A stretch of 64,000 nucleotides of DNA from Aphanothece saxicola GSE-SYN-MK-01-06B (GTDB lineage Bacteria; Cyanobacteriota; Cyanobacteriia; PCC-6307; Cyanobiaceae), in the NCBI GenBank assembly GCA_019359745.1, contig JAHHGT010000003.1, forward strand, positions 248,001 to 312,000, in the 5' to 3' direction. The translations under genes were made by a program, and so were the position numbers. The notes under the pieces were generated by a model. It did not search any database and was not told the origin of the DNA. It was given only the letters and a program-made list of their open reading frames with translations. Shown here in pieces: positions 1 through 64,000 of this stretch; positions within the stretch are counted from its first letter, which is position 1, and each line of letters starts with the position of its first letter.

Positions 1-505
1 AGCTGTTGAAATAGAAGTCTGAATAATCATCAATGCGCTTGAACGCATTCGCCATCGAAGAAAAGGACCGGCGCATGGCAAGCCAGGTGTCGAATGGGTC
101 GCGATGGGTGAAAAAGCAGGAGAGGGGAATCTGCCGGGTCCTCAGGATTTCAACCAAGCCTGGACATGCCGAGCCATCTGGGAAATGCTTGAACCTCCAG
201 CCTTCGCCAAACGTATGGTCCCGAATCATCAGGACGGAGGCCTCCTGATGGGCGAGGAACTTGTCGACGAGTAAGTGAAGCCGTCTTCCGTACTCCTGAA
301 GGGCCTCTTCTCTGCTGAACAATTCCAGAGCGCGTACCCGATGCAAGGGGTCCTCAGGGAAGTAGGTCGTTGGCGGGTTGTAGGAATATGGGTTGGTTTC
401 GCCGGTTAACCAGGCGTCCTTATCCAGCGCTTTGGCGATGTAGTGAAAGAGATAGGTCCCGGCAGAGCAGGGAAGATTGGCCACCAGGACAATTCGTTTG
501 TCCAT
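1..505 (-). CDS. Sulfotransferase-like protein, N-terminal part (runs off left edge)
   Basis: An open frame starts at ATG 505 and stays open to the left edge, giving 168 residues of the N-terminus. The first strand, VLVANLPCSAGTYLF, resembles the 5'-phosphosulfate-binding loop of PAPS-dependent sulfotransferases. A later HRDPFDTWLAMRRSF resembles the 3'-phosphate-binding segment, which is normally R-x-P and then Ser/Arg. Such enzymes transfer sulfate from PAPS to sugars or other acceptors, but the acceptor cannot be told from this fragment. It lies 127 bases downstream of rpsD on the same strand, beyond that gene's terminator, so it is probably transcribed on its own. Another P-loop transferase of the sulfotransferase superfamily remains possible. 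Confidence 0.55.
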   Translation of the reverse strand, partial: MDKRIVLVANLPCSAGTYLFHYIAKALDKDAWLTGETNPYSYNPPTTYFPEDPLHRVRALELFSREEALQEYGRRLHLLVDKFLAHQEASVLMIRDHTFGEGWRFKHFPDGSACPGLVEILRTRQIPLSCFFTHRDPFDTWLAMRRSFSSMANAFKRIDDYSDFYFNS

Positions 506-579
506 ACTCTCTTTCTGATTGATTTCGATGATAGGGGGCCAATCTGCTTGACAGGCGCGATTGTTCAGGGACTGGCTGC

Positions 580-607
580 AAAAAGCCCCCGCCGCTGGGC
601 GAGGGCT
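580..607 (-). terminator. Rho-independent terminator after rpsD
   Basis: An inverted repeat (AGCCCCCGCC, loop GCTG, GGCGAGGGCT on the plus strand; one C-A mismatch) is followed, in the minus direction, by five T residues. It starts about 25 bases past the rpsD stop codon. Confidence 0.8.
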
Positions 608-631
608 GGGAAAGATCGCTGGGGACGCTGC

Positions 632-1240
632 TCAGACCTTACGGCTGTAGAACTCCACCACCAGCAGTTCGTTGATCTCGAGAGCGACCCATTCGCGCTC
701 GATGCGACCGCCCACCTTGGCGGTCATCTTGGCTTTGTCGAACTCCAGATGGGGTGGGATGTTGGCCAGGCCGGGGAACGCCAGGTTGGCTTCGGCAAGG
801 GTCTTGCTGCACTTGCGCTCGCGGATGGCGACCACGTCGCCGGCCCTGCACTGGTAGCTGGGGATGTCCACCACGCGGCCGTTCACGGTCACGTGGCCAT
901 GGTTCACCAGCTGGCGGGCGCCGGGAACCGTGGGACCGAGGCCGAGGCGGAAGCAGATGTTGTCGAGTCGGCCCTCGAGCAGCTTGAGCAGGTTGGTTCC
1001 GGTGGAACCTTCCTGGGCACGAGCTTTCTTCACGTAGCGCACCAGCTGACGTTCGGAAATGCCGTAGTTGAAACGCAGTTTCTGCTTTTCTTCGAGACGG
1101 ATCGCGTATTCGGAGCGCTTGCGACGGGCTTGGCCGTGCTGACCGGGAGGATAAGACCGTTTGGCGGCCTTACGGGTGAGACCGGGAAGGTCCCCCAAGC
1201 GCCGCGTGATCCTCAGGCGAGGGCCGCGGTAGCGAGACAT
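632..1240 (-). CDS. rpsD: 30S ribosomal protein S4
   Basis: The 202-residue product matches bacterial S4 over its full length, beginning [10 protein letters not shown]. The N-terminal S4 domain (about 1-90) has no CxxC zinc knuckle, so it is the zinc-independent C-minus form. The S4 RNA-binding domain follows at about 91-155 ([18 protein letters not shown]). S4 is a primary binder of the 5' domain of 16S rRNA in small-subunit assembly. The gene stands alone here, as is usual in cyanobacteria where rpsD is outside the alpha operon, and has its own terminator at 580-607. It is divergent from yidD. Confidence 0.97.
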
Positions 1241-1306
1241 AAGGGAAAGTGACGGAGGTGGGAGGGTGCGGCCCTAGGGCCGGACGGGGCGGTTCACGCT
1301 TGCGGC

Positions 1307-1615
1307 ATGCTGGGAGGACCCGGATGCCCGCGCTTGCAGCGCCAACCACCCACTCTAAGCGGCGACGGTCCCTCAGGACGTCCGGCGACCCTTTCCTCCG
1401 CCGTGGCCGGCGTGTTGCTGGCCCTGATCGGCGCCTACCGCCGCTGGCTTTCGCCCCTGCTGGGCCCCCGTTGCCGCTTCATTCCCAGCTGCAGCGCCTA
1501 TGGGTTGGAGGCGATCAGCCGCCATGGCCCCTGGCGCGGCGGCTGGCTCACCCTGAAGCGGATCGGCCGTTGCCACCCCTTCACCCCCTGCGGCTGCGAC
1601 CCGGTTCCCGATTGA
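1307..1615 (+). CDS. yidD: Membrane protein insertion efficiency factor YidD
   Basis: The conserved YidD core runs from about residue 33 to 98: an amphipathic helix ([13 protein letters not shown]), the Cys-containing [14 protein letters not shown] block, and [15 protein letters not shown]. YidD is a small peripheral membrane protein that helps YidC insert proteins. The ATG at 1307 adds about 30 unconserved residues, so GTG at 1403 may be the true start, giving about 70 residues, closer to the family length. In many bacteria yidD sits in the rnpA-yidC cluster; here it is separated, and yidC lies at 10.2-11.3 kb. Its stop TGA overlaps the next start (TGATG). Confidence 0.9.
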
Positions 1616-1881
1616 TGCAGGAGCTGCTGCTGTTCACACGCCAGGGTTGCTGCCTCTGCGAAGGCCTCGAGGAGAAGCTTGGGGCCCTGGATCCCCCCCA
1701 GCCTCTGCACTTGATCGACGTGGACACCGACCCGGCCCTGCAAGCGCGTTACGGACTGGCTGTCCCCGTGCTGGCGCTGGCGGCGCGTGTGGACAGCCCG
1801 CTGCGGGAGTTGCCGCGGGTCTCCCCACGGCTGGCGGGAGCCCAGCTCCAGGCCTGGCTGATCAAGCAGGGCGTTCGCTGA
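1615..1881 (+). CDS. Glutaredoxin-like (DUF836 type) thioredoxin-fold protein
   Basis: The 88-residue product begins with a beta strand followed by a redox motif ([19 protein letters not shown]12-C-L-C15), then [22 protein letters not shown] with the cis-proline expected of a thioredoxin fold (VPVL). It matches the small glutaredoxin-like family next to yidD or murE in cyanobacteria. The ATG at 1615 overlaps the yidD stop by one base, so translation is probably coupled. The electron donor and target are unknown. Confidence 0.8.
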
Positions 1882-1891
1882 GGGTCACGCT

Positions 1892-3445
1892 ATGACAGGC
1901 GCCAGCTTCGTCCCGCCGGACGCCGCCGGCGCCACCATGTCACCGCTGCTTCAGCCGCTCCTGCATCAGGTGGGCCTGCCGCCGCTCCCCGACCCCACCG
2001 GCAGCCTGGCCGAAGCGGTGGTGAGCGGGGTCAGCTGCGATTCCCGCCGTGTCGCCCCCGGCAGCCTGTTCGTGGGCCTGCCCGGCACGGCCGTGGACGG
2101 CGGCAGGTTCTGGCCCGAGGTGCTGGCCGCCGGCGCCGTGGCGGCCGTGATCGGGCCGGCGGCGGCCGCCGTCCGTCCCCCGGCCCCGGGTGATCCCGTG
2201 CTGGTGGTGGAGCCGCCCCTGGCCCTGTGGGCCGGACGCCTGGCGGCGGAATTCTGGGGCCAGCCCAGCGGACGCCTGTCGCTGATCGGCGTGACCGGCA
2301 CCAACGGCAAGACCACCACCACCTACCTGATCGAGCACCTGGCGGCCGCGGCCGGCCGGCCGGCGGCCCTGTTCGGCACCCTGCAGAACCGCTGGCCCGG
2401 TCACAGCGCCACCGCGACCCACACCACCGCCTTCGCCGATCTGCTGCAGGCCGATCTGGCCCAGGCCGTCGCGGCTGGCAGCACCATCGCCGCGATGGAG
2501 GTGAGCTCCCACGCCCTGGACCAGCAGCGGGTGGCCGGCTGCCGCTTCGCCGGCGCGGTGTTCACCAACCTCACCCAGGACCACCTCGACTATCACCCCT
2601 CGATGCAGGCCTACTTCGAGGCCAAGGCCCGCCTGTTCGCCCCGGAGCTGCTCGCAGGCGGCGCGGTGGTGAATGTGGACGACCCCTGGGGCGCCCGCCT
2701 GGCCGAGCGGCTGGCGGGGGCGGGCCCCTGCTGGCGCTGCTCCCTGGAGGATCCGTCGGTGGAACTGCACATCAGCGATCTGGTGATGGGTGCCGATGGG
2801 GTGAGCGGCCGGCTGCACAGCCCATCTGGCGAAGGGTTGTTCCGCTCCCCCCTGGTGGGCCGTTTCAATCTGATGAACCTGCTGCAGGCGGTGGGGGCCC
2901 TGTTGCAGCAGGAGCTGCCCCTGCCCCAGCTCCTCGACGGCCTGGCCAGCTTCCGGGGGGTGCCAGGACGGATGGAGCGGGTGGGCGGCCCGGAGGGAGT
3001 GGCCCTGCCGGCGGTGCTGGTGGATTACGCCCACACCCCCGACGGCCTCGAGAACGCCCTGGCGGCCTGCCGCCCTTTCACCGATGGCCGGCTGATCTGT
3101 GTGTTCGGCTGCGGCGGTGACCGCGACCGCAGCAAACGGCCCCAGATGGCGGCCATAGCCGCCCGCCTGGCCGATGCGGTGGTGGTCACCTCCGACAACC
3201 CCCGCACCGAGGACCCGCAGCGGATCCTCGATGACGTGGTGGCCGGGATTCCCAGCGGCACCGAGCTGCTGGTGGAGGGCGACCGGGCCGCCGCCATCGC
3301 CGCGGCCATCGCCGCTGCGACGCCGCAGGATCTGGTGCTCATCGCCGGCAAGGGCCACGAGGATTACCAGATCCTCGGTACCACCAAGGTGCATTTCGAT
3401 GACCGGGAACAGGCGGCGCAAGCTCTGGGCGCCCGCGCTCTCTGA
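1892..3445 (+). CDS. murE: UDP-N-acetylmuramoyl-tripeptide synthetase MurE
   Basis: This cytoplasmic Mur ligase adds the third amino acid of the peptidoglycan stem peptide to UDP-MurNAc-L-Ala-D-Glu using ATP. The 517-residue product has the N-terminal UDP-binding domain (about 35-115), the ATP loop [12 protein letters not shown] (GTNGKT at 136-141), the central SSHALDQQR region and the C-terminal ligase domain. The meso-diaminopimelate specificity motif DNPR is at 435-438 and GKGHE is near 486. DNPR predicts meso-DAP as the added residue. ATG at 1937 is an alternative start that would remove 15 unconserved residues. It lies 10 bases after the glutaredoxin-like gene. Confidence 0.96.
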
Positions 3446-3466
3446 ACCGGACATCGCCCTGGCGGA

Positions 3467-4144
3467 TCAGGTCAGTTGCGTGGCATTCCGGTTGTAGCGG
3501 ACGTCGGCATCTCGGACCCAGCCGCCTTTGGCCACCTCCAGCCAGTCGTTGCGCCGAGCGCCGGTGAGTCCGATGGAATCCCCATTGACCACCTTCTTCA
3601 CGACGAGGGAGGTCGTGTTGGGTTGCTCGTGGACTTCAAGCGAGCCGTTGCGAGCGTCCGCCTTGGCCAGGAGGTTGTCATGACCTGTTGATCTGGACGG
3701 GGATCCTGTCGTGTTCCGGTTGGCGCCGTCACGGTCACGCAGGGCGGCCCAGGCCAGCAGTCCCAGGCCGACGGGAAGAAGGATCCACCAGGCGCGGCTG
3801 CGATCCACCGCTTGGGAGTCCTGCGCCATGGCGGCCTGACCGCTGAAGACGCCGACGCCCTGGCTGGCGCTGTAGGGACAGGTCAACCGGGAGGTGCCGG
3901 CGCCGTCCTTGGTGAGGTCAAAGACCACCTCGGCCCTGTCGGCATTCAAGGCCCTGGCGGAAATCACTTTGGCCTGATCGGTGCGCCATCCGTCCGTGGC
4001 GGCTCTTTCCAGGCACGCGGTCTGGGCGGATTGAACCAAGGCTTCGGGCGCCATCGCCATGGCTCCGCCAGCGACGCCAAGCAGCCCCAGGGCGGCCGCG
4101 GATGCGATGGCAAACTGGGTCAGGGATTGACGAGATTGGGTCAT
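3467..4144 (-). CDS. Exported membrane-anchored protein with bacterial SH3-like domain
   Basis: From ATG 4144 the product is 225 residues. It has a signal peptide (1 to about 31, ending GGAMAMA), a soluble part with two Cys (C44, C89), a membrane segment at about 119-135 ([17 protein letters not shown]), a Ser/Thr-rich linker, and a C-terminal SH3b-like region (about 165-216; [18 protein letters not shown]). SH3b domains usually bind peptidoglycan or other cell-wall ligands, so an envelope role is inferred. An upstream ATG at 4246 would lengthen the N-terminus but spoil the signal peptide. It is convergent with murE (21-base gap). Confidence 0.7.
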
Positions 4145-4551
4145 GGTGCAGCACTCCGTCAAAGACGAAAAGGGAAAAACAAAGCGAGACCCCGGGTTTA
4201 CGGCGGGAATCTGAAAAAGAATCGAAACGATTATTTCAGGAGCCAATGGGTGTCGACTTCTGGGTATTCCGTATCAACTTCCTGTCCTTTTTCACCGTAC
4301 GGTCTAAATGGGTGGGTGAAGTCAGAGTCCTGTGTCCATATGCAGCATCAGTCGACTCAAGCTGCTGCAGCTTCGCGGCATGGTTAACGAGGATCTTTTG
4401 GCCTCTATCCAGCCCCGCTTCTCTCCGGGCCATGGCCCCCTTCTTAGGCCGGCCTTTGTCAGGCATCTGCTGCAGGGAGCTCAAGGGATTCGGCGGAATG
4501 CCATTATCGGCGGGAACATTCCCTTTCACCGGTATGACCATTGGTGTTCCC
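4145..4551. other. Divergent intergenic region upstream of aqpZ
   Basis: These 407 bases separate the divergent SH3-domain gene and aqpZ. They are more AT-rich than their surroundings near 4150-4330. Short open frames on both strands show no recognisable domain, no good start context and no conserved-looking pattern. Promoters for both flanking genes are expected here, but no convincing -35/-10 pair was identified. Confidence 0.5.
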
Positions 4552-5274
4552 ATGTCCAAGAGGTTCCTGGCGGAACTGATCGGCACCTTCTGGCTGGTGC
4601 TGGGGGGCTGCGGCAGCGCCGTGCTGGCGGCCGTCTTCCCCTACGACAGCGCGGCTGCCAATCCCCTGGGCCTGGGTTTCCTGGGGGTCTCCCTGGCCTT
4701 CGGCCTGACCCTGCTCACGGCCGTCTATGCCATCGGCCATATCTCCGGCTGCCACATCAACCCGGCGGTCAGCTTCGGCCTCTGGGCCGGCGGCAAGTTT
4801 CCCAGCTCCGGTCTGCTGCCCTACATCGTCGCCCAGGTGCTGGGTGGGGCCATCGCCGGCGGCGTGATCATGCTGGTGGCAAGCGGCCGGCCCGGCTTTG
4901 AGCTGGGAGGCAGCAACCCTCTGGCCACCAACGGTTTTGGCGTGCATTCGCCCGGAGGCTATGGCCTGTTTTCGGCTCTGGTGATTGAGGTGATCCTGAC
5001 CTTCATCTTCCTGCTGGTGATCCTGGGGGCCACCCATAAGCAGGAGCTCGGCGCCATCGCCGGCGTGCCGATCGGCCTGTCGCTCACCCTGATTCACCTG
5101 ATCAGCATCCCGGTCACCAACACCTCGGTGAACCCGGCCCGCAGCACCGGCGTCGCCCTGTGGGTGGGTGGCGAGGCCATCGGCCAGCTTTGGCTGTTCT
5201 GGCTGGCTCCGATCCTGGGTGCCCTGCTGGCCGGCTGGTTCTACCGGGCCTTCTTTCAGCCCGCCGAAAGCTGA
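4552..5274 (+). CDS. aqpZ: Aquaporin Z
   Basis: The 240-residue six-helix channel closely follows the AqpZ pattern: [16 protein letters not shown] in helix 1, the first NPA box in [14 protein letters not shown] (N70), [21 protein letters not shown] with the second NPA box (N194-A196), and a terminal [15 protein letters not shown] helix. The aromatic/arginine filter is of water-channel type. The protein moves water across the plasma membrane. ATG 4552 was chosen because it aligns with the short N-termini of AqpZ proteins; ATG 4534 would add six residues. The last 19 bases overlap the end of the convergent aminotransferase gene. Confidence 0.95.
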
Positions 5275-6530
5275 ATCAGCTCAGCCAGCTGAGTCAGCAG
5301 CCGCTCCACCTCGTCAGCCGTGCTGACCAGGTGGGTGCAGGCCCGCAGGCAGCGGGGGGATTCCAGGGTGCGCAACCAGGTGCCCCGGTCCCCCAGCTGC
5401 TTGACGACAGCCGCCGGATCCAGGGGGACACCTTTGGCATCCGCCATGGTGAAGCTCACCAGCCCCGCCGGTGGGGGCACCTCCAACAGGGTGTGAAGAC
5501 CGGGCATCCGCTGCAACCCCTCCCAGAGCTGGCCGCTGCGCTTGCGGATCGCCGCCAGCCGCCCGTGCGCATCACCCTCGGCCTCCAGCAGCTGCAGCGA
5601 TTGGTTCAGCCCGGCAAACAGGGGCGTGCAGGAGGTGGCCACCTCGAAGCGGCGGGCGTCGCGGTGGTAACCGCCGGCACCGGGCCCGTCGTGCTCCAGC
5701 GTGCGCCAGCCGATCAGGGTGGGGCTGCTGACCTCCAGCAGCCGCTCGGAGAGAGCCACGGCCCCGAGGCCTTCCGGTCCGCAGCACCACTTGTGACCGG
5801 TGCAGGCGTAGATGTCAGCGGCGGCAGCGGCCTCGGCCACCGGCAGGCTGCCCAGGGACTGGGCCGCATCCACCAGCAGCCAGGGATGGCGGGCATGGCC
5901 AGCGAGCTGGGCCGCCACCGCCGCGATCGGCATTGTCTGGCCGGTGTTCCAGAGCAGGTGGGAGAGCACCACCAGCCGGGTGCGGGGGCTGAGGGCCGCC
6001 TCCAGCCGTTCGCTCACGGCCGCTGCCGTGGCAGCAGCGTCACCGGTGAGATCGGCCACCGCCAGGGAGGTGATCCGCAGCTGGTGGCGCCGGGCCAACT
6101 CTTCAAGGGCGGCCACCACCCCGTAGTGCTCCGCATCGCCGACGAGCAGTTCATCACCCGGCTCCCAGGGCAGGCCCCAGAGGGGCAGCACGCACCCCGA
6201 GGTGACGTTCTCGGTGAAGGCCACCCGCTCCGGCACCACGCCGAACCAGGCCGCCAGCCGCTGCCGAAGCCCCGACACCGTGCGGTTCACATACGGCCAG
6301 ACGGCGTCGCTGAAGGGGCCCAGCTCCTGGATGGTGGCGAAGGACGCACTGATCGCCGCCAGCGATGGCGAGGGCAAGGGCCCCTGGCCTCCGAAGTTGA
6401 AGTAGAGCTTGTTGCCGAGGGCAGGCATCAGATCCCGCAAGGGGACTGGGGAGTTGGCCTCTGAGCGTGGCTCAAGGTGAGGCCCAGGCTCGTTGCTCAA
6501 GGGGGTTCTGGGGTGGCGTTCAGGCAGCAT
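5256..6530 (-). CDS. Class V aminotransferase / cysteine desulfurase-like PLP enzyme
   Basis: From ATG 6530 the protein has 424 residues. It has fold-type I PLP features of the class V family: [11 protein letters not shown] near the start, a PLP-aspartate in [10 protein letters not shown] (D221), and the Schiff-base lysine in [12 protein letters not shown] (K247). A catalytic Cys loop typical of true cysteine desulfurases is not obvious, so the substrate is uncertain. Possibilities include an isopenicillin epimerase-like or SufS-like activity. ATG 6428 (MPALGN) would start right at the conserved region and is a strong alternative. It lies 52 bases after the GDSL hydrolase gene on the same strand. 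Confidence 0.85.
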
Positions 6531-6582
6531 GGCAGTGGATTCCCACGGGCCGGCAGACGCACGTTCCGACACGGCTGCCGGA

Positions 6583-7797
6583 TCAGCGGAGCGCCCCGAC
6601 GCCCGAACGCTTGCGGCGGTGGATCCGTTGGCGCAGCCGGCGGCTGCAGCCGAAGGCCACGCCGAGGCCGACGACAGGCAGTGGCGCAGGAACCTGTGCG
6701 ACCACATCGCCGTAAAGAGCCTGTCCCACACGCTGATGGACAGCCGTGCTGGGATGGAGATCGTCCCAGAACAGGCGTCGGGCGGCCTTCTGGGGATCGC
6801 TCAGGCAGGCGACATCGCGGATGCAGGGGACCAGGGAGTCATCCAGGCCAAAGGCACCAGGGTCGGCGTAGATCCTGTTGGTGACGGTCTGGAAGTCGAA
6901 CAACGTCAGGGTGGATCCAGCCAGGGTCGGGCGCACCTGATCGAGCGCGCTTTCGATCGAGGCATTGAAGACGTTGGAAAAGAGGCTGAGCGTCTGTGCC
7001 TGAGGCCCGCCCGGCGGGCCTGCCCCCGGGAGGCGACCCAGGTCAGGGGAGTTGAGCACCAGAAGGTTGCGGGCACCCCGTTGATGGAAATCAACGGCCG
7101 TCGCAACGATGTTGTTGACGGCGTTGCTGATGATCTGTTCAAACACCTGCCCGTCGACTGATGGTGGCGGGGCCTGAATCGTCGGGGGCCCAGGCTGGAG
7201 GACGCCGTCGAAACTGCCCGCCAGCAACCCTGGAGATTGGCTCAACGCAGCGGTGGTCTGGGTATAAAGAACGTCATTCGGAAACAGCTGAATCACGAAT
7301 AGGGATGTGGCCGGATTGAAGGCCGGCGCTGCGGCGATGAAGGCGTTCCGCTGCCAGGCGTTGCCGAGATTCTCGAAGAAGCCAGGGATCACCGGACCCA
7401 GGAACGGCGACACGCCGTTGTTGTTGGCCACGCCTGTGGTGGCCCCGCCGATCGCGTAGTTGGTGCCTCCAGCCAGGGAGGGCCGAAAGGGTGCCAGCGG
7501 ACTGGCGGCACTGAAGAATGGATCCCCCGGGTTGAAGCGATTCCAGAGAACTTCCACCGCCGTCGGCCCATTGCTGAACCGCCCATCGGCATAGGGCGGT
7601 GGTGGAAAGAGCACCGAGCCACCAGACGCCATCTGGGTTCTCAGGCCACCATTGCCACCGTCCAGGACGCTGTCGCCCACCACGAAGAGGTGCTCAAGCC
7701 TGGCGATCCGTGCCTGTGCAGGCAAGGAATGCAGCAGCGCCGTGAAAGCGGCGGCAAGTCCAAGCGATGGCAGCACGGTGGCCATGCCCGCCTCCAT
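6583..7797 (-). CDS. Secreted GDSL/SGNH-family esterase with PEP-CTERM-like tail
   Basis: The 404-residue product starts with a signal peptide (about 1-29, ending LPAQA). It has the SGNH blocks: FVVGDSVLDGG with nucleophile S43, GGTNYAIGGATTG, FPNDVL as the block III equivalent, and DDLHPS with the catalytic Asp/His (H348). Such plant-type GDSL lipases hydrolyse esters outside the cell. The C-terminus (about 369-390) has a Pro-rich VPAPLPVVG, a short hydrophobic AFG segment and an Arg-rich SRRLRQRI. This resembles PEP-CTERM sorting signals handled by exosortase. ATG 7785 is an alternative start. Confidence 0.85.
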   Translation of the reverse strand: MEAGMATVLPSLGLAAAFTALLHSLPAQARIARLEHLFVVGDSVLDGGNGGLRTQMASGGSVLFPPPPYADGRFSNGPTAVEVLWNRFNPGDPFFSAASPLAPFRPSLAGGTNYAIGGATTGVANNNGVSPFLGPVIPGFFENLGNAWQRNAFIAAAPAFNPATSLFVIQLFPNDVLYTQTTAALSQSPGLLAGSFDGVLQPGPPTIQAPPPSVDGQVFEQIISNAVNNIVATAVDFHQRGARNLLVLNSPDLGRLPGAGPPGGPQAQTLSLFSNVFNASIESALDQVRPTLAGSTLTLFDFQTVTNRIYADPGAFGLDDSLVPCIRDVACLSDPQKAARRLFWDDLHPSTAVHQRVGQALYGDVVAQVPAPLPVVGLGVAFGCSRRLRQRIHRRKRSGVGALR

Positions 7798-7868
7798 GTC
7801 AGCCTCGGAAGCCTAACGGCAAAAAGCAGACGTCCTTGCCGTGGGGATCACTCCATCGGTGGGAGCCA

Positions 7869-8057
7869 TCAATGGCTGGAGATCACCTGGCCCACCACCA
7901 CGGCCGCCACGGCCGAGAACAGGGTGATGCCGAGGGCGGTGAGCGGGCTCTGGCCCTGGGCCACCGCCAGGGTGGTGATCACGCCCGCCCCGAGGCTGGC
8001 CACGGCGAGCTGGGAGGTGAGTTCGCTGCCGGTGCGGGGGCTGGGGCTCGGGGTCAC
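7869..8057 (-). CDS. Small two-helix membrane protein, function unknown
   Basis: The 62-residue product, starting at GTG 8057, has two hydrophobic segments (LAVASLGAGVITTLAVA and ALGITLFSAVAAVVVGQVI) after a short Ser/Pro-rich N-terminus. No family was recognised by eye. It lies between ycf46 and the GDSL gene, all on the minus strand, with 160 bases of upstream sequence in which no other gene is seen. It was kept because the amino acid pattern looks like a genuine membrane protein rather than a GC-rich shadow. Confidence 0.5.
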   Translation of the reverse strand: MTPSPSPRTGSELTSQLAVASLGAGVITTLAVAQGQSPLTALGITLFSAVAAVVVGQVISSH

Positions 8058-8217
8058 GGCGGCTTCATCACGGTTGATGGCAAGACGCTACGGGCGGTGA
8101 ATCGTTCGTCACCCTCGCCCCCGGCAAGCTGTTACCAGGCGTGGTTGTTCTTCATGAAGCCGTTACATCGGGCCGCATCGATGCAATGAAAGTCTTCCAC
8201 TTTCGTGCCGATTGGCC

Positions 8218-9708
8218 TCACGAAAGCCGCCCGGCCCCGGAGGCGGGTCGGGCTCGGCCGCTGCTGGCCCAGCTGCGCAGGGCCTCCAGCTGTTCACGGG
8301 CTGTGCGCGAGAGGGGCACCACCTGGCTGGCGGCGGCGATCAGATCGGCCTCTCCAAGTTCGCGGCCGTCGCCGAAGGCCAGGTGCATGGCCTCGATCAC
8401 GGTCTGCTCCAGTTCAGCTCCGGAGAAGTCGGCGGTGCGGTCCACCAGCACCTCCAGCGGAATCGTGTGGGTCGGCCGCCGTCGCCGCAGCTGCAGATCC
8501 AGGATCGCCCGGCGCTCCTCGGCGTCGGGCAGTTCCAACAGGAAGATCTCGTCGAAGCGGCCCTTGCGCAGCAGTTCCGCCGGCAGCCGTTCCACCGCAT
8601 TGGCGGTGGCCACCACGAACACGGCACTGCTCTTCTCCGCCATCCAGGTCAGCAGGCTGGCCAGCACCCGTTGGCTGGTGCCGCCGTCGCTGCGGCCGTC
8701 GCCACCGCCGAAGCCCTTGTCGATCTCATCGATCCAGAGCACGCAGGGGGCCATGGCCTCGGCCCGCTGGATCATCTCCCGGGTGCGCGCCTCACTGGCC
8801 CCCACCAGACCGGCGAACAGGCGCCCCACATCGAGGCGCAGCAGTGGCATGGCCCAGCTGTGGGCGATCGCCTTGGCGGTGAGCGACTTGCCCGTGCCCT
8901 GGGGCCCGATCAGCAGCACCCCCCGGGGCAAGGGCAGGCCGTAGCGCTGGGCCTCTTCGCTGAAGGCCCGATGGCGTTGCTCCAGCCAGTGCTTGAGGGT
9001 CTCCAGGCCGCCGATGTCGGCGGGGGTGGCTTCCGTGGGGCAGTACTCCAGCAGCTCACTGCGGGCGATGGCCTGGCGCTTCTCCTCCAGCACCTCCGTC
9101 AGGTCTTCGATCCCCAGCTGGCCCCGCTGGGCCAGAGCCCGGGCCGCCAGCTGGCGCACCCGCTGCTCGCTCAGCCCGTGGCAGGCGGCCGTGAGCTGCT
9201 CGAGCACCCCCGGGGCCAGGGGCTGGCCGCTGGCCTCGGCGATCGCCCGCAGCAGCCGGCCGATCTCGCGGGCCTCCGGCAGGGGCAATTCCAGCAGGGT
9301 GACGCTGTCCTCCAGCTCCCGCGGCATCTGCCATTCCGGGGCGCTGATCACCAGGGTGTGGGGCACCTGCCGCAGGCCCGCGGCCAGGTTGCGCAGCCGC
9401 CGGCAGATCCCCGGATCATCGGCATAGCGGTGGAAGTCCTTCAGCAGCAGGATCGCCCCCTGCTCCGGGGGAAGTCCATCGAGGCCACTGAGGGCGGCCA
9501 TGGGCTGACGCACGGCCTGACCCTGCAGGTTGGGGGCGCCGGCCAAGCCGCCGATGAAGTCCCAGCGCAGCAGGGTGCGCCCCCCCAGGCGCTCGGCGGC
9601 CCGCTCCAGCAGCCCCTCGACCCGCTCCTCCTCGAGGCTGCGGATCCAGAGGATCGGCGTGCGGGAGCGGATCAGAAGATCCAGCTGATCGGCCAGGTCG
9701 TGGACCAT
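8218..9708 (-). CDS. ycf46: AAA ATPase of the Ycf46 family
   Basis: The 496-residue product has a Ycf46-type N-terminal domain (ADQLDLLIRSRTPILWIRS, WDFIGG) and a C-terminal AAA module: Walker A GPQGTGKSLTAK (K274), Walker B CVLWIDEIDKGF, and the sensor/arginine-finger region after RFDEIFLLELPDAEER. Ycf46 proteins are found in cyanobacteria and plastids and have been linked to regulation of photosynthesis and inorganic carbon use; that role is known from the family, not seen here. It lies three bases after the yceD-like gene and closes the rpmH-yidC run. Confidence 0.9.
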   Translation of the reverse strand: MVHDLADQLDLLIRSRTPILWIRSLEEERVEGLLERAAERLGGRTLLRWDFIGGLAGAPNLQGQAVRQPMAALSGLDGLPPEQGAILLLKDFHRYADDPGICRRLRNLAAGLRQVPHTLVISAPEWQMPRELEDSVTLLELPLPEAREIGRLLRAIAEASGQPLAPGVLEQLTAACHGLSEQRVRQLAARALAQRGQLGIEDLTEVLEEKRQAIARSELLEYCPTEATPADIGGLETLKHWLEQRHRAFSEEAQRYGLPLPRGVLLIGPQGTGKSLTAKAIAHSWAMPLLRLDVGRLFAGLVGASEARTREMIQRAEAMAPCVLWIDEIDKGFGGGDGRSDGGTSQRVLASLLTWMAEKSSAVFVVATANAVERLPAELLRKGRFDEIFLLELPDAEERRAILDLQLRRRRPTHTIPLEVLVDRTADFSGAELEQTVIEAMHLAFGDGRELGEADLIAAASQVVPLSRTAREQLEALRSWASSGRARPASGAGRLS

Positions 9709-9711
9709 GGC

Positions 9712-10206
9712 TCAGCGCAGGGAGCGAAGGGCCGCCCAGCGGGGATCGCCGCTCCCTTCGCCGCTGGCGGCGTCGCCTGGGGGCCGCGGCGGCCCGGGAC
9801 AGTCGGCCCCGCAGCGGTTCACCAGGGGAAGCTGCAGGCTGAGCTGCTCGAACAGCCAGCGCTCCGGATCGAAGCTGCTGCCGGGATCAAGGCATTCCAC
9901 AGGATCCTCGGCGGCGAACACCACCTCTTCCTCCTCTGGGCCCGCCAACCCGATCTCCAGCAACTCCCGGGCCTTGGCCGTCAGGGCGTGGTTGTAGGTC
10001 TGCAGGCAACGGTCGCAGCAGAGCGTGATGACCGTTTCGGCCGTTCCCTCCACCTCCAGCACCGTGCCGTGGTGGATCGCCCGCATCTGGCCCCGCACCG
10101 GGGTGAGGCTGGCCAGCCCGGCGATGGGCTGATCGACCGGCCAGCTGCGGCCCTCGCTGATCAGGCGCAACTCCTGCAGGGGCAGCGGCTGCAGCCGGGG
10201 AGTCAT
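9712..10206 (-). CDS. YceD / DUF177 family protein
   Basis: The 164-residue product has the YceD/DUF177 signature around [24 protein letters not shown], including a C-x-x-C pair that probably holds zinc, after an N-terminal strand region with a charged [10 protein letters not shown]. In bacteria YceD is linked to 23S rRNA maturation and is often beside rpmF; in cyanobacteria it lies beside yidC and ycf46, as here. Its ATG overlaps the yidC stop by four bases, so translation is probably coupled. Confidence 0.85.
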
Positions 10207-11336
10207 TTCTTGGCCTTGGGCTCGAAGGGCAGACGGCCTCCCCCACCACCGGCCGTGGCCGTGGCTGGCTGCTGGGCGAGTTGCTTGTCGAGAATCGCCT
10301 GCAGGTTGTCGGGCAGGGCCTCACGGGTCAGCAGGAAGGTCTGGACCCCCTGGAACACGTTGGCCACCACCATGTAAAGGAGCACCCCGGCGGGAAGGGG
10401 GAAGAACAGGAACATCGCCGTGATCATCACCGGGGTGATCTTGTTGGCCGTGGCCTGCTGGGGGTTGGCGGGCATGCCCATGCCCGAGAGCAGCTGGGAG
10501 GCGAACAGGGAGGCGCCGAAGGCTCCCACCAGGATGGCGATGTCCCAGTTGATCGCCCCATCGGTGTAGAAGCCCACCTGGCCGAGGGCCTTGATGAACA
10601 GGAAACCGCTGCGGGCTGCCAGGCCGGGGATGCGCGCCTCGACGGTGGCGTCGCCGGGGGCTATGGCGGTGATGTTCCCCTGGTCGTCCACCTGGACCAC
10701 GCCCTCGCCCTTGGTCACCACCCAGCTGGGGGTGAAGCTGTCGCCGTGCTCCACGGTGCCCAGAAGGGAGGCAAAGCTGGTGCCGTCCTTGCCGTGCAGC
10801 TCCACCTTGGTGCTGTCACCGACGCCGAGCTTGGTACCCCCATCGAGGCTGGCGATCACGGGCACGTGCTCGGTTTCGCTGATGAAGATGGAGTGGCTGG
10901 CGCTGTTGAAGGGCTTGGTTTCCACCGCCGCGATCTCCTCGGCCGGCAGCACCTTCAGGTTGATCGGGTAAGGGACATCGGCGAAGGGGGACCCCCTCAG
11001 GGTCGCGAACAGGGCGAACAGGATCGGCATCTGCACCAGCAGGGGCAGACAGCCCGACAGGGGGCTGCCGAACTCCTTCATCAGGCCGCCCAGTTCTTCC
11101 TGTTGTTTCTGGGGGTTGTTGGCGTACTTGGCCTTGATCTCCGCCTGGCGCTGCTGCATCACCGGCTGGGCGATGCGCATGCGCCGGGCGCTGCGGATCG
11201 AGCCGGCGCTCAACGGGAACAGGGCCAGGCGGATGACCACGGTGAGGGCCACGATCGCGAGCCCATAGCTGGGGACCAATCCGTAGAAGAAATCGAGGAT
11301 CGGGAGCAGCAGGTTGTCGGAGATGTAGCCGATCAC
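10203..11336 (-). CDS. yidC: Membrane protein insertase YidC (Oxa1 family)
   Basis: The 377-residue product is the cyanobacterial YidC type. It lacks a cleavable lipoprotein signal and starts directly with a membrane helix ([23 protein letters not shown]). It then has the Oxa1 core ([42 protein letters not shown]), a large inserted soluble region at about 120-250 (beta-rich, [16 protein letters not shown]), and the last helices ([28 protein letters not shown]). It inserts membrane and thylakoid proteins with or without SecYEG. It is part of the run rpmH-rnpA-PH-yidC-yceD-ycf46. Confidence 0.96.
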
Positions 11337-11411
11337 GGCAGGGGTGCGCTGGGGTGGGGACTCTCGGCTGCCAGTGTGCCCGACCGGGGAGACCGGATGG
11401 GGGTCAGGTGG

Positions 11412-11876
11412 TCAGGCGCTTTCACGGGCCGGGGGGGCGAAACCGGCCGGACCGGCGGCACCGGGCGTGCGGGGGGCTGCTTTGCTGCGGCTGTCGCGGC
11501 GCTCCTCGATGTAGGTCTCGAGCTCGCGGAAGCGCGGCACCGCCCGCATTTCCAGCTTGGCGCCGTCGTTGAGCACCAGCACCATGTCGCCCCAGGCGCC
11601 GAAGCCCCGGGGGACGGAGCGCACTTCGCGGATCTGGCTGTAGACCACCTGGGTGCGGTCGCGGCCGAGCCAGCCGCCGCTGACGCTGATCCGCCGGCTG
11701 GTGATGCGGAACCGCAGCCACAGGGCCCGCACGATGGCTCCAACGGCAAAAGGGATGCCGATCAGCGTGAGGCCGAACAGCAGGTTGATGACCAGGTCGC
11801 CCTTGGCCGGACCTCCCTCGTAGAAGACCGTTTCGTTGATTTCAAGCTTGTTCTCCACCCTGTCCTCCGGGGTCAA
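11412..11876 (-). CDS. Membrane protein with bacterial PH-like domain
   Basis: The 154-residue product has a hydrophobic hairpin (GDLVINLLFGLTLIGIPFAVGAIVRAL, about 27-53) followed by a bPH-type beta barrel (RFRITSRRISVSGGWLGRDRTQVVYSQIREVRSV). The first open codon, TTG at 11876, makes it overlap rnpA by 35 bases; GTG 11858 is an alternative that still overlaps. PH-domain genes of this kind lie between rnpA and yidC throughout marine Synechococcus-like genomes. The function is unknown. The C-terminal 30 residues are low-complexity (Pro, Ala, Arg). Confidence 0.8.
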   Translation of the reverse strand: MTPEDRVENKLEINETVFYEGGPAKGDLVINLLFGLTLIGIPFAVGAIVRALWLRFRITSRRISVSGGWLGRDRTQVVYSQIREVRSVPRGFGAWGDMVLVLNDGAKLEMRAVPRFRELETYIEERRDSRSKAAPRTPGAAGPAGFAPPARESA

Positions 11877-12249
11877 GGAGCAATCCTGCCTGGCGCAGCA
11901 GATGGGTGCATTCTCCCAGGAGCTGGGCGTCTCCGCGCTCCTGGCAGCCGGGCTTGAGCGTGATCAGCAGCCAGAGAGGGCTGGCCGTTGTGGGGGGGTG
12001 GCGAAGCAGCTGGTCGTGAAACAGGCGCCGCAGGCGGTTACGGCGCACGGCCAGCTTGCTCACCTTGCTGCTGACGACGATGCCGCAGCGCCAGGGGCTG
12101 GGGCGTGGAGGGCTGCCGGGGGGGAGCAGGGACGGATCCGCGGCAAGGATGCGCAGGACCAGGGCCGGGCCCTGGTACCGGCGACCCTGGCGGTAGAGGC
12201 GATCGAACACCCGCCGGCCCCTGAGCCGGTGTTGCTGTGGCAGGGCCAC
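11842..12249 (-). CDS. rnpA: Ribonuclease P protein component
   Basis: The 135-residue basic protein contains the RNase P protein signature KLAVRRNRLRRLF in the central RNR motif and an N-terminal RLRGRRVFDRLYRQGRR. It binds the RNA subunit and helps cleave the 5' leader of pre-tRNAs. It starts 18 bases after rpmH and overlaps the PH-domain gene at its 3' end. The last 20 residues or so (GGQGGEQA) are unconserved and coincide with that overlap. Confidence 0.95.
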   Translation of the reverse strand: MALPQQHRLRGRRVFDRLYRQGRRYQGPALVLRILAADPSLLPPGSPPRPSPWRCGIVVSSKVSKLAVRRNRLRRLFHDQLLRHPPTTASPLWLLITLKPGCQERGDAQLLGECTHLLRQAGLLLDPGGQGGEQA

Positions 12250-12267
12250 GGCCCTTTCCGGCCGGCC

Positions 12268-12405
12268 TCAGACCGCCAGGCGGGCCCGACCCCGACGGCG
12301 GCGGGTGCGGATCACGCGACGACCCGTATGGGTGCGCATGCGCACCCGGAACCCGGAAACCCGCTTGCGCTTGCGGCTTGTCCCTTCAAGTGTGCGCTTC
12401 GTCAT
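12268..12405 (-). CDS. rpmH: 50S ribosomal protein L34
   Basis: The 45-residue product reads [18 protein letters not shown] and then a strongly basic [20 protein letters not shown], the universal L34 pattern. L34 binds 23S rRNA at the solvent side of the large subunit. The gene heads the conserved rpmH-rnpA pair and lies 28 bases after the DUF2808 gene on the same strand. Confidence 0.96.
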
Positions 12406-12433
12406 GCTGCTGGCTGCTCAGTGGGTCACCCTA

Positions 12434-13069
12434 TCAGTTGGTGTTGCTGGGCACGATCTGGATCAGCCAGCTGCCCAGGTAGCCCGAGACGGGGATGTCG
12501 CCGGGGGCCTGGGCCAGGGCGTTGAACTGATACATGCCGGCGTTGAACGGGTTGAACACGTTCATGTAAACGCCGATGGTGTCCTTGTCAGAGACAGGGG
12601 TTTCCGGGAAAATGTCGATGGATCTGCCATTGGCAGACACTTCAATGGTGGCGGGAATTGTTTCCAGACAGCGGGTTCTCTTCAGCATCCCGCCTTCACT
12701 CATCCTGCAGAGCTTGACCTGCTTGGGATCGATTTTGGTGTCGAAGTGGCTGGGAACGCTGATGCTCAACTTCAGAATCGCGGTCTTGCGGTCCTTCGGC
12801 CGCAGCATCAGGTAGTACTCCGCCCGCTGCATGCGGACCGTGTCGGTGCTGAAGAAGTAAAGCTTGCGATAATCCTTGTTGTTCTCCCAGCGGAATTCCA
12901 TCAGCCCGGGCGTGCCCTGGGCGAGGGCCGGTGCGCTGCCGACAGGGGAGAGGACGGTGGCGGTGGCGACGGCCAGCGCTCCGAGGGCCGCTGTGCCCAG
13001 ACGGCCGATCAGGCCCGTGGGATGGGACCGCTCAGGCGGAAAGGAGGGCATGGCTTGGAAGAATGTCAT
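12434..13069 (-). CDS. Exported DUF2808 protein
   Basis: From ATG 13069 the product has 211 residues, with a signal peptide of about 50 residues (hydrophobic LGTAALGALAVATATVL, cleavage near PALAQ). The mature part has the cyanobacterial DUF2808 pattern, with YFFSTDTVRMQRAEYYLMLRP and several conserved Phe/Asp positions. DUF2808 proteins are exported and of unknown function. The frame extends upstream of 13069 without a stop, but that part lacks a signal peptide and has the composition of a GC-rich shadow. ATG 13051 (MPSFPP) is also possible. Confidence 0.85.
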   Translation of the reverse strand: MTFFQAMPSFPPERSHPTGLIGRLGTAALGALAVATATVLSPVGSAPALAQGTPGLMEFRWENNKDYRKLYFFSTDTVRMQRAEYYLMLRPKDRKTAILKLSISVPSHFDTKIDPKQVKLCRMSEGGMLKRTRCLETIPATIEVSANGRSIDIFPETPVSDKDTIGVYMNVFNPFNAGMYQFNALAQAPGDIPVSGYLGSWLIQIVPSNTN

Positions 13070-13107
13070 TTTTAAAGTCTCAACACGCCCGCGCGTCTGC
13101 CGCGCCT

Positions 13108-13524
13108 TCAGTGGTCGGCGGGGGAGCTGGCTGGGCCCGCGGGTTGGCCTGGATCGGCCCGATCGGGCCTCAGCCGGGCGGCGTCCCGCAGGTAGGGATG
13201 CACCACCTCCCGGCGGGCGTCCATCCAGGCGTGGGCCAGGAGCCGGATGCAGCGGGGCAGGTCCCCGGCCACCGCCATCTGCTGGCAGTCCAGCAGAGCC
13301 ACCCGGCCCCAGTCGGCCCGGCGCCTGGCGATCGCGGCGGGGAAGCACGCGTCCAGATCGGCGGTGACGGAGAAGGTGACCGAGAGCACCCTGTCTCCTG
13401 CCAGGTCGTTGCGGCGCAGCAGTTCCTCGATCAGCTCGGCCACGGCCTCCGCAATCGCGTCGCCGCTGTTGGCGCTGGCGGTGGTGGCTCCCCGCAGGGC
13501 CCTCAGCTCAAGACCAGGCTTCAT
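13108..13524 (-). CDS. aroH: Chorismate mutase, AroH class
   Basis: The 138-residue product has the trimeric AroH-type signature: LRALRGATTASANSGDAI at the N-terminus (Arg near residue 11), FSVTADLDACFPAAIAR in the middle, and VALLDCQQMAVAGDLPRCIRLL with the Cys/Gln/Met region of the active site. It converts chorismate to prephenate in Phe/Tyr synthesis. The last 20 or so residues (DPGQPAGPASSPADH) are disordered-looking and unconserved. It starts four bases after sppA and precedes the DUF2808 gene. Confidence 0.93.
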   Translation of the reverse strand: MKPGLELRALRGATTASANSGDAIAEAVAELIEELLRRNDLAGDRVLSVTFSVTADLDACFPAAIARRRADWGRVALLDCQQMAVAGDLPRCIRLLAHAWMDARREVVHPYLRDAARLRPDRADPGQPAGPASSPADH

Positions 13525-13528
13525 GACG

Positions 13529-14341
13529 TCAGGGGCGATGGAGCCAGAGGGGCTGGCCGCTCCAGGCCAGTTCCAGGCTCAGGGACTGGGACAACTGCTG
13601 CAGCAGTGTGGCCCCGGGCAGCAGCCCCAGCAGCTTCCTGGGCGGTTTGCCGAAGCTGACGGTGCGGGTCTTCTCCGGATCCAGCCCCGCCAGCTCCGCC
13701 GCCAGCTGGCGGGCGCTCTCCTCGTCCCCCAGCACGTCCACCAGGCCTAGGGGCAGGGCCTGGGCACCACTGAAGACCCGCCCGTCGGCGAAACCGCGCA
13801 CCACCGCCTCTTCCAGGCCACGACCTGCGGCGACCGCGGCGACGAACTGGCCATAGCTGGAATCGATCAGCTCCTGCAGCAGCTGGCGTTCCGCTTCAGA
13901 GAGGGCGCGGTCGGGGGAAAGGATGTCCTTGTAGAGGCCGCTCTTCACCGTTTCGAAGCGGATGCCGATCCGCTTCAGCAGCCGTGAGAGGTCATTGCCC
14001 CGCAGGATCACGCCGATCGAACCGGTGATGGTGCCGGGGTTGGCGACGATCTTTTCCGCCGCCACCCCCACGTAGACCCCGCCGGAGGCGGAGATGTTGC
14101 CGAAGCTGGCCACCACCCGGCAGCCCTTTTCCCGCAGGCGCAGCAGGGCCGTATGGATCTCCTGGCTGTCGCCCACGGTGCCGCCGGGGCTGTCGATTCG
14201 CAGCAGCAGCGCGGGGCACTCCCGTTCCTGCACCTGCTCGATGGCCTTCAGCACCCGGACGCGGGTGCCCCCGGCGATCGGCCCTTCGATGGCGATGCGC
14301 GCCAGGGTTCGTCGGGACTTGCGGCGCCAGGGCCAGGGCAT
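13529..14341 (-). CDS. sppA: Signal peptide peptidase SppA (short form)
   Basis: From ATG 14341 the protein has 270 residues, the length of the single-domain SppA of Gram-positive bacteria and cyanobacteria rather than the 600-residue tandem form. It has RIDSPGGTVGDSQEI, the catalytic Ser in SASGGVY (S86), and the catalytic Lys in VKSGLYKDI (K133), making a Ser-Lys dyad. SppA degrades left-over signal peptides in the membrane. No clear N-terminal membrane helix is seen (it starts MPWPWRRKSRR), so it may be peripheral. In cyanobacteria SppA homologues have also been linked to phycobilisome turnover and light acclimation. Confidence 0.93.
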   Translation of the reverse strand: MPWPWRRKSRRTLARIAIEGPIAGGTRVRVLKAIEQVQERECPALLLRIDSPGGTVGDSQEIHTALLRLREKGCRVVASFGNISASGGVYVGVAAEKIVANPGTITGSIGVILRGNDLSRLLKRIGIRFETVKSGLYKDILSPDRALSEAERQLLQELIDSSYGQFVAAVAAGRGLEEAVVRGFADGRVFSGAQALPLGLVDVLGDEESARQLAAELAGLDPEKTRTVSFGKPPRKLLGLLPGATLLQQLSQSLSLELAWSGQPLWLHRP

Positions 14342-14445
14342 TGTGGAGATGCGCGGTGGCTGGATCTTAAAAAGAAGGCCTGGAGAGGCCTGCTCCCGCG
14401 CCGCCCACCCCTCCACCTCCACCGACGTCTCAGGCCCCACGCCCC

Positions 14446-15408
14446 ATGCCCCGGACCCTGCGCTGGGTGTTGATGCTTCTGCCCTTCGCCCTGTGGGGCA
14501 CAGCGATGGCGGCGATGAAGCCGCTGCTGGTGGGGGCCTCCCCGGCGATGCTGGCCAGCCTGCGGCTGCTGCCCGCCGGGCTGGTGCTGCTGCTGGCCGC
14601 CCGCCTGCTCGGGCGTTCCTGGCGCATCGATCCCGTCGATTGGCCCTGGCTGCTGCTGTTCGCCGCCGTCGACGGCAGTCTGTTTCAGGGGTTGCTGGCC
14701 CGGGGGTTGGGCCAGACCGGGGCGGGTCTCGGCTCGGTGCTGATCGATTCCCAGCCCCTGCTGGTGGCCCTGCTGGCCCGCACCCTGTTCGGCGAAGCGA
14801 TCAATCCGGTGGGCTGGCTGGGCCTGTTGATCGGCCTGCTCGGCATCCTCTGCCTGGGACTGCCGGGGGACGTGCTGCGCCACTGGTGGCTGCAGGGGCC
14901 CCCAGCCCTGCAGGGGCAGGCCTGGAGCCATGGCGAGGCCTGGATGCTGGCGGCGGCGGCGGCGATGGCGGTGGGCACGGTCCTCTGCCGCTATGCCACG
15001 CGCCGCAGCGACCCCGTCGCCATCACCGGCTGGCACATGCTGCTGGGCGGCGTGCCCCTGCTGCTGCTGGCCGGCGGGCAGTCCCTGCTGCGGCCGGAGG
15101 CCGTGGCCTTCTGGCCCCACTGGAACCTCGGCCAGTGGGGCCTGATGGCCTATGCGGCCCTGCTCGGCAGTGCCCTGGCCTATGGCCTGTTCTTCTGGTT
15201 CGCCAGCAGCGGCGATCTCACCGGCTTCACCGCCCTCACCTTCCTGACACCGGTGTTCGCCGTGCTCTGCGGGGTGCTGCTGCTTGAGGAACGGCTGGGT
15301 CCACTGCAATGGCTGGGGGCCGTGCTCGCCCTGATTTCGGTGCTGCTGATCAACCAGCGCGGCCGGCTCTGGCAGGCGGGCGGCAGGCCGGAGCCGGCGG
15401 CGCCATGA
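14446..15408 (+). CDS. EamA-family (DMT) transporter
   Basis: The 320-residue protein has ten predicted membrane helices in two EamA repeats (about 8-145 and 165-310). Sequence marks are LMLLPFALWGTAMAAMKPLL in helix 1 and TFLTPVFAVLCGVLLLEERLG in the second repeat. It is a drug/metabolite superfamily exporter; the substrate (amino acid, nucleobase or sugar phosphate) cannot be told. It is divergent from sppA. The stop overlaps the next start (ATGA). Confidence 0.88.
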   Translation: MPRTLRWVLMLLPFALWGTAMAAMKPLLVGASPAMLASLRLLPAGLVLLLAARLLGRSWRIDPVDWPWLLLFAAVDGSLFQGLLARGLGQTGAGLGSVLIDSQPLLVALLARTLFGEAINPVGWLGLLIGLLGILCLGLPGDVLRHWWLQGPPALQGQAWSHGEAWMLAAAAAMAVGTVLCRYATRRSDPVAITGWHMLLGGVPLLLLAGGQSLLRPEAVAFWPHWNLGQWGLMAYAALLGSALAYGLFFWFASSGDLTGFTALTFLTPVFAVLCGVLLLEERLGPLQWLGAVLALISVLLINQRGRLWQAGGRPEPAAP

Positions 15409-16634
15409 GCCGCACGCTGCTGTTCATCCACCAGAACTTCCCCGGCCAGTACCGCCATCTGGTGCCGGCCCTGCAGGCCCGCGGCGATCGGGTGGTGGCC
15501 ATCGGCGGCCCCACCAGCCAGCCCTTGCCCGGCATGGCGCTGCATCGCTACGACCCGTTGCCGGCCGGTGGGGTGCCCCCCTGTCACCCCTGGGCGGCTG
15601 ATTTCCAGACCAAGATCCTGCGGGCCGAGGCGGTGGCCCACTGCCTGGAGTCCCTGCTGCAGGAAGGCCTGCGTCCTGATCTGGTCATCGGCCATCCCGG
15701 CTGGGGCGAGCTGCTGGTGGTGAAGGACCTGCTGGCGGATGTCCCGGTCCTGCACCAGGTGGAGTTCATCTACCAGCTGCAGGGGGCCGACGTCGGGTTC
15801 GACCCGGAGTTCGCCGACGCCGACTGGCGCCTGCGGGCCCGGTTGCGGCTGCGGCGGGCCCCCCAGCTGCTCGCCCTCCAGGACCTCGACTGGGGGCTGG
15901 CTCCCACCCCCTGGCAGGCCAGCACCGTGCCGGCTCCATACCGCCAGCGGCTGAGCGTCATCCACGAAGGCATCGACACCGCCGCGATCGCCCCGCAGGG
16001 GTCCGCCCGGCTGCAGTTGCAGCGGGCCGGTCTGAGCTTCGCCCCCGGAGACGAACTGGTGAGCTTCGTGGCCCGCAATCTGGAGCCCTACCGCGGCTTC
16101 CACACCTTCATGCGCATGCTCCCCCTGCTGCAGCGGCTGCGGCCCAGGGCCCAGGTGGTGATCGTGGGCGGAGACGGGGTGAGCTACGGAGCGGCTCCTG
16201 CCGGCGGCGGCAGCTGGAAGGAGGCGATGCTCCAGGAACTGGGTGAGAGCCTCGATCGCTCCCGGATCCATTTCGTCGGCCGCGTGCCGCACCCGGTGCT
16301 GCATGAGCTGTTCCGGGTCACGGCCTGCCACGTGTATCTCACCGTTCCCTTCGTGCTCAGCTGGAGCCTGCTGGAGGCGATGAGCTGCGGCGCCCTGGTG
16401 ATCGGCTCGGCCACGGCCCCGGTGCAGGACGTGATCGTGGATGGCCACAACGGCCTGCTGGTGGACTTCTTTGATCACCGGGCCCTGGCCGAGCGGCTGG
16501 CGGCGGTGCTGGCCGACCCCTCGCCCCATGACGGGCTTCGGCGGGAGGCCCGCCGGACCGTCGTGGGGCGGTTCGATCTGGCCACGGTGTGCCTGCCCCA
16601 GCAGCTTGAACTTGTGGACCGGCTGATGGCCTGA
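15405..16634 (+). CDS. Glycosyltransferase, family 4 / GT-B fold
   Basis: The ATG at 15405 overlaps the EamA stop by four bases; the open frame upstream of it is a shadow. The 409-residue product has a GT-B layout: an N-terminal acceptor domain (LLFIHQNFPGQYRHLVPALQ), a link at about 200, and a C-terminal nucleotide-sugar domain with FVARNLEPYRGFHTFM and the E-x7-E-like SWSLLEAMSCGALVIGS. It is probably retaining. The N-terminus resembles the GT4 branch annotated as glycosyltransferase involved in cell wall synthesis. The acceptor is unknown. It is grouped with a GT39 gene 22 bases downstream. Confidence 0.87.
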   Translation: MSRTLLFIHQNFPGQYRHLVPALQARGDRVVAIGGPTSQPLPGMALHRYDPLPAGGVPPCHPWAADFQTKILRAEAVAHCLESLLQEGLRPDLVIGHPGWGELLVVKDLLADVPVLHQVEFIYQLQGADVGFDPEFADADWRLRARLRLRRAPQLLALQDLDWGLAPTPWQASTVPAPYRQRLSVIHEGIDTAAIAPQGSARLQLQRAGLSFAPGDELVSFVARNLEPYRGFHTFMRMLPLLQRLRPRAQVVIVGGDGVSYGAAPAGGGSWKEAMLQELGESLDRSRIHFVGRVPHPVLHELFRVTACHVYLTVPFVLSWSLLEAMSCGALVIGSATAPVQDVIVDGHNGLLVDFFDHRALAERLAAVLADPSPHDGLRREARRTVVGRFDLATVCLPQQLELVDRLMA

Positions 16635-16656
16635 CGGGCGACACAGGACCTCAGGG

Positions 16657-18543
16657 GTGGGGAGCGATAGGTTCCCTCCGATTCGCCCCGCCGGTTTGCC
16701 CGCCCTGCCCCGCTTCCAGCGCCGCCGGTTGCTGCTGATCACCGTCCTGCTGGGCTTGATGCTCTACGGCTGGCAACTGGGTACCACGGGCCTGGTGGAT
16801 GAAACGCCGCCCCTGTTTGCGGCCTCGGCGCGGGCCATGGCGGAAACGGGCGACTGGCTCATCCCGCGGGTCAACGGCCTGCCCCGCTACGACAAGCCGC
16901 CCCTGGTGTACTGGCTGATGGGGCTCGTCTACGCCCTGCCCGGCCAGGACCAATGGAATCCCCTGGGCACCTGGGCCGCCCGGTTCCCCTCCGCCCTGGC
17001 CGCCATCGGCGTGATGCTGGCCCTGGCCGACACCCTGCTGCGCTGGCCCCAGCCCCCCTTCGCCGGCCGGGGGACGGCTGCGGGGGGCCTGCGCCCGGGC
17101 CTGACGGCCCTCACCGCCGCCCTGGCCTTCGGCCTCTCCCCCCTGGCCCTGGCCTGGGGCCGCACGGCCGTGAGCGATTCCCTGTTCAGCGGCCTGGTGG
17201 CCCTGGCGCTGCTGCTCTGCTGGCAGGCCTATGCCGACCCGGCGCGGCGCTGGTGGCTGCCGTGGCCCGTGCTGGGGCTGGCCGTGCTGACCAAGGGGCC
17301 GGTGGCGGTGGTGTTGCTGGCGATCACCCTGCTGCTGTTCGGCTGGCTGCAGGCCGACATCGCTGGGCTCTGGCGGCGGCTGCGGCCCCTGCGGGGTCTG
17401 GCGATCACCGGCCTGGTGGCCCTGCCCTGGTATCTGCTGGCGCTTCACAGTGAAGGCCGCCCCTTCTGGGACAGCTTCTTCGGCTACCACAACCTGCAGC
17501 GCTTCACCGAGGTGGTGAATCGCCACCTGCAGCCGTGGTGGTTCTTTCTGCCGGTGATGCTGGTGGCCAGCCTGCCGGTGTCGCCGCTGCTGCTGGTGGG
17601 GCTGGCCCGGGCCATCGGCCCGCTGCGCCGCTCCTGGTGTCCCACCCTGCCGCAGCCGCCCGCCGCTTCCCTGGCCCGCTTCGCCGCCTGCTGGCTCCTG
17701 GCGGTGCTGCTGTTCTTCACCGCCGCCGCCACCAAGCTGCCGAGCTACTGGTTGCCGGCCACGCCCGCCGCTGCCCTGTTGATCGCCCTGGCGGCCCAGG
17801 CGGCCTGGGCCGGCGGTGGCGGCCGCCCCTGGGAGCGCTGGGCCTGGGGCCTGAGCCTGCTGCTGGTCACGGGCCTGGGGCTGGTGTTCCTTGTGGCCCG
17901 CCTGTGGCTGCCCCTGATCAACGATCCTGAGATGCCCACCCTGGCGGCGGAGCTTGACGGCAGCCCGCTGGTGCCCCTGGTGGCCGCCTGCTGGCTGCTG
18001 GCGGCCCTGCTGGGCTGGCTCTGCCGTCGTCGCCACTCACCACTGAGGCTGCTGGCCCTGCAGCTGCCGCTGGTGCTGTTCGTTGCCACCGCCCTGCTGC
18101 CCCTGTGGAGCGTGGGCGATCGCCTCAGGGGCGAGCCCGTGCGTCGCATGGCGGCGGCCCTGCAGCGCGAGGGCCGCCCCGGCGAGCCCGTGGCGATGGT
18201 GGGTGTGCTCAAGCCTTCTCTGCACTACTACAGCCGGCGGGTGGTGATCTACGAGGGCATCGGCGTGGAGGGTCCCATCAACCTGGCGGACCGGCTGCGC
18301 CGGGAACGCCGGGTGGGACAGGCGCCCAGCACCCCGGACGCCCAGCCCACGGTTCTGGTGGTGATCGACCAGACCACGGCCCGTGCTCCCTTCTGGAGGC
18401 ACCTGGGGGCCAGCGAGATCGCCAGTGCCGGGGTCTATCGGCTCTGGCGCCTCGACCGCCGCCGCCTGGAGGCTTCGGTGGAGCTGTTGCGGCGGAAGGG
18501 CCTTGGCCCCGACTGGCAGGTGCCCCGGCCGGAGCGTTACTAA
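16657..18543 (+). CDS. GT39 family membrane glycosyltransferase (ArnT-like)
   Basis: The 628-residue product, starting at GTG 16657, has about twelve membrane helices. The N-terminal catalytic loop of the ArnT/PMT family is visible: GLVDETPPLFAASARAMAETGDWLIPRVNG, then YDKPPLVYWLMGL, with Asp/Glu residues expected to bind the polyprenyl-phosphate sugar donor. The family transfers sugars from lipid-phosphate donors to lipids or proteins on the outer face of the plasma membrane. The substrate here is unknown. The soluble C-terminal part (about 490-628) includes LHYYSRRVVIYEGIG. The 3' end overlaps the convergent kinase gene by four bases. Confidence 0.88.
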   Translation: MGSDRFPPIRPAGLPALPRFQRRRLLLITVLLGLMLYGWQLGTTGLVDETPPLFAASARAMAETGDWLIPRVNGLPRYDKPPLVYWLMGLVYALPGQDQWNPLGTWAARFPSALAAIGVMLALADTLLRWPQPPFAGRGTAAGGLRPGLTALTAALAFGLSPLALAWGRTAVSDSLFSGLVALALLLCWQAYADPARRWWLPWPVLGLAVLTKGPVAVVLLAITLLLFGWLQADIAGLWRRLRPLRGLAITGLVALPWYLLALHSEGRPFWDSFFGYHNLQRFTEVVNRHLQPWWFFLPVMLVASLPVSPLLLVGLARAIGPLRRSWCPTLPQPPAASLARFAACWLLAVLLFFTAAATKLPSYWLPATPAAALLIALAAQAAWAGGGGRPWERWAWGLSLLLVTGLGLVFLVARLWLPLINDPEMPTLAAELDGSPLVPLVAACWLLAALLGWLCRRRHSPLRLLALQLPLVLFVATALLPLWSVGDRLRGEPVRRMAAALQREGRPGEPVAMVGVLKPSLHYYSRRVVIYEGIGVEGPINLADRLRRERRVGQAPSTPDAQPTVLVVIDQTTARAPFWRHLGASEIASAGVYRLWRLDRRRLEASVELLRRKGLGPDWQVPRPERY

Positions 18544-20042
18544 GCGGCCGGCAGGTGGATGTGGAAGCGGCTCCCGACCGCGATCTCGCTCTCGACGTCG
18601 ATCGAGCCGCCCATCGCCTCCACCAGCAGCTTGACCACCGACAGGCCCAACCCTGAGCCCCGCTCATGCTCGATGGCGTTGCGGCCGCGGTGGAAGCGAT
18701 CGAACACTTTGGGGATGTCCTCGGGGGCGATGCCGATGCCCTGGTCCTGGACGCTGATGCACAGCGTTCCTGCGCCCTGGGACAGGTCGAGGCTGATCGG
18801 CCGGCCAGGTGGGGAATACTTGTCGGCGTTCTCGATCAGGTTGAGCAGCACCTGCTGCAGGCGGTCGGTTTCGGCCACGGCCTTGATCGGCCCCTCGGCG
18901 GCCTCCTTGGGCAGGGTGAGCAGCAGGGGGCGAGACAGCTGGCTGCGGGCCAGGTCGCAGGCGGTGGTGAGCACCTCATCCACCGCCACCGGCGCCAGCA
19001 CCATCTGCAACTGGCCCGATTCGCTGCGGGAAAGATCCAGCAGGTCGTTGAGCATGCGGGTGATGCGGTGGGTCTCGGCCTCGGTGGTGGCCAGGGCACG
19101 CATCTGCTCGGGGTCCAGGTTCTGGCCGCGGCGCTGCAGGCGGCGCAGATAGCCGCCGATGATCATCAGCGGGTTGCGCAGCTCGTGGGAGACCAGCCCC
19201 ACGAAATGGCGCTGCTGGCTCCAGGCCTGGGCCAGACGATCCAGCAGACCATTGAAGGAGCTGGCCAGCTCCGCCACTTCCATGGGGGCCCGATCCAGCC
19301 TGAGGTGGCTGCTGGCCAGACTTTCGGAGGTGACTCCGGCCGCCATCTGATGGAGATCGCGCAGGGGCTGGAGGATGCGCCGCGTCAGGATCGAGATCGC
19401 CACCAGGGTGAGGACCAGGCACAGGATCCAGACCCCGAGCAGCCCCAGCAGCATGGTGCGCAGCGTGGTGATGTTGGGGCTGATGTCCTCGGCCACCCAG
19501 AGCTGGCTGCCTTCGGCGGAGCGATGCAGGGGATGGCTGAGGTAGCTGTTGCCCTCGAGGTCCTTCACCAGCCGGTAGTCCGTCCCGACCAACAGCGGTG
19601 TGATGCCGGGCCCGGGCCAGGGGCCCTTGGGCGCCGCCATGGACTGCTCGACGAGCCCTGAAAAGGCCATGGTCTGGCTGGAACCGGGCTGTGGCACCAC
19701 CAGGGAGCCGTCGCTGTGCTGCACCCAGAAGAAGCGCTCCCTGACGCTGAGGCGATCCAGTTCCTGGCGCAGGTGGCTGGCATTGCCGGGGGATGGGTCG
19801 CTGCTGCTCTGGTCGAGGGAGAGGGTCAGCGAGCCCGCCGTCAGCCGTTGTCCCGCCTGTTGCTGGCGCAGAAGGCACTGCTGATTGATCAGCACGGTGA
19901 ACGCAGAAGCGGCGGTGAACCCCAGGAACACCGACGTGAAGGCCGCCAGCCTGAGCTGGCCGAGCAGGCTGCCGAACAGGTGCTGTCGCCAGCCATGCGG
20001 CGGCGGCCCAGCCTGGGGGGGGACGGGTGGCTGGGACGTCAC
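18540..20042 (-). CDS. Membrane sensor histidine kinase
   Basis: The 500-residue protein has two membrane segments: one near the start (LRLAAFTSVFLGFTAASAFTVLI) and a second at about 195-220 (LLGLLGVWILCLVLTLVAISIL). They flank a periplasmic sensor region of about 140 residues with no known ligand motif. Then come HAMP, HisKA with LVSHELRNPLMIIGGYL (phospho-acceptor H286), and HATPase with LLNLIENADKYSPPG, QDQGIGI and GSGLGLSVV. It starts four bases inside the end of the response regulator gene (ATGA), so the two almost surely form one two-component system. Confidence 0.95.
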   Translation of the reverse strand: MTSQPPVPPQAGPPPHGWRQHLFGSLLGQLRLAAFTSVFLGFTAASAFTVLINQQCLLRQQQAGQRLTAGSLTLSLDQSSSDPSPGNASHLRQELDRLSVRERFFWVQHSDGSLVVPQPGSSQTMAFSGLVEQSMAAPKGPWPGPGITPLLVGTDYRLVKDLEGNSYLSHPLHRSAEGSQLWVAEDISPNITTLRTMLLGLLGVWILCLVLTLVAISILTRRILQPLRDLHQMAAGVTSESLASSHLRLDRAPMEVAELASSFNGLLDRLAQAWSQQRHFVGLVSHELRNPLMIIGGYLRRLQRRGQNLDPEQMRALATTEAETHRITRMLNDLLDLSRSESGQLQMVLAPVAVDEVLTTACDLARSQLSRPLLLTLPKEAAEGPIKAVAETDRLQQVLLNLIENADKYSPPGRPISLDLSQGAGTLCISVQDQGIGIAPEDIPKVFDRFHRGRNAIEHERGSGLGLSVVKLLVEAMGGSIDVESEIAVGSRFHIHLPAA

Positions 20043-20518
20043 AGGGCGCTGTTGTCGGACCTCTTGGGCAGAAGCCGCTCCAGCAGGTCGGGCAGCCGGT
20101 CGAGAAGTTCGTGCTTGAGCACGTAGTCGTCAGCGCCGGCCTCCTGGGCCTGGCGGCGCCGTTCGGGATCGTTCAGGGAGGTGAAGATCACCACCGGCAC
20201 GGTGAAACCGTGGGCACGCAGATCACGCAGGCATTCGATGCCGTCGCAATCGGGCATCTGCACGTCAAGGAAGACGAGATCAATCCCCCCTTCCCCCAGC
20301 ACCCTCTCAAGGCCCAGGCCGTTGGTGAGCGAGCGGACGTCGCAGCCGGCGTCCGCCAACTCTTCGGCCACCATGGCCCGGATATGGGGATCATCGTCCA
20401 CGATCGAGACCGTGGGCCGTTCGGACCTGGGCCGTTCAGGACGGGTCATGACCTGGGTGACGGTGGGGACGATCGCCCGCTGTGCCGAACGTCCCTGAAG
20501 GGAGAGGGGTGAGTTCAT
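20039..20518 (-). CDS. Single-domain response regulator
   Basis: The 159-residue product has a 35-residue unconserved leader and one receiver domain: acidic pocket D41-D43 (VSIVDDDPHIRAMV), phospho-acceptor D85 (VFLDVQMPDCDG), the switch Thr in VVIFTSLND, and the Lys in DDYVLKHEL. No DNA-binding or other output domain follows, so it is CheY/Spo0F-like and acts by protein contact or phosphotransfer. ATG 20444 (MTRPER) could be the true start. It is the first gene of the pair with the kinase. Confidence 0.92.
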   Translation of the reverse strand: MNSPLSLQGRSAQRAIVPTVTQVMTRPERPRSERPTVSIVDDDPHIRAMVAEELADAGCDVRSLTNGLGLERVLGEGGIDLVFLDVQMPDCDGIECLRDLRAHGFTVPVVIFTSLNDPERRRQAQEAGADDYVLKHELLDRLPDLLERLLPKRSDNSAL

Positions 20519-20595
20519 GGAGCCTGGAACCGTGCTTCATCTTGGCGTGATCCGAGCCAATCGGCAGGGATGAAATGTGGCTGAGAAAAAGGAGA

Positions 20596-21780
20596 TCATG
20601 CCGCCACCGGTTGGGGGCAGAGTTCCTGATAAAGCTTCTCCAGAGCGTCGATGTTGCCGGTCAGGGTGTAACGCTCCAAGGCCCTGTTGCGGGCCCGCCG
20701 TCCCAGCTCCGCCGTCAGCACCGGTTGGTCCCGCAACACCGGCAGCAGGGTGCGCAGCTGGGTGGTGACGCCCTGGGTGCTGATCACGATGCCCGCGCCG
20801 CCCTCCAGGACCTCCCCATCGGCGCCGGCGTCGGTGGCCACGCAGGCGGTGCCGCAGGCCATGGCCTCCAGCAGGGCCAGGGAGAGCCCCTCCACCAGAG
20901 AGGGCAGCAGGAACACCTCGGCGAGCTGCAGCAGGGCCACCCGGCGGGCGCGGCTGGCCTCGTAGCCCCACCAGATCACGTCGGCCTCCGTTCCGCTCTG
21001 CAGGGAGGAGCGCAGGGGGCCGTCCCCCACGATCACCAGCACGCAGCCCTGGGGGCGCACCAGGCGCCAGGCCTTCAGCAGGGCCTCAACGTTCTTTTCC
21101 GTGGCCACCCGGCCCATGTAGAGGAAGACGCGTCGGCCGCCCACCTTCAGGCGCAGCTGGGCCAGCTCGGGTTCGCTGCCTGGGGCCGCCGGCGCCCACG
21201 CGTCGGTGTCCACCCCGTTCGGAATCACCGCCAGCCGCTCCCGACGCACCCCCAGGCGCACCAGCACATCGGCCTGCAGCTCGGAGAACACGATCACCCG
21301 ATCGAACTTCGCCAGGGAGGGGGCGTAGAGCTGGTAGGTGAGTTGCTGGGTGCCCGCGGTGAGGTTACGCAGCCCGGCGTCGAAGGGGGGATGGAAGGTG
21401 GCCACCAAGGGCAAGCCCAGCTGCTGACAGAGATCGGGCAGACGGAAGTCGAGGGGGGAGAGGGTGAGGCTGGCGTGCACCAGATCGGGCCGCTGTCGCT
21501 CCAGGGACTCCCGCAACTCCCGCTGGGCACCGGGGGAGGGAATCGTGTACACCTGCGACTTCACCAGATAGGGCAGGGCCACCTCGGGGTTCCCAACCGG
21601 CCGCCCGAGCGCGCCGAGCTCACCGGCCCCCGCTTCCGGCCGGCCCAGGGAGGGTGTGGGCGTGTCGAAGTGGATGAAGCTCACCGAGTGGCCGCGCTGC
21701 CGGAGGGCTTCGGTGGTGCTCAGGCCGTAGGTGACGTTGCCGCAGAACGGGGATTTCTTGCCCAACCAGGCAATGTGCAT
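20596..21780 (-). CDS. Glycosyltransferase, family 4
   Basis: ATG 21780 (MHIAWLGKKSPFCGNV) is chosen as start; an upstream ATG at 21801 adds seven residues. The 394-residue GT-B protein has the N-terminal GNVTYGLSTTEALRQRGHSV loop, VIPNGVDTDAW, the donor-domain FLYMGRVATEKNVEALLKAW, and the E-x7-E LPSLVEGLSLALLEAMACGT. It is a retaining GT4, probably acting on a lipid or polysaccharide. There are 51 bases between it and the MFS gene upstream on the same strand. Confidence 0.9.
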   Translation of the reverse strand: MHIAWLGKKSPFCGNVTYGLSTTEALRQRGHSVSFIHFDTPTPSLGRPEAGAGELGALGRPVGNPEVALPYLVKSQVYTIPSPGAQRELRESLERQRPDLVHASLTLSPLDFRLPDLCQQLGLPLVATFHPPFDAGLRNLTAGTQQLTYQLYAPSLAKFDRVIVFSELQADVLVRLGVRRERLAVIPNGVDTDAWAPAAPGSEPELAQLRLKVGGRRVFLYMGRVATEKNVEALLKAWRLVRPQGCVLVIVGDGPLRSSLQSGTEADVIWWGYEASRARRVALLQLAEVFLLPSLVEGLSLALLEAMACGTACVATDAGADGEVLEGGAGIVISTQGVTTQLRTLLPVLRDQPVLTAELGRRARNRALERYTLTGNIDALEKLYQELCPQPVAA

Positions 21781-21831
21781 CACCTGTATGGCATCACGCA
21801 ACAGCGGAATTTAGCAGCGCCCGGCAAGCCA

Positions 21832-23172
21832 TCAGCTGCTGCGCCAGGGGCGTTCACTCAGAGCGGCGATGGCCGCGATGGCCGCCAGCCCCCACAGCAC
21901 CGGCAGCAGCCCGTAGCGACTGACCACGGTGCCGGCCAGCACCAGGGGCAGGCTGAGGGCGATGTTGATCAGGTTGTTCTGCAGGCCGAACACCCGGCCC
22001 CGCTGGTTTTCCGGGGTGTCCTCCTGGATCGTGGTCTGGGCGGGGATCGCCAGCAGGGCGGCGCCCACCCCCAGCAGGCCGCAGAGCAGCAGGGTGAAGA
22101 CCAGATTGCCGCGCAGCTGGCCGAGCAGCACCAGGCACCAGGCGATGGTCCCCAGTCCCGCACTGGCCAGCGCACGACGGCTGAAGCGTTCACCCAGCTG
22201 GGCCATGGCAAGGGCCCCGACGGCCAGTCCCAGCCCGCTCATGGCCAGCAGCACCCCGAAACGGGTGGGGCCGAGCCCGCCGATCGCGGCCGCCAGGCTG
22301 ATCGCCAGTACATAGAGGGCCGCCAACAGGCTGTAGAGCAGCACCAGCTGGATCATGGCGCTGCGCACCTTGGGCCGCTCCCGCAGCACCTGCACCCCTT
22401 CGCCGATCTCTTCCCACACGGAGATGGTGCGCGGCAGCCGCGGCGGTTCAGCGATCTCGATCCCGGCGATGGCCACGGCCGCCGCGCCGTAGCAGAGCGG
22501 CAGCAGCACGAATTCCCCCCCCGGGATGCCCACCTGGGCCAGCAGGGTGCGCAGCAGGCGCAGGATCGGGTCGCCGAGGGCGAAACCGACGATGGTGGCG
22601 GCCATGCTGGTGGCCTGGTACACCGAGTTGGCGGCGAGCAGCTGGTTGTAATTCACCAGCAGGGGGATCGCCGCCTGCTCGGCCGGTGCGAAAAACTGGG
22701 TCAGCACCGACTCGAAGAACGTCATCAGCACCAGGGCCCAGTAGCCCCAGCTGAGCCCCAGCCACATCGGCCCCGGCAGCAGGCACAGGGGGGCGAGCAT
22801 CACCAGGGCGGCACGCAGGCCGTTGGAGGCCACCATCACGGTGCGCTTCGGCCAGCGGTCGGCCCAGACGCCCGCGACCGTCCCCAGCAGCATGGCCGGC
22901 ACGGTGTTGGCCACGTAGATGCCGGTGGCCAGCAGGGTGATCATCTGGGCCCGGGTCTCGAAGCTCATCCGGAAAGCCGCGGCCGCCTCGGCGAGGGCCG
23001 CGTTGCTCTGCGGCGTGTCCGTCACCCAGTACTGGGCGATCAGGAACACCATCAGAACGATGTAGAACTTGTCCGCCAGCTGGGAGAACACCTGGCCGAT
23101 CCAGAGGCGCCGGAACCCTGGCAGGGCCAGGACTCCGGCCAGTCCCCGCTCGGTCTTGCCGCTCGGGCTCAT
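21832..23172 (-). CDS. MFS transporter (MFS_3-like)
   Basis: From ATG 23172 the protein has 446 residues with about twelve membrane helices. It starts with FRRLWIGQVFSQLADKFYIVLMVFLIAQY and has the loop 2-3 motif GVWADRWPKRTVM. The pattern matches the MFS_3/enterobactin exporter-like branch common in cyanobacteria. The substrate is unknown. The start overlaps the recO stop (ATGA), and the open frame upstream of 23172 is antisense-like shadow within recO. Confidence 0.9.
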   Translation of the reverse strand: MSPSGKTERGLAGVLALPGFRRLWIGQVFSQLADKFYIVLMVFLIAQYWVTDTPQSNAALAEAAAAFRMSFETRAQMITLLATGIYVANTVPAMLLGTVAGVWADRWPKRTVMVASNGLRAALVMLAPLCLLPGPMWLGLSWGYWALVLMTFFESVLTQFFAPAEQAAIPLLVNYNQLLAANSVYQATSMAATIVGFALGDPILRLLRTLLAQVGIPGGEFVLLPLCYGAAAVAIAGIEIAEPPRLPRTISVWEEIGEGVQVLRERPKVRSAMIQLVLLYSLLAALYVLAISLAAAIGGLGPTRFGVLLAMSGLGLAVGALAMAQLGERFSRRALASAGLGTIAWCLVLLGQLRGNLVFTLLLCGLLGVGAALLAIPAQTTIQEDTPENQRGRVFGLQNNLINIALSLPLVLAGTVVSRYGLLPVLWGLAAIAAIAALSERPWRSS

Positions 23173-23975
23173 GCTGGCTCGGACGGTTGGGAGGGCATCG
23201 AATCGCAGGCGGTCCGCAGCAGTCTGAAGGCTCGGGGTCTCTGACCGAGATGCTCCCCGCACCAGGACTCCACCAGATCCAGCAGGTGCAGCCACACCAC
23301 CTCCGGCCCCATCAGCTGGCCGTCGCGGCGGCGGGGGGGGGCGGGCCGCGTCAGCCGCTGCAGCAGGGCCAGCTCGGAGGCGTTGAGCATCACCCGGGCC
23401 CCCGGTATGGCGCCGATCGCCAGCCCTTCGCTGGGCAGCAGGCTGCAGCGCCAGTCCCAGTCGCCGATCGGCGGCAGGAGTGGGTCGCCGCTGCGGACGC
23501 AGTGCTGCAGGGGCAGGGCGAAGCCCCCCAGGGCCAGGAGGTGGACGCTTCCCTGCACGGCCACCGCCAGGGCCTCCACCCGCTCAGCTCGGTCCGCCAC
23601 CACCGCCTCCAGGCGCCCGAGCTGGAGCAACAGGTCGGCGAGCACCCCCGGGGCGGGAGCCTCGGCGGGAACGAGTTTCAGGCACAGTTCGGCCAGGGCC
23701 TGGGCGGCGGCCAGGGTCTCCAGCCGCTGGGCCAGGCCGCTGTAATTGCGCAGCACCCGCAGCTGGCGCACCCGCCGCAGGCCACTGACTCCCCCCACCT
23801 GAAGAAACAGATGGGCCAGGGGCACCGCCGCCGCCAGGCTGCTCTTCGGCCGGCGTGCCCCCGGCACCGCCAGCCGGGTGAGGCCTTCCGCCTCGCTGAG
23901 CAGGGTCAGCAGCCGGTCGTGTTCGCCAAGCGGGCGACAGGTGAGCGCCAGGCCCTCGAGGTGGCGTTCAGGCAC
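23169..23975 (-). CDS. recO: DNA repair protein RecO
   Basis: The 268-residue product has the RecO N-terminal OB fold (GLALTCRPLGEHDRLLTLLSEAEGLTRLAVPGARRPKSSLAA) and the helical C-terminal domain. RecO loads RecA on SSB-coated single-stranded DNA with RecR in recombinational repair. The zinc-binding Cys residues found in some RecO proteins are not evident. It lies between deoC (eight-base overlap) and the MFS gene (four-base overlap), an order seen in several picocyanobacteria. Confidence 0.93.
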   Translation of the reverse strand: MPERHLEGLALTCRPLGEHDRLLTLLSEAEGLTRLAVPGARRPKSSLAAAVPLAHLFLQVGGVSGLRRVRQLRVLRNYSGLAQRLETLAAAQALAELCLKLVPAEAPAPGVLADLLLQLGRLEAVVADRAERVEALAVAVQGSVHLLALGGFALPLQHCVRSGDPLLPPIGDWDWRCSLLPSEGLAIGAIPGARVMLNASELALLQRLTRPAPPRRRDGQLMGPEVVWLHLLDLVESWCGEHLGQRPRAFRLLRTACDSMPSQPSEPA

Positions 23976-24645
23976 CGGCGCGCAGGGCCTGCATCAGGGC
24001 CACGCCCCGGCTGGTGCCCAGGCGGCTGGCTCCGGCGGCCACCAGGGCGAGCGCCTGCTCCAGATCGGCAATGCCGCCGGAGGCCTTCACCGCGGCGCGG
24101 CCCCTGGCCAGGGCGACCAGCTGGCCCACCTGATCGGTGGTCACCGGAGGTCCGAAACCGCTGCCTGTCTTGAGGTAGCGCACGCCGGCATCGATGCTGA
24201 TCTCCACCAGCAGGGCCAGGGCCTCGGGATCGAGGCGACCCACCTCGAGGATCACCTTCACCGGCAGGCCCAGGTCGGTGATGGACGCCAGGTCGTCGAG
24301 CACGGCGGTGCCGTCGCCGTCGGCCAGGGCGCCGAAATCCGGCACAACGTCCAGTTCGTCGGCACCGGCGGCGGCGGCCCACTCCGCCTCCGCCCGTTTG
24401 ATCGCCGCAGGGATGGCTCCGAAGGGGAACCCCACCACGGCGATCAGCTTCACCGCCCCATCGACCGGCAGCCGTTCGCGGGCCAGCGGCAGCCAGCGCG
24501 AGGCCAGACACACACCGGCGAAGCCGAAATGGCGGGCCTCATCGCAGCAGTGCAGGATCGCCTCCTGGCCCCGGTGGGGGTCCAGAAGGGCGTGGTCGAT
24601 GAGGGGGGCGAGATCGGGACGTTCCGCTTGCCGCTCAGGTGTCAC
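23968..24645 (-). CDS. deoC: Deoxyribose-phosphate aldolase
   Basis: Starting at GTG 24645, which overlaps the hpf end by 11 bases, the product has 225 residues. It has the class I aldolase residues of DeoC: D99 in DELDVVPDFG, the Schiff-base lysine K159 in RYLKTGSGFG, and the proton-relay lysine K187 in AVKASGGIADL. It cleaves 2-deoxyribose-5-phosphate to glyceraldehyde-3-phosphate and acetaldehyde. A longer reading from 24717 would extend into hpf without conserved residues. Confidence 0.93.
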   Translation of the reverse strand: MTPERQAERPDLAPLIDHALLDPHRGQEAILHCCDEARHFGFAGVCLASRWLPLARERLPVDGAVKLIAVVGFPFGAIPAAIKRAEAEWAAAAGADELDVVPDFGALADGDGTAVLDDLASITDLGLPVKVILEVGRLDPEALALLVEISIDAGVRYLKTGSGFGPPVTTDQVGQLVALARGRAAVKASGGIADLEQALALVAAGASRLGTSRGVALMQALRAGA

Positions 24646-25222
24646 GGGCCTGGATGACGCCGAATCCACCGTGGTTGCGCCGGTAGACCACCTGGATCTG
24701 ACCCGTGCCCGAATCACGGAACATGTAGAAGTCGTGATCGATCAGATCCAGTTGATGCAGGGCCTCCTCCAGCTCCATCGCCGGCATGGCGAAGTACTTG
24801 CGGCGCACGCCGCGGTGGGGCACGGCGGGCTCAAGGCCATCGGTGAGCGAGTCCCCGGGGTTGGGCAGCGTGGCGGCTCCGGCCTCCTCGGCGGCGGCCG
24901 AGCGGTGCACCGGTCCCTGGGTGCGCTCCTGCAGACGGTCCTTGTAGCGGGTCAGCTGGCGGCTCAGCTTGGTGGCCACCATGTCGATGCTGGCGTACAG
25001 GTTCTCGCTGCGTTCCTGGGCCCGGATCACCACGCCGTTAGCGAACACGGTGACCTCGGCTGTCTGCTGCGGAACCCTGGGGTTGCGTTCCACCGACAGA
25101 TGCACGTCGGCTTCCTTGACCATGCCATCGAAGTGGCTGATGGCGCGGTTGAGCTTGGTTTCGGTGTACTCCCTGATCGCTGGTGTGACGTCGAGGTTGC
25201 GGCCGTGGATCAGCAGTTTCAT
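24635..25222 (-). CDS. hpf: Ribosome hibernation promoting factor, long form (LrtA type)
   Basis: ATG 25222 gives 195 residues. The N-terminal HPF domain (MKLLIHGRNLDVTPAIREYTETKL to about 100) is followed by a linker and the dimerising C-terminal domain (KYFAMPAMELEEALHQLDLIDHDFYMFRD). The long form pairs 70S ribosomes into 100S dimers in the dark or stationary phase; the cyanobacterial homologue was named light-repressed transcript A. It is divergent from lipB with a 63-base gap, where its promoter must lie. Confidence 0.95.
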   Translation of the reverse strand: MKLLIHGRNLDVTPAIREYTETKLNRAISHFDGMVKEADVHLSVERNPRVPQQTAEVTVFANGVVIRAQERSENLYASIDMVATKLSRQLTRYKDRLQERTQGPVHRSAAAEEAGAATLPNPGDSLTDGLEPAVPHRGVRRKYFAMPAMELEEALHQLDLIDHDFYMFRDSGTGQIQVVYRRNHGGFGVIQARDT

Positions 25223-25285
25223 TCGGGTGCGCGCCTCCAGAGGAATTCTGGCTCTGGGACACCCCCAGGCTAGGAACGCAGGTGC

Positions 25286-25966
25286 ATGGCCCCCAACACT
25301 CCCGCAATTCTTTTTGAAGCCCAGGGCCCGGTGCCGTTCCCGCTGGCCTGGGACTGGCAGCGCCGTTTGCAGCGCCGCCGGCTTGACGACCCCTCCGTCC
25401 CCGACGCCCTGCTGCTGTTGCAGCACACCCCCTGCTACACCCTGGGCCGGGGGGCGAGCCTGTCCCACCTCGGTTTCGACCCCGACCACCCACCCCTGCC
25501 CCTCTACCGCATCGATCGGGGCGGGGAAGTCACCCACCACGGGCCCGGCCAGCTGGTGCTCTATCCGGTGCTCGACCTGCAGCGCCATGGCGGTGACCTG
25601 CACCTTTATCTACGGGCGCTTGAGGACGTGGTCCTGGCCGTGCTGCAGGAGCTGGGGCTGGAGGGGGAGCGCATTGAGGGCCTCACCGGCGTGTGGCTCG
25701 AGGGCCGCAAGCTGGCGGCGATCGGGGTGGGGGCCCGGCGCTGGATCAGCCAGCACGGCCTGGCCCTGAACGTGAACGGTTCCCTGGCGGGCTTCGGCGC
25801 CATCGTCCCCTGTGGTCTGGCCGACCGGCCGGTGGGACGGCTGGCGGACTGGCAGCCGAGCCTCACCCCGGAGCAGGTGGCGCCACTGCTGCTGGCGGCC
25901 TTCGCCCGCCGCTTCGGGCTGACACTGCGCCCGCCCGGCCCGGAGGAAGGACTGGGAGAATCCTGA
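25286..25966 (+). CDS. lipB: Octanoyl-(acyl carrier protein)-protein N-octanoyltransferase
   Basis: The 226-residue product carries the LipB signature: [29 protein letters not shown], catalytic K142 in GRKLAAIGV, and the catalytic Cys C176 in [12 protein letters not shown]. It transfers octanoate from ACP to the lipoyl domains of 2-oxo acid dehydrogenases and GcvH; LipA then adds sulfur. One likely client, pdhC, lies about 2.5 kb downstream on the same strand. It is divergent from hpf and followed after 27 bases by the acyl-activating enzyme. Confidence 0.95.
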
Positions 25967-25993
25967 CCACTCTTTGCGCTGCGACGGCCGCCC

Positions 25994-27922
25994 ATGAACG
26001 CCAGAGCCGAGATCCACTGGAGCGGCAGCGCCCAGGACCACCGCGCCCTTGCCAGCCGCCGTGACTGGAGCCAGCTCGAGGGGCTGGAAGGTCTCTGGCC
26101 GGAACTGGAGCGTCTCTATGGCTCCCAGGTGGCGCTGGACGCGCCCCATGGCCGCCATCCGGAAACGCTGCGATTTGACGCGTTGCGCCAGGCGATCGAC
26201 CGGGCCGCGGCGGCCTTCGCCGATCTGGGGGTGGCCGGCGGCGACGTGGTGGCCCTGTTCGCTGAAAACGGTCCCCGCTGGCTCGTGGCCGACCAGGGGC
26301 TGATGCGGGCCGGTGCTGCCGATGCCGTGCGCGGCAGCGCGGCGCCGGCCGAGGAGCTGCGTTACATCCTGGAAGATGCCGGCGCCGTGGGCCTGGTGCT
26401 GGAGTCGGCCGCCCTGCTGGAGCGGCTGGCCCTCGATGGCCCGGCCCTGGAGCGGCTGCGCTTCGTGGTCCTGCTGGAGGGGGAGGCCCCCACCAGCCCG
26501 GTGACCCTGCCCTGCCTCACCTGGGAGGCCTTCCTGGCCCGCGGTGCCTCCAGGCCCTTGCCGCCCTCCCCCACGGGGGGACCCGATCGGCTGGCCACCC
26601 TGCTCTACACCTCCGGCACAACGGGCCAGCCCAAGGGGGTGCCCCTCAGCCACGCCAACCTGCTGCACCAGCTGCGCACCCTCGGGGTGGCCGTGTCCCC
26701 GAGCCCGGGGGATCACGTGCTGTCGGTGCTGCCGATCTGGCATGCCTATGAGCGCACGGCCGAGTACTTCCTGCTCAGCTGCGGCTGCCGCCAGACCTAC
26801 ACCACCCTCAAGCAACTGCGCTCCGACCTGCAGAAGGTGCGCCCCCAGTACCTGATCAGCGTGCCGCGGCTGTGGGAGGCCCTGCTCTCTGGCTTCGAGG
26901 ACGCCCTGGCGGCCATGCCGGCCTCCCGCCAGCGTCTGCTGCGCAAGGCCCTGGCCGCCAGTCGGTCCTTCCACCGGCGCAAGCGGGTGGCCCTCAACCT
27001 CACCCTGACGCCGGAATCTCCTGCCACCCGGCTGGGGGCCGCGGCGGGCGCCCTGCTGATCTGGCCGCTGCACGCCACGGCCGGGGCGCTCCTCTGGCCA
27101 AAGGTGCGCAGCCAGCTGGTGGGGGGGCGGCTGCGTACCGCCATCAGCGGCGGCGGGGCCCTGGCGATCCACGTCGATGGCTTCTTCGAGGCCGTCGGCA
27201 TCGAGCTGCTGGTGGGCTACGGGCTCACCGAGACCAGCCCGGTGCTCGCCTGCCGCAGGCCCTGGAGCAACCGCCGCGGCAGCGCCGGGCTGCCCCTGCC
27301 GGACACCGGCCTGAAGGTGGTGGACCCCGCCAACCGGGCCCCGCTGCCGGTGGGGGAGCGGGGGTTGGTGCTGGCGAAGGGACCCCAGGTGATGGCGGGC
27401 TACCACAACAAGCCCGAGGCCACGGCCAAGGTGCTGGATGGGGAGGGCTGGTTCGACACCGGCGATCTGGGTCTGCTGCTGGCCGATGGAACCCTGGTGC
27501 TCACCGGCCGCGCCAAGGACACGATCGTTCTCAGCAGCGGCGAGAACATCGAGCCCGGCCCCCTGGAGGAGGCCCTGGTGGCCTCGCCGCTGGTGGAGCA
27601 GGTGATGCTGGTGGGCCAGGATCGCAAGCAGCTCGGTGCCCTGGTGGTGCCGAAGGCGGAGGCCCTGCAGGCGTTTGCGGCTGAAGCGAAGCTGACCTAC
27701 CCCAGTGCCGATCCGGCCCTGCTGCGGGCCCTGGCCCGCGAGTGCAATCGTCTGCTGGCGGCCCGTCCCGGGTCTCGCCCGGACGAACGCCTTGGCGGCG
27801 TGACGCTGGTGGAGCCCTTCAGCATCGACAACGGCCTGCTCACCCAGACCCTGAAGCAACGACGGGATCGCATCGCCGAGCGGGACCGGGCTGCCATCGC
27901 GGCGCTCTACGGGGAGAGCTGA
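25994..27922 (+). CDS. aas: Long-chain acyl-ACP synthetase / acyl-CoA synthetase
   Basis: The 642-residue ANL-superfamily enzyme has the AMP-binding P-loop YTSGTTGQPKG (205-215), VLSVLPIWHAYERTAEYFLL, the GYGLTETSPVL box, and the WFDTGDLG and TIVLSSGENIEPGPLEEAL hinge. Its length and the N-terminal WSQLEGLEGLWPELERLYG fit the cyanobacterial acyl-ACP synthetase, which recycles free fatty acids from membrane lipids by loading them on ACP. Strict assignment as Aas rather than FadD is by resemblance and genome type. Confidence 0.87.
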   Translation: MNARAEIHWSGSAQDHRALASRRDWSQLEGLEGLWPELERLYGSQVALDAPHGRHPETLRFDALRQAIDRAAAAFADLGVAGGDVVALFAENGPRWLVADQGLMRAGAADAVRGSAAPAEELRYILEDAGAVGLVLESAALLERLALDGPALERLRFVVLLEGEAPTSPVTLPCLTWEAFLARGASRPLPPSPTGGPDRLATLLYTSGTTGQPKGVPLSHANLLHQLRTLGVAVSPSPGDHVLSVLPIWHAYERTAEYFLLSCGCRQTYTTLKQLRSDLQKVRPQYLISVPRLWEALLSGFEDALAAMPASRQRLLRKALAASRSFHRRKRVALNLTLTPESPATRLGAAAGALLIWPLHATAGALLWPKVRSQLVGGRLRTAISGGGALAIHVDGFFEAVGIELLVGYGLTETSPVLACRRPWSNRRGSAGLPLPDTGLKVVDPANRAPLPVGERGLVLAKGPQVMAGYHNKPEATAKVLDGEGWFDTGDLGLLLADGTLVLTGRAKDTIVLSSGENIEPGPLEEALVASPLVEQVMLVGQDRKQLGALVVPKAEALQAFAAEAKLTYPSADPALLRALARECNRLLAARPGSRPDERLGGVTLVEPFSIDNGLLTQTLKQRRDRIAERDRAAIAALYGES

Positions 27923-27980
27923 CCCATGGTTGACCGGATCGCCCGTGGCCTGACAGCCTGACCCCTGCACCTGCAGTCCC

Positions 27981-28424
27981 ATGGCCGACGGCAACAGCCT
28001 GAACATCAAGCGATCGATCACGGTGCGAGCCGTCGTGACGCCGCGCTGGAAGGAAGATGCCGAGCGGGAGCTCAGCAATGCCCTCACCAACTTCGACCAG
28101 CAGCTGGCCCAGTTGGAGCAGGAGGGGCAGCGGCTGATCGACGAGATCCGCCGTCAGAGCGCCAACCCCCTCGATCCCCGGGTGCAGGAGCAGGTGGGCT
28201 CGGTGCAGCAGCAGGTGGCGGCCAAGCGGGCCGAGTTTGAGGAGCAGAAGCGCCAGGTGCTGGAACAGCAGCGCCAGGTGCGGGAACTGGAGATGGAGCA
28301 GGTGGTGGAACAGGGGCAGATCGAGAGCTTCTGCGATGTCCAGGTGGGCGACAACCTGGTGCAGAAACTGCAGGTGGCGGTGCTGGTGCGGGACGGCGTG
28401 ATTGAGGCGATCGAGGGGGGCTGA
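27981..28424 (+). CDS. YlqD family coiled-coil protein
   Basis: The 147-residue protein matches the YlqD family: a short beta N-terminus (SLNIKRSITVRAVVTPRWKEDAERELSNA, written in pieces), a long coiled coil of about 90 residues rich in Gln/Glu/Arg (FDQQLAQLEQEGQRLIDEI to QQRQVRELEMEQVV), then a small beta C-terminus (DVQVGDNLVQKLQVAVLVRDG). The function is unknown. The gene lies between aas and pdhC on the same strand in picocyanobacteria. Confidence 0.88.
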   Translation: MADGNSLNIKRSITVRAVVTPRWKEDAERELSNALTNFDQQLAQLEQEGQRLIDEIRRQSANPLDPRVQEQVGSVQQQVAAKRAEFEEQKRQVLEQQRQVRELEMEQVVEQGQIESFCDVQVGDNLVQKLQVAVLVRDGVIEAIEGG

Positions 28425-28470
28425 TCCTTCCGCCGCCTAAAATCCCCCCCATCACAGAGGCAGTCCCCCG

Positions 28471-29814
28471 TTGGCCACCCACGAAATCTTCATGCCGGCC
28501 CTCAGCTCCACCATGACGGAGGGCAAGATCGTGGAGTGGCTCAAGAAGCCCGGTGAGCGGGTCGAGCGGGGCGAGTCGGTGCTCGTGGTGGAGTCCGACA
28601 AGGCGGACATGGATGTGGAGGCCTTCCAGGAGGGCTTCCTGGCGGCCGTGCTGATGGAGGCGGGCAGCACCGCCCCGGTGGGCGAAACGATCGGCCTGAT
28701 CGTGGAAACAGAAGCGGAAATCGCGGCGGCCAAGGCGTCGGCCCCCGCACCGGCCGCATCGGCCCCCGCGGCGGCAGTGCCTGCGGCCGCCCCACCGGCC
28801 CCCGCCGCCCCTTCACCCGCTCCGGTGGCCCCACCGGCCCCTGTGGCGGCCCCGGTCGCAGCCCCGCAGCCGGTGGCGGTCCCGGCCGGAGCCGGCGACG
28901 GCCGGGTGGTGGCCACCCCTCGGGCCCGCAAGCTGGCGGCCCAGCTCGGCGTGGCCCTGGCCTCCGTGCGGGGCAGCGGACCCAACGGCCGCATCCAGGC
29001 CGAGGACGTGGAGCAGGCCACTGGCCAGCCGGTGAGCGTGCCGCGGGTGGCCGAGGGCACCGCACCGGCGATGGCGGTTGCCGCGGGCAACGGCGCCGCT
29101 GCCGCCCCCGCCGCCCCCGCCGGTCAGTCCTTCGGCCGGGCTGGTGAGACGGTGGCCTTCAACACCCTGCAGCAGGCGGTCGTTCGCAACATGAACGCCA
29201 GCCTGGCGGTCCCCTGCTTCCACGTCGGCTACACGATCACCACCGACCGGCTGGATGCCTTCTACAAGCAGGTGAAGGCCAAGGGCGTCACGATGACGGC
29301 CCTGCTGGCCAAGGCGGTGGGCGTCACCCTGGCCCGCCATCCCCAGCTGAACGCCTCGGCCAGCGAGGCGGGCATGGCCTACCCGGCCTCCGTCAACGTG
29401 GCCGTGGCGGTGGCCATGGATGACGGCGGCCTGATCACCCCGGTGCTGGCCGCCGCCGACCGCACCGACCTCTATTCCCTCTCCCGCAACTGGGCTGACC
29501 TGGTGGCCCGCTCCCGTTCCAAGCAGCTCAAACCGGAGGAATACACCACCGGCACCTTCACCCTCTCCAACCTGGGCATGTTCGGGGTCGACCGCTTCGA
29601 CGCGATCCTGCCGCCGGGCACCGGCGCCATCCTGGCGGTGGCCGCGTCCCGGCCCGTGGTGGCGGCCCTCAAGGACGGTTCGATCGCCGTGCGGCGCCAG
29701 ATGCAGGTCAACCTCACCGCCGATCACCGCGTCATCTACGGCACCCATGCGGCGGCCTTCCTCAAGGATCTCGCCGACCTGATCGAGAACCGCCCCGAAA
29801 GCCTGGCTCTCTAG
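28471..29814 (+). CDS. pdhC: Pyruvate dehydrogenase E2, dihydrolipoamide acetyltransferase
   Basis: Starting at TTG 28471, the 447-residue E2 has one N-terminal lipoyl domain (MATHEIFMPALSSTMTEG; lipoyl lysine K44 in VESDKADMD), a long Ala/Pro linker (about 90-145), a peripheral-subunit-binding domain (TPRARKLAAQLGV to EDVEQATG), a second Ala-rich linker, and the catalytic acetyltransferase domain ending LTADHRVIYGTHAAAFL with the active-site His. It passes acetyl groups to CoA. TTG is preferred because the next Met is inside the lipoyl domain. A possible -10 (TAAAAT at 28438-28443) lies upstream. Confidence 0.95.
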   Translation: MATHEIFMPALSSTMTEGKIVEWLKKPGERVERGESVLVVESDKADMDVEAFQEGFLAAVLMEAGSTAPVGETIGLIVETEAEIAAAKASAPAPAASAPAAAVPAAAPPAPAAPSPAPVAPPAPVAAPVAAPQPVAVPAGAGDGRVVATPRARKLAAQLGVALASVRGSGPNGRIQAEDVEQATGQPVSVPRVAEGTAPAMAVAAGNGAAAAPAAPAGQSFGRAGETVAFNTLQQAVVRNMNASLAVPCFHVGYTITTDRLDAFYKQVKAKGVTMTALLAKAVGVTLARHPQLNASASEAGMAYPASVNVAVAVAMDDGGLITPVLAAADRTDLYSLSRNWADLVARSRSKQLKPEEYTTGTFTLSNLGMFGVDRFDAILPPGTGAILAVAASRPVVAALKDGSIAVRRQMQVNLTADHRVIYGTHAAAFLKDLADLIENRPESLAL

Positions 29815-29830
29815 GGATCGCCGCCCCGCC

Positions 29831-30988
29831 GTGGTTCCCACCAACGCGCCCGATCCCACCGATGGGCTCCTCTCCAGCTACGCGTTCGTGTTGCCGGAGG
29901 CGCTGATCGCCCAGCGGCCGGTGGAGCCCCGCCATGCGGCTCGCCTGCTGGCGCTCGACGCCGCTGCAGCGGAGGATCCGGAGGCCGCGGCCGCCCGCCA
30001 CCTGTCGGTGTGGGATCTGGTGGAGGAGCTGGAGCCCGGCGATCTGCTCGTGGTCAACGACACCCGGGTGCTGCGGGCCCGGCTGGCGGCGCGGCGGACC
30101 AGCGGCGGGGCGGTGGAGTTGTTGCTGGTGGAGCCCCGCGGCGAGGGTCTGTGGCTCTGCCTGGCCCGTCCGGCCAAACGGTTGCGGCTTGGCGAGGTGC
30201 TGGAGGTGGTGGCGGAGGGGGAGTCGCCGCTGCCGGTGCGGATCGAAGCGGTCGACCCTGACAGCGGTGGCCGGCTCGTGCGCTTCCCGCCCGGCTGCGC
30301 CGATGCGGCCGCGATCGAGCCCCTGCTGGAGCGCTACGGCACCATGCCCCTGCCTCCCTACATCGAACCCGCCGCTGACCTGGACGACAGCCGCTACCAG
30401 ACCCGTTACGCCGCCAGGCCCGGAGCCGTGGCGGCCCCTACGGCCGGGCTGCACCTCAGCGACGAGCTGCTGGAGGCCTTAAAAGCCAGAGGGGTGGAGC
30501 GGGCCACCGTGACCCTGCACGTGGGCCTGGGCACCTTCCGCCCGGTGGAAACCGAGGACCTCAGCCGGTTGAGCCTGCACAGCGAGTGGGTGGAGGTGTC
30601 CGCGGCGCTGGTGGAGGCCGTGGCCTCCTGCCGGGCCCGGGGCGGCCGGGTGATCGCCGTGGGCACCACCTGTGTGCGCAGCCTGGAGGGGGTGGCCGCC
30701 TTGAATGGCGGCCGGCTGGTGCCCCACGCCGGTCCGGTGAATTTGGTGATCCAGCCAGGGTTCCGCTTCGCGGTGGTGCAGGGCTTGCTCACCAACTTCC
30801 ATCTGCCGCGCAGCTCGCTGCTGTTGCTGGTCAGCGCCCTGGTGGGCAGGCGACGACTGCTGAACCTCTATGCCGAGGCCATGGCGCGTCAGTACCGCTT
30901 CTTCTCCTACGGCGATGCCATGTGGATACCCCCCGGGGCCGTGCGGTCGGAGGCACGGCCCCGGGGGGCAGGATCGGCCGAAGCCTGA
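29831..30988 (+). CDS. queA: S-adenosylmethionine:tRNA ribosyltransferase-isomerase QueA
   Basis: The 385-residue product, starting at GTG 29831, has the QueA landmarks: SYAFVLPEALIAQRPVEPRHAARLL, GDLLVVNDTRVLRARL, MPLPPYI, RYQTRYAARPGAVAAPTAGLH, VTLHVGLGTFRPV, and YRFFSYGDAMWI at the normal end. It adds the ribosyl part of SAM to preQ1 in tRNA, giving epoxyqueuosine. The last 18 or so residues after DAMWI are unconserved and are encoded by a long perfect inverted repeat. The stop abuts that of the convergent sodB. Confidence 0.95.
   Translation: MVPTNAPDPTDGLLSSYAFVLPEALIAQRPVEPRHAARLLALDAAAAEDPEAAAARHLSVWDLVEELEPGDLLVVNDTRVLRARLAARRTSGGAVELLLVEPRGEGLWLCLARPAKRLRLGEVLEVVAEGESPLPVRIEAVDPDSGGRLVRFPPGCADAAAIEPLLERYGTMPLPPYIEPAADLDDSRYQTRYAARPGAVAAPTAGLHLSDELLEALKARGVERATVTLHVGLGTFRPVETEDLSRLSLHSEWVEVSAALVEAVASCRARGGRVIAVGTTCVRSLEGVAALNGGRLVPHAGPVNLVIQPGFRFAVVQGLLTNFHLPRSSLLLLVSALVGRRRLLNLYAEAMARQYRFFSYGDAMWIPPGAVRSEARPRGAGSAEA
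30929..30968. terminator. Long perfect hairpin at the queA end, candidate bidirectional terminator
   Basis: A 16-bp perfect inverted repeat (CCCCCCGGGGCCGTGC, loop GGTCGGAG, and its exact complement) lies inside the last codons of queA, 20 bases before the convergent stop codons TGA/TCA at 30,986-30,991. There is no T tract on either side, so classical intrinsic termination is not proven. Its place at the junction of two convergent genes suggests a role in stopping or protecting both transcripts. Confidence 0.5.
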
Positions 30989-31588
30989 TCAGGTGGCGGC
31001 CAGGTTCGCGGCCACGAAGTCCCAGTTGACCAGCTTGTCGAGGTAGGTGGTCATGTAGTCGGGACGGCGGTTCTGGTAGTCGAGGTAGTAGGCGTGCTCC
31101 CAGACATCCATGGTGAGCAGGGCCTTCTGGCCATGGGCCAGGGGCAGGTCGGCGTTGGCCGTCTTGGTGATCTTCAGGGTGCCGCCATCGAGCACCAGCC
31201 AGGCCCAGCCGCTGCCGAACTGGGTGGCACCGGCGGCCTTGAACTGCTCGACGAAGGCCTCGAAGCTGCCGAAATCGGCGGCGATCTTGTCGGCCAGGGG
31301 TCCGGTGGGGGCGCCGCCGCCGCCGGGCTTGATGCACTGCCAATAGAAGCTGTGGTTCCAGACCTGGGCAGCGTTGTTGAACACGCCCGCCTTGGTGGCG
31401 TCACCGGCGACGGCCAGGATCACCTCCTCAAGGCTCTTGCCTTCAAGGTCGCCGCCTTCGATCAGCTTGTTGAGGTTGGTGACGTAGGCAGCGTGGTGCT
31501 TGCCGTGGTGGAACTCGAGGGTCTGCCGGGAAATGTGGGGCTCGAGTGCGTCGAGGCCGTAGGGCAGTTCGGGCAGCTGGTGAGCCAT
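30989..31588 (-). CDS. sodB: Superoxide dismutase, iron type
   Basis: The 199-residue product has the Fe/Mn SOD fold with metal ligands H27 (LEFHHGKHHAAYV), H79 (VWNHSFYW), D161 and H165 (MDVWEHAYYLDYQNRRPDY). QFGSGWAWLV and FYWQCI are typical of the iron form. It removes superoxide in the cytosol. It is convergent with queA, stop codon to stop codon without a gap. A TACAAT hexamer 25-30 bases upstream of ATG could be the -10 box. Confidence 0.95.
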   Translation of the reverse strand: MAHQLPELPYGLDALEPHISRQTLEFHHGKHHAAYVTNLNKLIEGGDLEGKSLEEVILAVAGDATKAGVFNNAAQVWNHSFYWQCIKPGGGGAPTGPLADKIAADFGSFEAFVEQFKAAGATQFGSGWAWLVLDGGTLKITKTANADLPLAHGQKALLTMDVWEHAYYLDYQNRRPDYMTTYLDKLVNWDFVAANLAAT

Positions 31589-31612
31589 GGGAGACAGTTG
31601 TGGTTACGCGGC

Positions 31613-31618
31613 ATTGTA
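31613..31618 (-). promoter_or_regulatory. Possible -10 box of sodB
   Basis: TACAAT reads toward sodB, with its 3' end 25 bases before the ATG. No good -35 hexamer is seen at the right spacing, so this is weak. Confidence 0.3.
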
Positions 31619-31658
31619 ACGATCGTCACCCGAATCCCGGCTGCCCGGGGGCCGTGGC

Positions 31659-32309
31659 TCAGCCCTTGATCTCCAGCAGTTCCACCTCGAACACCAGGGT
31701 CGCGTTGGGGGGGATCACGCCACCGGCACCGCGCTCGCCGTAGGCCAGATCGGGGGGAATGACCAGCTTGCGCTTGCCGCCCACCTTCATCCCCGCCACG
31801 CCCTCGTCCCAGCCCCGGATCACCCGGCCGCCGCCGAGGGGAAAGCTGAACGGTCCACGGCCGTAGCTGCTGTCGAACTCCTTGCCGTTGGTGAGGGTGC
31901 CGCGGTAGTTGACCACCACGGTCTGGCCGCTCCTGGCTTCGGCGCCCTCACCAAGGGCCAGGTCGGTGATGCGCAGCCCGCTGGGGGTGGTGCGCTCGGT
32001 GGGGGAGACGAGCTCCCCGCCCAGGGCCGCAGCGCCGCTGGAGGCCATTTCGGCGCTGGAGGAATCGGGAGCCATGGTGAACAGGGTGGGGTTGGGGACG
32101 TCGGGGTCGAGTTCGAGGGGCGCCGCAATGGCGGGGCGCGCTTGCGGCGCGATGGCTGCAGGGCCGGAGCTGGCCAGGGCCTGCTGGACGCCGGCGTCGG
32201 CGGGGGCCGGCGCAGCCGCTTCCACCACCGAGGGGGACACCAGCTGGCTCACCAGGGCCAGCATCAGGCAGGCCACACAGACGAACGAGCTGATCAGGAT
32301 GTCGCGCAT
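31659..32309 (-). CDS. FKBP-type peptidyl-prolyl cis-trans isomerase, membrane or periplasmic
   Basis: From ATG 32309 the product has 216 residues. It has an N-terminal hydrophobic segment ([22 protein letters not shown]), a Pro/Ala-rich linker to about 100, and an FKBP domain (about 108-216) with [50 protein letters not shown] and [16 protein letters not shown]. All of the usual aromatic active-site positions appear present. It probably helps fold exported proteins in the periplasm or thylakoid lumen. It lies in tandem with sodB and the phasin-like gene. Confidence 0.93.
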
Positions 32310-32347
32310 GCGGAAAGTCCCTGGATGGGGCGATTCTGCCAGTGCGA

Positions 32348-32689
32348 TCAGTCGCTGCTCTCGCCGCTGTTCTGGCGCTGGCGCAGGGCCTGCTCCAGGC
32401 GATCGATGCGGCCACGCAGTTCGTCCAGCTCCCGCTGGCGGGCCAGGCCCAGGTCCTGCAGCAGCTGGTCGCGGTTGCGCTCCAGCTGGCGCTCCGCCTG
32501 CTGTTCCACCTCCGGTGTCTCGCCGCGCAGGGCGCGCATCACGTCTTCCACCAGCGCGGAGGCGTGGTTGGGGTCGAGGCGGCCGCTGCTCACCCATTCC
32601 TGGCTGACGTACTTGAGCCGGTCGGCCACCAGCGAGGTGGTGCCGAGGCCGCGCAGCAGCAGCATCTGCAGCAGATTGCCCTGGTCCAT
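32348..32689 (-). CDS. Phasin-like helical protein
   Basis: ATG 32689 ([20 protein letters not shown]) gives 113 residues; ATG 32719 would add ten. The whole sequence is helical: an amphipathic N-terminus, then [23 protein letters not shown], then a coiled coil ([36 protein letters not shown]). Similar picocyanobacterial proteins are annotated as phasin family, but no polyhydroxyalkanoate genes are nearby and a granule role is not supported by context. It is divergent from lnt and 38 bases upstream of the FKBP gene. Confidence 0.75.
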
Positions 32690-32754
32690 GAAAAGGTTTC
32701 CTTGGAGGAACAGCGTCACTCTTTCGACCTTGGCGCCTCCAGCGCTGCCTGACC

Positions 32755-34272
32755 ATGGGCAATGACCGTCGTGCCGGATGGGTCATCGCCGGGGCCGCCG
32801 GTCTCCTGGCGGGGGTGGCCCTGCCGCCCCTGGGCTGGCCCTGGCTGCTCTGGCCCGCCCTGATCGTGCTCTGGTCCCTGACGGCGAGTCGCGCTGGCAC
32901 CGCGTCGTCCAGGTTCTGGCGCGGCGGGCTGTGGGGGCTGGCGGCGGTGCTGGTGAGCCACCGCTGGCTGCTCTGGCTCCACCCCCTCGACTGGATCGGC
33001 GTTCCTGGCCCCCTGAGCCTGCCGATCTGCCTGGCGCTGTGGCTGGCCATCGGCCTGGCCGCCGGACTGCTGGTCGGGGCCTGGACGGTGCTGGTGGGCC
33101 GGCTCGAGCCCGCACGGCCCAGCACGGCACTGCTGGCGGCGACCCTGTGGGGACTGGCCGAGGTGCTGCTGGCCCGTGGTCCCCTGTTCTGGCTGGGTCT
33201 GGGGGCGGCGGCGCTGCCGGGGGATCGGGCCCTGGCGGGTCTGGCGGCCCTGGGGGGCGCCGGGCTGCTTGCAGCGGTTCAGCTGCTGATCGGCTGGGGT
33301 CTCTGGCGGGCCCTGCTGGCCCTGCCCCTGCGCCGCAGCCGCTGGCTGTTGATCACGCTGCTGCTGGTGGCCGCCTGCCATCTGGTCGGTGTGGCCCTGC
33401 TTGGCCAGGCCGCTGCCCCCCCCGCTGGCAGGGCCGAGCGCTGGTTGGTGCTGCAGCCCGCCATCCCCACCCGGGAAAAGTTCGAGGCCGATCAGCAGCA
33501 ACGGCTGCTGCAGCGGCTGGCCCAGGCCCAGCGGCGGGCCGCCATGGCTGATCCGCCGCTGCAGGGGGTGCTGCTGCCCGAGGGTTCGCTGGCCCTCGGC
33601 CAGCCGCTGCCGGAGGTGGCGCCGGTTGAGGTGCTCAGCGGTGGCTTCCGCCGCGAGGGCGTGGAGTTGCGCAGCAGTCTGCTGCGCTTCGAGCCAGGCC
33701 AGCGCCAGGCCGATCGCTGGATCGACAAGCACCGGGTGGTGCCCCTCGGCGAATGGGTGCCCCTGGCGAAGCTGTGGCGCTGGAGCGGCCTCTCGGCGGT
33801 GGGGGGCGTGGAGCCGGGGACGGCCTCCCGGCGGCTGACCCGGCCCGGGGGGGATGTGGGCGTGGCCATCTGTTACGAGCTCTCCGATGGCACGGCCCTG
33901 GCCGCCGCCACCAGGGAGGGGGCCCGCTGGCTGCTGGCCAGCGCCAACCTCGACCCGTATCCCGAGCAGTTGCAGGGCCAGTTCGCGGCCCTTGCCCAGC
34001 TGCGCTCCATCGAGACCGGCCGCTGGTTGGTCAGTTCCGCCAACACAGGGCCGAGCCTGCTGGTGGATGCCGCTGGACGGGTGCTGGAGCAGCTGCCCGC
34101 CGGGCGTCCCGCCACCGGGGTGCTCACCGTGCAGCAGCGCGCCCAGCTCACCCCCTACGACCGCTGGGGAGAAGGGCCCCTGATCGGCATCGCCCTGCTG
34201 GCGGCCGCCTGGCGCTGGATCGCCGCTGCGGCCATCGATGGGGCGGGCGCCCTCAGCCGGGAGGGCCGCTGA
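32755..34272 (+). CDS. lnt: Apolipoprotein N-acyltransferase
   Basis: The 505-residue protein has about six N-terminal membrane helices and a terminal helix around a nitrilase-fold catalytic domain (about 225-480). The Glu-Lys-Cys triad is visible: E276 in [11 protein letters not shown]325 in [11 protein letters not shown], and C373 in [10 protein letters not shown]. It adds the third acyl chain to the N-terminal Cys of lipoproteins in the plasma membrane. The catalytic domain is normal although the N-terminal part is rich in Leu/Ala/Gly. The last 20 bases overlap the convergent MscS-like gene. Confidence 0.93.
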
Positions 34273-35350
34273 GCGGCGGCGCCGGGGGGTCCTGGGGAGG
34301 GGCGACAAAGGCGAGGCCCTGCTCCTGGAAGGCCTGCAGGAGGCCCAGGTTGATGGCCTGCTGCAGATCGAGATACATGACGCTGCTGCTGTCGGGAACG
34401 AAGAACACGAACTGGAATTCCAGGGCGCCGTCGGTGAAGCGGGTGAAGTGGCAACGGTCGAACGTGGCCGGCGGATGGGCCCGGATCACCCCCTCCACGA
34501 GCCCAGGAATGGCGGCGGCCTGCTCCGCCGGCAGCTGATCGGACAGGCGCAGGGTGTGGGCGACCCGGCGTCGGGGCAGATCGCCGAAGTTGCGGATCGT
34601 CTTCTGCAGCAGTTCCTCATTGCCGATCACGATCCGCTCGCCGCCCACGCTGCGGATGGAGGAGGAGCGGATCCCCACCCGCTCCACCGGCCCGAGGACA
34701 TCGGCAAAACCGATCAGATCACCGATCTGGAAGGGTTTATCGATGACGATCGTGATGTAGCTGAGGAAGTGGCTGAGTGGCCCGCGCAGGGCCAGGCCGA
34801 GGCCGATCCCGGCTCCGGCCAGGGAGGCGTAGATGGCCCCGAGGGGCACCCCCTGCTTCTGCAGGAACACCAGGCTGCCGAGGCCCCAGAAGAGGGCGCG
34901 GATCATCGGAGCCAGGGCCCGCAGGGTGCTGGTCTGCTCCTCCCGTCCGAGGCGCTGCAGGAAACGTTCCAGCAGCAGCAGCAGGCTGCGGTTGATCAGC
35001 CGGACCACCAGCACGATGGCCACCAGCAGGGCGGCCCCCTCCGCCAGCCGATCGGGCCCGGGATCGACGCGCAGCACCTCCCAGCCGCGCACCAGCGACC
35101 GCCAGCCCCAGACCGCCATGGCCAGATAGCCGAGCGACGCCAGGCTGTTCAGCAGCAGGGGCGCGATCAGGCCATCGGGCAGGGTGTCCGGGCGGGGGAC
35201 GGCACGCCGCAGCCAACGGCGCAGCAACCGCACCAGCAGCCACACGACCAGCGAACCCAGCAGCACCCTGGCCAGGGCCATGAGCAGGGCGATTCCTGCG
35301 GCCTGCAGCGATGGATTCAGGATCGGGCCCATCGCTTCAAAGCCATGCAT
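34253..35350 (-). CDS. Mechanosensitive channel of the MscS family (short)
   Basis: The 365-residue protein has about five N-terminal membrane helices, the pore-lining TM3 region (GAIYASLAGAGIGLGLALRGPLSHFLSYITIVIDKPFQIGDLI, given in part), and the MscS beta and alpha/beta C-terminal domains (VERVGIRSSSIRSVGGERIVIGNEEL). It probably releases solutes upon hypo-osmotic shock. ATG 35332 is an alternative start. The gene lies 49 bases after a second, longer MscS gene on the same strand; they are clearly different paralogues rather than a recent duplication. Confidence 0.9.
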   Translation of the reverse strand: MHGFEAMGPILNPSLQAAGIALLMALARVLLGSLVVWLLVRLLRRWLRRAVPRPDTLPDGLIAPLLLNSLASLGYLAMAVWGWRSLVRGWEVLRVDPGPDRLAEGAALLVAIVLVVRLINRSLLLLLERFLQRLGREEQTSTLRALAPMIRALFWGLGSLVFLQKQGVPLGAIYASLAGAGIGLGLALRGPLSHFLSYITIVIDKPFQIGDLIGFADVLGPVERVGIRSSSIRSVGGERIVIGNEELLQKTIRNFGDLPRRRVAHTLRLSDQLPAEQAAAIPGLVEGVIRAHPPATFDRCHFTRFTDGALEFQFVFFVPDSSSVMYLDLQQAINLGLLQAFQEQGLAFVAPPQDPPAPPLSGPPG

Positions 35351-35399
35351 TGTGATCGGCTGATGGCCATCCCCCCGCTGCGGTGACCTCCGGCAAGCC

Positions 35400-36968
35400 T
35401 CAGTCCTCCCCTTCCGGCGGCGGCAGCGTCGGCGGTGGGGCCAGCCGGTTCAACAAGGCGTCGCTGATTTCGGCGGGAAAGGCCACCTCGATGCGCTCGT
35501 TGCGCAGATGCAAGTCCCGCTGGGGGAAGGGCATCGTCAGGTCGTACTGGCGCAGGATGGCTTCGATGCGGAAATTGAGTTCGCTGCGGATCTCGTACTG
35601 GCGCCGGGGCTGGTTGATCCAGACCAGCAGCTGAAACTCCAGCGAACTCTCCCCGAAGCCCTTGAAGAACACCTGGGCTGCTGGGGTTTCCAGGATGTCG
35701 GGCAGGTCCTGGCAGGCCTCCAGAAGGGCCTTGCGCACCACCTGGGAGTCGGAGCCGTAGGCCACACCTACCGGGATCCGCAGGCGGGCCACCGAACTGC
35801 CATGGCTCCAGTTGACGACCCGGGATTCGAGAAACTCGACATTGGGAACGATGATCGAGATGCGGTCGAGGGTCACCACCTCGGTGCTGCGCAGATTGAC
35901 CCGGGTCACGGTGCCCTGCAGGTCGCCCACTTCGACGAAGTCGTTCACCTTGATGGGCCGCTCGAACATGATGATCAGTCCACTGATCAGGTTCTTGGCG
36001 ATGCCCTGCAGGCCCAGTCCCACCCCCACCCCCAGGACGCTCGCGAACAGGGCCAGGGAGGTGAGATCGAGGCCCCACAGCTGCAGCAGCACCAACGTGC
36101 CGAGGAACAGCAGGCCGTACTGAAGGATGAAGGCGATCGCCTCCTGGGAGCCCTGCTCGATGCCCGTGCGCTGCAGGACGCGGATGCGCAGCAGGCCCTT
36201 GAGGAACGCCACCCCGCGCACCAGCACCAGGAACAACGCCAACAGGACGATGGCGTCGAGTACGGAGTAGCGGCGTCCCCCCAGGGGCAGGAAAGGGGAG
36301 CCCAGGCTTTCGGTGAGGGCCTCCAGCAGGCGGCTGATCAGGAGCCTGGTGAACGGGAAAAACCCGGTGATCAGCAGGATCGCCGCCACCCAGAGGCCCA
36401 GCCGCAGGAGCACCAGCACGCCGTGGAGCAGCCAGTCTTTGGGCCGCAGCGGCTGGCCGTCGCCGGGTTCAGCCACCAGCGGCTGGGTCAGGGCCGACGG
36501 CAGGCACCGCCGCCACAGCAGCCACAGGAGCCGCTGCAGCAGGAACGTCGCCGCCAGGATCCCCAGGGAGACGGGGATCATGCGGGCCACGTAGGCGGGC
36601 TGGCGTTCGACCCGCCCTTTGTTGATGGCCGTCCTGAGACTTTGGCGCCACACCTCAGCTTGCCCTTGCACGGCCAGACCTTCCGGCGCGTCGCGTCGCG
36701 TCACCGTGAGGATCACCGCGTCATCGAGGGTGATCACGGGCAGATTGTGGAGTTCGTGGACGCCGATCCTGGTGGGGCTCCCGGTCGCCACTGACTCCTG
36801 CAGCAGCCGGTTGGCCCGCTCCACCCGTTGCTCGCCTGTGTAGTCCTTCGAGGTGCTGACCGGAAACAGGCGAAGCCCGTCCAGCCGGAGGAAGGCCTGG
36901 GTTTCCGGCCGCTCCTGGGCCATGGCTCCACCGAAGGGGAGCATGGCCAGCAGAACAGCCAGGGCCAT
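35400..36968 (-). CDS. Mechanosensitive channel of the MscS family (long, with exported N-terminal domain)
   Basis: From ATG 36968 the product has 522 residues. It has a signal-like start (MALAVLLAMLPFGGAMAQ), a periplasmic domain of about 130 residues, four or five membrane helices, and the MscS core (SLALFASVLGVGVGLGLQGIAKNLISGLIIMFERPIKVNDFVEVGD, given in part; NVEFLESRVVNWSH). The open frame goes further upstream. A CTG overlapping the stop of the coiled-coil gene (CTGA) would give a longer n-region (RRSGRRLALAAV) and a more usual signal peptide, so the start is uncertain. The Lys/Asp gating residues cannot be judged by eye. Confidence 0.88.
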   Translation of the reverse strand: MALAVLLAMLPFGGAMAQERPETQAFLRLDGLRLFPVSTSKDYTGEQRVERANRLLQESVATGSPTRIGVHELHNLPVITLDDAVILTVTRRDAPEGLAVQGQAEVWRQSLRTAINKGRVERQPAYVARMIPVSLGILAATFLLQRLLWLLWRRCLPSALTQPLVAEPGDGQPLRPKDWLLHGVLVLLRLGLWVAAILLITGFFPFTRLLISRLLEALTESLGSPFLPLGGRRYSVLDAIVLLALFLVLVRGVAFLKGLLRIRVLQRTGIEQGSQEAIAFILQYGLLFLGTLVLLQLWGLDLTSLALFASVLGVGVGLGLQGIAKNLISGLIIMFERPIKVNDFVEVGDLQGTVTRVNLRSTEVVTLDRISIIVPNVEFLESRVVNWSHGSSVARLRIPVGVAYGSDSQVVRKALLEACQDLPDILETPAAQVFFKGFGESSLEFQLLVWINQPRRQYEIRSELNFRIEAILRQYDLTMPFPQRDLHLRNERIEVAFPAEISDALLNRLAPPPTLPPPEGED

Positions 36969-37036
36969 CACGGCGGCCAGGGCCAGCCGACGGCCACTGC
37001 GGCGACAGGACCTGGTGCGCCGCGGCGGGGAGGTGC

Positions 37037-37657
37037 TCAGTTGAGAACCGGCTGGGGCTCCTGGCTGGTCGAGCGGGGCACCAGGATCTTGCGCAGGGAG
37101 AGGCGCGCGGCCGCGTCGGCATGCTCCAGGTCCGCAACGATCGCGGCGCCTGAATGATCCTCGTCGTCGTCCTGGGGTTCGAGCAGATCCAGCACGGCCT
37201 GGCGCACCCCCGACAGGCGCCGCTCCAGCCTGAGTCGAGCCTGTTGCTCCAACTCCAGCTCCTGCCTCAGCAGCCGGCACTGCCGTTCGGCGGCCTCCTG
37301 GCGCAGGCGATCCCGTTCCCGCTCGGCCTCCTCCAGGGCCGCCTGCTCTTCTTCGGCGATGGCCAGTTGCTGGCGGACGGCCTCGTGGAAGCGCTCCACC
37401 TCCGCTTCGGCCAGGCTCCGGCCCTCCCGGGCCTCGGCCAGTTCAGCCTCGAGACGTTCCCGTTCCAGGCGGGCCTCCTGCTGCTGGGCGGCCACCTCAT
37501 GGGCCCTGCTGGCGGCGGTGGCCTCCAGGTGGCGCCGGAAGCGCCGCTCCTGCTCCAGTTCCTCACGCAGGGCGTCGACTTCGCTGCTGGCGGTGGCGAT
37601 CAGACTCTGGGCCTGGGCCGTGAGGGCCTCGACCGCCTGGGAGAAGGAGGGGGACAT
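37037..37657 (-). CDS. Coiled-coil protein, function unknown
   Basis: The 206-residue product is a single long coiled coil from about residue 25 to 155 (LREELEQERRFRRHLEATAA, ERERLEAELAEAREGRSLAE, EEEQAALEEAERERDRLRQE), rich in Glu, Arg, Gln and Ala. An acidic DDDEDHSG stretch and a short C-terminal tail follow. No enzymatic motif is present. Composition in such proteins makes matches by eye unreliable. It precedes the long MscS gene with no gap if the CTG start is used, so a structural partner of the channel is possible but unproven. Confidence 0.7.
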   Translation of the reverse strand: MSPSFSQAVEALTAQAQSLIATASSEVDALREELEQERRFRRHLEATAASRAHEVAAQQQEARLERERLEAELAEAREGRSLAEAEVERFHEAVRQQLAIAEEEQAALEEAERERDRLRQEAAERQCRLLRQELELEQQARLRLERRLSGVRQAVLDLLEPQDDDEDHSGAAIVADLEHADAAARLSLRKILVPRSTSQEPQPVLN

Positions 37658-37690
37658 CGGCGTGCGCAGGGAAAGAACGGTGTCAACGCT

Positions 37691-38767
37691 TTAAGTCTGC
37701 GAGGGGGGGCTTGTCGGTAGCGATGGGCTCCTCGCATGGGTGGCACCGTTGCTGCAACCCCGGATGTTGGTGCGAGACCGGCGCAGCAGGATGGACGGGG
37801 CGATGCCGTAGCGCTGCTGAAAGCTGGCGGCGAAGGACGACAGCTGGACGAAACCGTGGCGGCGGGCGATGGCGGCCACGGTCTCGCCGGGCTGGGCCAG
37901 CAGCAGATCGGCGCGCACCGCGCTGAGCCGCTGGCGCTTCACCCACTGCATGGGGCTGCAGCCGAACCGCCGCTGGAACAGATACTGCAGGTTGCGCTGG
38001 GAGTAGGCGCTGCGCCGACTGAGCTCCGTGGCGGTGATCGGGGCGTGCAGGTTGGCCTGGATCCACTCCAGCAGCGCGTCGAAGGGGTGATCCCCACGGT
38101 GGTTGGGGTCGGCGCGATCCATCCCCCTCACCGCGTCCGGGCAGACGATGGCGGCCACCAGCCGGAACAGCAGATCCTCGAGCTGGAAGGCGCTGAGCCC
38201 GCCCACCGACCGCAGCAGCGGGGCCTCAAGCATCCGCAGCGCCAGGTGGAGATGGCGCAGCAGCTCGGCCTGCTCCGCTGATGCGCTGCCGTCCACCCGC
38301 AGGGTGTGCTCAAAGGCCGGGGCCCAGCCTCCGGCCCTGTCGCCGAAGCCGCCGATGGCGGCGGCCGTCTCGGCCAGCCGCCGGCGATCGAGGCAGATCA
38401 TCACCTCCTCGAAGCTGCCGGTGCTGGCCGTGAAGGCGGCGCCTGGCAGGTACGCCGCCATCGGCCCGGCCTCGAGCTTCAGCCGTTGGCCGTCGCTCGC
38501 CACCTCGGCAACACCGGACAGCGGCAGGGTCAGGGTGGCGATCGAGGAGTCGTCGAAGCCGATCTCCAGGGGGGAGTGGCGGCTGCAGGACACCGCGACC
38601 TGCCCCATGTGGATGACGCCGCTGCGATGGAAGAAGCCACCGCTCCGGGGGGACTCCAGGAAGGCGTTGAGGGGGAAGTCCCGCGCCACCCGATCGAGCA
38701 GGGCGGCGGGGTCGTTGACCTCCACCGCCCGCGACTCCAGCAGCGTGAGCGGGGCCGTGGCCGTCAT
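37691..38767 (-). CDS. AraC family transcriptional regulator
   Basis: From ATG 38767 the product has 358 residues. It has an AraC-type N-terminal sensing domain (AraC_binding_2-like; SGGFFHRSGVIHMGQVAVSC, LPLSGVAEVASDG, AAYLPGAAFTAS) and two C-terminal helix-turn-helix motifs in about 255-345 (TATELSRRSAYSQRNLQYLFQRRFG, given in part; ETVAAIARRHGFVQLSSFAASFQQRYG in part). The last 20 residues are Ser/Pro-rich. The start overlaps the stop of the pilin-like gene upstream by four bases (ATGA), so the two are probably expressed together. The ligand is unknown. Confidence 0.9.
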   Translation of the reverse strand: MTATAPLTLLESRAVEVNDPAALLDRVARDFPLNAFLESPRSGGFFHRSGVIHMGQVAVSCSRHSPLEIGFDDSSIATLTLPLSGVAEVASDGQRLKLEAGPMAAYLPGAAFTASTGSFEEVMICLDRRRLAETAAAIGGFGDRAGGWAPAFEHTLRVDGSASAEQAELLRHLHLALRMLEAPLLRSVGGLSAFQLEDLLFRLVAAIVCPDAVRGMDRADPNHRGDHPFDALLEWIQANLHAPITATELSRRSAYSQRNLQYLFQRRFGCSPMQWVKRQRLSAVRADLLLAQPGETVAAIARRHGFVQLSSFAASFQQRYGIAPSILLRRSRTNIRGCSNGATHARSPSLPTSPPSQT

Positions 38768-39288
38768 TCGTTGACGATCGAGGCCGTGACTTCCACCGAG
38801 GCATCGCCGCATTGCACGATCCGGCCGGTGGGATTGGCCACCAGGCTGCCGAGCACAAGCTGGGGATCGGCCGGACGGATCTGACCCGGCTGGATGTTCA
38901 TGCAGATGATCGTCGTGATTTTGGGATTCTGGGTGGGGGTGAGGAAGGCCGCGCCCACGTAGGCATTGAGCTGGCCCACCTTGGGCGACTGGGCTGGAAT
39001 CACATAGCTGTAGGCCGCTTCGGTGGTGGTGCGAACGGCGTAGTCGAAGGACGCCGGCAGGGTGATGCCGAAATCCTGCTGGATGGTTGAGACCGTGGCC
39101 CGGAAGGCGCCGTTCTTCTGGAAATAGGTGCGCTGGCCTTCCATCATCCGGGCCACGGCGTTGAGCGCTGCCGTCTGATCAGGGCTCGCCTGCGGCTGAG
39201 CCTTGGCGGCCGGAGAGGTCGCCGCGATGGCGAGGACCAGGCAGGCCAGCAGCGTCGGGCGGGCGTGGCGTGGATGGGGGGAGGTCAT
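38764..39288 (-). CDS. Exported type IV pilin-like protein without a prepilin motif
   Basis: From ATG 39288 the product has 174 residues. It has an ordinary cleavable signal peptide (LLACLVLAIAATSPAAKAQ), then a region like the globular part of cyanobacterial pilin-like G/H proteins (LNAVARMMEGQRTYFQKNGAF, DFGITLPASFDYAVRTTTEA) and two Cys near the C-terminus. No G-F-T-L-x-E prepilin cleavage site is present, so it is probably a secreted pilin-domain protein rather than an assembled pilin. The function is unknown. Its stop overlaps the araC-type gene's start. Confidence 0.65.
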   Translation of the reverse strand: MTSPHPRHARPTLLACLVLAIAATSPAAKAQPQASPDQTAALNAVARMMEGQRTYFQKNGAFRATVSTIQQDFGITLPASFDYAVRTTTEAAYSYVIPAQSPKVGQLNAYVGAAFLTPTQNPKITTIICMNIQPGQIRPADPQLVLGSLVANPTGRIVQCGDASVEVTASIVNE

Positions 39289-39551
39289 GGGTGGGGGAGA
39301 CGGAATCCTGGTCGTGGGTTGGTTGCCTGCGGAGATCCTGCTGGACAGGGAACAGCCTGGTCTCTTGCCTGACAAGTTCCGGGTGGAAGTTCTGCGCTCT
39401 TGCGACAGTCTTGCCGCCCTGCATTCCATGGCGGCCGGTCGCCCGATCGATCGGCCAACGAGTGTGTCGAAGGTGATCGATGCCACCCTGAAGCGACCGT
39501 TCACGCCCCCACAATGCGGGCCTTGAGCCATCTGCAGGGCCCAGCGAATCC
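39289..39551. other. Divergent intergenic region between pilin-like and FGE genes
   Basis: These 263 bases lie between two divergent genes and must hold both promoters. They are slightly less GC-rich than the flanks. No operator repeat, terminator or RNA gene was recognised. Confidence 0.45.
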
Positions 39552-40562
39552 GTGCTTGTTCATCGTCCTGATGCCTGGGCCTTTCCCCTGCTGGCCGCTC
39601 TGCTGATCCTGGCTCTGGGGATGGGAATGGTGCTGCTGGCGCCAGCCCCTGCCCAGGCGGCGGAGAGCTGCCCTCCGTCGATGGCCCCCATCCCCGGCGG
39701 CCGCTACCGGATCGGCGCGGCCGGCCGCCTGCCGGAGGAGGCGGAGTCGGAGGCGCCGGTGCGGCTGCAGCCCTTCTGCATCGGCCGCACGGAGGTGACC
39801 AACCGCGCCTTCGCCGCCTTCGTGGCCGCCACCGGCTACCGGACCCAGGCGGAGCAGCCCCTGCCGCAGGAGCAGTTCCCAGGGCTCTCCGACGCCGAGC
39901 GCCGCCCCGGCTCGGTGGTGTTCCGGCCGCCCTCCCCCGGCGAGCCCCTGGGGGAGCTCAGCTGGTGGCAGTGGGTGCCGGGGGCCGACTGGCGCCATCC
40001 CGAGGGCCCCGGCAGTTCCATCGATGAGCGGCTCGACCATCCGGTGGTGCAGGTGTCGCTGGCGGATGCCGAGGCCTACGCGGCCTGGGCCGGCGCCGCC
40101 CTCCCCAGCGAGGCCCAGTGGGAGTTCGCCGCCCGGGGCGGCCTGCGGGATCGGGCCTTCAGCTGGGGCAGCACCTGGCGGCCGGGCCTGGCCAACACCT
40201 GGCAGGGGGAGTTCCCCGTCCGCAACACCGCAGGCGATGGCTTCACCGGCACCGCTCCGGTGGGCAGTTTTTCCCCCAACGGCTACGGACTGCAGGACAT
40301 GACCGGCAATGTCTGGGAGTGGACGGCGGACTGGTACCGGCCTGGCCACGACCGCCTCGCCGACCAGGACGACCCTGTGCTGGCCGACCCCGCCGCCAGC
40401 AGCGATCCGCGGGAGCCCGGGGTGGCCAAGCACGTCATCAAGGGGGGCTCCTTCCTGTGCGCCCCCAACTACTGCAGCCGCTACCGGCCGGCGGCGCGGG
40501 AGGCCGAGAGCCCCGACACCGGCACCTCCCACATCGGCTTCCGACTCGTTTCCCCTCTCTGA
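39552..40562 (+). CDS. Formylglycine-generating enzyme (SUMF1 family), exported
   Basis: The 336-residue product, starting at GTG 39552, has a signal sequence (PLLAALLILALGMGMVLLAPAPAQA) and a full FGE domain: PGGRYRIGA, IGRTEVTNRAFAAFV, HPVVQVSLADAEAYAAWAG, LPSEAQWEFAARGG, NGYGLQDMTGNVWEW, and IKGGSFLCAPNYCSRYRPAAR with the paired active-site Cys C303 and C308 that bind copper in aerobic FGE. It oxidises the Cys of a C-x-P-x-R motif in sulfatases to formylglycine. The gene next to it encodes such a sulfatase six bases downstream, so that is the likely client. Confidence 0.93.
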   Translation: MLVHRPDAWAFPLLAALLILALGMGMVLLAPAPAQAAESCPPSMAPIPGGRYRIGAAGRLPEEAESEAPVRLQPFCIGRTEVTNRAFAAFVAATGYRTQAEQPLPQEQFPGLSDAERRPGSVVFRPPSPGEPLGELSWWQWVPGADWRHPEGPGSSIDERLDHPVVQVSLADAEAYAAWAGAALPSEAQWEFAARGGLRDRAFSWGSTWRPGLANTWQGEFPVRNTAGDGFTGTAPVGSFSPNGYGLQDMTGNVWEWTADWYRPGHDRLADQDDPVLADPAASSDPREPGVAKHVIKGGSFLCAPNYCSRYRPAAREAESPDTGTSHIGFRLVSPL

Positions 40563-40568
40563 GCACCC

Positions 40569-43133
40569 ATGGCTGAGCGTCCCCTGACCCGCTTCAACGC
40601 CACGCTCGGCCGCCTGCTGCGGCGGCTGGTGCCGGCCTGCCTGGCCCTGGCCCTGGTGGGCTGGTCGTTCAGAGCCGTTCCAGCCCTGGCCCAGCGGATC
40701 ACGGGCACGCCGGGGGCCCCGAATGCCACCACCACGATTTCCGGCACCCAGCTGCCCGCCCCGGCGCCCCCCTTCGGCGGGGTGATCAAGGACGGGGCGC
40801 TGCAGTCGAAGCCCTGGTGGGCGCCGCGGATCACGCCACCGGCTGGCGCACCCAACGTGCTGCTGATCATCACCGACGACGCCGGTTTCGGCGTGCCCAG
40901 CACTTTCGGCGGCGTGATCCCCACGCCGGCGATGGAGCGCGTGGCCAGGGCGGGGTTGCGGTACAACCGCATGTTCTCCACGGCGCTGTGCTCCCCCACC
41001 CGCGCCGCCCTGATCACGGGCCGCAACCACCACTCCGCCGGCTTCGGGGTGATCGCGGAGCAATCCACCGGCTTCCCCGGCTACAACAGCCTCATTGAGC
41101 GTGACAAGGCCACGATCGGCCGCCTGCTCAAGGACAACGGCTATTCCACCGCCTGGTTCGGCAAGGACCACAACGTGCCCGCCTTCCAGGCCAGCCAGAG
41201 CGGGCCCTTCGACCAGTGGCCCACGGGCATGGGCTTTGAGTACTTCTACGGCTTCGTGGGTGGGGACGCCAACCAGTGGCAGCCCAATCTGTTCCGCAAC
41301 ACCACCCAGATCTATCCCTTCGAGGGCCAGGCCCCCGGCAGCTGGAACCTGGTGACGGCGATGGCCGATGACGCCATCGACTACATGACGCGGATGCACC
41401 AGATCAACCCCAGCAAGCCGCTGTTCATCAAGTACGCCCCCGGTGCCACCCATGCGCCCCACCATCCCACCAAGGAGTGGGTGGACAAAATCCATGCCAT
41501 GCATCTCTTTGATGATGGCTACGAGAAGCTGAGGGAGCGCATCTTCGCCAACCAGAAACAACTCGGCGTGATTCCGAAAGACGCCAAGCTCGACCCCTGG
41601 CCCGCCGATGTGATCACCCCCTGGGACCAGTTGAGCCCGGAGGCCCAGAAACTGTTCATCCGCCAGGTCGAGGTGTTCGCCGCCTACGCCGCCTACAGCG
41701 ATGACGAAATCGGCCGGGTGATCCAGCAGTTCGACGATCTCGGCAAGCTCGACAACACCCTGATCATCTACATCAACGGCGACAACGGCACCAGCGCCGA
41801 AGGCGGGCCCCTGGGAACCCCCAACGAAGTGGCCTTCTTCAACGGCCTCAACAAGCTGCCTGTCGAGGTGCAGATGAAGTTCTTCGATGTGTGGGGCACC
41901 GATCTCACCTACAACCACATGTCGGCGGGCTGGTCCTGGGCGTTTGACACGCCGTTCAGCTGGTTCAAGCAGAACGCCTCCCGCCTGGGCGGTGTGAACC
42001 AGAACATGGTGGTGTCGTGGCCGGCGCGCATCAAGGACAAAGGGGCCCTGCGCGAGCAGTTCGTGCACGTGATCGACGTGGTGCCGACGATCCTGGAGGC
42101 GGCCGGTCTGAAGGCGCCCGAGGTGGTGGACGGGATCCCCCAGAAGCCGATCGAAGGCACCAGCTTCGTTTACACCTTCGATGGCAAGAATGCCAAGGCG
42201 CCCTCAAGGCACGAGCGCCAGTACTTCGAGATGATGGGTCAGTGGGCGCTCTACGACAAGGGCTGGTTGCTGAGCACCAAGGTGAACCGGGCTCCCTGGG
42301 ACGCCTTCGGCCCGGCCAACCCGGATCCGCTCAACAACCAGACCCTGGAGCTCTACAACCTCAACACTGATTTCAGTCAGACCACTGACCTGGCGGCCCA
42401 GAACCCCGGCAAGCTGAAGGAGATGAAGGCGGCGTTCATCGCCGAGGCCAACAAGTACCAGGTGTTCCCGCTCGATGCCTCGGTGGCGGCGCGGATCGTG
42501 GCGCCCCGGCCCAACATCACCGCCGGCCGCAGCGAGTTCGTCTACACCCATCCGATGGTGGGCCTGCCCCAGGGCGCGTCGCCCCTGCTGCTGAACACCT
42601 CCTACACCGTGACGGCCGACATCGACGTGCCAGCCGGCGGCGCCGAGGGCATGCTGCTCACCTCCGGCGGCCGCTTTGGCGGCTACGGCTTCTACCTGAA
42701 GAACAGCAAGCCCGTGTGGCTCTGGAACATGGTCGATCTGGAGCGCCTGAAGTGGGAGGGCACCGAACCCCTTTCCCCCGGCAAACACAAGGTGGAGTTC
42801 GATTTCGTCTACGACGGCAAGGGGGCTGGCACCCTGGCCTTCAACGACTTCAGCGGCGTTGGCCGCCCCGGCACCGGCAGCCTCAAGGTGGACGGCAAGG
42901 TGGTGGCCACCAAGACCATGCCCAAAACCCTGCCGATGATCCTGCAGTGGGACGAGAGCTTCGACATCGGCTCCGACACCCTCACCGGTGTCAACGACGC
43001 CGACTACAAGCCGCCGTTCCGCTTCACCGGCACGCTCAACAAGCTCACCCTCAAGCTCGATCGGCCCCAGCTGTCGCCGGAGGAGATCAGGAGCCTGGAG
43101 GCGGCGATGCGCACCAAGGCGGCCAGTGAGTGA
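40569..43133 (+). CDS. Arylsulfatase, type I (formylglycine-dependent), exported
   Basis: The 854-residue protein has a signal peptide (LRRLVPACLALALVGWSFRAVPALAQ in part) and a type I sulfatase domain: LLIITDDAGFG (metal-binding Asp pair), LCSPTRAALITGR with the modified C141 in the C-x-P-x-R box, WFGKDHNVP, KYAPGATHAPHH, and INGDNGTSAEGGP. The C-terminal 280 or so residues form a second beta-rich domain (PAGGAEGMLLTSGGRFGGYGF) as in large AtsA-like enzymes. It hydrolyses sulfate esters in the periplasm or outside, perhaps to gain sulfate or act on polysaccharides. It is cotranscribed with its maturase. Confidence 0.94.
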   Translation: MAERPLTRFNATLGRLLRRLVPACLALALVGWSFRAVPALAQRITGTPGAPNATTTISGTQLPAPAPPFGGVIKDGALQSKPWWAPRITPPAGAPNVLLIITDDAGFGVPSTFGGVIPTPAMERVARAGLRYNRMFSTALCSPTRAALITGRNHHSAGFGVIAEQSTGFPGYNSLIERDKATIGRLLKDNGYSTAWFGKDHNVPAFQASQSGPFDQWPTGMGFEYFYGFVGGDANQWQPNLFRNTTQIYPFEGQAPGSWNLVTAMADDAIDYMTRMHQINPSKPLFIKYAPGATHAPHHPTKEWVDKIHAMHLFDDGYEKLRERIFANQKQLGVIPKDAKLDPWPADVITPWDQLSPEAQKLFIRQVEVFAAYAAYSDDEIGRVIQQFDDLGKLDNTLIIYINGDNGTSAEGGPLGTPNEVAFFNGLNKLPVEVQMKFFDVWGTDLTYNHMSAGWSWAFDTPFSWFKQNASRLGGVNQNMVVSWPARIKDKGALREQFVHVIDVVPTILEAAGLKAPEVVDGIPQKPIEGTSFVYTFDGKNAKAPSRHERQYFEMMGQWALYDKGWLLSTKVNRAPWDAFGPANPDPLNNQTLELYNLNTDFSQTTDLAAQNPGKLKEMKAAFIAEANKYQVFPLDASVAARIVAPRPNITAGRSEFVYTHPMVGLPQGASPLLLNTSYTVTADIDVPAGGAEGMLLTSGGRFGGYGFYLKNSKPVWLWNMVDLERLKWEGTEPLSPGKHKVEFDFVYDGKGAGTLAFNDFSGVGRPGTGSLKVDGKVVATKTMPKTLPMILQWDESFDIGSDTLTGVNDADYKPPFRFTGTLNKLTLKLDRPQLSPEEIRSLEAAMRTKAASE

Positions 43134-43134
43134 C

Positions 43135-43512
43135 TCAGGGCCTGGCAGGACACAGCCGCCGCCATTCCCCCAAGGCCTCGCCGGCGGCGTAGAACTTCCG
43201 CAGGCTCATCGCCGCGTCGTAGCGCTGCTTCTGCAGCGAGCCGGCCCAGGAGGCGGCAGGGCAGCTCTGGGGAGCGGCTCCTGCCTTGGGAGGTTGTTCG
43301 GCCGCATCCACCCCCAGCCTTAGCCGGAACAGGCCTTCCTGGCCGTACTGCTGCCTGAAAGCCTCGCGATCAATCGGCGCCAGGGAACCGTTGCCGGGTT
43401 CCATGATCCCTTGCGCCTGGCCGACGGACGGGATGTTGGGCGGGACAAGCAGCGCCAGGCCCGCCGCGAGGCCGGCGGTCCGACGTCGCCGCCATGGAGC
43501 TCGGGGAGTCAA
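43135..43512 (-). CDS. Small exported protein, function unknown
   Basis: The 125-residue product has a signal peptide (RTAGLAAGLALLVPPNIPSVGQAQ) and a mature part with two Cys (SCPAASWAGSLQKQRYDAAMSLRKFY, written in part; RRLCPARP) and charged helices. Convergent with the sulfatase gene (one-base gap). It is the last chromosomal-looking gene before the tRNA fragment. No family was recognised. Start at ATG 43512. Confidence 0.55.
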   Translation of the reverse strand: MTPRAPWRRRRTAGLAAGLALLVPPNIPSVGQAQGIMEPGNGSLAPIDREAFRQQYGQEGLFRLRLGVDAAEQPPKAGAAPQSCPAASWAGSLQKQRYDAAMSLRKFYAAGEALGEWRRLCPARP

Positions 43513-43645
43513 GGGCCAGTGGCAGGGGATTTGGCCATGCTGTTGCCCGCCCCGGGGCTGGCCATGTCCAGGTCAGCCAGCTTGCCCACAGCACCTTGGC
43601 CGGGAGGCGATCACAAAAGCCCCATGGGGCCGTTTATCAATGAAA

Positions 43646-43691
43646 TGGAGCCAAGCGGATTCGAACCGCTGACCCCCTGCATGCCATGCAG
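43646..43691 (-). tRNA. 3' half of tRNA-Ala(GGC): candidate attachment site of a genomic island
   Basis: On the minus strand this 46-bp segment reads CTGCATGGCATGCAG (anticodon arm, GGC), then the variable loop, then the T arm with GGTTCGAATCC, and the acceptor TTGGCTCCA without CCA. The D arm, the 5' acceptor strand and the 5' side of the anticodon arm's neighbourhood are absent; homology stops at 43,691. This is what remains when an element integrates into the 3' end of a tRNA gene: the old chromosomal 3' half is displaced from the intact gene. The intact copy should lie beyond the right edge. Confidence 0.75.
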
Positions 43692-43749
43692 ACTAACATC
43701 GCTTGCAAGTCTTTGCTTTGACTGCCTTCTGAGGATTTCTGTGGATGCC

Positions 43750-43769
43750 CGTTTGCAGAAGCGTTTGCA
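43750..43769. repeat. Direct repeat CGTTTGCA x2 near the tRNA fragment
   Basis: CGTTTGCA occurs at 43,750-43,757 and 43,762-43,769, 12 bases apart centre to centre. It lies about 60 bases inside the island from the tRNA fragment, the kind of place where arm-type binding sites of a tyrosine recombinase are found. This role is inferred. Confidence 0.4.
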
Positions 43770-44138
43770 AAAATTGCCTGCCACTTGAAGGAATCCCAGG
43801 GCGACTCTCCGATCTTCCTCAAGGTGGTCGACCCATCACGCCTGGGTGGCCCTGTAAAGCCCTCTACGGGGCGTGGAGGGGCAATGGGCAAAGACGACGT
43901 CGGCCGCTCTTCGGACCCCTTCCAGGTTCTTGTAGAGGGGCATCGAGGGGCGTCGGCCTCGTTGCTCGATCGATAACTGGCGCTTTCGGTTCTTGAGAGT
44001 GGTACCTGTCCAAGAGAGGTTGAGATTCAGGATGCGGTGAAGGATCTCCGACGGCCCAGCAATGGACTGAGGTGAGACAGAGGTTCATGGGGTTTTCGGT
44101 GCATGTATAGATCGTGCGCCCGCGCGTCCGCCCGCATG

Positions 44139-44159
44139 CCCGCCCGCATCGCGGGCGGG
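44139..44159. repeat. GC-rich inverted repeat
   Basis: CCCGCCCGC, loop ATC, GCGGGCGGG: a perfect 9-bp stem with a 3-base loop and no T tract. Function unknown. Confidence 0.5.
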
Positions 44160-44193
44160 AGGTTTGCAATGGATCCACCCCTGCAGAAGGGGT

Positions 44194-44319
44194 GAGATTG
44201 GGTTGAACGTTGAAATCCCATGCAGCGGAAGAGAAAACTCAACCCAATCTCAGTTGTGTCTTGGGTTGAACGCGAAATTTGGGTTGAATCTTTGGGTTGA
44301 ATCTTTGAGGGGGTTGACC
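44194..44319. repeat. GGGTTGA repeat cluster (iteron-like)
   Basis: The core GGGTTGA appears at about 44,200, 44,263, 44,281, 44,294 and 44,311 on the plus strand and inverted at 44,239-44,245. GAGATTGGGTTGA (44,194-44,206) and its exact complement (44,239-44,251) form a 13-bp inverted repeat. TTTGGGTTGAATC is repeated exactly in tandem at 44,278-44,290 and 44,291-44,303. Clusters like this are seen in plasmid iterons and in operators. Neither role is proven here. Confidence 0.7.
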
Positions 44320-44640
44320 AGGGGAGTTGACTCCTATTGGAAAGGTCTGCCTCGAAGGCCTCTCCTCTTGGGCGGATCCGCCCCTGAGGAGGAATCGAGG
44401 AGGATGAGGTTGTATTCAGTTTCTGTAACAGCCTGAATAGCCGAGGAGCAGTGGGTGATCGGGGGTCAAGTTTCTTCGCTAACGGTCAGGCGCTTGAACT
44501 AGGCCGTCCGCCCGGCAGCGACGGCAATCTCGGCGAGGCCGCCATGTGATCTAGCAGCATGAAGATGCACTCACAGCCAATGGGCCTGCAGCGAAGTCTT
44601 GTTCCTGAGAGGAATGCATAGGTCTATTCATAGGAAGTAG

Positions 44641-44669
44641 AAAAAAGGCCCCCGAAAATCCGGGGGCCT
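44641..44669 (-). terminator. Rho-independent terminator after the ardC-like pseudogene
   Basis: Perfect 9-bp stem (AGGCCCCCG, loop of 6, CGGGGGCCT) followed in the minus direction by six T residues. It lies 32 bases beyond the second, presumably original, stop codon of the ArdC-like gene. Confidence 0.85.
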
Positions 44670-44701
44670 GATGTCAGGATGTCAGCTAGAAGATCGGGTG
44701 A

Positions 44702-45721
44702 TCAACTGCGGCGATGATGTTGGCCCTGTGGCATCGGCGGAGCTGATGGCTCTCTGGAGGCTTTTGGGCTTGCGCTGGGCGCGATCATCTCCGCTGCCTT
44801 GGTGGCATCGCTGAGCAGCTTGAACAGGATCCTTGGGCTTTCCTGGAGGATCTGAATCCAATGATGGAGCTAGGCCGCATGGTTTTCACTGTTGCTGCCA
44901 ATCCCCAATCGCTGGGTCACAAGGAATGCCCCAAGCTCAGCGATCAGTTCTTCCCTTGCATAGGATTCGCTACCGAAACTATGCCGTCCGGTGACGCCAT
45001 CCCGATTCAGGCGCTTGGCTGCTCCGGTGGAATGAATCGCTTCATGGGCATGGGTGGCCAGAAACGCCTCATAGCTATGGAAGCTTCTGGAGCTTGGAAG
45101 CTCGATCCGATCCAATGACGGGATGTAGCAGGCGCAGTCGCCCCCGTAGATCACTGGCACAGGCCATGCGTGCAGCACGGCTCGCGCCTCTGCAAGCCGT
45201 TGCGATTCAGGCATGGGCTTGAGGTCTCCGATGGCTAGGGTGATGGCCTCCTCAATTCCGTTGCCGTGGAGGTCTGCCGCATTGAAGACGGCGGCAGGCT
45301 TGTAGCTGACCCACGTGGTGATCACGGGTTCACCATTGGCATCGAGTTGAGGATTGCCGTCTTCGTCCAGTTCTTCGTACTGATTGAACTGGGGGCGGAT
45401 GATGATGCAGGCCTTGCAGCCTTTCTGTGGTCCCCAACCCTGTTCCTTGGCTTGGGCATAGCCCAGCCATAGGGGTAGCTCGGATCCTCGGACGGCCATC
45501 TGCATTTCCAGCAGCACCGGGTTGCCACCCGTGTAGCAGTGTCCGGTCACTAAATTGCGATGGCAGCCACCTCGGCTGGGATTCCATGGTTTGCGCCAAG
45601 GATTCACGCCATCGGTCATCAGTTGGATGAGCGACTGGGTCAGGCGTTCTTCATGCCCAGTTTCAGGGATGCTGATTGGATCCTTGGCCCTTGGGCTCTT
45701 GTCGAGTGATTTCGTAGACAT
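44702..45721 (-). pseudogene. ArdC-like antirestriction / metallopeptidase gene with in-frame amber codon
   Basis: From ATG 45721 a 283-residue product matches ArdC proteins: an N-terminal ssDNA-binding domain (LTQSLIQLMTDGVNPWRKPW, WLGYAQAKEQGW) and a zinc metallopeptidase-like domain with HEAIH (226-230). A TAG at 44,870-44,872 stops it right after SENHAA. The same frame then continues for 55 codons with LHHWIQILQESPRILFKLL and SDATKAAEMI, the normal conserved end of the family, to TGA 44,702 just before a terminator. A single change of the usual Tyr codon (HAA-Y) to TAG explains this. ArdC protects incoming plasmid DNA from restriction. Confidence 0.8.
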
Positions 45722-45822
45722 GGCAACTGTTCGAAGGAATTGCTCCGCTCTGGCGGAACACCGTCGAACAGCCCCCGTGGGGAGGCCTCTACCTACCCTT
45801 GATCCAGTGGGGTGCGGCTCCA

Positions 45823-46476
45823 ATGGATCAGCGGATGGCGGCAGGAAGGACTTTTCACCGGGGGTTGAGGGAGCTGCTGTTGCACAATCCCTTGACGCGC
45901 ACCTGGAATGACGTTGTCACCGATAAGGTGATCCGGCCGATCGAGTGACTGGTGGGCGGTGCTGCCGCGGTTGCAGACGACACCCAGGTGCGGCTGGCAC
46001 GGAGGCTTGTGGAGGAGTTGGAAGGCAATGGGGGCGAACTCACCCCTCAATCGGCGGCGCTTCTTGGCGAGCACGTGGATCTGGCTTTCGATCTGGGCCG
46101 GCTGAATCGGTCCCTGTCACGGATGAATGAGGCGGGCCTGGGCTTTGAGGATCGGGTGATGCAGGTCACCACCCTTCTCGGTACGGGCGCTTACCGCCCA
46201 GGGCTGAGCGAAAGGGGTGACGTGGATCTGGGGCGCACCCTTTCCCTGAGGCGTGCGGTAGTGGAACGAGGTGGTTCTCGTGCCTACACCAACGCTGGTG
46301 AGCTGATGCGTCAGTACGGCATCGGTTCCCCGTTGGCAGCCTATTCCGCCAGCGGAGCGGCTTTGGCGGCAGCGATTCAGGCGGCTGTGGCGCTTCGAGG
46401 GAATGAAAGAAATGCCCCCGAAGAAGGGGGCATGGTTGCTGAGCTGGGCCCTCAGGCTGCAGGCTCGATCAGATGA
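45823..46476 (+). pseudogene. Unknown island gene split by an in-frame TGA
   Basis: ATG 45823 opens a 41-codon frame (MDQRMAAGRTFHRGLRELLL to KVIRPIE) ending at TGA 45,946-45,948. The same frame continues from GTG 45952 for 174 codons (LVGGAAAVADDTQVRLARRL, LLGEHVDLAFDLGRLNRSLS, LSLRRAVVERGGSRAYT). Because the two parts are in one frame and equally well formed, they are read as one gene with a nonsense change; a short gene followed by a GTG-started one is the alternative. No family was recognised. It is divergent from the ardC-like gene, and its 3' end contains a terminator that serves the opposite strand. Confidence 0.45.
46412..46433 (-). terminator. Terminator for the 46.5-46.8 kb minus-strand gene
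   Basis: Perfect 8-bp stem ATGCCCCC / GGGGGCAT with a 6-base loop. In the minus direction it is followed by TTCTTTC. It lies 36 bases past the stop of the gene at 46,469-46,792 and inside the 3' end of the plus-strand frame. Confidence 0.6.
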
Positions 46477-46792
46477 TCAGCGTCACGTAGCGCTTGGCGA
46501 TGTGATCGCTGCGCAGGTAGACGCCGATCCCTGATCGCTGCTGCTCCTGGCCTTCGCCGGTTTGGAAGCCCAGTTCGACAGAGAAATCCCCAACCGCCCC
46601 GATGCCGGCGTAGACAGGACCAAGGGAGTGGTACTGCCCAGCTTGCTCTGCTGCCGCGATGGCGGCTGTGCCGAGCATGGGTTGTTTCAGAGGTTGCGGA
46701 GCTACGGATGGCTTCGGTGTCTGAACCTCTGTCGATGAGGTGTTTCTCGTTGGGATCGAGTTGTTCGTTGAGACTGTAGTGGATGAGGCCAT
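46469..46792 (-). CDS. Small island protein, function unknown
   Basis: From ATG 46792 the product has 107 residues. It has a Ser/Thr/Pro/Gln-rich N-terminal half (STTVSTNNSIPTRNTSSTEV) and a more structured C-terminal half (YHSLGPVYAGIGAVGDFSVEL, RSGIGVYLRSDHIAKRYVTLII). No family was recognised. The frame has a terminator just downstream on its own strand, which supports it being a real gene. It overlaps the end of the convergent split gene by eight bases. Confidence 0.5.
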   Translation of the reverse strand: MASSTTVSTNNSIPTRNTSSTEVQTPKPSVAPQPLKQPMLGTAAIAAAEQAGQYHSLGPVYAGIGAVGDFSVELGFQTGEGQEQQRSGIGVYLRSDHIAKRYVTLII

Positions 46793-47326
46793 GGGTTGGC
46801 TGTTGTGCAGTGGAATGGCCACTGCGTCCACCCCCTCACAGCCCCCGTGGATAGAGATACTGGATCTAATGGATGGAGACCCTGCCTGGGATAGGAAAGG
46901 TTGAGATCTTCATCCGTGCTTGATGAAGACTGTTGGCGGTGCCTGGTCACCAAGTCCTGCAGACTGCGGTATTGCTGGAATATCCAGTGAAGCAGTCTGG
47001 TTGGTTTCCCGCCCGTGCATGGGAAAGCCATTGATGCGTCAGGCATTTGGCGCTTGCGGGTGCTGGCCAGCCTGTTCAGTTGGGAGGGAAATGAAAATAC
47101 TGCAGCCCGCGCACAGTCCCGTTTCACGTGAGCGCACTATTGAGAATAGAAGTCAATAGGGCTCTTGTCCGGGCCTCGCCTGGTCAGGAGTGCAGGGGTA
47201 CCCCCCTAGGGGTTTTTAGGTAGGGGTATTTCATCAGGGGGTGTAAGAAGGGCCTCCCGGATTTTTGGGGCATTTTTACGTGCGCGCGATGGCCCCTCTG
47301 TTTCACTGAAGTCCAGGGGGTGGCGG
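46793..47326. other. Intergenic region between island left end and the drm operon
   Basis: About 530 bases with no supportable gene. At 47,194-47,228 there are overlapping palindromes (GGGGTACCCC and CCCCTAGGGG) followed by TAGGGGTA, about 100 bases downstream of the drmC stop. They can fold into several stems and may end the drm transcript, but no clean stem plus T tract in the minus direction was found. Confidence 0.45.
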
Positions 47327-48115
47327 TTAGAGCTTCACAAAGAATCCACCAGTCACCAGATGCTGCAGGTGATCTCCGACCTGGTTGGCCCGCCAGGGCT
47401 CTCGCGTCAGCCAGCCAGCCTCGAAGTTGTGACGTTGCGCGGTTTCGCTGAAGTTGGCGCTGGTCACCAAGGCGCGGGCCCGGTCGGTCCCGACGTCAGT
47501 CACCACAACCTTCGCGTGCTGGTGGCAGCGCTCTGCGGTCTGGGAGAGAAGGCGGTGGTCGATGTAGGCCAGAGGCTTGGCGGGCCAGGGCCAAACGTCC
47601 GCATGGAACCACTGGCGGATGGCCTTCAACGGATCGGCTCCCAGCTTCCCTTCGATCTGAACCGGATGGAAGAACAGCTCCACACGCTTCAGCCGGCCGT
47701 CGCCAAGGCGCTCGGCAATGGATTCCAGTAACTCTCTGAAAGCTGCCGAAAGGCCGATGTTGTAGGTGGCAATGATCAAGCTCGATCGTGCCTGCTGGAT
47801 GAGCTGATCCACGGTGGCGAAGGTGTCGGCCGTCATGGAGTGGGCTGGTTCCGGACCAGACCACACGAAGCTCCAGCCATCCCTCTCCCGCTGCAGGGCC
47901 TCCTGCTGATCAGCCAGCTGCTCCAGCACCAGGGCCATCAGCCGTGGCTGGCCACCCTCGCGCACCATCTGCACCAGAAACGGTTCCAGCTGGCCACGCC
48001 CATCGGGGGAAATGCCGGCCAGCACGCCCTGCCAGCTGGTGGGCACATAGCTGAGCTGCCGCAGCGACGCGGCTACGGAACGCAGGGTCTGGGCGGGCAG
48101 CGACAGGCCCATCAC
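47327..48115 (-). CDS. drmC: DrmC-like phospholipase D-family protein
   Basis: The 262-residue product has a helical N-terminal half and a C-terminal PLD domain with one H-x-K-x4-D motif, CHQHAKVVVTD (H200-D207), followed by LVTSANFSETAQRHNFEAGW. With a single HKD motif it must dimerise to form an active site. DrmC of DISARM is a PLD-family protein of this size and always follows DrmB. Its start overlaps the drmB stop by four bases (ATGA). The family assignment rests on motif plus neighbours. Confidence 0.85.
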   Translation of the reverse strand: MMGLSLPAQTLRSVAASLRQLSYVPTSWQGVLAGISPDGRGQLEPFLVQMVREGGQPRLMALVLEQLADQQEALQRERDGWSFVWSGPEPAHSMTADTFATVDQLIQQARSSLIIATYNIGLSAAFRELLESIAERLGDGRLKRVELFFHPVQIEGKLGADPLKAIRQWFHADVWPWPAKPLAYIDHRLLSQTAERCHQHAKVVVTDVGTDRARALVTSANFSETAQRHNFEAGWLTREPWRANQVGDHLQHLVTGGFFVKL

Positions 48116-50022
48116 TCGGCTTCGGGGTAGATGAAGCTCCAGAAGCTGGGGTCGTCGTTGTCGTCGTGGACCGACACGGTGCGACTCACCAGGGCCCGAT
48201 CGAGGAACTCATTGCGTTGCTCGCAGGAAGTCTCGGCGATCAGCTCGCAGCCATGGCAGGCAGCACCGTGGGTCGGGCGGATGTCGAAGGGGTGGTTGGG
48301 GTCATGCTCGGAGCAGAACGGGTCGTTGCTGCAGAGCTGCGCCCGCTCGAAGGCCCTCTCCAGGTAGCCCACGATGCGCTTGCCGGCATCCACCAAGCCG
48401 CCGAGGGTTCCCTCGGAGCCCGAGGTGCTGGTGAGCAACAGGATGCCGTAGCCGATTTCCGGGTTGGCGTAGATGCGCTCCCGGATCGAGCTGGCTCCAT
48501 AACCGCATTCCAGGGCCATCTCGGTGATCAGGAGATGGCTGAGGCTGTGCAACAGGATGTAGGGGGCGCCGGGGAACGGGAACTGACTGCTGTCGAGTCC
48601 TCGCGACCGCAGCCAGTCGTTCTCGAAGGCCTTACTGAACTGGACGGATCGACCGGTCACGGCGTCGCTGCTGGCCCAGTCGGCGATGGTGGCGGGGTCG
48701 AACTCGATGAAGATTCCCTCTCCTTTGTTCTCAGCCGCCGGCAACCAGCGAAGATCGTTGGCCAGTGGCGCCCGGCCGTTGGTCCTGGTGGTGTCGATCG
48801 GCAGGCCGCCCAAACTGCTGGTGCGGGCGGTGAAGCGGGTGAAGCCCACCAGCGCCTGGACTTCCCGCAGGCGCTTCACCAGCAGCACCCGGCGGATTGC
48901 CTTGCCAAACCAGTCCGGTGGCTGCTCGGGCGTCCAGATCACGGCCTCGAACAGGCTGTCCTCCGCTGAGCTGGACACCCCATCCATGGGGCCGATGAGC
49001 AAGCGGAGTTCCTCATCCTTTGGCTGGGGCACCTCAGCGGTGCTGCCGCCACGATGGCCCTGGATCGCCTGCCAGAGCGCGGCCGGTTCCACCCCCGCAA
49101 AGGCGCTTCGCAGGCGGGGATTGAACTTCAGGGCTGTGGCGATGTCGCTTTCCGCCTCGATGGCTTCCAACTCAGCTTTCAGCTCGGTGACGCGCCTGGC
49201 GAGCCCGCCTGCTTCCTCTGGCAATGAGATCACAGAGATCGTCTCGCTGAAATAGGCATTGGTGGCCGATCGCACCAGCAGGCGGTTCTGGGTGCGTTCG
49301 CCATCGGTGCGGCATTCCTCGCTGTCGCGGCTGTAGCGGCCCAGCCAGGGGGTATAGCCGCCGCAATTGCCAAGGGCCTTGGTTTCGGGGATCAGGGCAT
49401 CGGCGAGCTTGCGGGTGGTACCTCCTTCTGCCTGCACGAAGATCTGGGTGAAGTCGTTGCCGGTGCCGGCCTCCAGCAGATAGAGACGCTCGTCGTTTTT
49501 GCAGCCGAACTGGTTGAAGCAGAAGTCACGCCAGCGGATGTCGCTGAGGTGGCCGTGGGGACAGGCCATCACGAACCGCACCGGCACCAGCTGGTGTTCG
49601 CCCTCGTCGTCCTTGTACTTCTTCCAGTCCTTGATGCAGCTGTCGTTGAAGTGCACCAGCAGGCGGGCACGGCAGATGATTCCCAAGGCCTCGCGGTCGG
49701 GGATCTTCTTCTGCACCACCGACCATTCGGGGAAGCGCAGGGCCTTGATCGATCCGCTGATCTTCTTGATCGGATCCACCTCCTTGGGAGGGGTGCGCAG
49801 ATCCACCCGCGCCGCGCCGGTCGCCTGGCGCGCCAGGCGGAGCAGCCGCGGCTCATGGATCTCGTCGCAGCCGCGATCGTTCCAGTAGTCGAGCCCGCCT
49901 ATCAGCACGGAATAGTCGGGCAGATCGACCATGGCACCCGGGCCATAGAGCTGCAGCACCTGGCTCTGGCGGGCTTCGCCGAGGGGGGGCGGGGCAGGTT
50001 TTCGTCGGGTGCTGGGCGGCAT
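48112..50022 (-). CDS. drmB: DrmB-like DUF1998 protein
   Basis: The 636-residue product has the DUF1998 region near the C-terminus: ILLHSLSHLLITEMALECGYG, ERIYANPEIGYGILLLTSTSGSEGTLGGLVDAG (in part), and a Cys cluster C564, C570, C589, C592, C600 (CHGCELIAETSC) that probably holds zinc. DUF1998 is the hallmark of DrmB. In DISARM DrmA and DrmB form a complex that binds DNA and hinders entry of unmethylated phage DNA. Start MPPSTRRKPAPPP at 50022, 34 bases after the drmA stop. Order drmA-drmB-drmC is the DISARM core. Confidence 0.9.
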   Translation of the reverse strand: MPPSTRRKPAPPPLGEARQSQVLQLYGPGAMVDLPDYSVLIGGLDYWNDRGCDEIHEPRLLRLARQATGAARVDLRTPPKEVDPIKKISGSIKALRFPEWSVVQKKIPDREALGIICRARLLVHFNDSCIKDWKKYKDDEGEHQLVPVRFVMACPHGHLSDIRWRDFCFNQFGCKNDERLYLLEAGTGNDFTQIFVQAEGGTTRKLADALIPETKALGNCGGYTPWLGRYSRDSEECRTDGERTQNRLLVRSATNAYFSETISVISLPEEAGGLARRVTELKAELEAIEAESDIATALKFNPRLRSAFAGVEPAALWQAIQGHRGGSTAEVPQPKDEELRLLIGPMDGVSSSAEDSLFEAVIWTPEQPPDWFGKAIRRVLLVKRLREVQALVGFTRFTARTSSLGGLPIDTTRTNGRAPLANDLRWLPAAENKGEGIFIEFDPATIADWASSDAVTGRSVQFSKAFENDWLRSRGLDSSQFPFPGAPYILLHSLSHLLITEMALECGYGASSIRERIYANPEIGYGILLLTSTSGSEGTLGGLVDAGKRIVGYLERAFERAQLCSNDPFCSEHDPNHPFDIRPTHGAACHGCELIAETSCEQRNEFLDRALVSRTVSVHDDNDDPSFWSFIYPEAE

Positions 50023-50056
50023 GGGTTCGGTTGGCTGTTGGCTCAGGTGGCTTGGC

Positions 50057-53000
50057 TCATTCGTCGGCGGTGATTTCCTCGCGGAAATTCACCAGCCGGA
50101 TCGGCACCGAGGGCTCCACATCCCGCAGGCTCCAGCCGGTGGAGAATTGCTTGTAGCCCTCGCCGGCATAAAGGGCATCGGTATCCAGCGGGGTGTGGAG
50201 CAGGCCCGCACCTGCTGCCTTGTCTTCGTGGGTCCAGTACTGGAGCTTGGCCTCCGGTTGCTGGGTGAGCTTCCACCAGGCCTCCATCAGATCGATCACC
50301 TGATCACGGACCTCTGTGGGCAGCAGCTGGTTGTGGCCATCGTCGGCGGCTCCGGTGGCAATGCAACGACTCTGCAAGGCGGTGGCTATCTGATCCTTGA
50401 TTCGCTGCAGGGCTTCGGCATTCATCGCTCCCTTGGGCGGAGCCAACTGGGGATTGCTGTGCCTGGCCATCGCCACCACGACGCCGGGTAGTCCGCGATC
50501 CAGGGCGCGGCTGGCGAAGGGTGTGCAGCTGGTGGCCTCGACATGGCGGTAGAAGGTCTGATGCCAGTAGGGGAACAGCTCGAAGTGGGAGCGATCGCGC
50601 GGACGGTTGGGGTTGAGCAGCACCAGCACCAGCCCCGGTTTGTTCTCCTCGGGGTTGGGGCTGAGCTGTCGGCCCACCCGGCTGGTGGCCTGGATGTACT
50701 CGGCGGCGGTCTTGGGCTGGTTGAGCACCACCATCAGCCCCAGCCTGGAAATGTCGAGGCCCACCGAAATCATGTTGGTGGCCAGGGCCACGTCGAGCCG
50801 TTCCTTGTCGACGTAGGGCCTGGAAAGCCGGTCCTTGGTGACGCTGATCCGTGCCGTGCTCACCCGTGAGGTGAGTTCTTCCGGCATCTCGGGCCTCCTG
50901 CGACTGGCGAACGGGACATCAACCCCCTCCATGGGGAGGGTGCGGTTCCGGTGGAACTCCTCCAGCTGGGCGCCCAGTTCATCTTCGAGGATGCTGCGGG
51001 TCACACCAAGTTCCTTGAGGTTGGAGAAGTACCCCAGCAGGGTCATGTAGGGATCGGCGGGATTCTTCGCTCCCATCCCTTTGTGTTCGTCCCACGCCTT
51101 CTGGGAAGCTGCCATCAGGCCCAGGTAGCTGCGCAGCAGCACGCCCTTGAGGTTGCGGCCGGGCGCCGAAAGCCCCACGTAGAGGCGGGCCTGATCGGGA
51201 TCCGGCACTGAGTGGGAGAAAAAGTTGTCCTCCCGCTCCGGCCCGGGCGGCGGAAACACACGGGACTGGGCCCGGCCGAAGAGGGCCTTGATCTGGGCTT
51301 CGGCCCGGCGGACGGTGGCGGTGGAGGCAATGATCTTCGGCGGCGGCGACTCTGGAGTGGGTCGCATCAGGTCTTCGATCACGGCCTCGTACAGACCGGC
51401 AAGGGTGCCGAGCGGTCCGCTGATCAGGTGCAGCTCGTCTTGAATCACCAGCTCGGGGGGCAGCAGCCGACCCTGAGGTATCTTCATGCCCGAGGGCTTC
51501 TCGGCCGGCCCCCAGAAGCCTGCGACGGCGTCACCTTGCGGCAGGTGGTAGTGGCTCACATTGCCAAAAAGTGAGGAGGTCTTTCCCACCCAGGGCAGGG
51601 CGGCGAACTTGTCGATGGTGGCGATCAGGAAGCAGGGCAGGCGGCGGTAGATCTGCTCATCCACGGCGAGCACCGGCAATGGCGTGCCCTTGTGGAAGGG
51701 GCACTGCCCCATGTGGACGAACTCCTGCTTCGCCTCAGGTGATCTGGGTTCTCGGCAGAAGATCTCCAACCGATCGGGATTCCGTGGGGGCAACAGGTGA
51801 AAGCCTTCCGCTTGAAGGGGACGGTTGCACCACGGACAGGTTTCGATCGGAATCGGTCTCTCTCCACCTCGCATCTTCCAGCGGTTGAGCACTGCGTGAG
51901 TGCACTTGTCATCCGGATCTCCAGGCCCTCCGAGCTTGTTGGGGGTGGCGGCCTTACCCACCCACATGCCGATCTCAAAGGGCCAGTCACCCAGTGGGTA
52001 GGGGTCGCCGGAGCTGGCGCGATGCAGCCGCTCCAGCTCCAGGGCACAGATCACGGTGGCGGCACGGCCGAGCTGGTCGAGGGTGAGGAGCCGCAGCGTG
52101 TAGCGCATCAGCACCGTGACGCCGGCCGATTCGATGCCGGGGTGGGCGAGACGCCGGTGCACCAGTGTGAAAGCGGCCAGGCCCAGGTAGGCCTCGGTCT
52201 TGCCACCGCCGGTGGGGAAGAACAGCAGCTCCACCATCTGGCGGTCGATCCGGCCCCGTTCAGACTCCGGTTGCGCCAGCCCCGGCAGGTTCATCAGCAC
52301 GAAGGCCAGCTGGAAGAAACGCCATTCGGGCGTGCGGGTGCCGCTCACCTTGCCGATCTGTTCGGGCGGCACCTTGGTGCTGAAGGCGGAGCGTTGCCTT
52401 TGGGCCCGGGCCATCACCACGTTCATGGTGCGGAAGGCTTCACGAACCAGAGGATCGCTGAGGAGCTGGATTCCTGCCTCGATGCGATCGGCGCAGTCCT
52501 GGGCCTGGCTGCAGAGGTTCTTGGCGGTTTCGTTGAGGGCTGGATCTTCGATTGGGTGGGCGGGCTGGCGTGCGATCCAGTGGCGGTAGGCCTTCACGAG
52601 CGGCTGGAGTTTGCCGATGATCTGCTCGCTCTGGGCCAGGTCCGCCAGGGCCTCCATGCCCATCGGTACGCCTCTGGCTCCCGTGGGCGGTTCCGGCAGC
52701 ACCCGAAGAACCTCAGCGGTGGGCAGCCAGGTGGTGGTGAGGGTGTGGGCGCGATCGGGTCGGGTGGGCTCGATGCCACCGGTGATGACGGCCACGTTGT
52801 GGCCGCTGGCGAAGCAGAAGTCCCGGCGGTACTGCAGCGCGGCAAGGGCTTCGTCGTTGTCCTGATTGGAAACGTTCTGCAGAGCGTCCCGACGGGGCGG
52901 AAAGCCTTGGGGGCAGTGGAGGCTCAGCTCCGTCTGGAAGGCGGTGAGGGGATCGCGGAAACGGATCTGGCTGCTCTTGGGGGGTTCGCGCTTGTTGAGA

Positions 53001-53599
53001 AGGAACAGCGACACCGAGAGCTGATCGCTGGGGTAGCCGAGTTTCTTTGGTGCCGGCTTGGCGATCCATCGCAGACAGAGTCCCTCGGGGTTGGCCTCCA
53101 AGGGGATGTCGTCACTGCTGCCAGGGCCGGAGATGGTGAAGCTTTTCTGCACCCGCCGGGGAGTCCGCTTCCAAACCTTGCTGGGGTCCCCCTCTGGTGG
53201 CGGGTCATAGTCGCCCCAGCTCACGGTGGCCTCCAGGCTGAAGCCGCGCTCAAGGATGAAACTCATGCCCAGGGAAGAAGGGAACCAGCTGCGGCGGGTG
53301 TTGGCCTGATCGAGGGAGTCGTTGGCATCGTCTTCGGATTCCTTCTTCTCCAGTCGATTCGCGGCGTCGTTGCTGGGGTCTTCGCCGGCCAACTCAGCGA
53401 AGTTCAGCTGGTGGTCAGCGGTCTGTCGTTCCGCCTCCTGCTGGAACACATGGGGTACCAAAAAGCCCGTCGTGTACCAGACAGAAGGTGGTTGGCTGAG
53501 CTGCTCATGGCGGCGGGCCATGTCATCCCAACCGGGGCCGATCAGATCGCTGCGCAGGGCGGCGACGAGTTGCTGACGGATCTGGGCGGAGGTGGGCAT
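50057..53599 (-). CDS. drmA: DrmA-like SF2 helicase
   Basis: From ATG 53599 (MPTSAQIRQQL) the protein has 1180 residues; an upstream ATG at 53677 adds a poor N-terminus. It has a long N-terminal region (1 to about 440), an SF2 motor with Walker A FPTGGGKTEAYLG (K467), the DExH box VIQDELHLISG (721-724), STATVRRAEAQI, and the C-terminal lobe NMISVGLDISRLGLMVVLNQPK then YIQATSRVGR. Between the Walker motifs lies a Cys-containing insertion (CPWCNRPL). It heads the drmABC operon and is divergent from the Fic gene. DrmA is the DNA translocase of the DISARM core. Confidence 0.9.
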   Translation of the reverse strand: MPTSAQIRQQLVAALRSDLIGPGWDDMARRHEQLSQPPSVWYTTGFLVPHVFQQEAERQTADHQLNFAELAGEDPSNDAANRLEKKESEDDANDSLDQANTRRSWFPSSLGMSFILERGFSLEATVSWGDYDPPPEGDPSKVWKRTPRRVQKSFTISGPGSSDDIPLEANPEGLCLRWIAKPAPKKLGYPSDQLSVSLFLLNKREPPKSSQIRFRDPLTAFQTELSLHCPQGFPPRRDALQNVSNQDNDEALAALQYRRDFCFASGHNVAVITGGIEPTRPDRAHTLTTTWLPTAEVLRVLPEPPTGARGVPMGMEALADLAQSEQIIGKLQPLVKAYRHWIARQPAHPIEDPALNETAKNLCSQAQDCADRIEAGIQLLSDPLVREAFRTMNVVMARAQRQRSAFSTKVPPEQIGKVSGTRTPEWRFFQLAFVLMNLPGLAQPESERGRIDRQMVELLFFPTGGGKTEAYLGLAAFTLVHRRLAHPGIESAGVTVLMRYTLRLLTLDQLGRAATVICALELERLHRASSGDPYPLGDWPFEIGMWVGKAATPNKLGGPGDPDDKCTHAVLNRWKMRGGERPIPIETCPWCNRPLQAEGFHLLPPRNPDRLEIFCREPRSPEAKQEFVHMGQCPFHKGTPLPVLAVDEQIYRRLPCFLIATIDKFAALPWVGKTSSLFGNVSHYHLPQGDAVAGFWGPAEKPSGMKIPQGRLLPPELVIQDELHLISGPLGTLAGLYEAVIEDLMRPTPESPPPKIIASTATVRRAEAQIKALFGRAQSRVFPPPGPEREDNFFSHSVPDPDQARLYVGLSAPGRNLKGVLLRSYLGLMAASQKAWDEHKGMGAKNPADPYMTLLGYFSNLKELGVTRSILEDELGAQLEEFHRNRTLPMEGVDVPFASRRRPEMPEELTSRVSTARISVTKDRLSRPYVDKERLDVALATNMISVGLDISRLGLMVVLNQPKTAAEYIQATSRVGRQLSPNPEENKPGLVLVLLNPNRPRDRSHFELFPYWHQTFYRHVEATSCTPFASRALDRGLPGVVVAMARHSNPQLAPPKGAMNAEALQRIKDQIATALQSRCIATGAADDGHNQLLPTEVRDQVIDLMEAWWKLTQQPEAKLQYWTHEDKAAGAGLLHTPLDTDALYAGEGYKQFSTGWSLRDVEPSVPIRLVNFREEITADE

Positions 53600-53706
53600 G
53601 GGTCGATTCTGGCCAGGTTGGCAAGAGACCACCGCCACTGGCCTGGAGCCGGGGCCCCGAGCGCAAAGCCAAGCCATCTTCTAATTTGAAGCAAGTTTGA
53701 AGTTCA
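53600..53706. promoter_or_regulatory. Divergent control region between drmA and fic, with TTTGAAG direct repeats
   Basis: The 107-base gap between the two divergent genes has an AT-rich patch at 53,678-53,706. TTTGAAG occurs at 53,685-53,691 and again at 53,696-53,702, one helical turn apart. The second copy lies just before the TTG proposed as fic start. This looks like an operator, possibly for the winged-helix tail of the Fic protein; that link is inferred. Confidence 0.45.
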
Positions 53707-55038
53707 TTGCACTTGACCACCCGGCTGCCCCGCAAGCCCCCTTCTCTCCAGGAGATGCTGCAGCGCTGCGGGGGACTGGAGGAGACGCTGCTGATGCTCT
53801 CCCGCCTGGCCACCGCGGCGGAAGGAGATGACTACCTGCACTGGGATGAGCTGCGCCATCGCCCGCCGCCGGAGGGGCTGAGCCATGAACAGTGGTGGCT
53901 GGCCGAGAAGCTCTCCCGCCGGCCCACCCCGCTGCCGCTTCTGGCGAGTGACGGACAGGCCTTCTGGTTCTCGCAACCGCCTGTTCTGCTCCAGGGCCTG
54001 CATCAGATCGACATGCAGGCCGGTGCCAGCGTGGTGGCTCCCGAGGCCGTCAACACCCGCTCCACCCGGGATCGCTATCTGCTGAGCTCGCTCATGGAGG
54101 AGGCGATCACCTCCTCGCAGATGGAAGGCGCCGCCACGACAAGGGATGTGGCCAAAGCGATGATCCGCAGCCGCCGGCCGCCCCGCGACCGCTCCGAGCG
54201 GATGATCCTCAACAACTTCCTGACGATGCAGCGCATCCAGGAGCTGCGGGACCAGCCACTGACACCGCAGCTGGTGCTGGATCTGCACCGGCTGGTGAGC
54301 GAGGACACGCTGGATGACTCTGCCGATGCCGGCCGGCTGCGCCCAGCCGGTAAGGAGGTGGTGGTGGATGACGTCTACGGCACCGTGTTCCATGTGCCAC
54401 CGCCGGCTGAGGAGCTGCCGCACCGAATGGAGGAGCTCTGCCGCTTTGCCAACGGCGAGACCCCGAAGGTGTTCATCCACCCTGTGGTGCGGGCCATCGC
54501 CTTGCACTTCTGGCTGGCCTACGACCACCCCTTCTGCGATGGCAACGGACGAACTGCCCGGGCGCTCTTCTACTGGGCGATGCTGCATCAGGGCTACTGG
54601 CTGTTCGAGTTCGTCTCGATCTCCTCTGTGATCAACAAGGCCAGGGGGCAGTACGAGCGCTCGTTTCTTCTCAGCGAGAGCGACGACAACGACCTCACCT
54701 ATTTCCTGCTGGCCCAGGTGAAGGTGATCCAGCAGGCCATCGCCAATCTGCATGCCTACCTGGAGCGCAAGGCCGGTGAGGTGGGGGCCCTGCAGCAGCG
54801 GCTGGAGGGAATGGACGGGCTGAACCACCGCCAACTGGCTCTACTGCGCCATGCTCTTCGGCATTCCGGCTTCCGCTACACGGTGCTCTCGCACCAGAAC
54901 AGCCATGGGGTGAGCCATCAGACCGCCCGCAGCGACCTGCAGAAGCTGGCAGTCCGTGGGTTGCTGCTTCCAGGCAAGGATGGACGGCGAGAAATCTTCA
55001 GGGTGCCCGAGGATCTCTCGGCGCGGCTGCCCAGTTGA
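53707..55038 (+). CDS. Fic family protein with C-terminal winged helix
   Basis: The 443-residue product (TTG 53707) has an N-terminal Fic_N-type region, an inhibitory helix of class II type (SSQMEG, 136-141), the active loop HPFCDGNGRTAR (274-285) with all catalytic residues, and a C-terminal winged-helix domain (LNHRQLALLRHALRHSGF, SHQTARSDLQKLAVRGLL). Fic enzymes usually transfer AMP to Ser/Thr/Tyr of target proteins. The start is weakly supported: no Shine-Dalgarno precedes TTG 53707 or TTG 53713, so it may be leaderless, or ATG 53755 may be used. It is the only plus-strand gene in the defence block. Confidence 0.88.
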   Translation: MHLTTRLPRKPPSLQEMLQRCGGLEETLLMLSRLATAAEGDDYLHWDELRHRPPPEGLSHEQWWLAEKLSRRPTPLPLLASDGQAFWFSQPPVLLQGLHQIDMQAGASVVAPEAVNTRSTRDRYLLSSLMEEAITSSQMEGAATTRDVAKAMIRSRRPPRDRSERMILNNFLTMQRIQELRDQPLTPQLVLDLHRLVSEDTLDDSADAGRLRPAGKEVVVDDVYGTVFHVPPPAEELPHRMEELCRFANGETPKVFIHPVVRAIALHFWLAYDHPFCDGNGRTARALFYWAMLHQGYWLFEFVSISSVINKARGQYERSFLLSESDDNDLTYFLLAQVKVIQQAIANLHAYLERKAGEVGALQQRLEGMDGLNHRQLALLRHALRHSGFRYTVLSHQNSHGVSHQTARSDLQKLAVRGLLLPGKDGRREIFRVPEDLSARLPS

Positions 55039-55289
55039 TCAGGCGGGCCTTGATCCTGGCGAAGAGGGACACCCAGACGGAGCTCGGCACGCTGCTGGGG
55101 GATAAAGCCAGAAGGGAGCGGCTGATGCAGCAGGGGGGGGCAGGCGATTGCTGACACCATGGCTGGGTTCTGCACGGGCGAGAGCCGCGACACTCGGTGC
55201 CGGTCGGGGTGTGCCCCCTCGGCCTCCTGCTGGAGCCCGTAGAGCACCGAAAAGCCTGAGGTGAGTAAGTGCGAGGACGGCTGGGCCGA

Positions 55290-57056
55290 TCAGGACGAAG
55301 CGACTGATGCTGCCGCCTCGGGCGCGCCCAAAAGCGTTCGGAGACGCTGGAGGAGCACTCCTCGGCGCGCCTGGTAGAAGTCGGAGAAGCCGAGAAAACG
55401 CTCCGGGACGCTTCCCAAGCAGTGGCGCTCGATGAAGGCATGACGGCGGTCGTCCTCGGGAAACGCGGATGCGAGCCAGTCGTACGGGAGCGCGGCGCTT
55501 TTCTCCTGGTTGAGGACCCCATCGAGCAACTGGAGATTGGCAAGCCGGTCGGATCGGTCGATCCATTCCAGGCGAACCTCAGCCTCCACTCCCTCCCTGG
55601 CGAGGCGGCTCTCGGAAAACCGACTGCGCGGGAAAACGTGATCGACATGGAACTCGTGCCGCAGATCGTGGAACGGAAAGAGCAGCGACAACAGCGGGAA
55701 CAACCGTCTGTCGCCGTAGGCGACATCGACAAGGTCTTCGAGCTCTTCCTGCTCGAATCGAAGCCCCTTGCCGCGAGAGAGCATGGTGGCCTCCACGGCC
55801 TCCACTGGGAAGCTCGTGGCACCCTGCTCACGAATCGACGTACGAATCGCGCTGAGAAGCGTGTCGAGACCACTACCCCACACACCGGCCTTCAACAGCG
55901 ACCGCACGAGCCAGCCACGGATCGCTTCGCGGTCTTCCCGGAAGGTGCTGCTGCTCAGGTAGTGGGCGTCGAGGCCCCGCTTGTAGAGCGAGTAGGCAAT
56001 GGGCAGGAGCGCGTTGTCGGCGCCGAGAGTCTGACCCGAGAAGCCAAAGTCCGCCACGAGCTGGATCGTCAGCTTCAGCGCGCGGGCGATGTCGCGCCAG
56101 AGACGTTCCAGCACGACCATGTTGTCGTGATTGAAGTTGGTGACATTGAATCCAACGCTGCCGATGTCCGCCAGCATGAGCCCGGCCTTGAGAACAAAGT
56201 CCTTGGACAATGAAAAGCCGAACCTTGTCGTGTTGAGATCATCGACGAGGCCATGGATCTCCTGGCGCGCGTCGAGGTTGTTCCACTGCGCAGTCGCGAT
56301 CGAGAGGAGCAGATCGGAGTACGACAGGACGGTGCCACCGCTGTTTGTCCGGATGAAGATGTTGAGCACCTTGTCGAGGTCCTGGGAAGACTCCTCGAAG
56401 AAAGCGATGAGTGGTCTGTCGTGCACGACGGCATGCAGGAGATTGAGGGTCCTGAAGGCGTGCCGGTTCGTCGCTAGCCCGGCGGCCTGGATGTACTCGA
56501 AGATCTCAGTGGCATCATTGAGGTTGAGGATCTTCCTGACGGGGAACCAGTGGCAAGAATCTGAGTGTTGAGCTCGCTCCTCGCCGAGAAAGCAGAAGTC
56601 GTAGGCCAGGCCACCTTCGTTGGCGTCGGCGTCGGCAGCGATGTTGATGTAAAGGCGCTTTTCGGGGAAAGCGTCCGGGTTGTTCCACCACATCCGCGGC
56701 TCCTTGATCGCGTGGCTGCCTCGTAGGCCGATATTCAGGGCGGTCAGCCGCTGCTGCCCGTCCAGTACAGCAATGACCGATTGGCCTACCGGGACTTCCA
56801 CCGGCGGGCAATGGGGACGCAGCCTCTGATGGTAGTCGCGTACGAAGTCATAGAACTTGTACTGGCGGACGTTGTCACGCTCGACGCTCCAGAAGAGGAA
56901 GGAGCCGATCGGATAGCCCTGCATGAGGCTGTCAAACAGGCGGGCGATCTGCTCTGGCCGCCAGACGAACTCGCGCTGGATGGCCGGCAGCACGTAGTCG
57001 TGTCGATGGATGTGATCAAGCGCGTGGCGGATCGTGATCGGGGTTTGGAAGGTCAT
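55290..57056 (-). CDS. DUF262-DUF1524 (GmrSD / ParB-HNH type) protein
   Basis: The 588-residue protein has an N-terminal DUF262 domain (LPAIQREFVWRPEQIARLFD; YPIGSFLFW; DGQQRLTAL at 99-107) and a C-terminal DUF1524 HNH-like domain (EFHVDHVFPRSRF, HVDH at 470-473; LANLQLLDGVLNQEKSA). In GmrSD and related type IV restriction enzymes the DUF262 part hydrolyses NTP and the HNH part cuts modified phage DNA. It is fused here in one chain. Codon use (more TCG, GTC and CTC) looks different from the drm genes, so it may have been inserted separately. Fic lies convergent, 251 bases away. Confidence 0.88.
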   Translation of the reverse strand: MTFQTPITIRHALDHIHRHDYVLPAIQREFVWRPEQIARLFDSLMQGYPIGSFLFWSVERDNVRQYKFYDFVRDYHQRLRPHCPPVEVPVGQSVIAVLDGQQRLTALNIGLRGSHAIKEPRMWWNNPDAFPEKRLYINIAADADANEGGLAYDFCFLGEERAQHSDSCHWFPVRKILNLNDATEIFEYIQAAGLATNRHAFRTLNLLHAVVHDRPLIAFFEESSQDLDKVLNIFIRTNSGGTVLSYSDLLLSIATAQWNNLDARQEIHGLVDDLNTTRFGFSLSKDFVLKAGLMLADIGSVGFNVTNFNHDNMVVLERLWRDIARALKLTIQLVADFGFSGQTLGADNALLPIAYSLYKRGLDAHYLSSSTFREDREAIRGWLVRSLLKAGVWGSGLDTLLSAIRTSIREQGATSFPVEAVEATMLSRGKGLRFEQEELEDLVDVAYGDRRLFPLLSLLFPFHDLRHEFHVDHVFPRSRFSESRLAREGVEAEVRLEWIDRSDRLANLQLLDGVLNQEKSAALPYDWLASAFPEDDRRHAFIERHCLGSVPERFLGFSDFYQARRGVLLQRLRTLLGAPEAAASVASS

Positions 57057-57126
57057 TCGTTTCGGGGCCTGCTATCGAAATGCAGAGGCTCGAAGAGGCC
57101 AAGTGCTGGATGCAGCGATGAGCTGA

Positions 57127-57324
57127 TCATTGCGAAAAGCCGGTTGGCCCAGTATCGGTTGTCTGGGTGATTTCGCGCCACTTCCTGCGCAAAGCGCTCG
57201 GCAGTGGGGCGCGGAACTGTTGGTGGCGCATGCCTCCCGGCCTTTGCAGCAGTTCATGGATCACCAGGAACCGCGGAACCCCGCCGATCTGAACAACAAG
57301 CTCGAGGGAGGCAAGAGCGATCAA
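57127..57324 (-). CDS. Short frame coupled to the DUF4011 gene, uncertain
   Basis: A 65-codon frame starts with TTG overlapping the stop of the large upstream gene (TTGA). It encodes SLELVVQIGGVPRFLVIHEL and a basic C-terminus (SALRRKWREITQTTDTG). No family was recognised. It could be a real small protein, a detached remnant, or chance. It occupies most of the 264 bases between the DUF4011 and DUF262 genes. Confidence 0.25.
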   Translation of the reverse strand: MIALASLELVVQIGGVPRFLVIHELLQRPGGMRHQQFRAPLPSALRRKWREITQTTDTGPTGFSQ

Positions 57325-60300
57325 GGGTGCTCCTGGGCATAGAGCCGACCATCCCGTTCGACCAGCAGCCGGTTCCCTAGCAGTTGCTCGAGGGCACCGG
57401 TGATCGCCTGCCGCTGCTGCTGGGTAAATCGAGAGCCGCCGGTGAGCCTGAGACAGGCCTCGCGCAGCAAGGCTTCCGGATCGATCGAGAGCGCCTCACG
57501 GGCGATGAGCAGCAGCGCCCCTCGGCGCTCGGCCATCGGCACTGAGTCGATGGCTCGGCCGGAATCGGGCGGCAGCCGGAATCCCTCCCATCGTTCGCAC
57601 TGGGTTCGGCTGACCCAGAGCGTTTCTTCACCATCCAGGTAGAGGCGCTGCTGTCGATGGAGGCTGGAGGCAATCGTCATCAGCCGCTCATGGGCTTTCT
57701 GGCTGAAAGCCCTGCTGTTCCAGCATTGGGTGACGCGAACCGTAGCCTCGCGCTGTAGGACCGGCGCCTCAACGGCCAAAAGGGAAATCAGCCGGTTCGC
57801 GATCTGCGAAGTGGCCTCGGAGGAATAATACGTGCGAAATTCGGTGTCCGCCGGCTCGAGGCTGGCCTTCGCATAGGGCCGGCCGAGCTCCATGGGCGCA
57901 GACGCAGGAACTGGAGCGGGCGGTGGCGGGGGTGGTGCATCCTTGGCTTTCCGTTCAACTTCATGGACCGCCGGGGCAGGCCTCAAAGCAGCGGATGGCG
58001 CAGGGGCCTCGAAGGCGTGGCGCACGGCCTGGAGCAGCCGCTGCTGCTCGCTTGCGGGATTGAGCTGCCACTCCAAAGACCAGACACGGTGCATGGTCCA
58101 TCCGAGTTGCTCGAGAACGGCGGTGCGGAGGCGGTCGCGGTCGCGAACGGTCTTGGCGGCGGCGTAAGCAGCGGCATCGCACTCGATGCCGATCCGGTAG
58201 CGGGAGAGGTTTTCGGGATCGATGACGGCCAGATCGATCCGGTAGTTTGCGCAACCCACCTTGCACTCCACCAGATAGCCCTCGCGAACGAGCAGATCAT
58301 GAATCTGTCGTTGCAGGCTGCCGTCGAAATCATTGACACGAAGGGGGCGATCGGCCAGCCGTTCCTGGCTGCGGCAGAAAGCAAGAAAGTCCTGCAGGTG
58401 GTGCACGGCACGGGCATTCGTGCGGCTGCGATCGATCTGTTCGGGCTGAAAGCTGGCGAATACATGGAGCGAACAGCGGGCACGGGTGATGGCCACGTTT
58501 AGGCGGCGTTCGCCACCTGGTTTGTTCAAGGCTCCGAAGAGCATCGAAAGCACACCGTCTTGGCGGGGCCCAAAACAGATGCTGAAGAAGATCTCATCGC
58601 GCTCATCTCCCTGTACCGTCTCCAGGTTCTTCACGAAGCAGTACTCGAGATTGTCTCGGGAGAACCAGCCCTCCAGCTCGGGCTCCCCTTCACAGGCCTT
58701 CTGCAGCAGGCTCTCGATCAGGAGCTGCTGGGGGATGCTGAAGGTGATCACACCAAAGCTGCGTTCGCCTGGCGTGTGGGCGCGGAGCCGCTCCAGCAGG
58801 AGTTCGACAAGGACACGGGCTTCGGTCTCGTTGTTGCGAACACCAGACTTGTAGTCACCGTTGCTGACCGGATGCCAGTGGAGCCCCAGCTCGCTGTCAC
58901 TGCGACAGGGGGCGGGGAAAAGGTTGAGGCGGCCGGAGTAGTAACACCTGTTGCTGAAGTCGATCAGCGCCTCATGGCGGCTGCGGTAGTGCCACTGCAG
59001 CATCTGCTGCGGCATGCCGCAGGCGATCGCCTCATCGAGAATGCTCTCGAGGTCATCGACTCCATCGCTGGCGTTGATGCCGTCGTCGGCGTTGCCCGGA
59101 CGCTGAAAGAACGACGAGGGCGGCATCTGCTTGTTGTCACCAACGATCACCACCTGCTCGCCACGGCCGATCGCAGCGATGGCGTGATGGGTTTCCACCT
59201 GGGAGGCCTCATCAAAGATGACGATGTCAAACCGCTGCCCATCTGCTGGCAGGAAGCGGGAGACAGAGATGGGGCTGGCCAGGAGGCAGGGCTTGAGTTT
59301 TGGCAGCAGGGTGGGGATGCGGCTGAACAACTGGCGCAGGGGTAGGTGCCGCTTTTTCTTCACGATCTCGCGGTTGAGCTCAGCCTGCTCGGAGCCATTG
59401 AGGCTGAGATTGCGGTTGGGCATGCGGCTGATCACCTGGGCGCGCACATACCGGCGGCTCAACTGCTGCACCTGGGCATCGAGGGAGCGGAACTGCTCCA
59501 CCAGGCTGCTGTGGCTGGAGCCGCTGAAGCGGCGCAGAGCCGGATCGGAATCAAAAAGCCGCTGGAACCAGTGGCGCAGAACGGCCGTGCGATAGGCCTC
59601 CTCCAGCTCCGCTAGGGGAAGCGAGGCTGCTGCAGCCCAGTCGAGCACTGCGGCAGGTCCTGAGCGACGGAACTCGGTTTCGAGCTCATGGGCGAGCGAT
59701 AAGCCGCGCAGCCCAGGCAAGTCGGCATTCAGCTCACCGAGCCAGGATCCGAGCTGGGCGATCGGCTCGCCACGCTGACCGGCGAGAGGCAGGGATGGGT
59801 GATTGAGCAGGCGTGCAAGCTCTGAGAAGCCCTCCTCCGCCCTGGCGTGCAAAGCCTGGAGTTCACTCTGTATAGCGGGCTCCAGAACGGCGGCATACCG
59901 CAGAAGAGCCAGCATCTCCGGACTGGCCTTGGCCATCGTCGCGAGCTTCACCCACTGGTCCAGGAGCGGCGGCAACCCCTGAGCCTCACCGCCCCAGCTG
60001 GGGAGTTGCCGCTGCAATGTCTGGCGCTCCTGCTCCAGCCGCTCCTGCTCCATTGGCAGATCACGAAGGGTGCGCAGATCCTCGAGCAGCCTCCGCAGGC
60101 CGAGCCCAGGTTCGCGCACGAGGCCGCGCAGCTGACGCCGGAAGAAGAAGGCCCCTATCCAGCGAAGCAACACGAAGCTACCCAGCAGCTTTTGCAGCCG
60201 CTCGATCAGCGGCTCGAGGTTGTGGTCGAAAGCGGCGGGCTGCCAGCGGCTGCGCAGATCGGTCTCCCCTCGACGCATCTGTTCTTCCTCCTTCTGCCAG

Positions 60301-63185
60301 TTCCGTGCTGCCTGCTCCACCTGCGGCCAGCGTTCCTGGTCGAGCACCACGGGCGGCACGCTGGACCCGCCGAAGTGGCCGAGAACATCGGCCAGCCGTG
60401 ACATCCCCTCCCAGCTGGAGGTGGCCAGGGGTAGCCCTGCGGCCCTGAAATGATCGAGACGCCCGCCGAGCTGGAGCATATCGGAGCCCAAGCGTGGCAG
60501 CAGGGTGCGCAGCTGCTGCTCGAGATCGAAGCTCCATGCAGGATTGGGCAGAAAGCGCCAAGGGTTGCTTCCCGTGACGGCAAGGAGCGCACGCTCAGCG
60601 GCGTAGGCGCGGATCTTGGCCTGGTTGGCGTGGAAGCGTTCGGCCGTGAGCTGATCCGTTTCCAGCTCCGCAGGCAGGGGGGGAAGAGGCCTGGCGGGTT
60701 GGACGGCATCGAGCATCTCGAAAAGAGAGCAGCCGATCGGCCTGATCTGGTGGAGCGCCCTGGTGTGATCGCGCAGGCGGCGACGAAGCTGATCGAGTTC
60801 GCCACAGTCCTGATCCCAGCACTCCGGCATCGTCTCCTGGGCCTGGAGAGCCAGCTGGAACGATTGGTGCACCTGCTCCGGGTTGCTGTCGGGCTTGTGC
60901 AGATCGAGGCAGAAGGCGTCAAGGCCGATGGCCTTGAGGCGGTTGAGAACCACCTCAACGGCGGCCGCTTTCTGGGCCACGAACAGCACCGTTTTGCCAG
61001 AGGCCATGGCGGCCGCGATGATGTTGGTGATCGTCTGCGACTTTCCGGTGCCGGGCGGTCCTTGCAGCACGAAGCTGCGACCCTTCATGGCTGCATGAAC
61101 AGCCTGGATCTGAGTGGAATCAGCCTCCACCACAAGGGGAAGATCACTGGCACTGAGGTCATCGAGATCCTCAAGCTCCAGGTGGGGAACGGGATCGATG
61201 AAGGGATCATGTCCGGCGGTGGCGATGTGGCGCACGGCATCGCTCTGCAAGATCTGGACTTGGTTGTCCTGGAGATCGCGCCAGAGCAGAAAGGTGGCGA
61301 AGTTGAACGTATGGATGAACACCGCGGGAATCACCCGCCAGCCGGAGCGGCCGATGATCGCGTGGCTCACCTCGCTGAGAATCGCTGCAAAATCCAGCCC
61401 GTCATCGTTCTCGGGGAGGTCGGTGAGGATGTCGAGGCTGAGATCAAAATCCTGGCGAAGCCGCTCAAAGAGGGTGACGTTGCCCAGGGGTTCACCCTGT
61501 GTACGCATCAGGGTGATTTTCTGGATGCGGTTGTCGACTCTGATCTCCACCGGGAAGAGAAGCAGGGGCGCCAGGCGGGTCTGATGGGTGCTGTCCTGCC
61601 ATTGCAAGAGCCCTGCCGCCAGGTAGAGGGGGCTGAAACCGGTCTCCTCCTCCTCCAGGCGGGACTTTCGAAAGAGGAGCTTGCCCGTTTTCATCAGCTG
61701 ATCCGCGCTCATCGGGTCGTCCCGATCCAGCGCGCGGCGGGTGCGGCAGGTGTTGCGGCTGAGCTCCAGGGCCGAGCGTGCCAGCCCTTCATCACCCTCA
61801 CCGGCAACCTGATCCCCCAGGAGGGTGAGCGGCTTGCCGGACTCGAACAGCCTCACCAGGTCGGGCAGCAGTGGTTCGGGCACATCAAGGATCAGGCCCG
61901 CGGCCTTGCTGGTGCCTGTGGCCAGGTTGCCGATGTTCAACAGACGATTGTTCCGGGTGGAGAGATCCAGCAGCCGGTCTTGCCAGGTCTGGAAGCGGCG
62001 CCGCACGCTGGCATCGATGGGCTCGGCAGGAGCCTCTGGCTCCGCTGGACCGGACGTCGAGACAGCGTCGGCGGCGGCCTGCTGTGAAGCCTGGAGCAGG
62101 ATCTGACGAGCCAGCGAGATCACCTCGCCGGGTTCATCCCTGATCACCCGCATCCGAATCGACAGGGGCTCAAAGCCGTTGCGGCGCGCCTGAAAGACGT
62201 TCACCAGATACTCAAAACTCTGCAGATGGTGCCGAGCGGTAGCCACTGCCTCCGCAAACGAAGGCTGCGGCTTGGCTACATAGGAGGAGGAATCGAAGAG
62301 CAGTAGTTCGTTGGCATCGATCAGTTGTTGCACGGTGCTGACGTCTTCGAGCAGGGCCCCCTGCTGCATGGCGGCCTCGGCGCTGAGAAACACACCGGGC
62401 AGGGCATGGGCTTCCAGGCACACCAGCACGGGAAAGAGTCCGATCTGCTCCAGGCAGGCGGCGGCGAGGGGGGCCAGATCAGCACAGGTGCCAAGCCCTT
62501 CGCCGAGCACCTGATCCGGCAGGCGGATCCGCTGGCCGGCGCTCCAGTAGCCCGCCGGCGGATTGATGTAGCTGATCCCGAGGCGCCCGAGAGTGAGGTA
62601 GAGGGCTCTTGTCATTTCCACCACCCGTTCGGGGCCCGACTGGTACCCCTGCAGGCTGTTGGCGGAGCCCAGGGCTTCGAGGGTACGGCTGGTTTCCTTC
62701 AGCACCGGGGCGATCACCGGGTGATTGGGCGTCACGAAGCAGGCGTAGGCCTCGGCTGGATCGCCAGGTATCGATCGGGGCCAGCGCAGCGAGTTGTAGG
62801 CGAGCAGGCGCAGGCTGCGCGAGGCCTGCTGGATTGGCTCACCCCGTTGCAGCACCCGGCAGCGCAACTCGATGGTGCGATCTTCCATCTCCTGCGCGAG
62901 CAGGCCGACCGGGAGCGGCACCGGTTGGTCGGAGGCATGGAAGCTCTCGCCGCCATGGAGGGTGGGCAGCGGCACCAGCAGCGGGTCACCAAGATCGGGG
63001 AGCAGGGTGATCTCCAGGCTGAGCTCCTCGAGGGGTTCGGCACCTCTGTTCTCCAGAACGAGGGAGCGGAGCAGCGAGATCTTGCTCTGCTCCATCGCCA
63101 AGGAATAGGCATCGACGGTGTCGAGCTGAAGCTGGAGCATGGTGGGCAAGCGGACGGGGCTCAGGAGGAGATCAGGCGATGTCAA
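57321..63185 (-). CDS. Giant DUF4011 / SF1 helicase / MTES_1575-type nuclease / DUF3320 protein
   Basis: 1954 residues. The order is: N-terminal beta region (1-150); transglutaminase-like domain with a possible triad C234 (GTCADLAPLAA), H260 (LEAHALPGVF), D298 (LLFDSSSY); DUF4011 (WQDRLLDLSTRNNRLLN, 401-417); Upf1-like SF1 helicase with Walker A GPPGTGKSQT (709-716), DEAS box FDEASQVETHH (1325-1328) and VAITRARCSLHVFAS; PD-(D/E)XK nuclease of the MTES_1575/Vsr type (YRIDLAVIDPEN, D1651; IGIECDAAAY, E1668); and C-terminal DUF3320 (from about 1770). It sits 70 bases after the methyltransferase, so both may share an operon. A defence helicase-nuclease is inferred. Confidence 0.9.
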   Translation of the reverse strand: MTSPDLLLSPVRLPTMLQLQLDTVDAYSLAMEQSKISLLRSLVLENRGAEPLEELSLEITLLPDLGDPLLVPLPTLHGGESFHASDQPVPLPVGLLAQEMEDRTIELRCRVLQRGEPIQQASRSLRLLAYNSLRWPRSIPGDPAEAYACFVTPNHPVIAPVLKETSRTLEALGSANSLQGYQSGPERVVEMTRALYLTLGRLGISYINPPAGYWSAGQRIRLPDQVLGEGLGTCADLAPLAAACLEQIGLFPVLVCLEAHALPGVFLSAEAAMQQGALLEDVSTVQQLIDANELLLFDSSSYVAKPQPSFAEAVATARHHLQSFEYLVNVFQARRNGFEPLSIRMRVIRDEPGEVISLARQILLQASQQAAADAVSTSGPAEPEAPAEPIDASVRRRFQTWQDRLLDLSTRNNRLLNIGNLATGTSKAAGLILDVPEPLLPDLVRLFESGKPLTLLGDQVAGEGDEGLARSALELSRNTCRTRRALDRDDPMSADQLMKTGKLLFRKSRLEEEETGFSPLYLAAGLLQWQDSTHQTRLAPLLLFPVEIRVDNRIQKITLMRTQGEPLGNVTLFERLRQDFDLSLDILTDLPENDDGLDFAAILSEVSHAIIGRSGWRVIPAVFIHTFNFATFLLWRDLQDNQVQILQSDAVRHIATAGHDPFIDPVPHLELEDLDDLSASDLPLVVEADSTQIQAVHAAMKGRSFVLQGPPGTGKSQTITNIIAAAMASGKTVLFVAQKAAAVEVVLNRLKAIGLDAFCLDLHKPDSNPEQVHQSFQLALQAQETMPECWDQDCGELDQLRRRLRDHTRALHQIRPIGCSLFEMLDAVQPARPLPPLPAELETDQLTAERFHANQAKIRAYAAERALLAVTGSNPWRFLPNPAWSFDLEQQLRTLLPRLGSDMLQLGGRLDHFRAAGLPLATSSWEGMSRLADVLGHFGGSSVPPVVLDQERWPQVEQAARNWQKEEEQMRRGETDLRSRWQPAAFDHNLEPLIERLQKLLGSFVLLRWIGAFFFRRQLRGLVREPGLGLRRLLEDLRTLRDLPMEQERLEQERQTLQRQLPSWGGEAQGLPPLLDQWVKLATMAKASPEMLALLRYAAVLEPAIQSELQALHARAEEGFSELARLLNHPSLPLAGQRGEPIAQLGSWLGELNADLPGLRGLSLAHELETEFRRSGPAAVLDWAAAASLPLAELEEAYRTAVLRHWFQRLFDSDPALRRFSGSSHSSLVEQFRSLDAQVQQLSRRYVRAQVISRMPNRNLSLNGSEQAELNREIVKKKRHLPLRQLFSRIPTLLPKLKPCLLASPISVSRFLPADGQRFDIVIFDEASQVETHHAIAAIGRGEQVVIVGDNKQMPPSSFFQRPGNADDGINASDGVDDLESILDEAIACGMPQQMLQWHYRSRHEALIDFSNRCYYSGRLNLFPAPCRSDSELGLHWHPVSNGDYKSGVRNNETEARVLVELLLERLRAHTPGERSFGVITFSIPQQLLIESLLQKACEGEPELEGWFSRDNLEYCFVKNLETVQGDERDEIFFSICFGPRQDGVLSMLFGALNKPGGERRLNVAITRARCSLHVFASFQPEQIDRSRTNARAVHHLQDFLAFCRSQERLADRPLRVNDFDGSLQRQIHDLLVREGYLVECKVGCANYRIDLAVIDPENLSRYRIGIECDAAAYAAAKTVRDRDRLRTAVLEQLGWTMHRVWSLEWQLNPASEQQRLLQAVRHAFEAPAPSAALRPAPAVHEVERKAKDAPPPPPPAPVPASAPMELGRPYAKASLEPADTEFRTYYSSEATSQIANRLISLLAVEAPVLQREATVRVTQCWNSRAFSQKAHERLMTIASSLHRQQRLYLDGEETLWVSRTQCERWEGFRLPPDSGRAIDSVPMAERRGALLLIAREALSIDPEALLREACLRLTGGSRFTQQQRQAITGALEQLLGNRLLVERDGRLYAQEHP

Positions 63186-63255
63186 CGGCCAGCTGCAGCG
63201 CCTCGCTATCGAGATCCACGTCTCTGGGGGGGTGACAACCCGGACGCTGGTGGGC

Positions 63256-64000
63256 TCAAAACCCCAACCCCATCTGCTCGGCTGGCAGGGAGCCAGTTTC
63301 GCCGCTCCGTGCCGCTTTCGGCGGCCGCCCCCGTCGCTTGCCTCCCGGCGATGCCGGGCCTTCCGGCTTCTTGGAGCCCTTCATGTGGAGCCCTTGGGCC
63401 ACCTCCTCGGCGTAGCGCTCGGCGTTCAGCGCCAGCAGCCGGGCCAGCACGTCATCGCGGAAGGCATCGGGCCAGCGGTAGCGCCAGGGCAGCTTCTTTT
63501 TGCCCTTCATCGCGCCGTAGGCACGCAACTGGGCCTCGAATGCGTTGGCCTCGCCGGCCTCCCAGAAGAACAGATCACCGCTGTCGATGCGCTCCTGCAG
63601 CTCGTTGGGGAGCTGGGAATCTTCTTCCGTATCGAGGTAGTCGAGCCCGAAGCCGCAAGTGGTTGGCACTTCGCTCCAGCCGAAGGCAGCCAGCACCGCC
63701 TGATCCATCTCGCCATGGAGCCGGCGCAGTTCTAGAAAGCCGCTGCTGGTTTCGGATGGATCGTGGAAGCGGTTGTAGGTGCTGGTGAGCCCTTCGTTGC
63801 GGGCTTCCATCAGCTCGGCACGAAACTGGTGGTAGCGCTCGCCGATGGCTTCGAGGCTCTGGCGAGTGACTGAGTGGGTGGGATCGTTGGCGGAGGAATC
63901 GATGAGTGCGGTGGGGAAGGGGAAATTTTCGAAGCAATCGCCTTGGCTATACCTGAGATCATCCTTGAAGGATGAGCATAGAAAACGAGCCCATACCTCA
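63256..64000 (-). CDS. N6-adenine DNA methyltransferase, C-terminal part (DrmMI-like; runs off right edge)
   Basis: The frame is open from the right edge to TGA 63256 and gives 247 residues. They match the C-terminus of Eco57I-type N6-adenine methylases: EVWARFLCSSFKDDLRYSQ then CFENFPFP, LEAIGERYHQFRAELM, NEGLTSTYNRFHDPSE, LHGEMDQAVLAAFGW, and KLPWRYRWPDAFRDDVLARLLALN, then a basic tail. The catalytic NPPY motif is expected beyond the edge. In class 1 DISARM the methylase DrmMI marks host DNA, so this is the likely partner of drmABC, though a stand-alone type IIG origin is possible. Confidence 0.82.
   Translation of the reverse strand, partial: EVWARFLCSSFKDDLRYSQGDCFENFPFPTALIDSSANDPTHSVTRQSLEAIGERYHQFRAELMEARNEGLTSTYNRFHDPSETSSGFLELRRLHGEMDQAVLAAFGWSEVPTTCGFGLDYLDTEEDSQLPNELQERIDSGDLFFWEAGEANAFEAQLRAYGAMKGKKKLPWRYRWPDAFRDDVLARLLALNAERYAEEVAQGLHMKGSKKPEGPASPGGKRRGRPPKAARSGETGSLPAEQMGLGF

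What the first reader, a model, noticed from the sequence alone, without database searches (positions are those of the whole stretch)
43646..43691. tRNA-Ala(GGC) 3' half marks the left border of a genomic island
The fragment ends abruptly at the anticodon stem, with its 3' side facing the sulfatase region and its missing 5' side facing the defence block. That is the geometry expected of an attR site after insertion into the 3' end of a tRNA gene. It predicts that everything from 43.7 kb to beyond 64 kb came in as one unit and that an intact tRNA-Ala(GGC) and probably an integrase lie at the far right end.
Basis: partly seen in the sequence, partly recalled or inferred. Interest (0 to 1): 0.55.

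Follow-up and report, generated by a model that had tools for sequence, protein, structure and literature searches.

The report
Defence island inserted in tRNA gene
The tRNA fragment is the scar left where a 30-kb mobile block of probable anti-phage genes inserted itself into a tRNA-alanine gene of a cyanobacterium; this is a well-known kind of event, here unusually well documented, with the recombinase gene that probably did it still beside the tRNA but now apparently broken.

Summary
Confirmed. Window 43646-43691 (-) is an exact 46-nt 3' part of tRNA-Ala(GGC). The only other copy in the genome lies inside the single intact tRNA-Ala(GGC), 30,192 bp to the right in the same orientation. A tyrosine-recombinase gene starts 114 bp from that tRNA but is frameshifted. 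Two same-genus genomes show the empty site: lexA, tRNA, 549 or 572 bp, sulfatase. G000's left flank joined to its tRNA side aligns there as one piece of 692 and 671 bp. A third genome, G022, holds a related 23.7-kb island at the same site with an intact integrase. Paired GTTTGCAAAA-like repeats sit at both ends; the exact 10-mer occurs nowhere else in 56 kb. Cargo: DISARM class 1 genes, ProA, a GmrSD-like protein, Fic and ArdC. 'One unit' needs a caveat, because inner modules differ between the two copies. It is a new member of a known kind. The more interesting part is its integrase family, which Pfam scores weakly and whose relatives sit beside Ala, Pro, Val, Arg and Gly tRNAs.

The parts
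43646..43691 (-). displaced 3' part of tRNA-Ala(GGC); left border of the element (attR)
   Evidence: exact copy of C2:321838-321883; empty-site alignments stop at 43691
43692..64000 (.). in-window part of the element; it continues to C2:321837 (window-equivalent 73837)
43751..43772 (+). pair of end repeats GTTTGCAGAA and GTTTGCAAAA, 12 bp apart; candidate integrase arm sites (partners at C2:321735 and 321747)
   Evidence: chance level
44870..45823 (-). ArdC-like anti-restriction protein (ArdcN + MPTase-PolyVal)
   Evidence: phrog_7245
45952..46476 (+). 174-aa ORF, no family found, 78% identical in G022
46702..47127 (-). 141-aa ORF, no family found, 43% identical in G022
47327..48115 (-). drmC (DISARM)
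   Evidence: PADLOC DrmC 4.3e-155
48112..50022 (-). drmB (DISARM)
   Evidence: PADLOC DrmB 3.7e-66
50057..53677 (-). drmA (DISARM)
   Evidence: PADLOC DrmA 4.9e-249
53707..55038 (+). Fic/DOC-family protein, 443 aa
   Evidence: PF02661 2.2e-20
55290..57056 (-). GmrSD_N (DUF262-type) protein, PADLOC candidate HEC-05; no match in G022's island
57321..63185 (-). ProA anti-phage protein, 1954 aa; no match in G022's island
   Evidence: NF058533 1541.6 bits, cut-off 1500; PDC-S37
63256..64000 (-). drmMI (DISARM), cut by the window edge; continues to C2:315401
   Evidence: PADLOC DrmMI E 0

Best explanation
A 30,192-bp integrative element (one 46-bp repeat copy counted) entered the tRNA-Ala(GGC) gene by site-specific recombination in the anticodon arm, catalysed by a lambda-like tyrosine recombinase encoded 114 bp inside its right end. 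The element brings its own copy of the tRNA 3' part, so that the host 5' part plus the element's 3' part make an intact gene; the displaced host 3' part stays at 43646-43691 beside the sulfatase gene. Shown: both borders, repeat, orientation, integrase gene, two empty sites, a related island at the same site. Inferred: that this integrase made the insertion; that the paired end repeats are its arm sites; that the small HTH protein is an excision factor; that the frameshift leaves the element stuck unless helped in trans; that the cargo protects against phages.
For: Second exact copy inside the only intact tRNA-Ala(GGC), same orientation. Empty sites in G006 and G008, with alignments stopping at 43691 and running through when the flanks are joined. 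Integrase pieces next to the tRNA and an intact orthologue at the same place in G022. The outer ends and most backbone genes are shared with G022. End repeats at both ends in both genomes. Fold of a family member like lambda Int, Xer and Tn1549 Int. Lower GC inside: 0.629 against 0.693 and 0.692.
Against: G000's integrase is frameshifted, so present activity is doubtful. Inner modules differ from G022, so not all cargo need have come at once. Excision and recombination were not observed. The HTH companion has a match in only 13 of 78 loci around relatives.
Confidence: 0.95

Rival explanations
1. The fragment is a decayed tRNA paralogue or a piece of a segmental duplication, unrelated to any insertion.
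For: It is an isolated tRNA piece with no function of its own.
Against: Empty sites in two relatives pass from the left flank straight into the intact tRNA; the two copies are identical and in the right order and orientation; an integrase gene lies between them.
Confidence: 0.01
2. The element is a prophage remnant, phage satellite or conjugative element rather than a plain integrative island.
For: ArdC is common on conjugative elements (recalled). A different island at this tRNA in G017 has a D5-like primase-helicase, a feature seen in satellites (recalled).
Against: No structural, packaging, relaxase or secretion family among the island ORFs scanned. No phage record matches the G022 integrase at E 1e-5. 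Viral contigs gave 10 relatives of only 29-30% identity.
Confidence: 0.07
3. The defence genes were piled up at an old tRNA scar by successive insertions or homologous exchange, so 'one island' is a composite.
For: ProA, GmrSD-like and 340-aa genes are missing from G022's island, which has a 379-aa ORF of low third-position GC (0.41). Cargo at this tRNA differs in G017.
Against: Both outer ends, the end repeats, the integrase and the DISARM, Fic and ArdC genes are shared in order with G022, so the frame travels or descends as one element. This is compatible with the best explanation plus later module exchange.
Confidence: 0.3

Closest known systems
tRNA-integrated genomic islands as mapped by Islander (PMC4383910, passages seen), anticodon-centred class 'A'
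   Same: intact tRNA and same-orientation 3' fragment at the two ends, tyrosine integrase inside, length in the 2-200 kb range, crossover at the anticodon
   Different: the integrase is scored weakly by PF00589, the model Islander uses, and is frameshifted here
Tycheposons (Prochlorococcus and others; seen only through passages of PMC10872708, original paper not held)
   Same: cargo-carrying element of 4-200 kb beside a tRNA with a tyrosine recombinase; relatives of this integrase occur in Prochlorococcus and Synechococcus records
   Different: whether the recombinase belongs to the tycheposon recombinases could not be tested; the cargo here is defence, not nutrient uptake
Phage lambda integrase and Tn1549 integrase
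   Same: predicted fold of a family member (1z1b first in Foldseek, E 8.2e-5; 1z1g Z 13.2 over 322 residues, rmsd 18.4, and 6emz Z 13.1, rmsd 5.8)
   Different: 10-16% identity; tRNA anticodon-arm target; arm binding not tested
DISARM class 1 defence system
   Same: drmD, drmMI, drmA, drmB and drmC are all present
   Different: interrupted by ProA, GmrSD-like, Fic and a 340-aa gene; activity untested

Membership tests
tRNA-integrated genomic island (Islander criteria, PMC4383910) | intact tRNA gene and a fragment of the same gene on one replicon | tested here: met
tRNA-integrated genomic island (Islander criteria, PMC4383910) | 3' fragment displaced downstream of the tRNA, same orientation | tested here: met
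   both minus strand, fragment 30 kb 3' of the tRNA
tRNA-integrated genomic island (Islander criteria, PMC4383910) | integrase ORF inside (PF00589 in Islander) | tested here: inconclusive
   integrase present by PHROGs, profile and fold of a relative but in two frames; Pfam finds nothing at E 0.001 for the own ORF, and a relative scores 14.4 bits against a cut-off of 27.1
tRNA-integrated genomic island (Islander criteria, PMC4383910) | length 2-200 kb | tested here: met
   30,192 bp
Tycheposon | cargo-carrying, 4-200 kb, bordered by a tRNA, with a tyrosine recombinase (as worded in PMC10872708) | tested here: met
Tycheposon | recombinase of the tycheposon lineages and one of their seven tRNA sites | not testable with these tools
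   original paper not held
lambda-type tyrosine integrase | catalytic R, K, H/R, H, Y residues | tested here: met
   R252, K272, R352-H353, H375, Y384 invariant in 4 aligned members (roles recalled)
lambda-type tyrosine integrase | N-terminal domain that binds arm sites on both sides of the core | tested here: inconclusive
   predicted three-stranded N domain in the relative L054 and paired end repeats; no binding data
DISARM class 1 | drmA, drmB, drmC plus drmD and drmMI (definition recalled) | tested here: met
   PADLOC hits for all five
DISARM class 1 | anti-phage activity | not testable with these tools
   needs phage assays

The most novel reading that the evidence does not exclude
The island belongs to a large integrase family, weakly scored by Pfam, that spreads cargo, including defence islands, through picocyanobacteria. 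Its members keep cutting in the tRNA anticodon arm but switch between tRNAs, favouring those with like anticodon stems, the stem strands serving as core binding sites and the loop as the exchanged segment.
Probability: 0.3. Interest if true: 0.5.

Novelty: new member of a known kind. Interest (0 to 1): 0.3.

Why it matters
It fixes the exact ends of a defence island and shows that this tRNA is a variable site in the genus. It also points to an integrase family that Pfam-based island finders may miss; how that family changes its target tRNA while keeping the cut position would be directly testable.

Tried and rejected
Chance match: rejected. tRNA paralogue: rejected by the empty sites.

The 455-aa ORF as the whole integrase: Pfam found nothing. 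Reading the frames showed the catalytic half in one frame and the N half in another, and the family profile agrees.

Target rule: after the first 38 loci I guessed that targets have an anticodon stem with inner TGC...GCA, true (by my reading of the list) of 4 of 39 tRNAs in this genome, and wrote the guess down before fetching 40 more loci. Of these, 38 had a tRNA match within 600 bp of the integrase: Pro(UGG) 29, Arg(UCU) 3 and Val(UAC) 1 fit; Gly(CCC) 5 do not; 2 loci had none. Val(CAC) in L071 also fails. The strict rule is wrong as stated, and the loci are not independent, since most are Pro-type relatives.

Two origins of Ala(GGC) targeting: the tree seemed to show this, but the G000/G022 branch lies between the two large clades, so it hangs on the midpoint root. 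I do not claim it.

HTH companion as excisionase: matched in 13 of 78 loci; left as a guess. Its MerR hit is below Pfam's cut-off.

GGGCGCA repeats as G017's arm sites: the 10-mer GGGCGCAGAA occurs twice near one end, but the 7-mer is scattered through that island; undecided.

Papers: searches were. I saw passages of PMC10872708, PMC4383910 and PMC12416821, and listings of the rest. I saw nothing on this site there; the library lacks most subscription papers.

Full report
The fragment. Window 43646-43691 (minus strand) is the last 46 nt of tRNA-Ala(GGC). The window is G000:C2:248001-312000. A genome-wide search within 3 mismatches found two copies, both exact and both on the minus strand: C2:291646-291691 (the finding) and C2:321838-321883. 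The second lies inside an intact tRNA-Ala(GGC) (Rfam match C2:321838-321910). The 39 tRNA genes of this genome include one Ala(GGC). The copies are 30,192 bp apart. The gene beyond the intact tRNA is lexA.

Empty sites. Of 24 same-genus relatives, 23 hold the 46-mer within 3 mismatches; 0 of 15 more distant genomes do. In G006 and G008 the order is lexA, intact tRNA, 549 or 572 bp, sulfatase, against 515 bp between the fragment and the sulfatase in G000. G000's left flank with the fragment aligns to those sites at 83-84% and stops at 43691, the last base of the fragment. With the left flank joined to the intact tRNA side, the alignment runs through: 692 bp and 671 bp at 84% (my join carried one extra A). 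The bases just left of the fragment resemble the empty sites, while those just 3' of the intact tRNA do not. So the fragment is the host's own displaced end, and the element begins directly after the intact tRNA.

State of the site in the 23 relatives. Empty: 2 (G006, G008). Further copies of the 46-mer: 5 (G014, 2.2 kb apart; G017, 22 kb; G022, 23.7 kb; G020 and G023 on other contigs). TRNA and sulfatase 2.2-7.6 kb apart with no second copy in the stretch: 3 (G003, G009, G024, up to 6 substitutions). Not decided: 13, where the sulfatase was not in the stretch fetched. The site is variable in the genus.

The integrase. Next to the tRNA, reading away from it, lies a tyrosine-recombinase gene. 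In G000 its N part (C2:321235-321723) and catalytic part (C2:320513-321283) are in different frames, so the gene is frameshifted near its middle; an assembly error is not excluded. In G022 the orthologue is one open frame, 405 aa from the likely start, 84% identical to the N part and 94% to the C part. Putative catalytic residues are invariant in four members. PHROGs calls all 4 members of A1 integrases and matches G000's own ORF at 2.6e-6. Pfam and NCBIfam give nothing at E 0.001 for the G022 and G017 proteins. With a lax limit PF00589 matches 11 of 12 members of A2, best E 8.9e-5; the one member whose score is shown has 14.4 bits against a cut-off of 27.1. A model of the relative L054 (446 aa, mean pLDDT 81.4, pTM 0.48), not of G000's own protein, has lambda integrase first in Foldseek (1z1b, E 8.2e-5, TM 0.35-0.41). 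In VIA-align XerA has Z 14.3 (rmsd 13.6), lambda Int 13.2 (rmsd 18.4) and Tn1549 Int 13.1 (rmsd 5.8); the large rmsd values fit flexible domains but limit what can be read from them.

End repeats. GTTTGCAAAA occurs three times in the 56 kb searched, at C2:291763, 321735 and 321747, all just inside the att cores. With GTTTGCAGAA at 291751 there are two at each end, 12 bp apart, in the same direction. G022 has like pairs at both ends. First-order Markov simulations give a mean of 0.01 exact copies per 56 kb, largest 1 of 200 runs. I read them as integrase arm sites; this is inference. G017, whose integrase is 38% identical and lies at the fragment end, has none of them.

Cargo. From the right end: HTH ORF, drmD, a 340-aa ORF without family, drmMI, ProA (1541.6 bits, cut-off 1500), GmrSD-like HEC-05, Fic (opposite strand), drmA, drmB, drmC, two small ORFs, ArdC. 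G022's island has the integrase, HTH, drmD (77%), drmMI (73%), Fic (96%), drmA (86%), drmB (89%), drmC (80%), a 141-aa relative (43%), the 174-aa protein (78%) and ArdC (81%). ProA, HEC-05, the 340-aa ORF and a 104-aa ORF have no match there at E 1e-5, and there is a 379-aa ORF of low third-position GC (0.41). DNA identity of the aligned pieces is 75-85%. G017's island at the same tRNA has other cargo: DUF499, DUF1156 methylase, SNF2 helicase, PP2C and kinases, D5-like primase. GC is 0.629 inside, 0.693 left and 0.692 right. A tree of the lexA-tRNA region does not group G000 with G022, but support there is weak, so separate gain and repeated loss are both open.

The wider integrase family. A profile search matched 41 of 42 genomes of the genus (the list is cut, and many weak matches are probably ordinary Xer-type recombinases). 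A scan of GTDB contigs gave 18 loci, in Cyanobium, Aphanothece, Vulcanococcus, Synechococcus, Prochlorococcus and unnamed cyanobacterial records. In 78 loci around family members (18 + 20 + 40; at least 4 contigs fetched twice), 57 partial tRNA matches were found. Of these 53 start at tRNA position 26-36; the other 4 start at 50 or 56 and look like cross-matches of related tRNAs. Targets are Ala(GGC), Pro(UGG), Val(UAC), Arg(UCU), Gly(CCC) and one Val(CAC). In the tree a Val(UAC) member (L083) lies in a clade with two Ala members (97/99), and the two Arg members lie in different clades. So the cut position stays while the tRNA changes. Islander's table lists 2083 anticodon-centred islands (passages of PMC4383910); Williams 2002 on sublocation preference is known to me by title and recall only (not held). 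My stricter stem rule failed a test written down beforehand.

Verdict. This is a textbook tRNA island with an unusually complete set of proofs, a defence cargo and an apparently broken integrase. Its kind is known; the integrase family and its choice of tRNAs are the part worth a further look.

Noticed in passing
G000:C5:249131-250300 and C5:260608-261807 (L095, L094): Two more members of the integrase family, 11 kb apart, each beside a 3' fragment of tRNA-Pro(UGG): probably further islands in this genome.
   Followed up: partly
L083 and L084; L089 and L099: Close integrases beside different tRNAs: L083 Val(UAC) groups with Ala(GGC) members, and Arg(UCU) members fall in two clades. Suggests target switching with the cut position kept.
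   Followed up: partly
window 55290-63185 and L034:10352-11491: The block between drmMI and Fic is swapped between two related DISARM islands: ProA + GmrSD-like in G000, a 379-aa ORF of low third-position GC in G022.
   Followed up: no
G000:C2:315411-316433 (L004:4412-5434): 340-aa ORF between drmD and drmMI with no hit in PADLOC, Pfam, PHROGs or NCBIfam and no match in G022's island.
   Followed up: no
L036-L037 (G017:C10:148000-172500): Different island at the same tRNA-Ala(GGC): DUF499, DUF1156 methylase, SNF2 helicase, phosphatase and kinases, D5-like primase; diverged integrase at the fragment end.
   Followed up: partly
L047:5346-5769 (G013): Broken drmA-like pieces (54% and 79% identity) near the same tRNA: perhaps the remains of a like island.
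   Followed up: no
G000, whole genome: The 39 tRNAs found lack Ala(UGC) and Ile(GAU), perhaps because ribosomal RNA operons are missing from the assembly.
   Followed up: no

Follow-up and report, generated by a model that had tools for sequence, protein, structure and literature searches.

The question raised by this locus is whether the DISARM-related genes at the right end of a 64,000-nucleotide stretch of Aphanothece saxicola DNA (hereafter, the window) represent a variant system, in which the drm core works with a different helicase-nuclease and additional effectors, or an ordinary DISARM operon that carries other defence genes inside it. The original prediction, made from the letters of the window, had set aside standard DISARM in favour of a layered variant, or of three defence modules clustered and nested around a drm core. 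The right window edge cuts the locus, which runs for a further 9.9 kb through the N-terminus of the methylase, a gene named here X340, drmD, an integrase-like ORF and a tRNA-Ala; positions in this part are given as window-equivalent coordinates. The complete gene order is drmD-[X340]-drmMI-[DUF4011, BrxU, Fic]-drmA-drmB-drmC, with the following drm genes and interruptions:

47327-48115, minus strand: drmC, PLD-family nuclease of DISARM, 262 aa (PADLOC DrmC 513 bits, E 4e-155; Pfam PLDc_2)
48112-50022, minus strand: drmB, MZB/DUF1998-type protein, 636 aa (PADLOC DrmB 222 bits, E 4e-66; Pfam MZB)
50057-53599, minus strand: drmA, class 1 DISARM SF2 helicase, 1180 aa (PADLOC DrmA 827 bits, E 5e-249)
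53600-63255: slot S2, 9.66 kb, exactly from the drmMI stop to the drmA start
63256-64000, minus strand: drmMI, C-terminal 247 aa within the window (PADLOC DrmMI 1238 bits)
window-equivalent 67411-68433: X340, a 340-aa orphan in slot S1 (drmD/drmMI)
window-equivalent 68439-71795: drmD, 1118 aa (PADLOC DrmD 1046 bits)

Class 1 (type I) DISARM is defined in PADLOC by DrmA, DrmB, DrmC, DrmD and DrmMI at one locus (PMC9252829). Since drmD and the rest of drmMI lie just past the window edge, all five genes are present, and the claim that this is something other than standard DISARM falls. The rightward extension that the original prediction proposed thus recovered the very case it had named as its own refutation, a class 1 locus of the standard kind that carries passengers, while its placement of the individual genes was borne out throughout by Pfam and PADLOC profile matches. 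The entire drmMI encodes 1381 aa, reaching window-equivalent position 67401 (L002:5256-9401), with an MmeI-type target recognition domain and a methylase motif that reads NPPF. DrmA matches the solved DrmA structure 7s9v (phmmer E 4e-152) and has a DELH motif; its conserved start, MPTSAQI at about 53599, lies 78 bases within the longest ORF and is the same in compact relatives. DrmC has the HxK(x4)D motif as HAKVVVTD at residue 200, and the class 2 marker DrmE had no PADLOC match among the scanned island proteins. Order, strand and full reading frames are those of a class 1 operon, but the series is broken by inserts of 1.0 and 9.7 kb, as X340 parts drmD from drmMI and three other genes part drmMI from drmA. 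Interrupted drm order is frequent in class 1 DISARM loci.

The locus occupies the whole of a 30-kb island, and a 47-bp repeat of tRNA-Ala(GGC) marks the ends of this island, the features of which are:

43645-43691: left attachment-like repeat, a 47-bp direct repeat of the 3' part of tRNA-Ala(GGC), read directly from the sequence
44870-45823, minus strand: ArdC-like antirestriction gene near the left end of the island (Pfam ArdcN E 1e-20, MPTase-PolyVal E 8e-26)
window-equivalent 72507-73874: integrase-like ORF
window-equivalent 73837-73911: tRNA-Ala (ARAGORN)

The intact copy of the repeat is found at window-equivalent 73837-73884. Three relatives (G147, G164 and G118) have an empty site, and their alignments overlap by the 47-bp repeat. 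The integration site is a hotspot, where other genomes have different DNA of 7.7 to 46 kb, and the region of the ArdC-like gene is common to the island of genome G038. We consider it likely that this is a full class 1 DISARM system on a tRNA-Ala-integrated island, that two of its internal slots contain nested, self-standing defence genes, and that S2 is a recurrent exchange site. The predicted nested cluster of defence modules around a drm core is supported, in the form of a complete class 1 system with self-standing cargo genes. Those in S2 are:

53707-55038, plus strand: cargo 1, Fic/AMPylase-like protein, 443 aa (Pfam Fic E 2e-20; PADLOC SoFic E 3e-40)
55290-57056, minus strand: cargo 2, BrxU-family GmrSD type IV restriction enzyme, 588 aa (HEC-05, 736 bits)
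57321-63185, minus strand: cargo 3, DUF4011 - SF1 helicase - Vsr-like PD-(D/E)XK protein, PADLOC PDC-S37, 1954 aa (Pfam DUF4011, AAA_11, AAA_12, REase_MTES_1575)

The giant protein encoded by cargo 3, the gene of which has an alternative ATG start at 63140, shows the PDC-S37-type architecture in one chain: DUF4011, an SF1 helicase with Walker A (GPPGTGKS at 709) and Walker B (DEAS at 1325), and a Vsr-like nuclease with the motif GIECD. It matches PDC-S37 over residues 392-1948 (1111 bits) and, in part, Hhe (503 bits). The DUF4011, helicase and nuclease parts of the predicted domain string were confirmed, and DUF3320 was not (no Pfam match at E<=1e-3); DUF3320 is annotated in relatives of this gene. 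The proposed pairing of the drm core with this helicase-nuclease did not survive the comparison of neighbourhoods. Among 399 genomes of the host order, 31 encode the DUF4011 family and 41 DrmA, and the two are side by side here only; of the 30 other carriers and the 120 further DISARM loci searched, not one has DUF4011/PDC-S37 beside drm genes. On these counts drm plus DUF4011 as one unit was rejected, and unlike the present copy, the other members of the family that were observed are solitary or have other neighbours, outside DISARM and on plasmids. Scans that used only the DUF4011 protein against the genome and viral collections found no relatives, a limit of those searches, as many relatives are on plasmids. 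A recurrent DUF262-DUF4011 pair was likewise considered and set aside: Picosynechococcus PCC 7003 has one, but its DUF262 protein is far from BrxU (E 0.06).

The gene predicted to encode a DUF262-DUF1524 nuclease is a full-length homologue of BrxU, aligning with 7p9k over residues 3-577 (phmmer E 7e-192) and 50.9% identical to BrxU of pEFER. The GmrSD/BrxU signature is complete, with a DUF262 N-domain bearing RLFDS (at 39) and DGQQR (at 99), and a C-terminal HNH-type DHxxP motif (DHVFP at 472), although the C-terminal GmrSD domain had no Pfam match at E<=1e-3. No other genome among the 399 of the order encodes BrxU, which outside the order is found within or beside BREX; here, neither PglZ nor BrxC was seen next to brxU among the PADLOC matches for the large island proteins. 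In pEFER, brxU is nested in BREX between brxC and pglX, and the protection given by BREX and BrxU is complementary (PMC8565348). The two cases share the enzyme family over its full length, the three motifs and the nesting inside a modification-based system, and they differ in that the host system there is BREX and here DISARM, and in that the activity of the present copy is a predicted one. That both systems contain the same nested type IV enzyme suggests a repeated pairing of cutting unmarked DNA with cutting over-marked DNA. The host genome has no C5-cytosine methylase; as 35 of 42 genomes of the genus lack one as well, this absence says little in favour of a 5mC-cutting BrxU.

The single divergent Fic gene was predicted correctly. 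It lies on the strand opposite to the other genes, divergent from drmA and convergent with the BrxU gene, and its product has both signatures of a Fic protein with an N-terminal inhibitory helix, an intact catalytic HPFx(D/E)GNGR (HPFCDGNGR at 274) and an inhibitory-type (S/T)xxxE(G/N) (SSQMEG at 136). Five other DISARM loci have copies 88-96% identical in this slot, and further copies lie outside DISARM. In L044, a Fic gene product 88% identical, in the same slot and orientation, stands next to a drmA product only about 45% identical. Orthologues in genomes without drmB rule out Fic as a DISARM-specific component.

Although the DUF4011, BrxU and Fic inserts themselves do not recur as a set, the place of insertion does, a pattern not visible from the window alone. 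In compact relatives S2 measures about 40 bp, and L052 and L069 are DISARM loci in which it is empty; compact and filled loci share a conserved drmMI end (EQMGLG) and a conserved drmA start, which makes the insert a clean one. Counting as filled any junction of at least 500 bp, S2 (drmMI/drmA) was filled in 53 of 83 DISARM loci, S1 (drmD/drmMI) in 9 of 56, S3 (drmA/drmB) in 3 of 115 and S4 (drmB/drmC) in 1 of 71, of which 80 loci from the genome collection were best DrmA matches and not a random sample. The differences between S2 and S1, S3 and S4 are strong (Fisher p 2e-8, 8e-23 and 2e-18, with related loci treated as independent), and S2 changed state at least 22 times on the DrmA tree. Filled S2 slots occur in Cyanobacteriota, Pseudomonadota, Planctomycetota, Actinomycetota, Acidobacteriota and Verrucomicrobiota. 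Within the host order, a recognised defence or toxin-antitoxin gene was found in 24 of 25 filled slots and in 0 of 21 control 3-kb pieces, the control being the host's one chromosome and the reference genes being taken from the slots themselves. The contents include MNT-HepT, VapC, AbiEi, GmrSD types HEC-05/06, Septu PtuA, Dazbog DzbA, PDC-S06 and Fic; outside the order, 13 of 28 inserts had no recognised defence gene. S2 splits drmD/drmMI from drmABC, takes inserts in either orientation and varies in content from locus to locus, with modules swapped and the drm genes left intact.

The best reading is that class 1 DISARM is a chassis with an internal cargo slot, and that the present locus is a case of layered defence. 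Following published work on DISARM, DrmMI would mark host adenines, and DrmA/DrmB, together with DrmC and DrmD, would attack incoming DNA without the mark. The BrxU-family enzyme, by homology with 7p9k, would cut DNA with modified cytosines, a means by which phages evade modification-based systems, while the DUF4011 protein may provide a second helicase-nuclease that works independently, and Fic may be an effector of toxin type. The cargo would act alongside DISARM and not as its subunits. A stronger form of this reading, possible but less likely than not, is that S2 is a conserved plug-in slot kept open by selection, the cargo of which cooperates with DISARM, and that modules are swapped between lineages by recombination there. 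If true, DISARM would be a modular chassis and not a fixed system, and the modules in S2 would be type IV enzymes cutting what modification hides, or toxin-antitoxin pairs punishing DISARM failure.

A role in guarding or addiction is a rather unlikely but serious alternative, according to which the embedded toxin-type genes (MNT-HepT, VapC, AbiE, Fic) arrest the cell or kill it once phage counter-defence or the loss of genes has put DISARM out of action. PrrC inside a type I R-M locus is an analogue. The presence of MNT and/or HepT in 17 of the 25 filled slots of the order, the overlap of the MNT start with the drmMI stop in L053 and L072, and the two Fic motifs agree with such a role; however, BrxU, Dazbog, Septu and DUF4011 have a known or likely defence role on their own, for which no guard function is required, and the window's own S2 has no MNT-HepT. 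Plain crowding, in which genes land anywhere in the island and reach S2 by chance, is improbable and already disfavoured. Defence genes do cluster anyway, which could arise in this island without any cooperation, and the site is an integration hotspot, but within one operon occupancy differs about 25-fold between S2 and S3 and 45-fold between S2 and S4, and the same Fic gene recurs at this position and in this orientation in DISARM lineages that diverged deeply. That a single composite DISARM variant of the host lineage has DUF4011, the BrxU-like enzyme and Fic as functional subunits is most improbable, since the one strand shared by all genes but Fic, the 70-bp gap between drmMI and DUF4011 and the short divergent start region common to Fic and drmA are set against the DUF4011-drm adjacency found in no further carrier genome of the order or DISARM locus searched, a BrxU otherwise tied to BREX, Fic orthologues without drmB and the DISARM loci with an empty S2. 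A sigma-70 scan for separate promoters gave nothing above shuffled expectation.

For the reading of class 1 DISARM as a chassis with a cargo slot, single nested defence genes are already known, namely brxU in BREX and ShdA in Pseudomonas DISARM. Homologues of ShdA, like the cargo here an accessory defence gene inside DISARM, are embedded in DISARM-like operons of Pseudomonas in about 70 cases (PMC10270631); the portion of that report considered here concerns, in contrast, one gene family in one genus, and describes no fixed slot or exchange of several families. What the present loci add is one fixed DISARM junction reused by many unrelated defence families in several phyla, and measurably so. 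The slot helps to account for the variable look of DISARM loci, provides a search rule for new defence genes (inspection of the drmMI-drmA interval) and makes it possible to test directly if defence systems cooperate or just co-travel.

The occupant of S1, X340, had no Pfam or PDB match, and was judged by eye to be PIN-like from the residues LDSNVW and DYFITADKRF. Its homologues, at about 30-35% identity, were found only on plasmids of Sinorhizobium, Kozakia and Euzebya, and in 0 of 119 relatives. The drm parts of the locus themselves are mosaic, with drmD closest to L054/L058/L059 (93-94%) and drmA/drmB closest to L066/L072/L064 (85-89%); AU tests, on groups chosen after the identities were seen, reject the swapped groupings with p values of 3e-5 and 0.006.

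Scans of the window for open reading frames, Pfam domains and PADLOC systems recovered every gene named in the original prediction, each in its expected place. The window spans positions 248001-312000 of C2 in a nearly complete genome of 3.25 Mb. Extension past its right edge into L002 revealed DrmD (1118 aa, 1046 bits) and the whole of DrmMI (1381 aa, 1238 bits), with an NPPF motif and an MmeI-type target recognition domain. The complete gene order is drmD-X340-drmMI-DUF4011-BrxU-(Fic, reversed)-drmA-drmB-drmC, so that drmD lies upstream of X340, a 340-aa orphan that sits upstream of drmMI in the drmD/drmMI junction S1 (L002:9411-10433, minus strand). The locus thus encodes the full set of five genes by which class 1 DISARM is defined. 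X340 has PIN-like sequence features, and its homologues (~30-35% identity) were seen only on plasmids of Sinorhizobium, Kozakia and Euzebya.

The original prediction offered either a layered variant, with the drm core paired with the DUF4011 giant protein, or a nested cluster of three defence modules around that core; a recurrent neighbourhood elsewhere would have supported one system. In the 399 genomes searched in the order, the PADLOC candidate PDC-S37, which includes the DUF4011 protein, occurs in 31 and a real DrmA in 41, and the two are adjacent only in the window genome; a search of 120 further DISARM loci (a few of which represent one genome counted twice) found DUF4011 in none. By that measure, the single-system reading fails.

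What recurs, though this pairing does not, is the place of insertion. The four internal junctions were surveyed in DISARM loci from the order, from plasmids and from a set of 80 genome-collection loci, which are the closest DrmA matches and not a random sample, after removal of duplicates; a junction was counted as filled when it held 500 bp or more of additional DNA, gap sizes being taken from tblastn ends. The drmMI/drmA junction (S2) was filled in 53 of 83 loci, S1 in 9/56, drmA/drmB (S3) in 3/115 and drmB/drmC (S4) in 1/71, and the state of S2 changes at least 22 times on the DrmA tree. Compact loci have ~40 bp separating the conserved drmMI C-terminus from the conserved drmA start, and the S2 inserts are clean, since filled loci preserve both of these ends. 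Several S2 cargo genes lie in reverse orientation, therefore drmABC in those loci would not depend entirely on read-through transcripts from drmMI. "Additional auxiliary genes" of DISARM have already been noted (PMC9142583), as has the accessory gene ShdA (PMC10270631). Among the open papers searched, which did not include the founding DISARM paper, none was found to describe a slot of fixed position that takes cargo from many families, so that priority is uncertain.

With reference genes drawn from the S2 slots themselves, at least one recognised gene was present in 24 of the 25 filled S2 slots of the order, and in none of 21 control pieces of the window chromosome. MNT and/or HepT occupy 17 of these 25 slots; the others recognised are VapC, AbiEi, GmrSD types HEC-05 and HEC-06, Septu PtuA, Dazbog DzbA, the AAA_13 candidate PDC-S06 and Fic. 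Outside the order, S2 holds YhcG-type nucleases, a ThsB-type TIR protein, Lamassu-like proteins, a C5-methylase, XRE-ImmA with PIN-like partners, and unknown genes. In L053 (~12175) and L072 (~6389), the start of an MNT antitoxin-type gene overlaps the drmMI stop (ATGA), which suggests a toxin-antitoxin pair translationally coupled to DISARM. In the S2 slot of L043 (5265-12708, plus strand), an Hsp70-NERD protein adjoins a 1729-aa protein in which RNA-polymerase alpha C-terminal domains are fused to an SF2 helicase, and the two genes look like an undescribed defence pair. The S2 of a gammaproteobacterial DISARM (L160:2024-6056, plus strand) carries a C5-cytosine methylase and a HATPase/HEF_HK protein.

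Within the window, the 588-aa protein first described as DUF262-DUF1524 matches BrxU (7p9k) over residues 3 to 577 (E 7e-192), with 50.9% identity to the pEFER BrxU and the RLFDS, DGQQR and DHxxP motifs kept. BrxU has been described as nested between brxC and pglX in a BREX locus (PMC8565348), a position also found on re-reading the pEFER BREX locus; it complements BREX and degrades DNA carrying 5mC, 5hmC or glucosyl-5hmC (PMC8565348). No BrxU was found in any other of the 399 genomes, therefore the window gene was probably acquired from outside the order. The 1954-aa protein combines DUF4011, SF1 helicase motifs and a Vsr-like nuclease domain; it belongs to PDC-S37, its Hhe match is partial, and its plasmid relatives stand alone or with varied neighbours. 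The Fic protein retains both its catalytic motif and an inhibitory-type motif. It has matches at E<=1e-60 in 25 of the order's genomes, and several of these lack drmB altogether.

Gene content, motifs, island ends, slot recurrence and exchange were observed directly, and activities are taken from published homologues. By this analogy, DrmMI would mark host DNA. The trigger for DrmAB activation is DNA that bears 5' overhangs and lacks the mark (PMC9142583), and the window DrmAB would be expected to respond likewise, while the window BrxU would cut modified-cytosine DNA, as its homologue does (PMC8565348). Together, DISARM and BrxU could close a gap, because phages that modify cytosine to evade restriction would become BrxU substrates. 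An adenine-type DrmMI creates no BrxU targets; no C5-methylase was found in the window genome, an absence usual for the genus. DUF4011 and Fic probably each add another independent layer, with a guard role for toxin-type cargo as a live alternative.

Exchange between DISARM lineages was also evident. In L044, DrmA is ~45% identical to that of the window and the S2 Fic is 88% identical, reversed and adjoining drmA as in the window. The window drmD is 93-94% identical to those of L054/L058/L059, whereas for drmA and drmB the nearest loci are L066/L072/L064 (85-89%), in which drmD reaches only 72-78% identity. A swap of the two groupings between the genes was rejected by AU tests (p 3e-5 and 0.006), for groups named only after the identities had been seen. 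The window drm genes are thus mosaic, and the implied breakpoints lie in the part of the operon from drmD to drmABC that also holds the slots.

The locus is flanked by the gene of an 854-aa protein and lexA, an interval of 31 kb in the window genome and of only ~0.7 kb in three relatives (G147, G164 and G118). These empty sites align to the window in two blocks, overlapping by 47-48 bp in G147 and G118. The features at the ends are:

window 43645-43691, left island-end repeat, a 47-bp direct repeat, 3' part of tRNA-Ala(GGC)
window-equivalent 73837-73884 (numbering continued past the edge; L002 15838-15884), right island-end repeat, 3' part of tRNA-Ala(GGC)
L002:14507-15874, minus strand, tyrosine integrase-like ORF beside the tRNA

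Because of the direct repeat at both ends and the empty sites in relatives, the DISARM locus is placed on a tRNA-integrated island of ~30.2 kb. The integrase-like gene may be broken, since the relative G038 has an uninterrupted 460-aa frame, part of which matches only the C-terminal half of the gene (91% identity); the N-terminal half is not continued there. In G038, DISARM occupies this chromosomal site too and shares its outer parts with the window locus, but the S2 cargo differs (Dazbog DzbA, a second ORF and Fic, versus DUF4011, BrxU and Fic). The island also carries an ArdC-type antirestriction gene (window 44870-45823, minus strand), which perhaps protects the incoming DNA of the element. 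The lexA/tRNA-Ala site is likely an island hotspot; other DNA was seen there in G040 (~46 kb, L174/L175), G133 (24 kb, L168/L169) and G186 (7.7 kb, L167).
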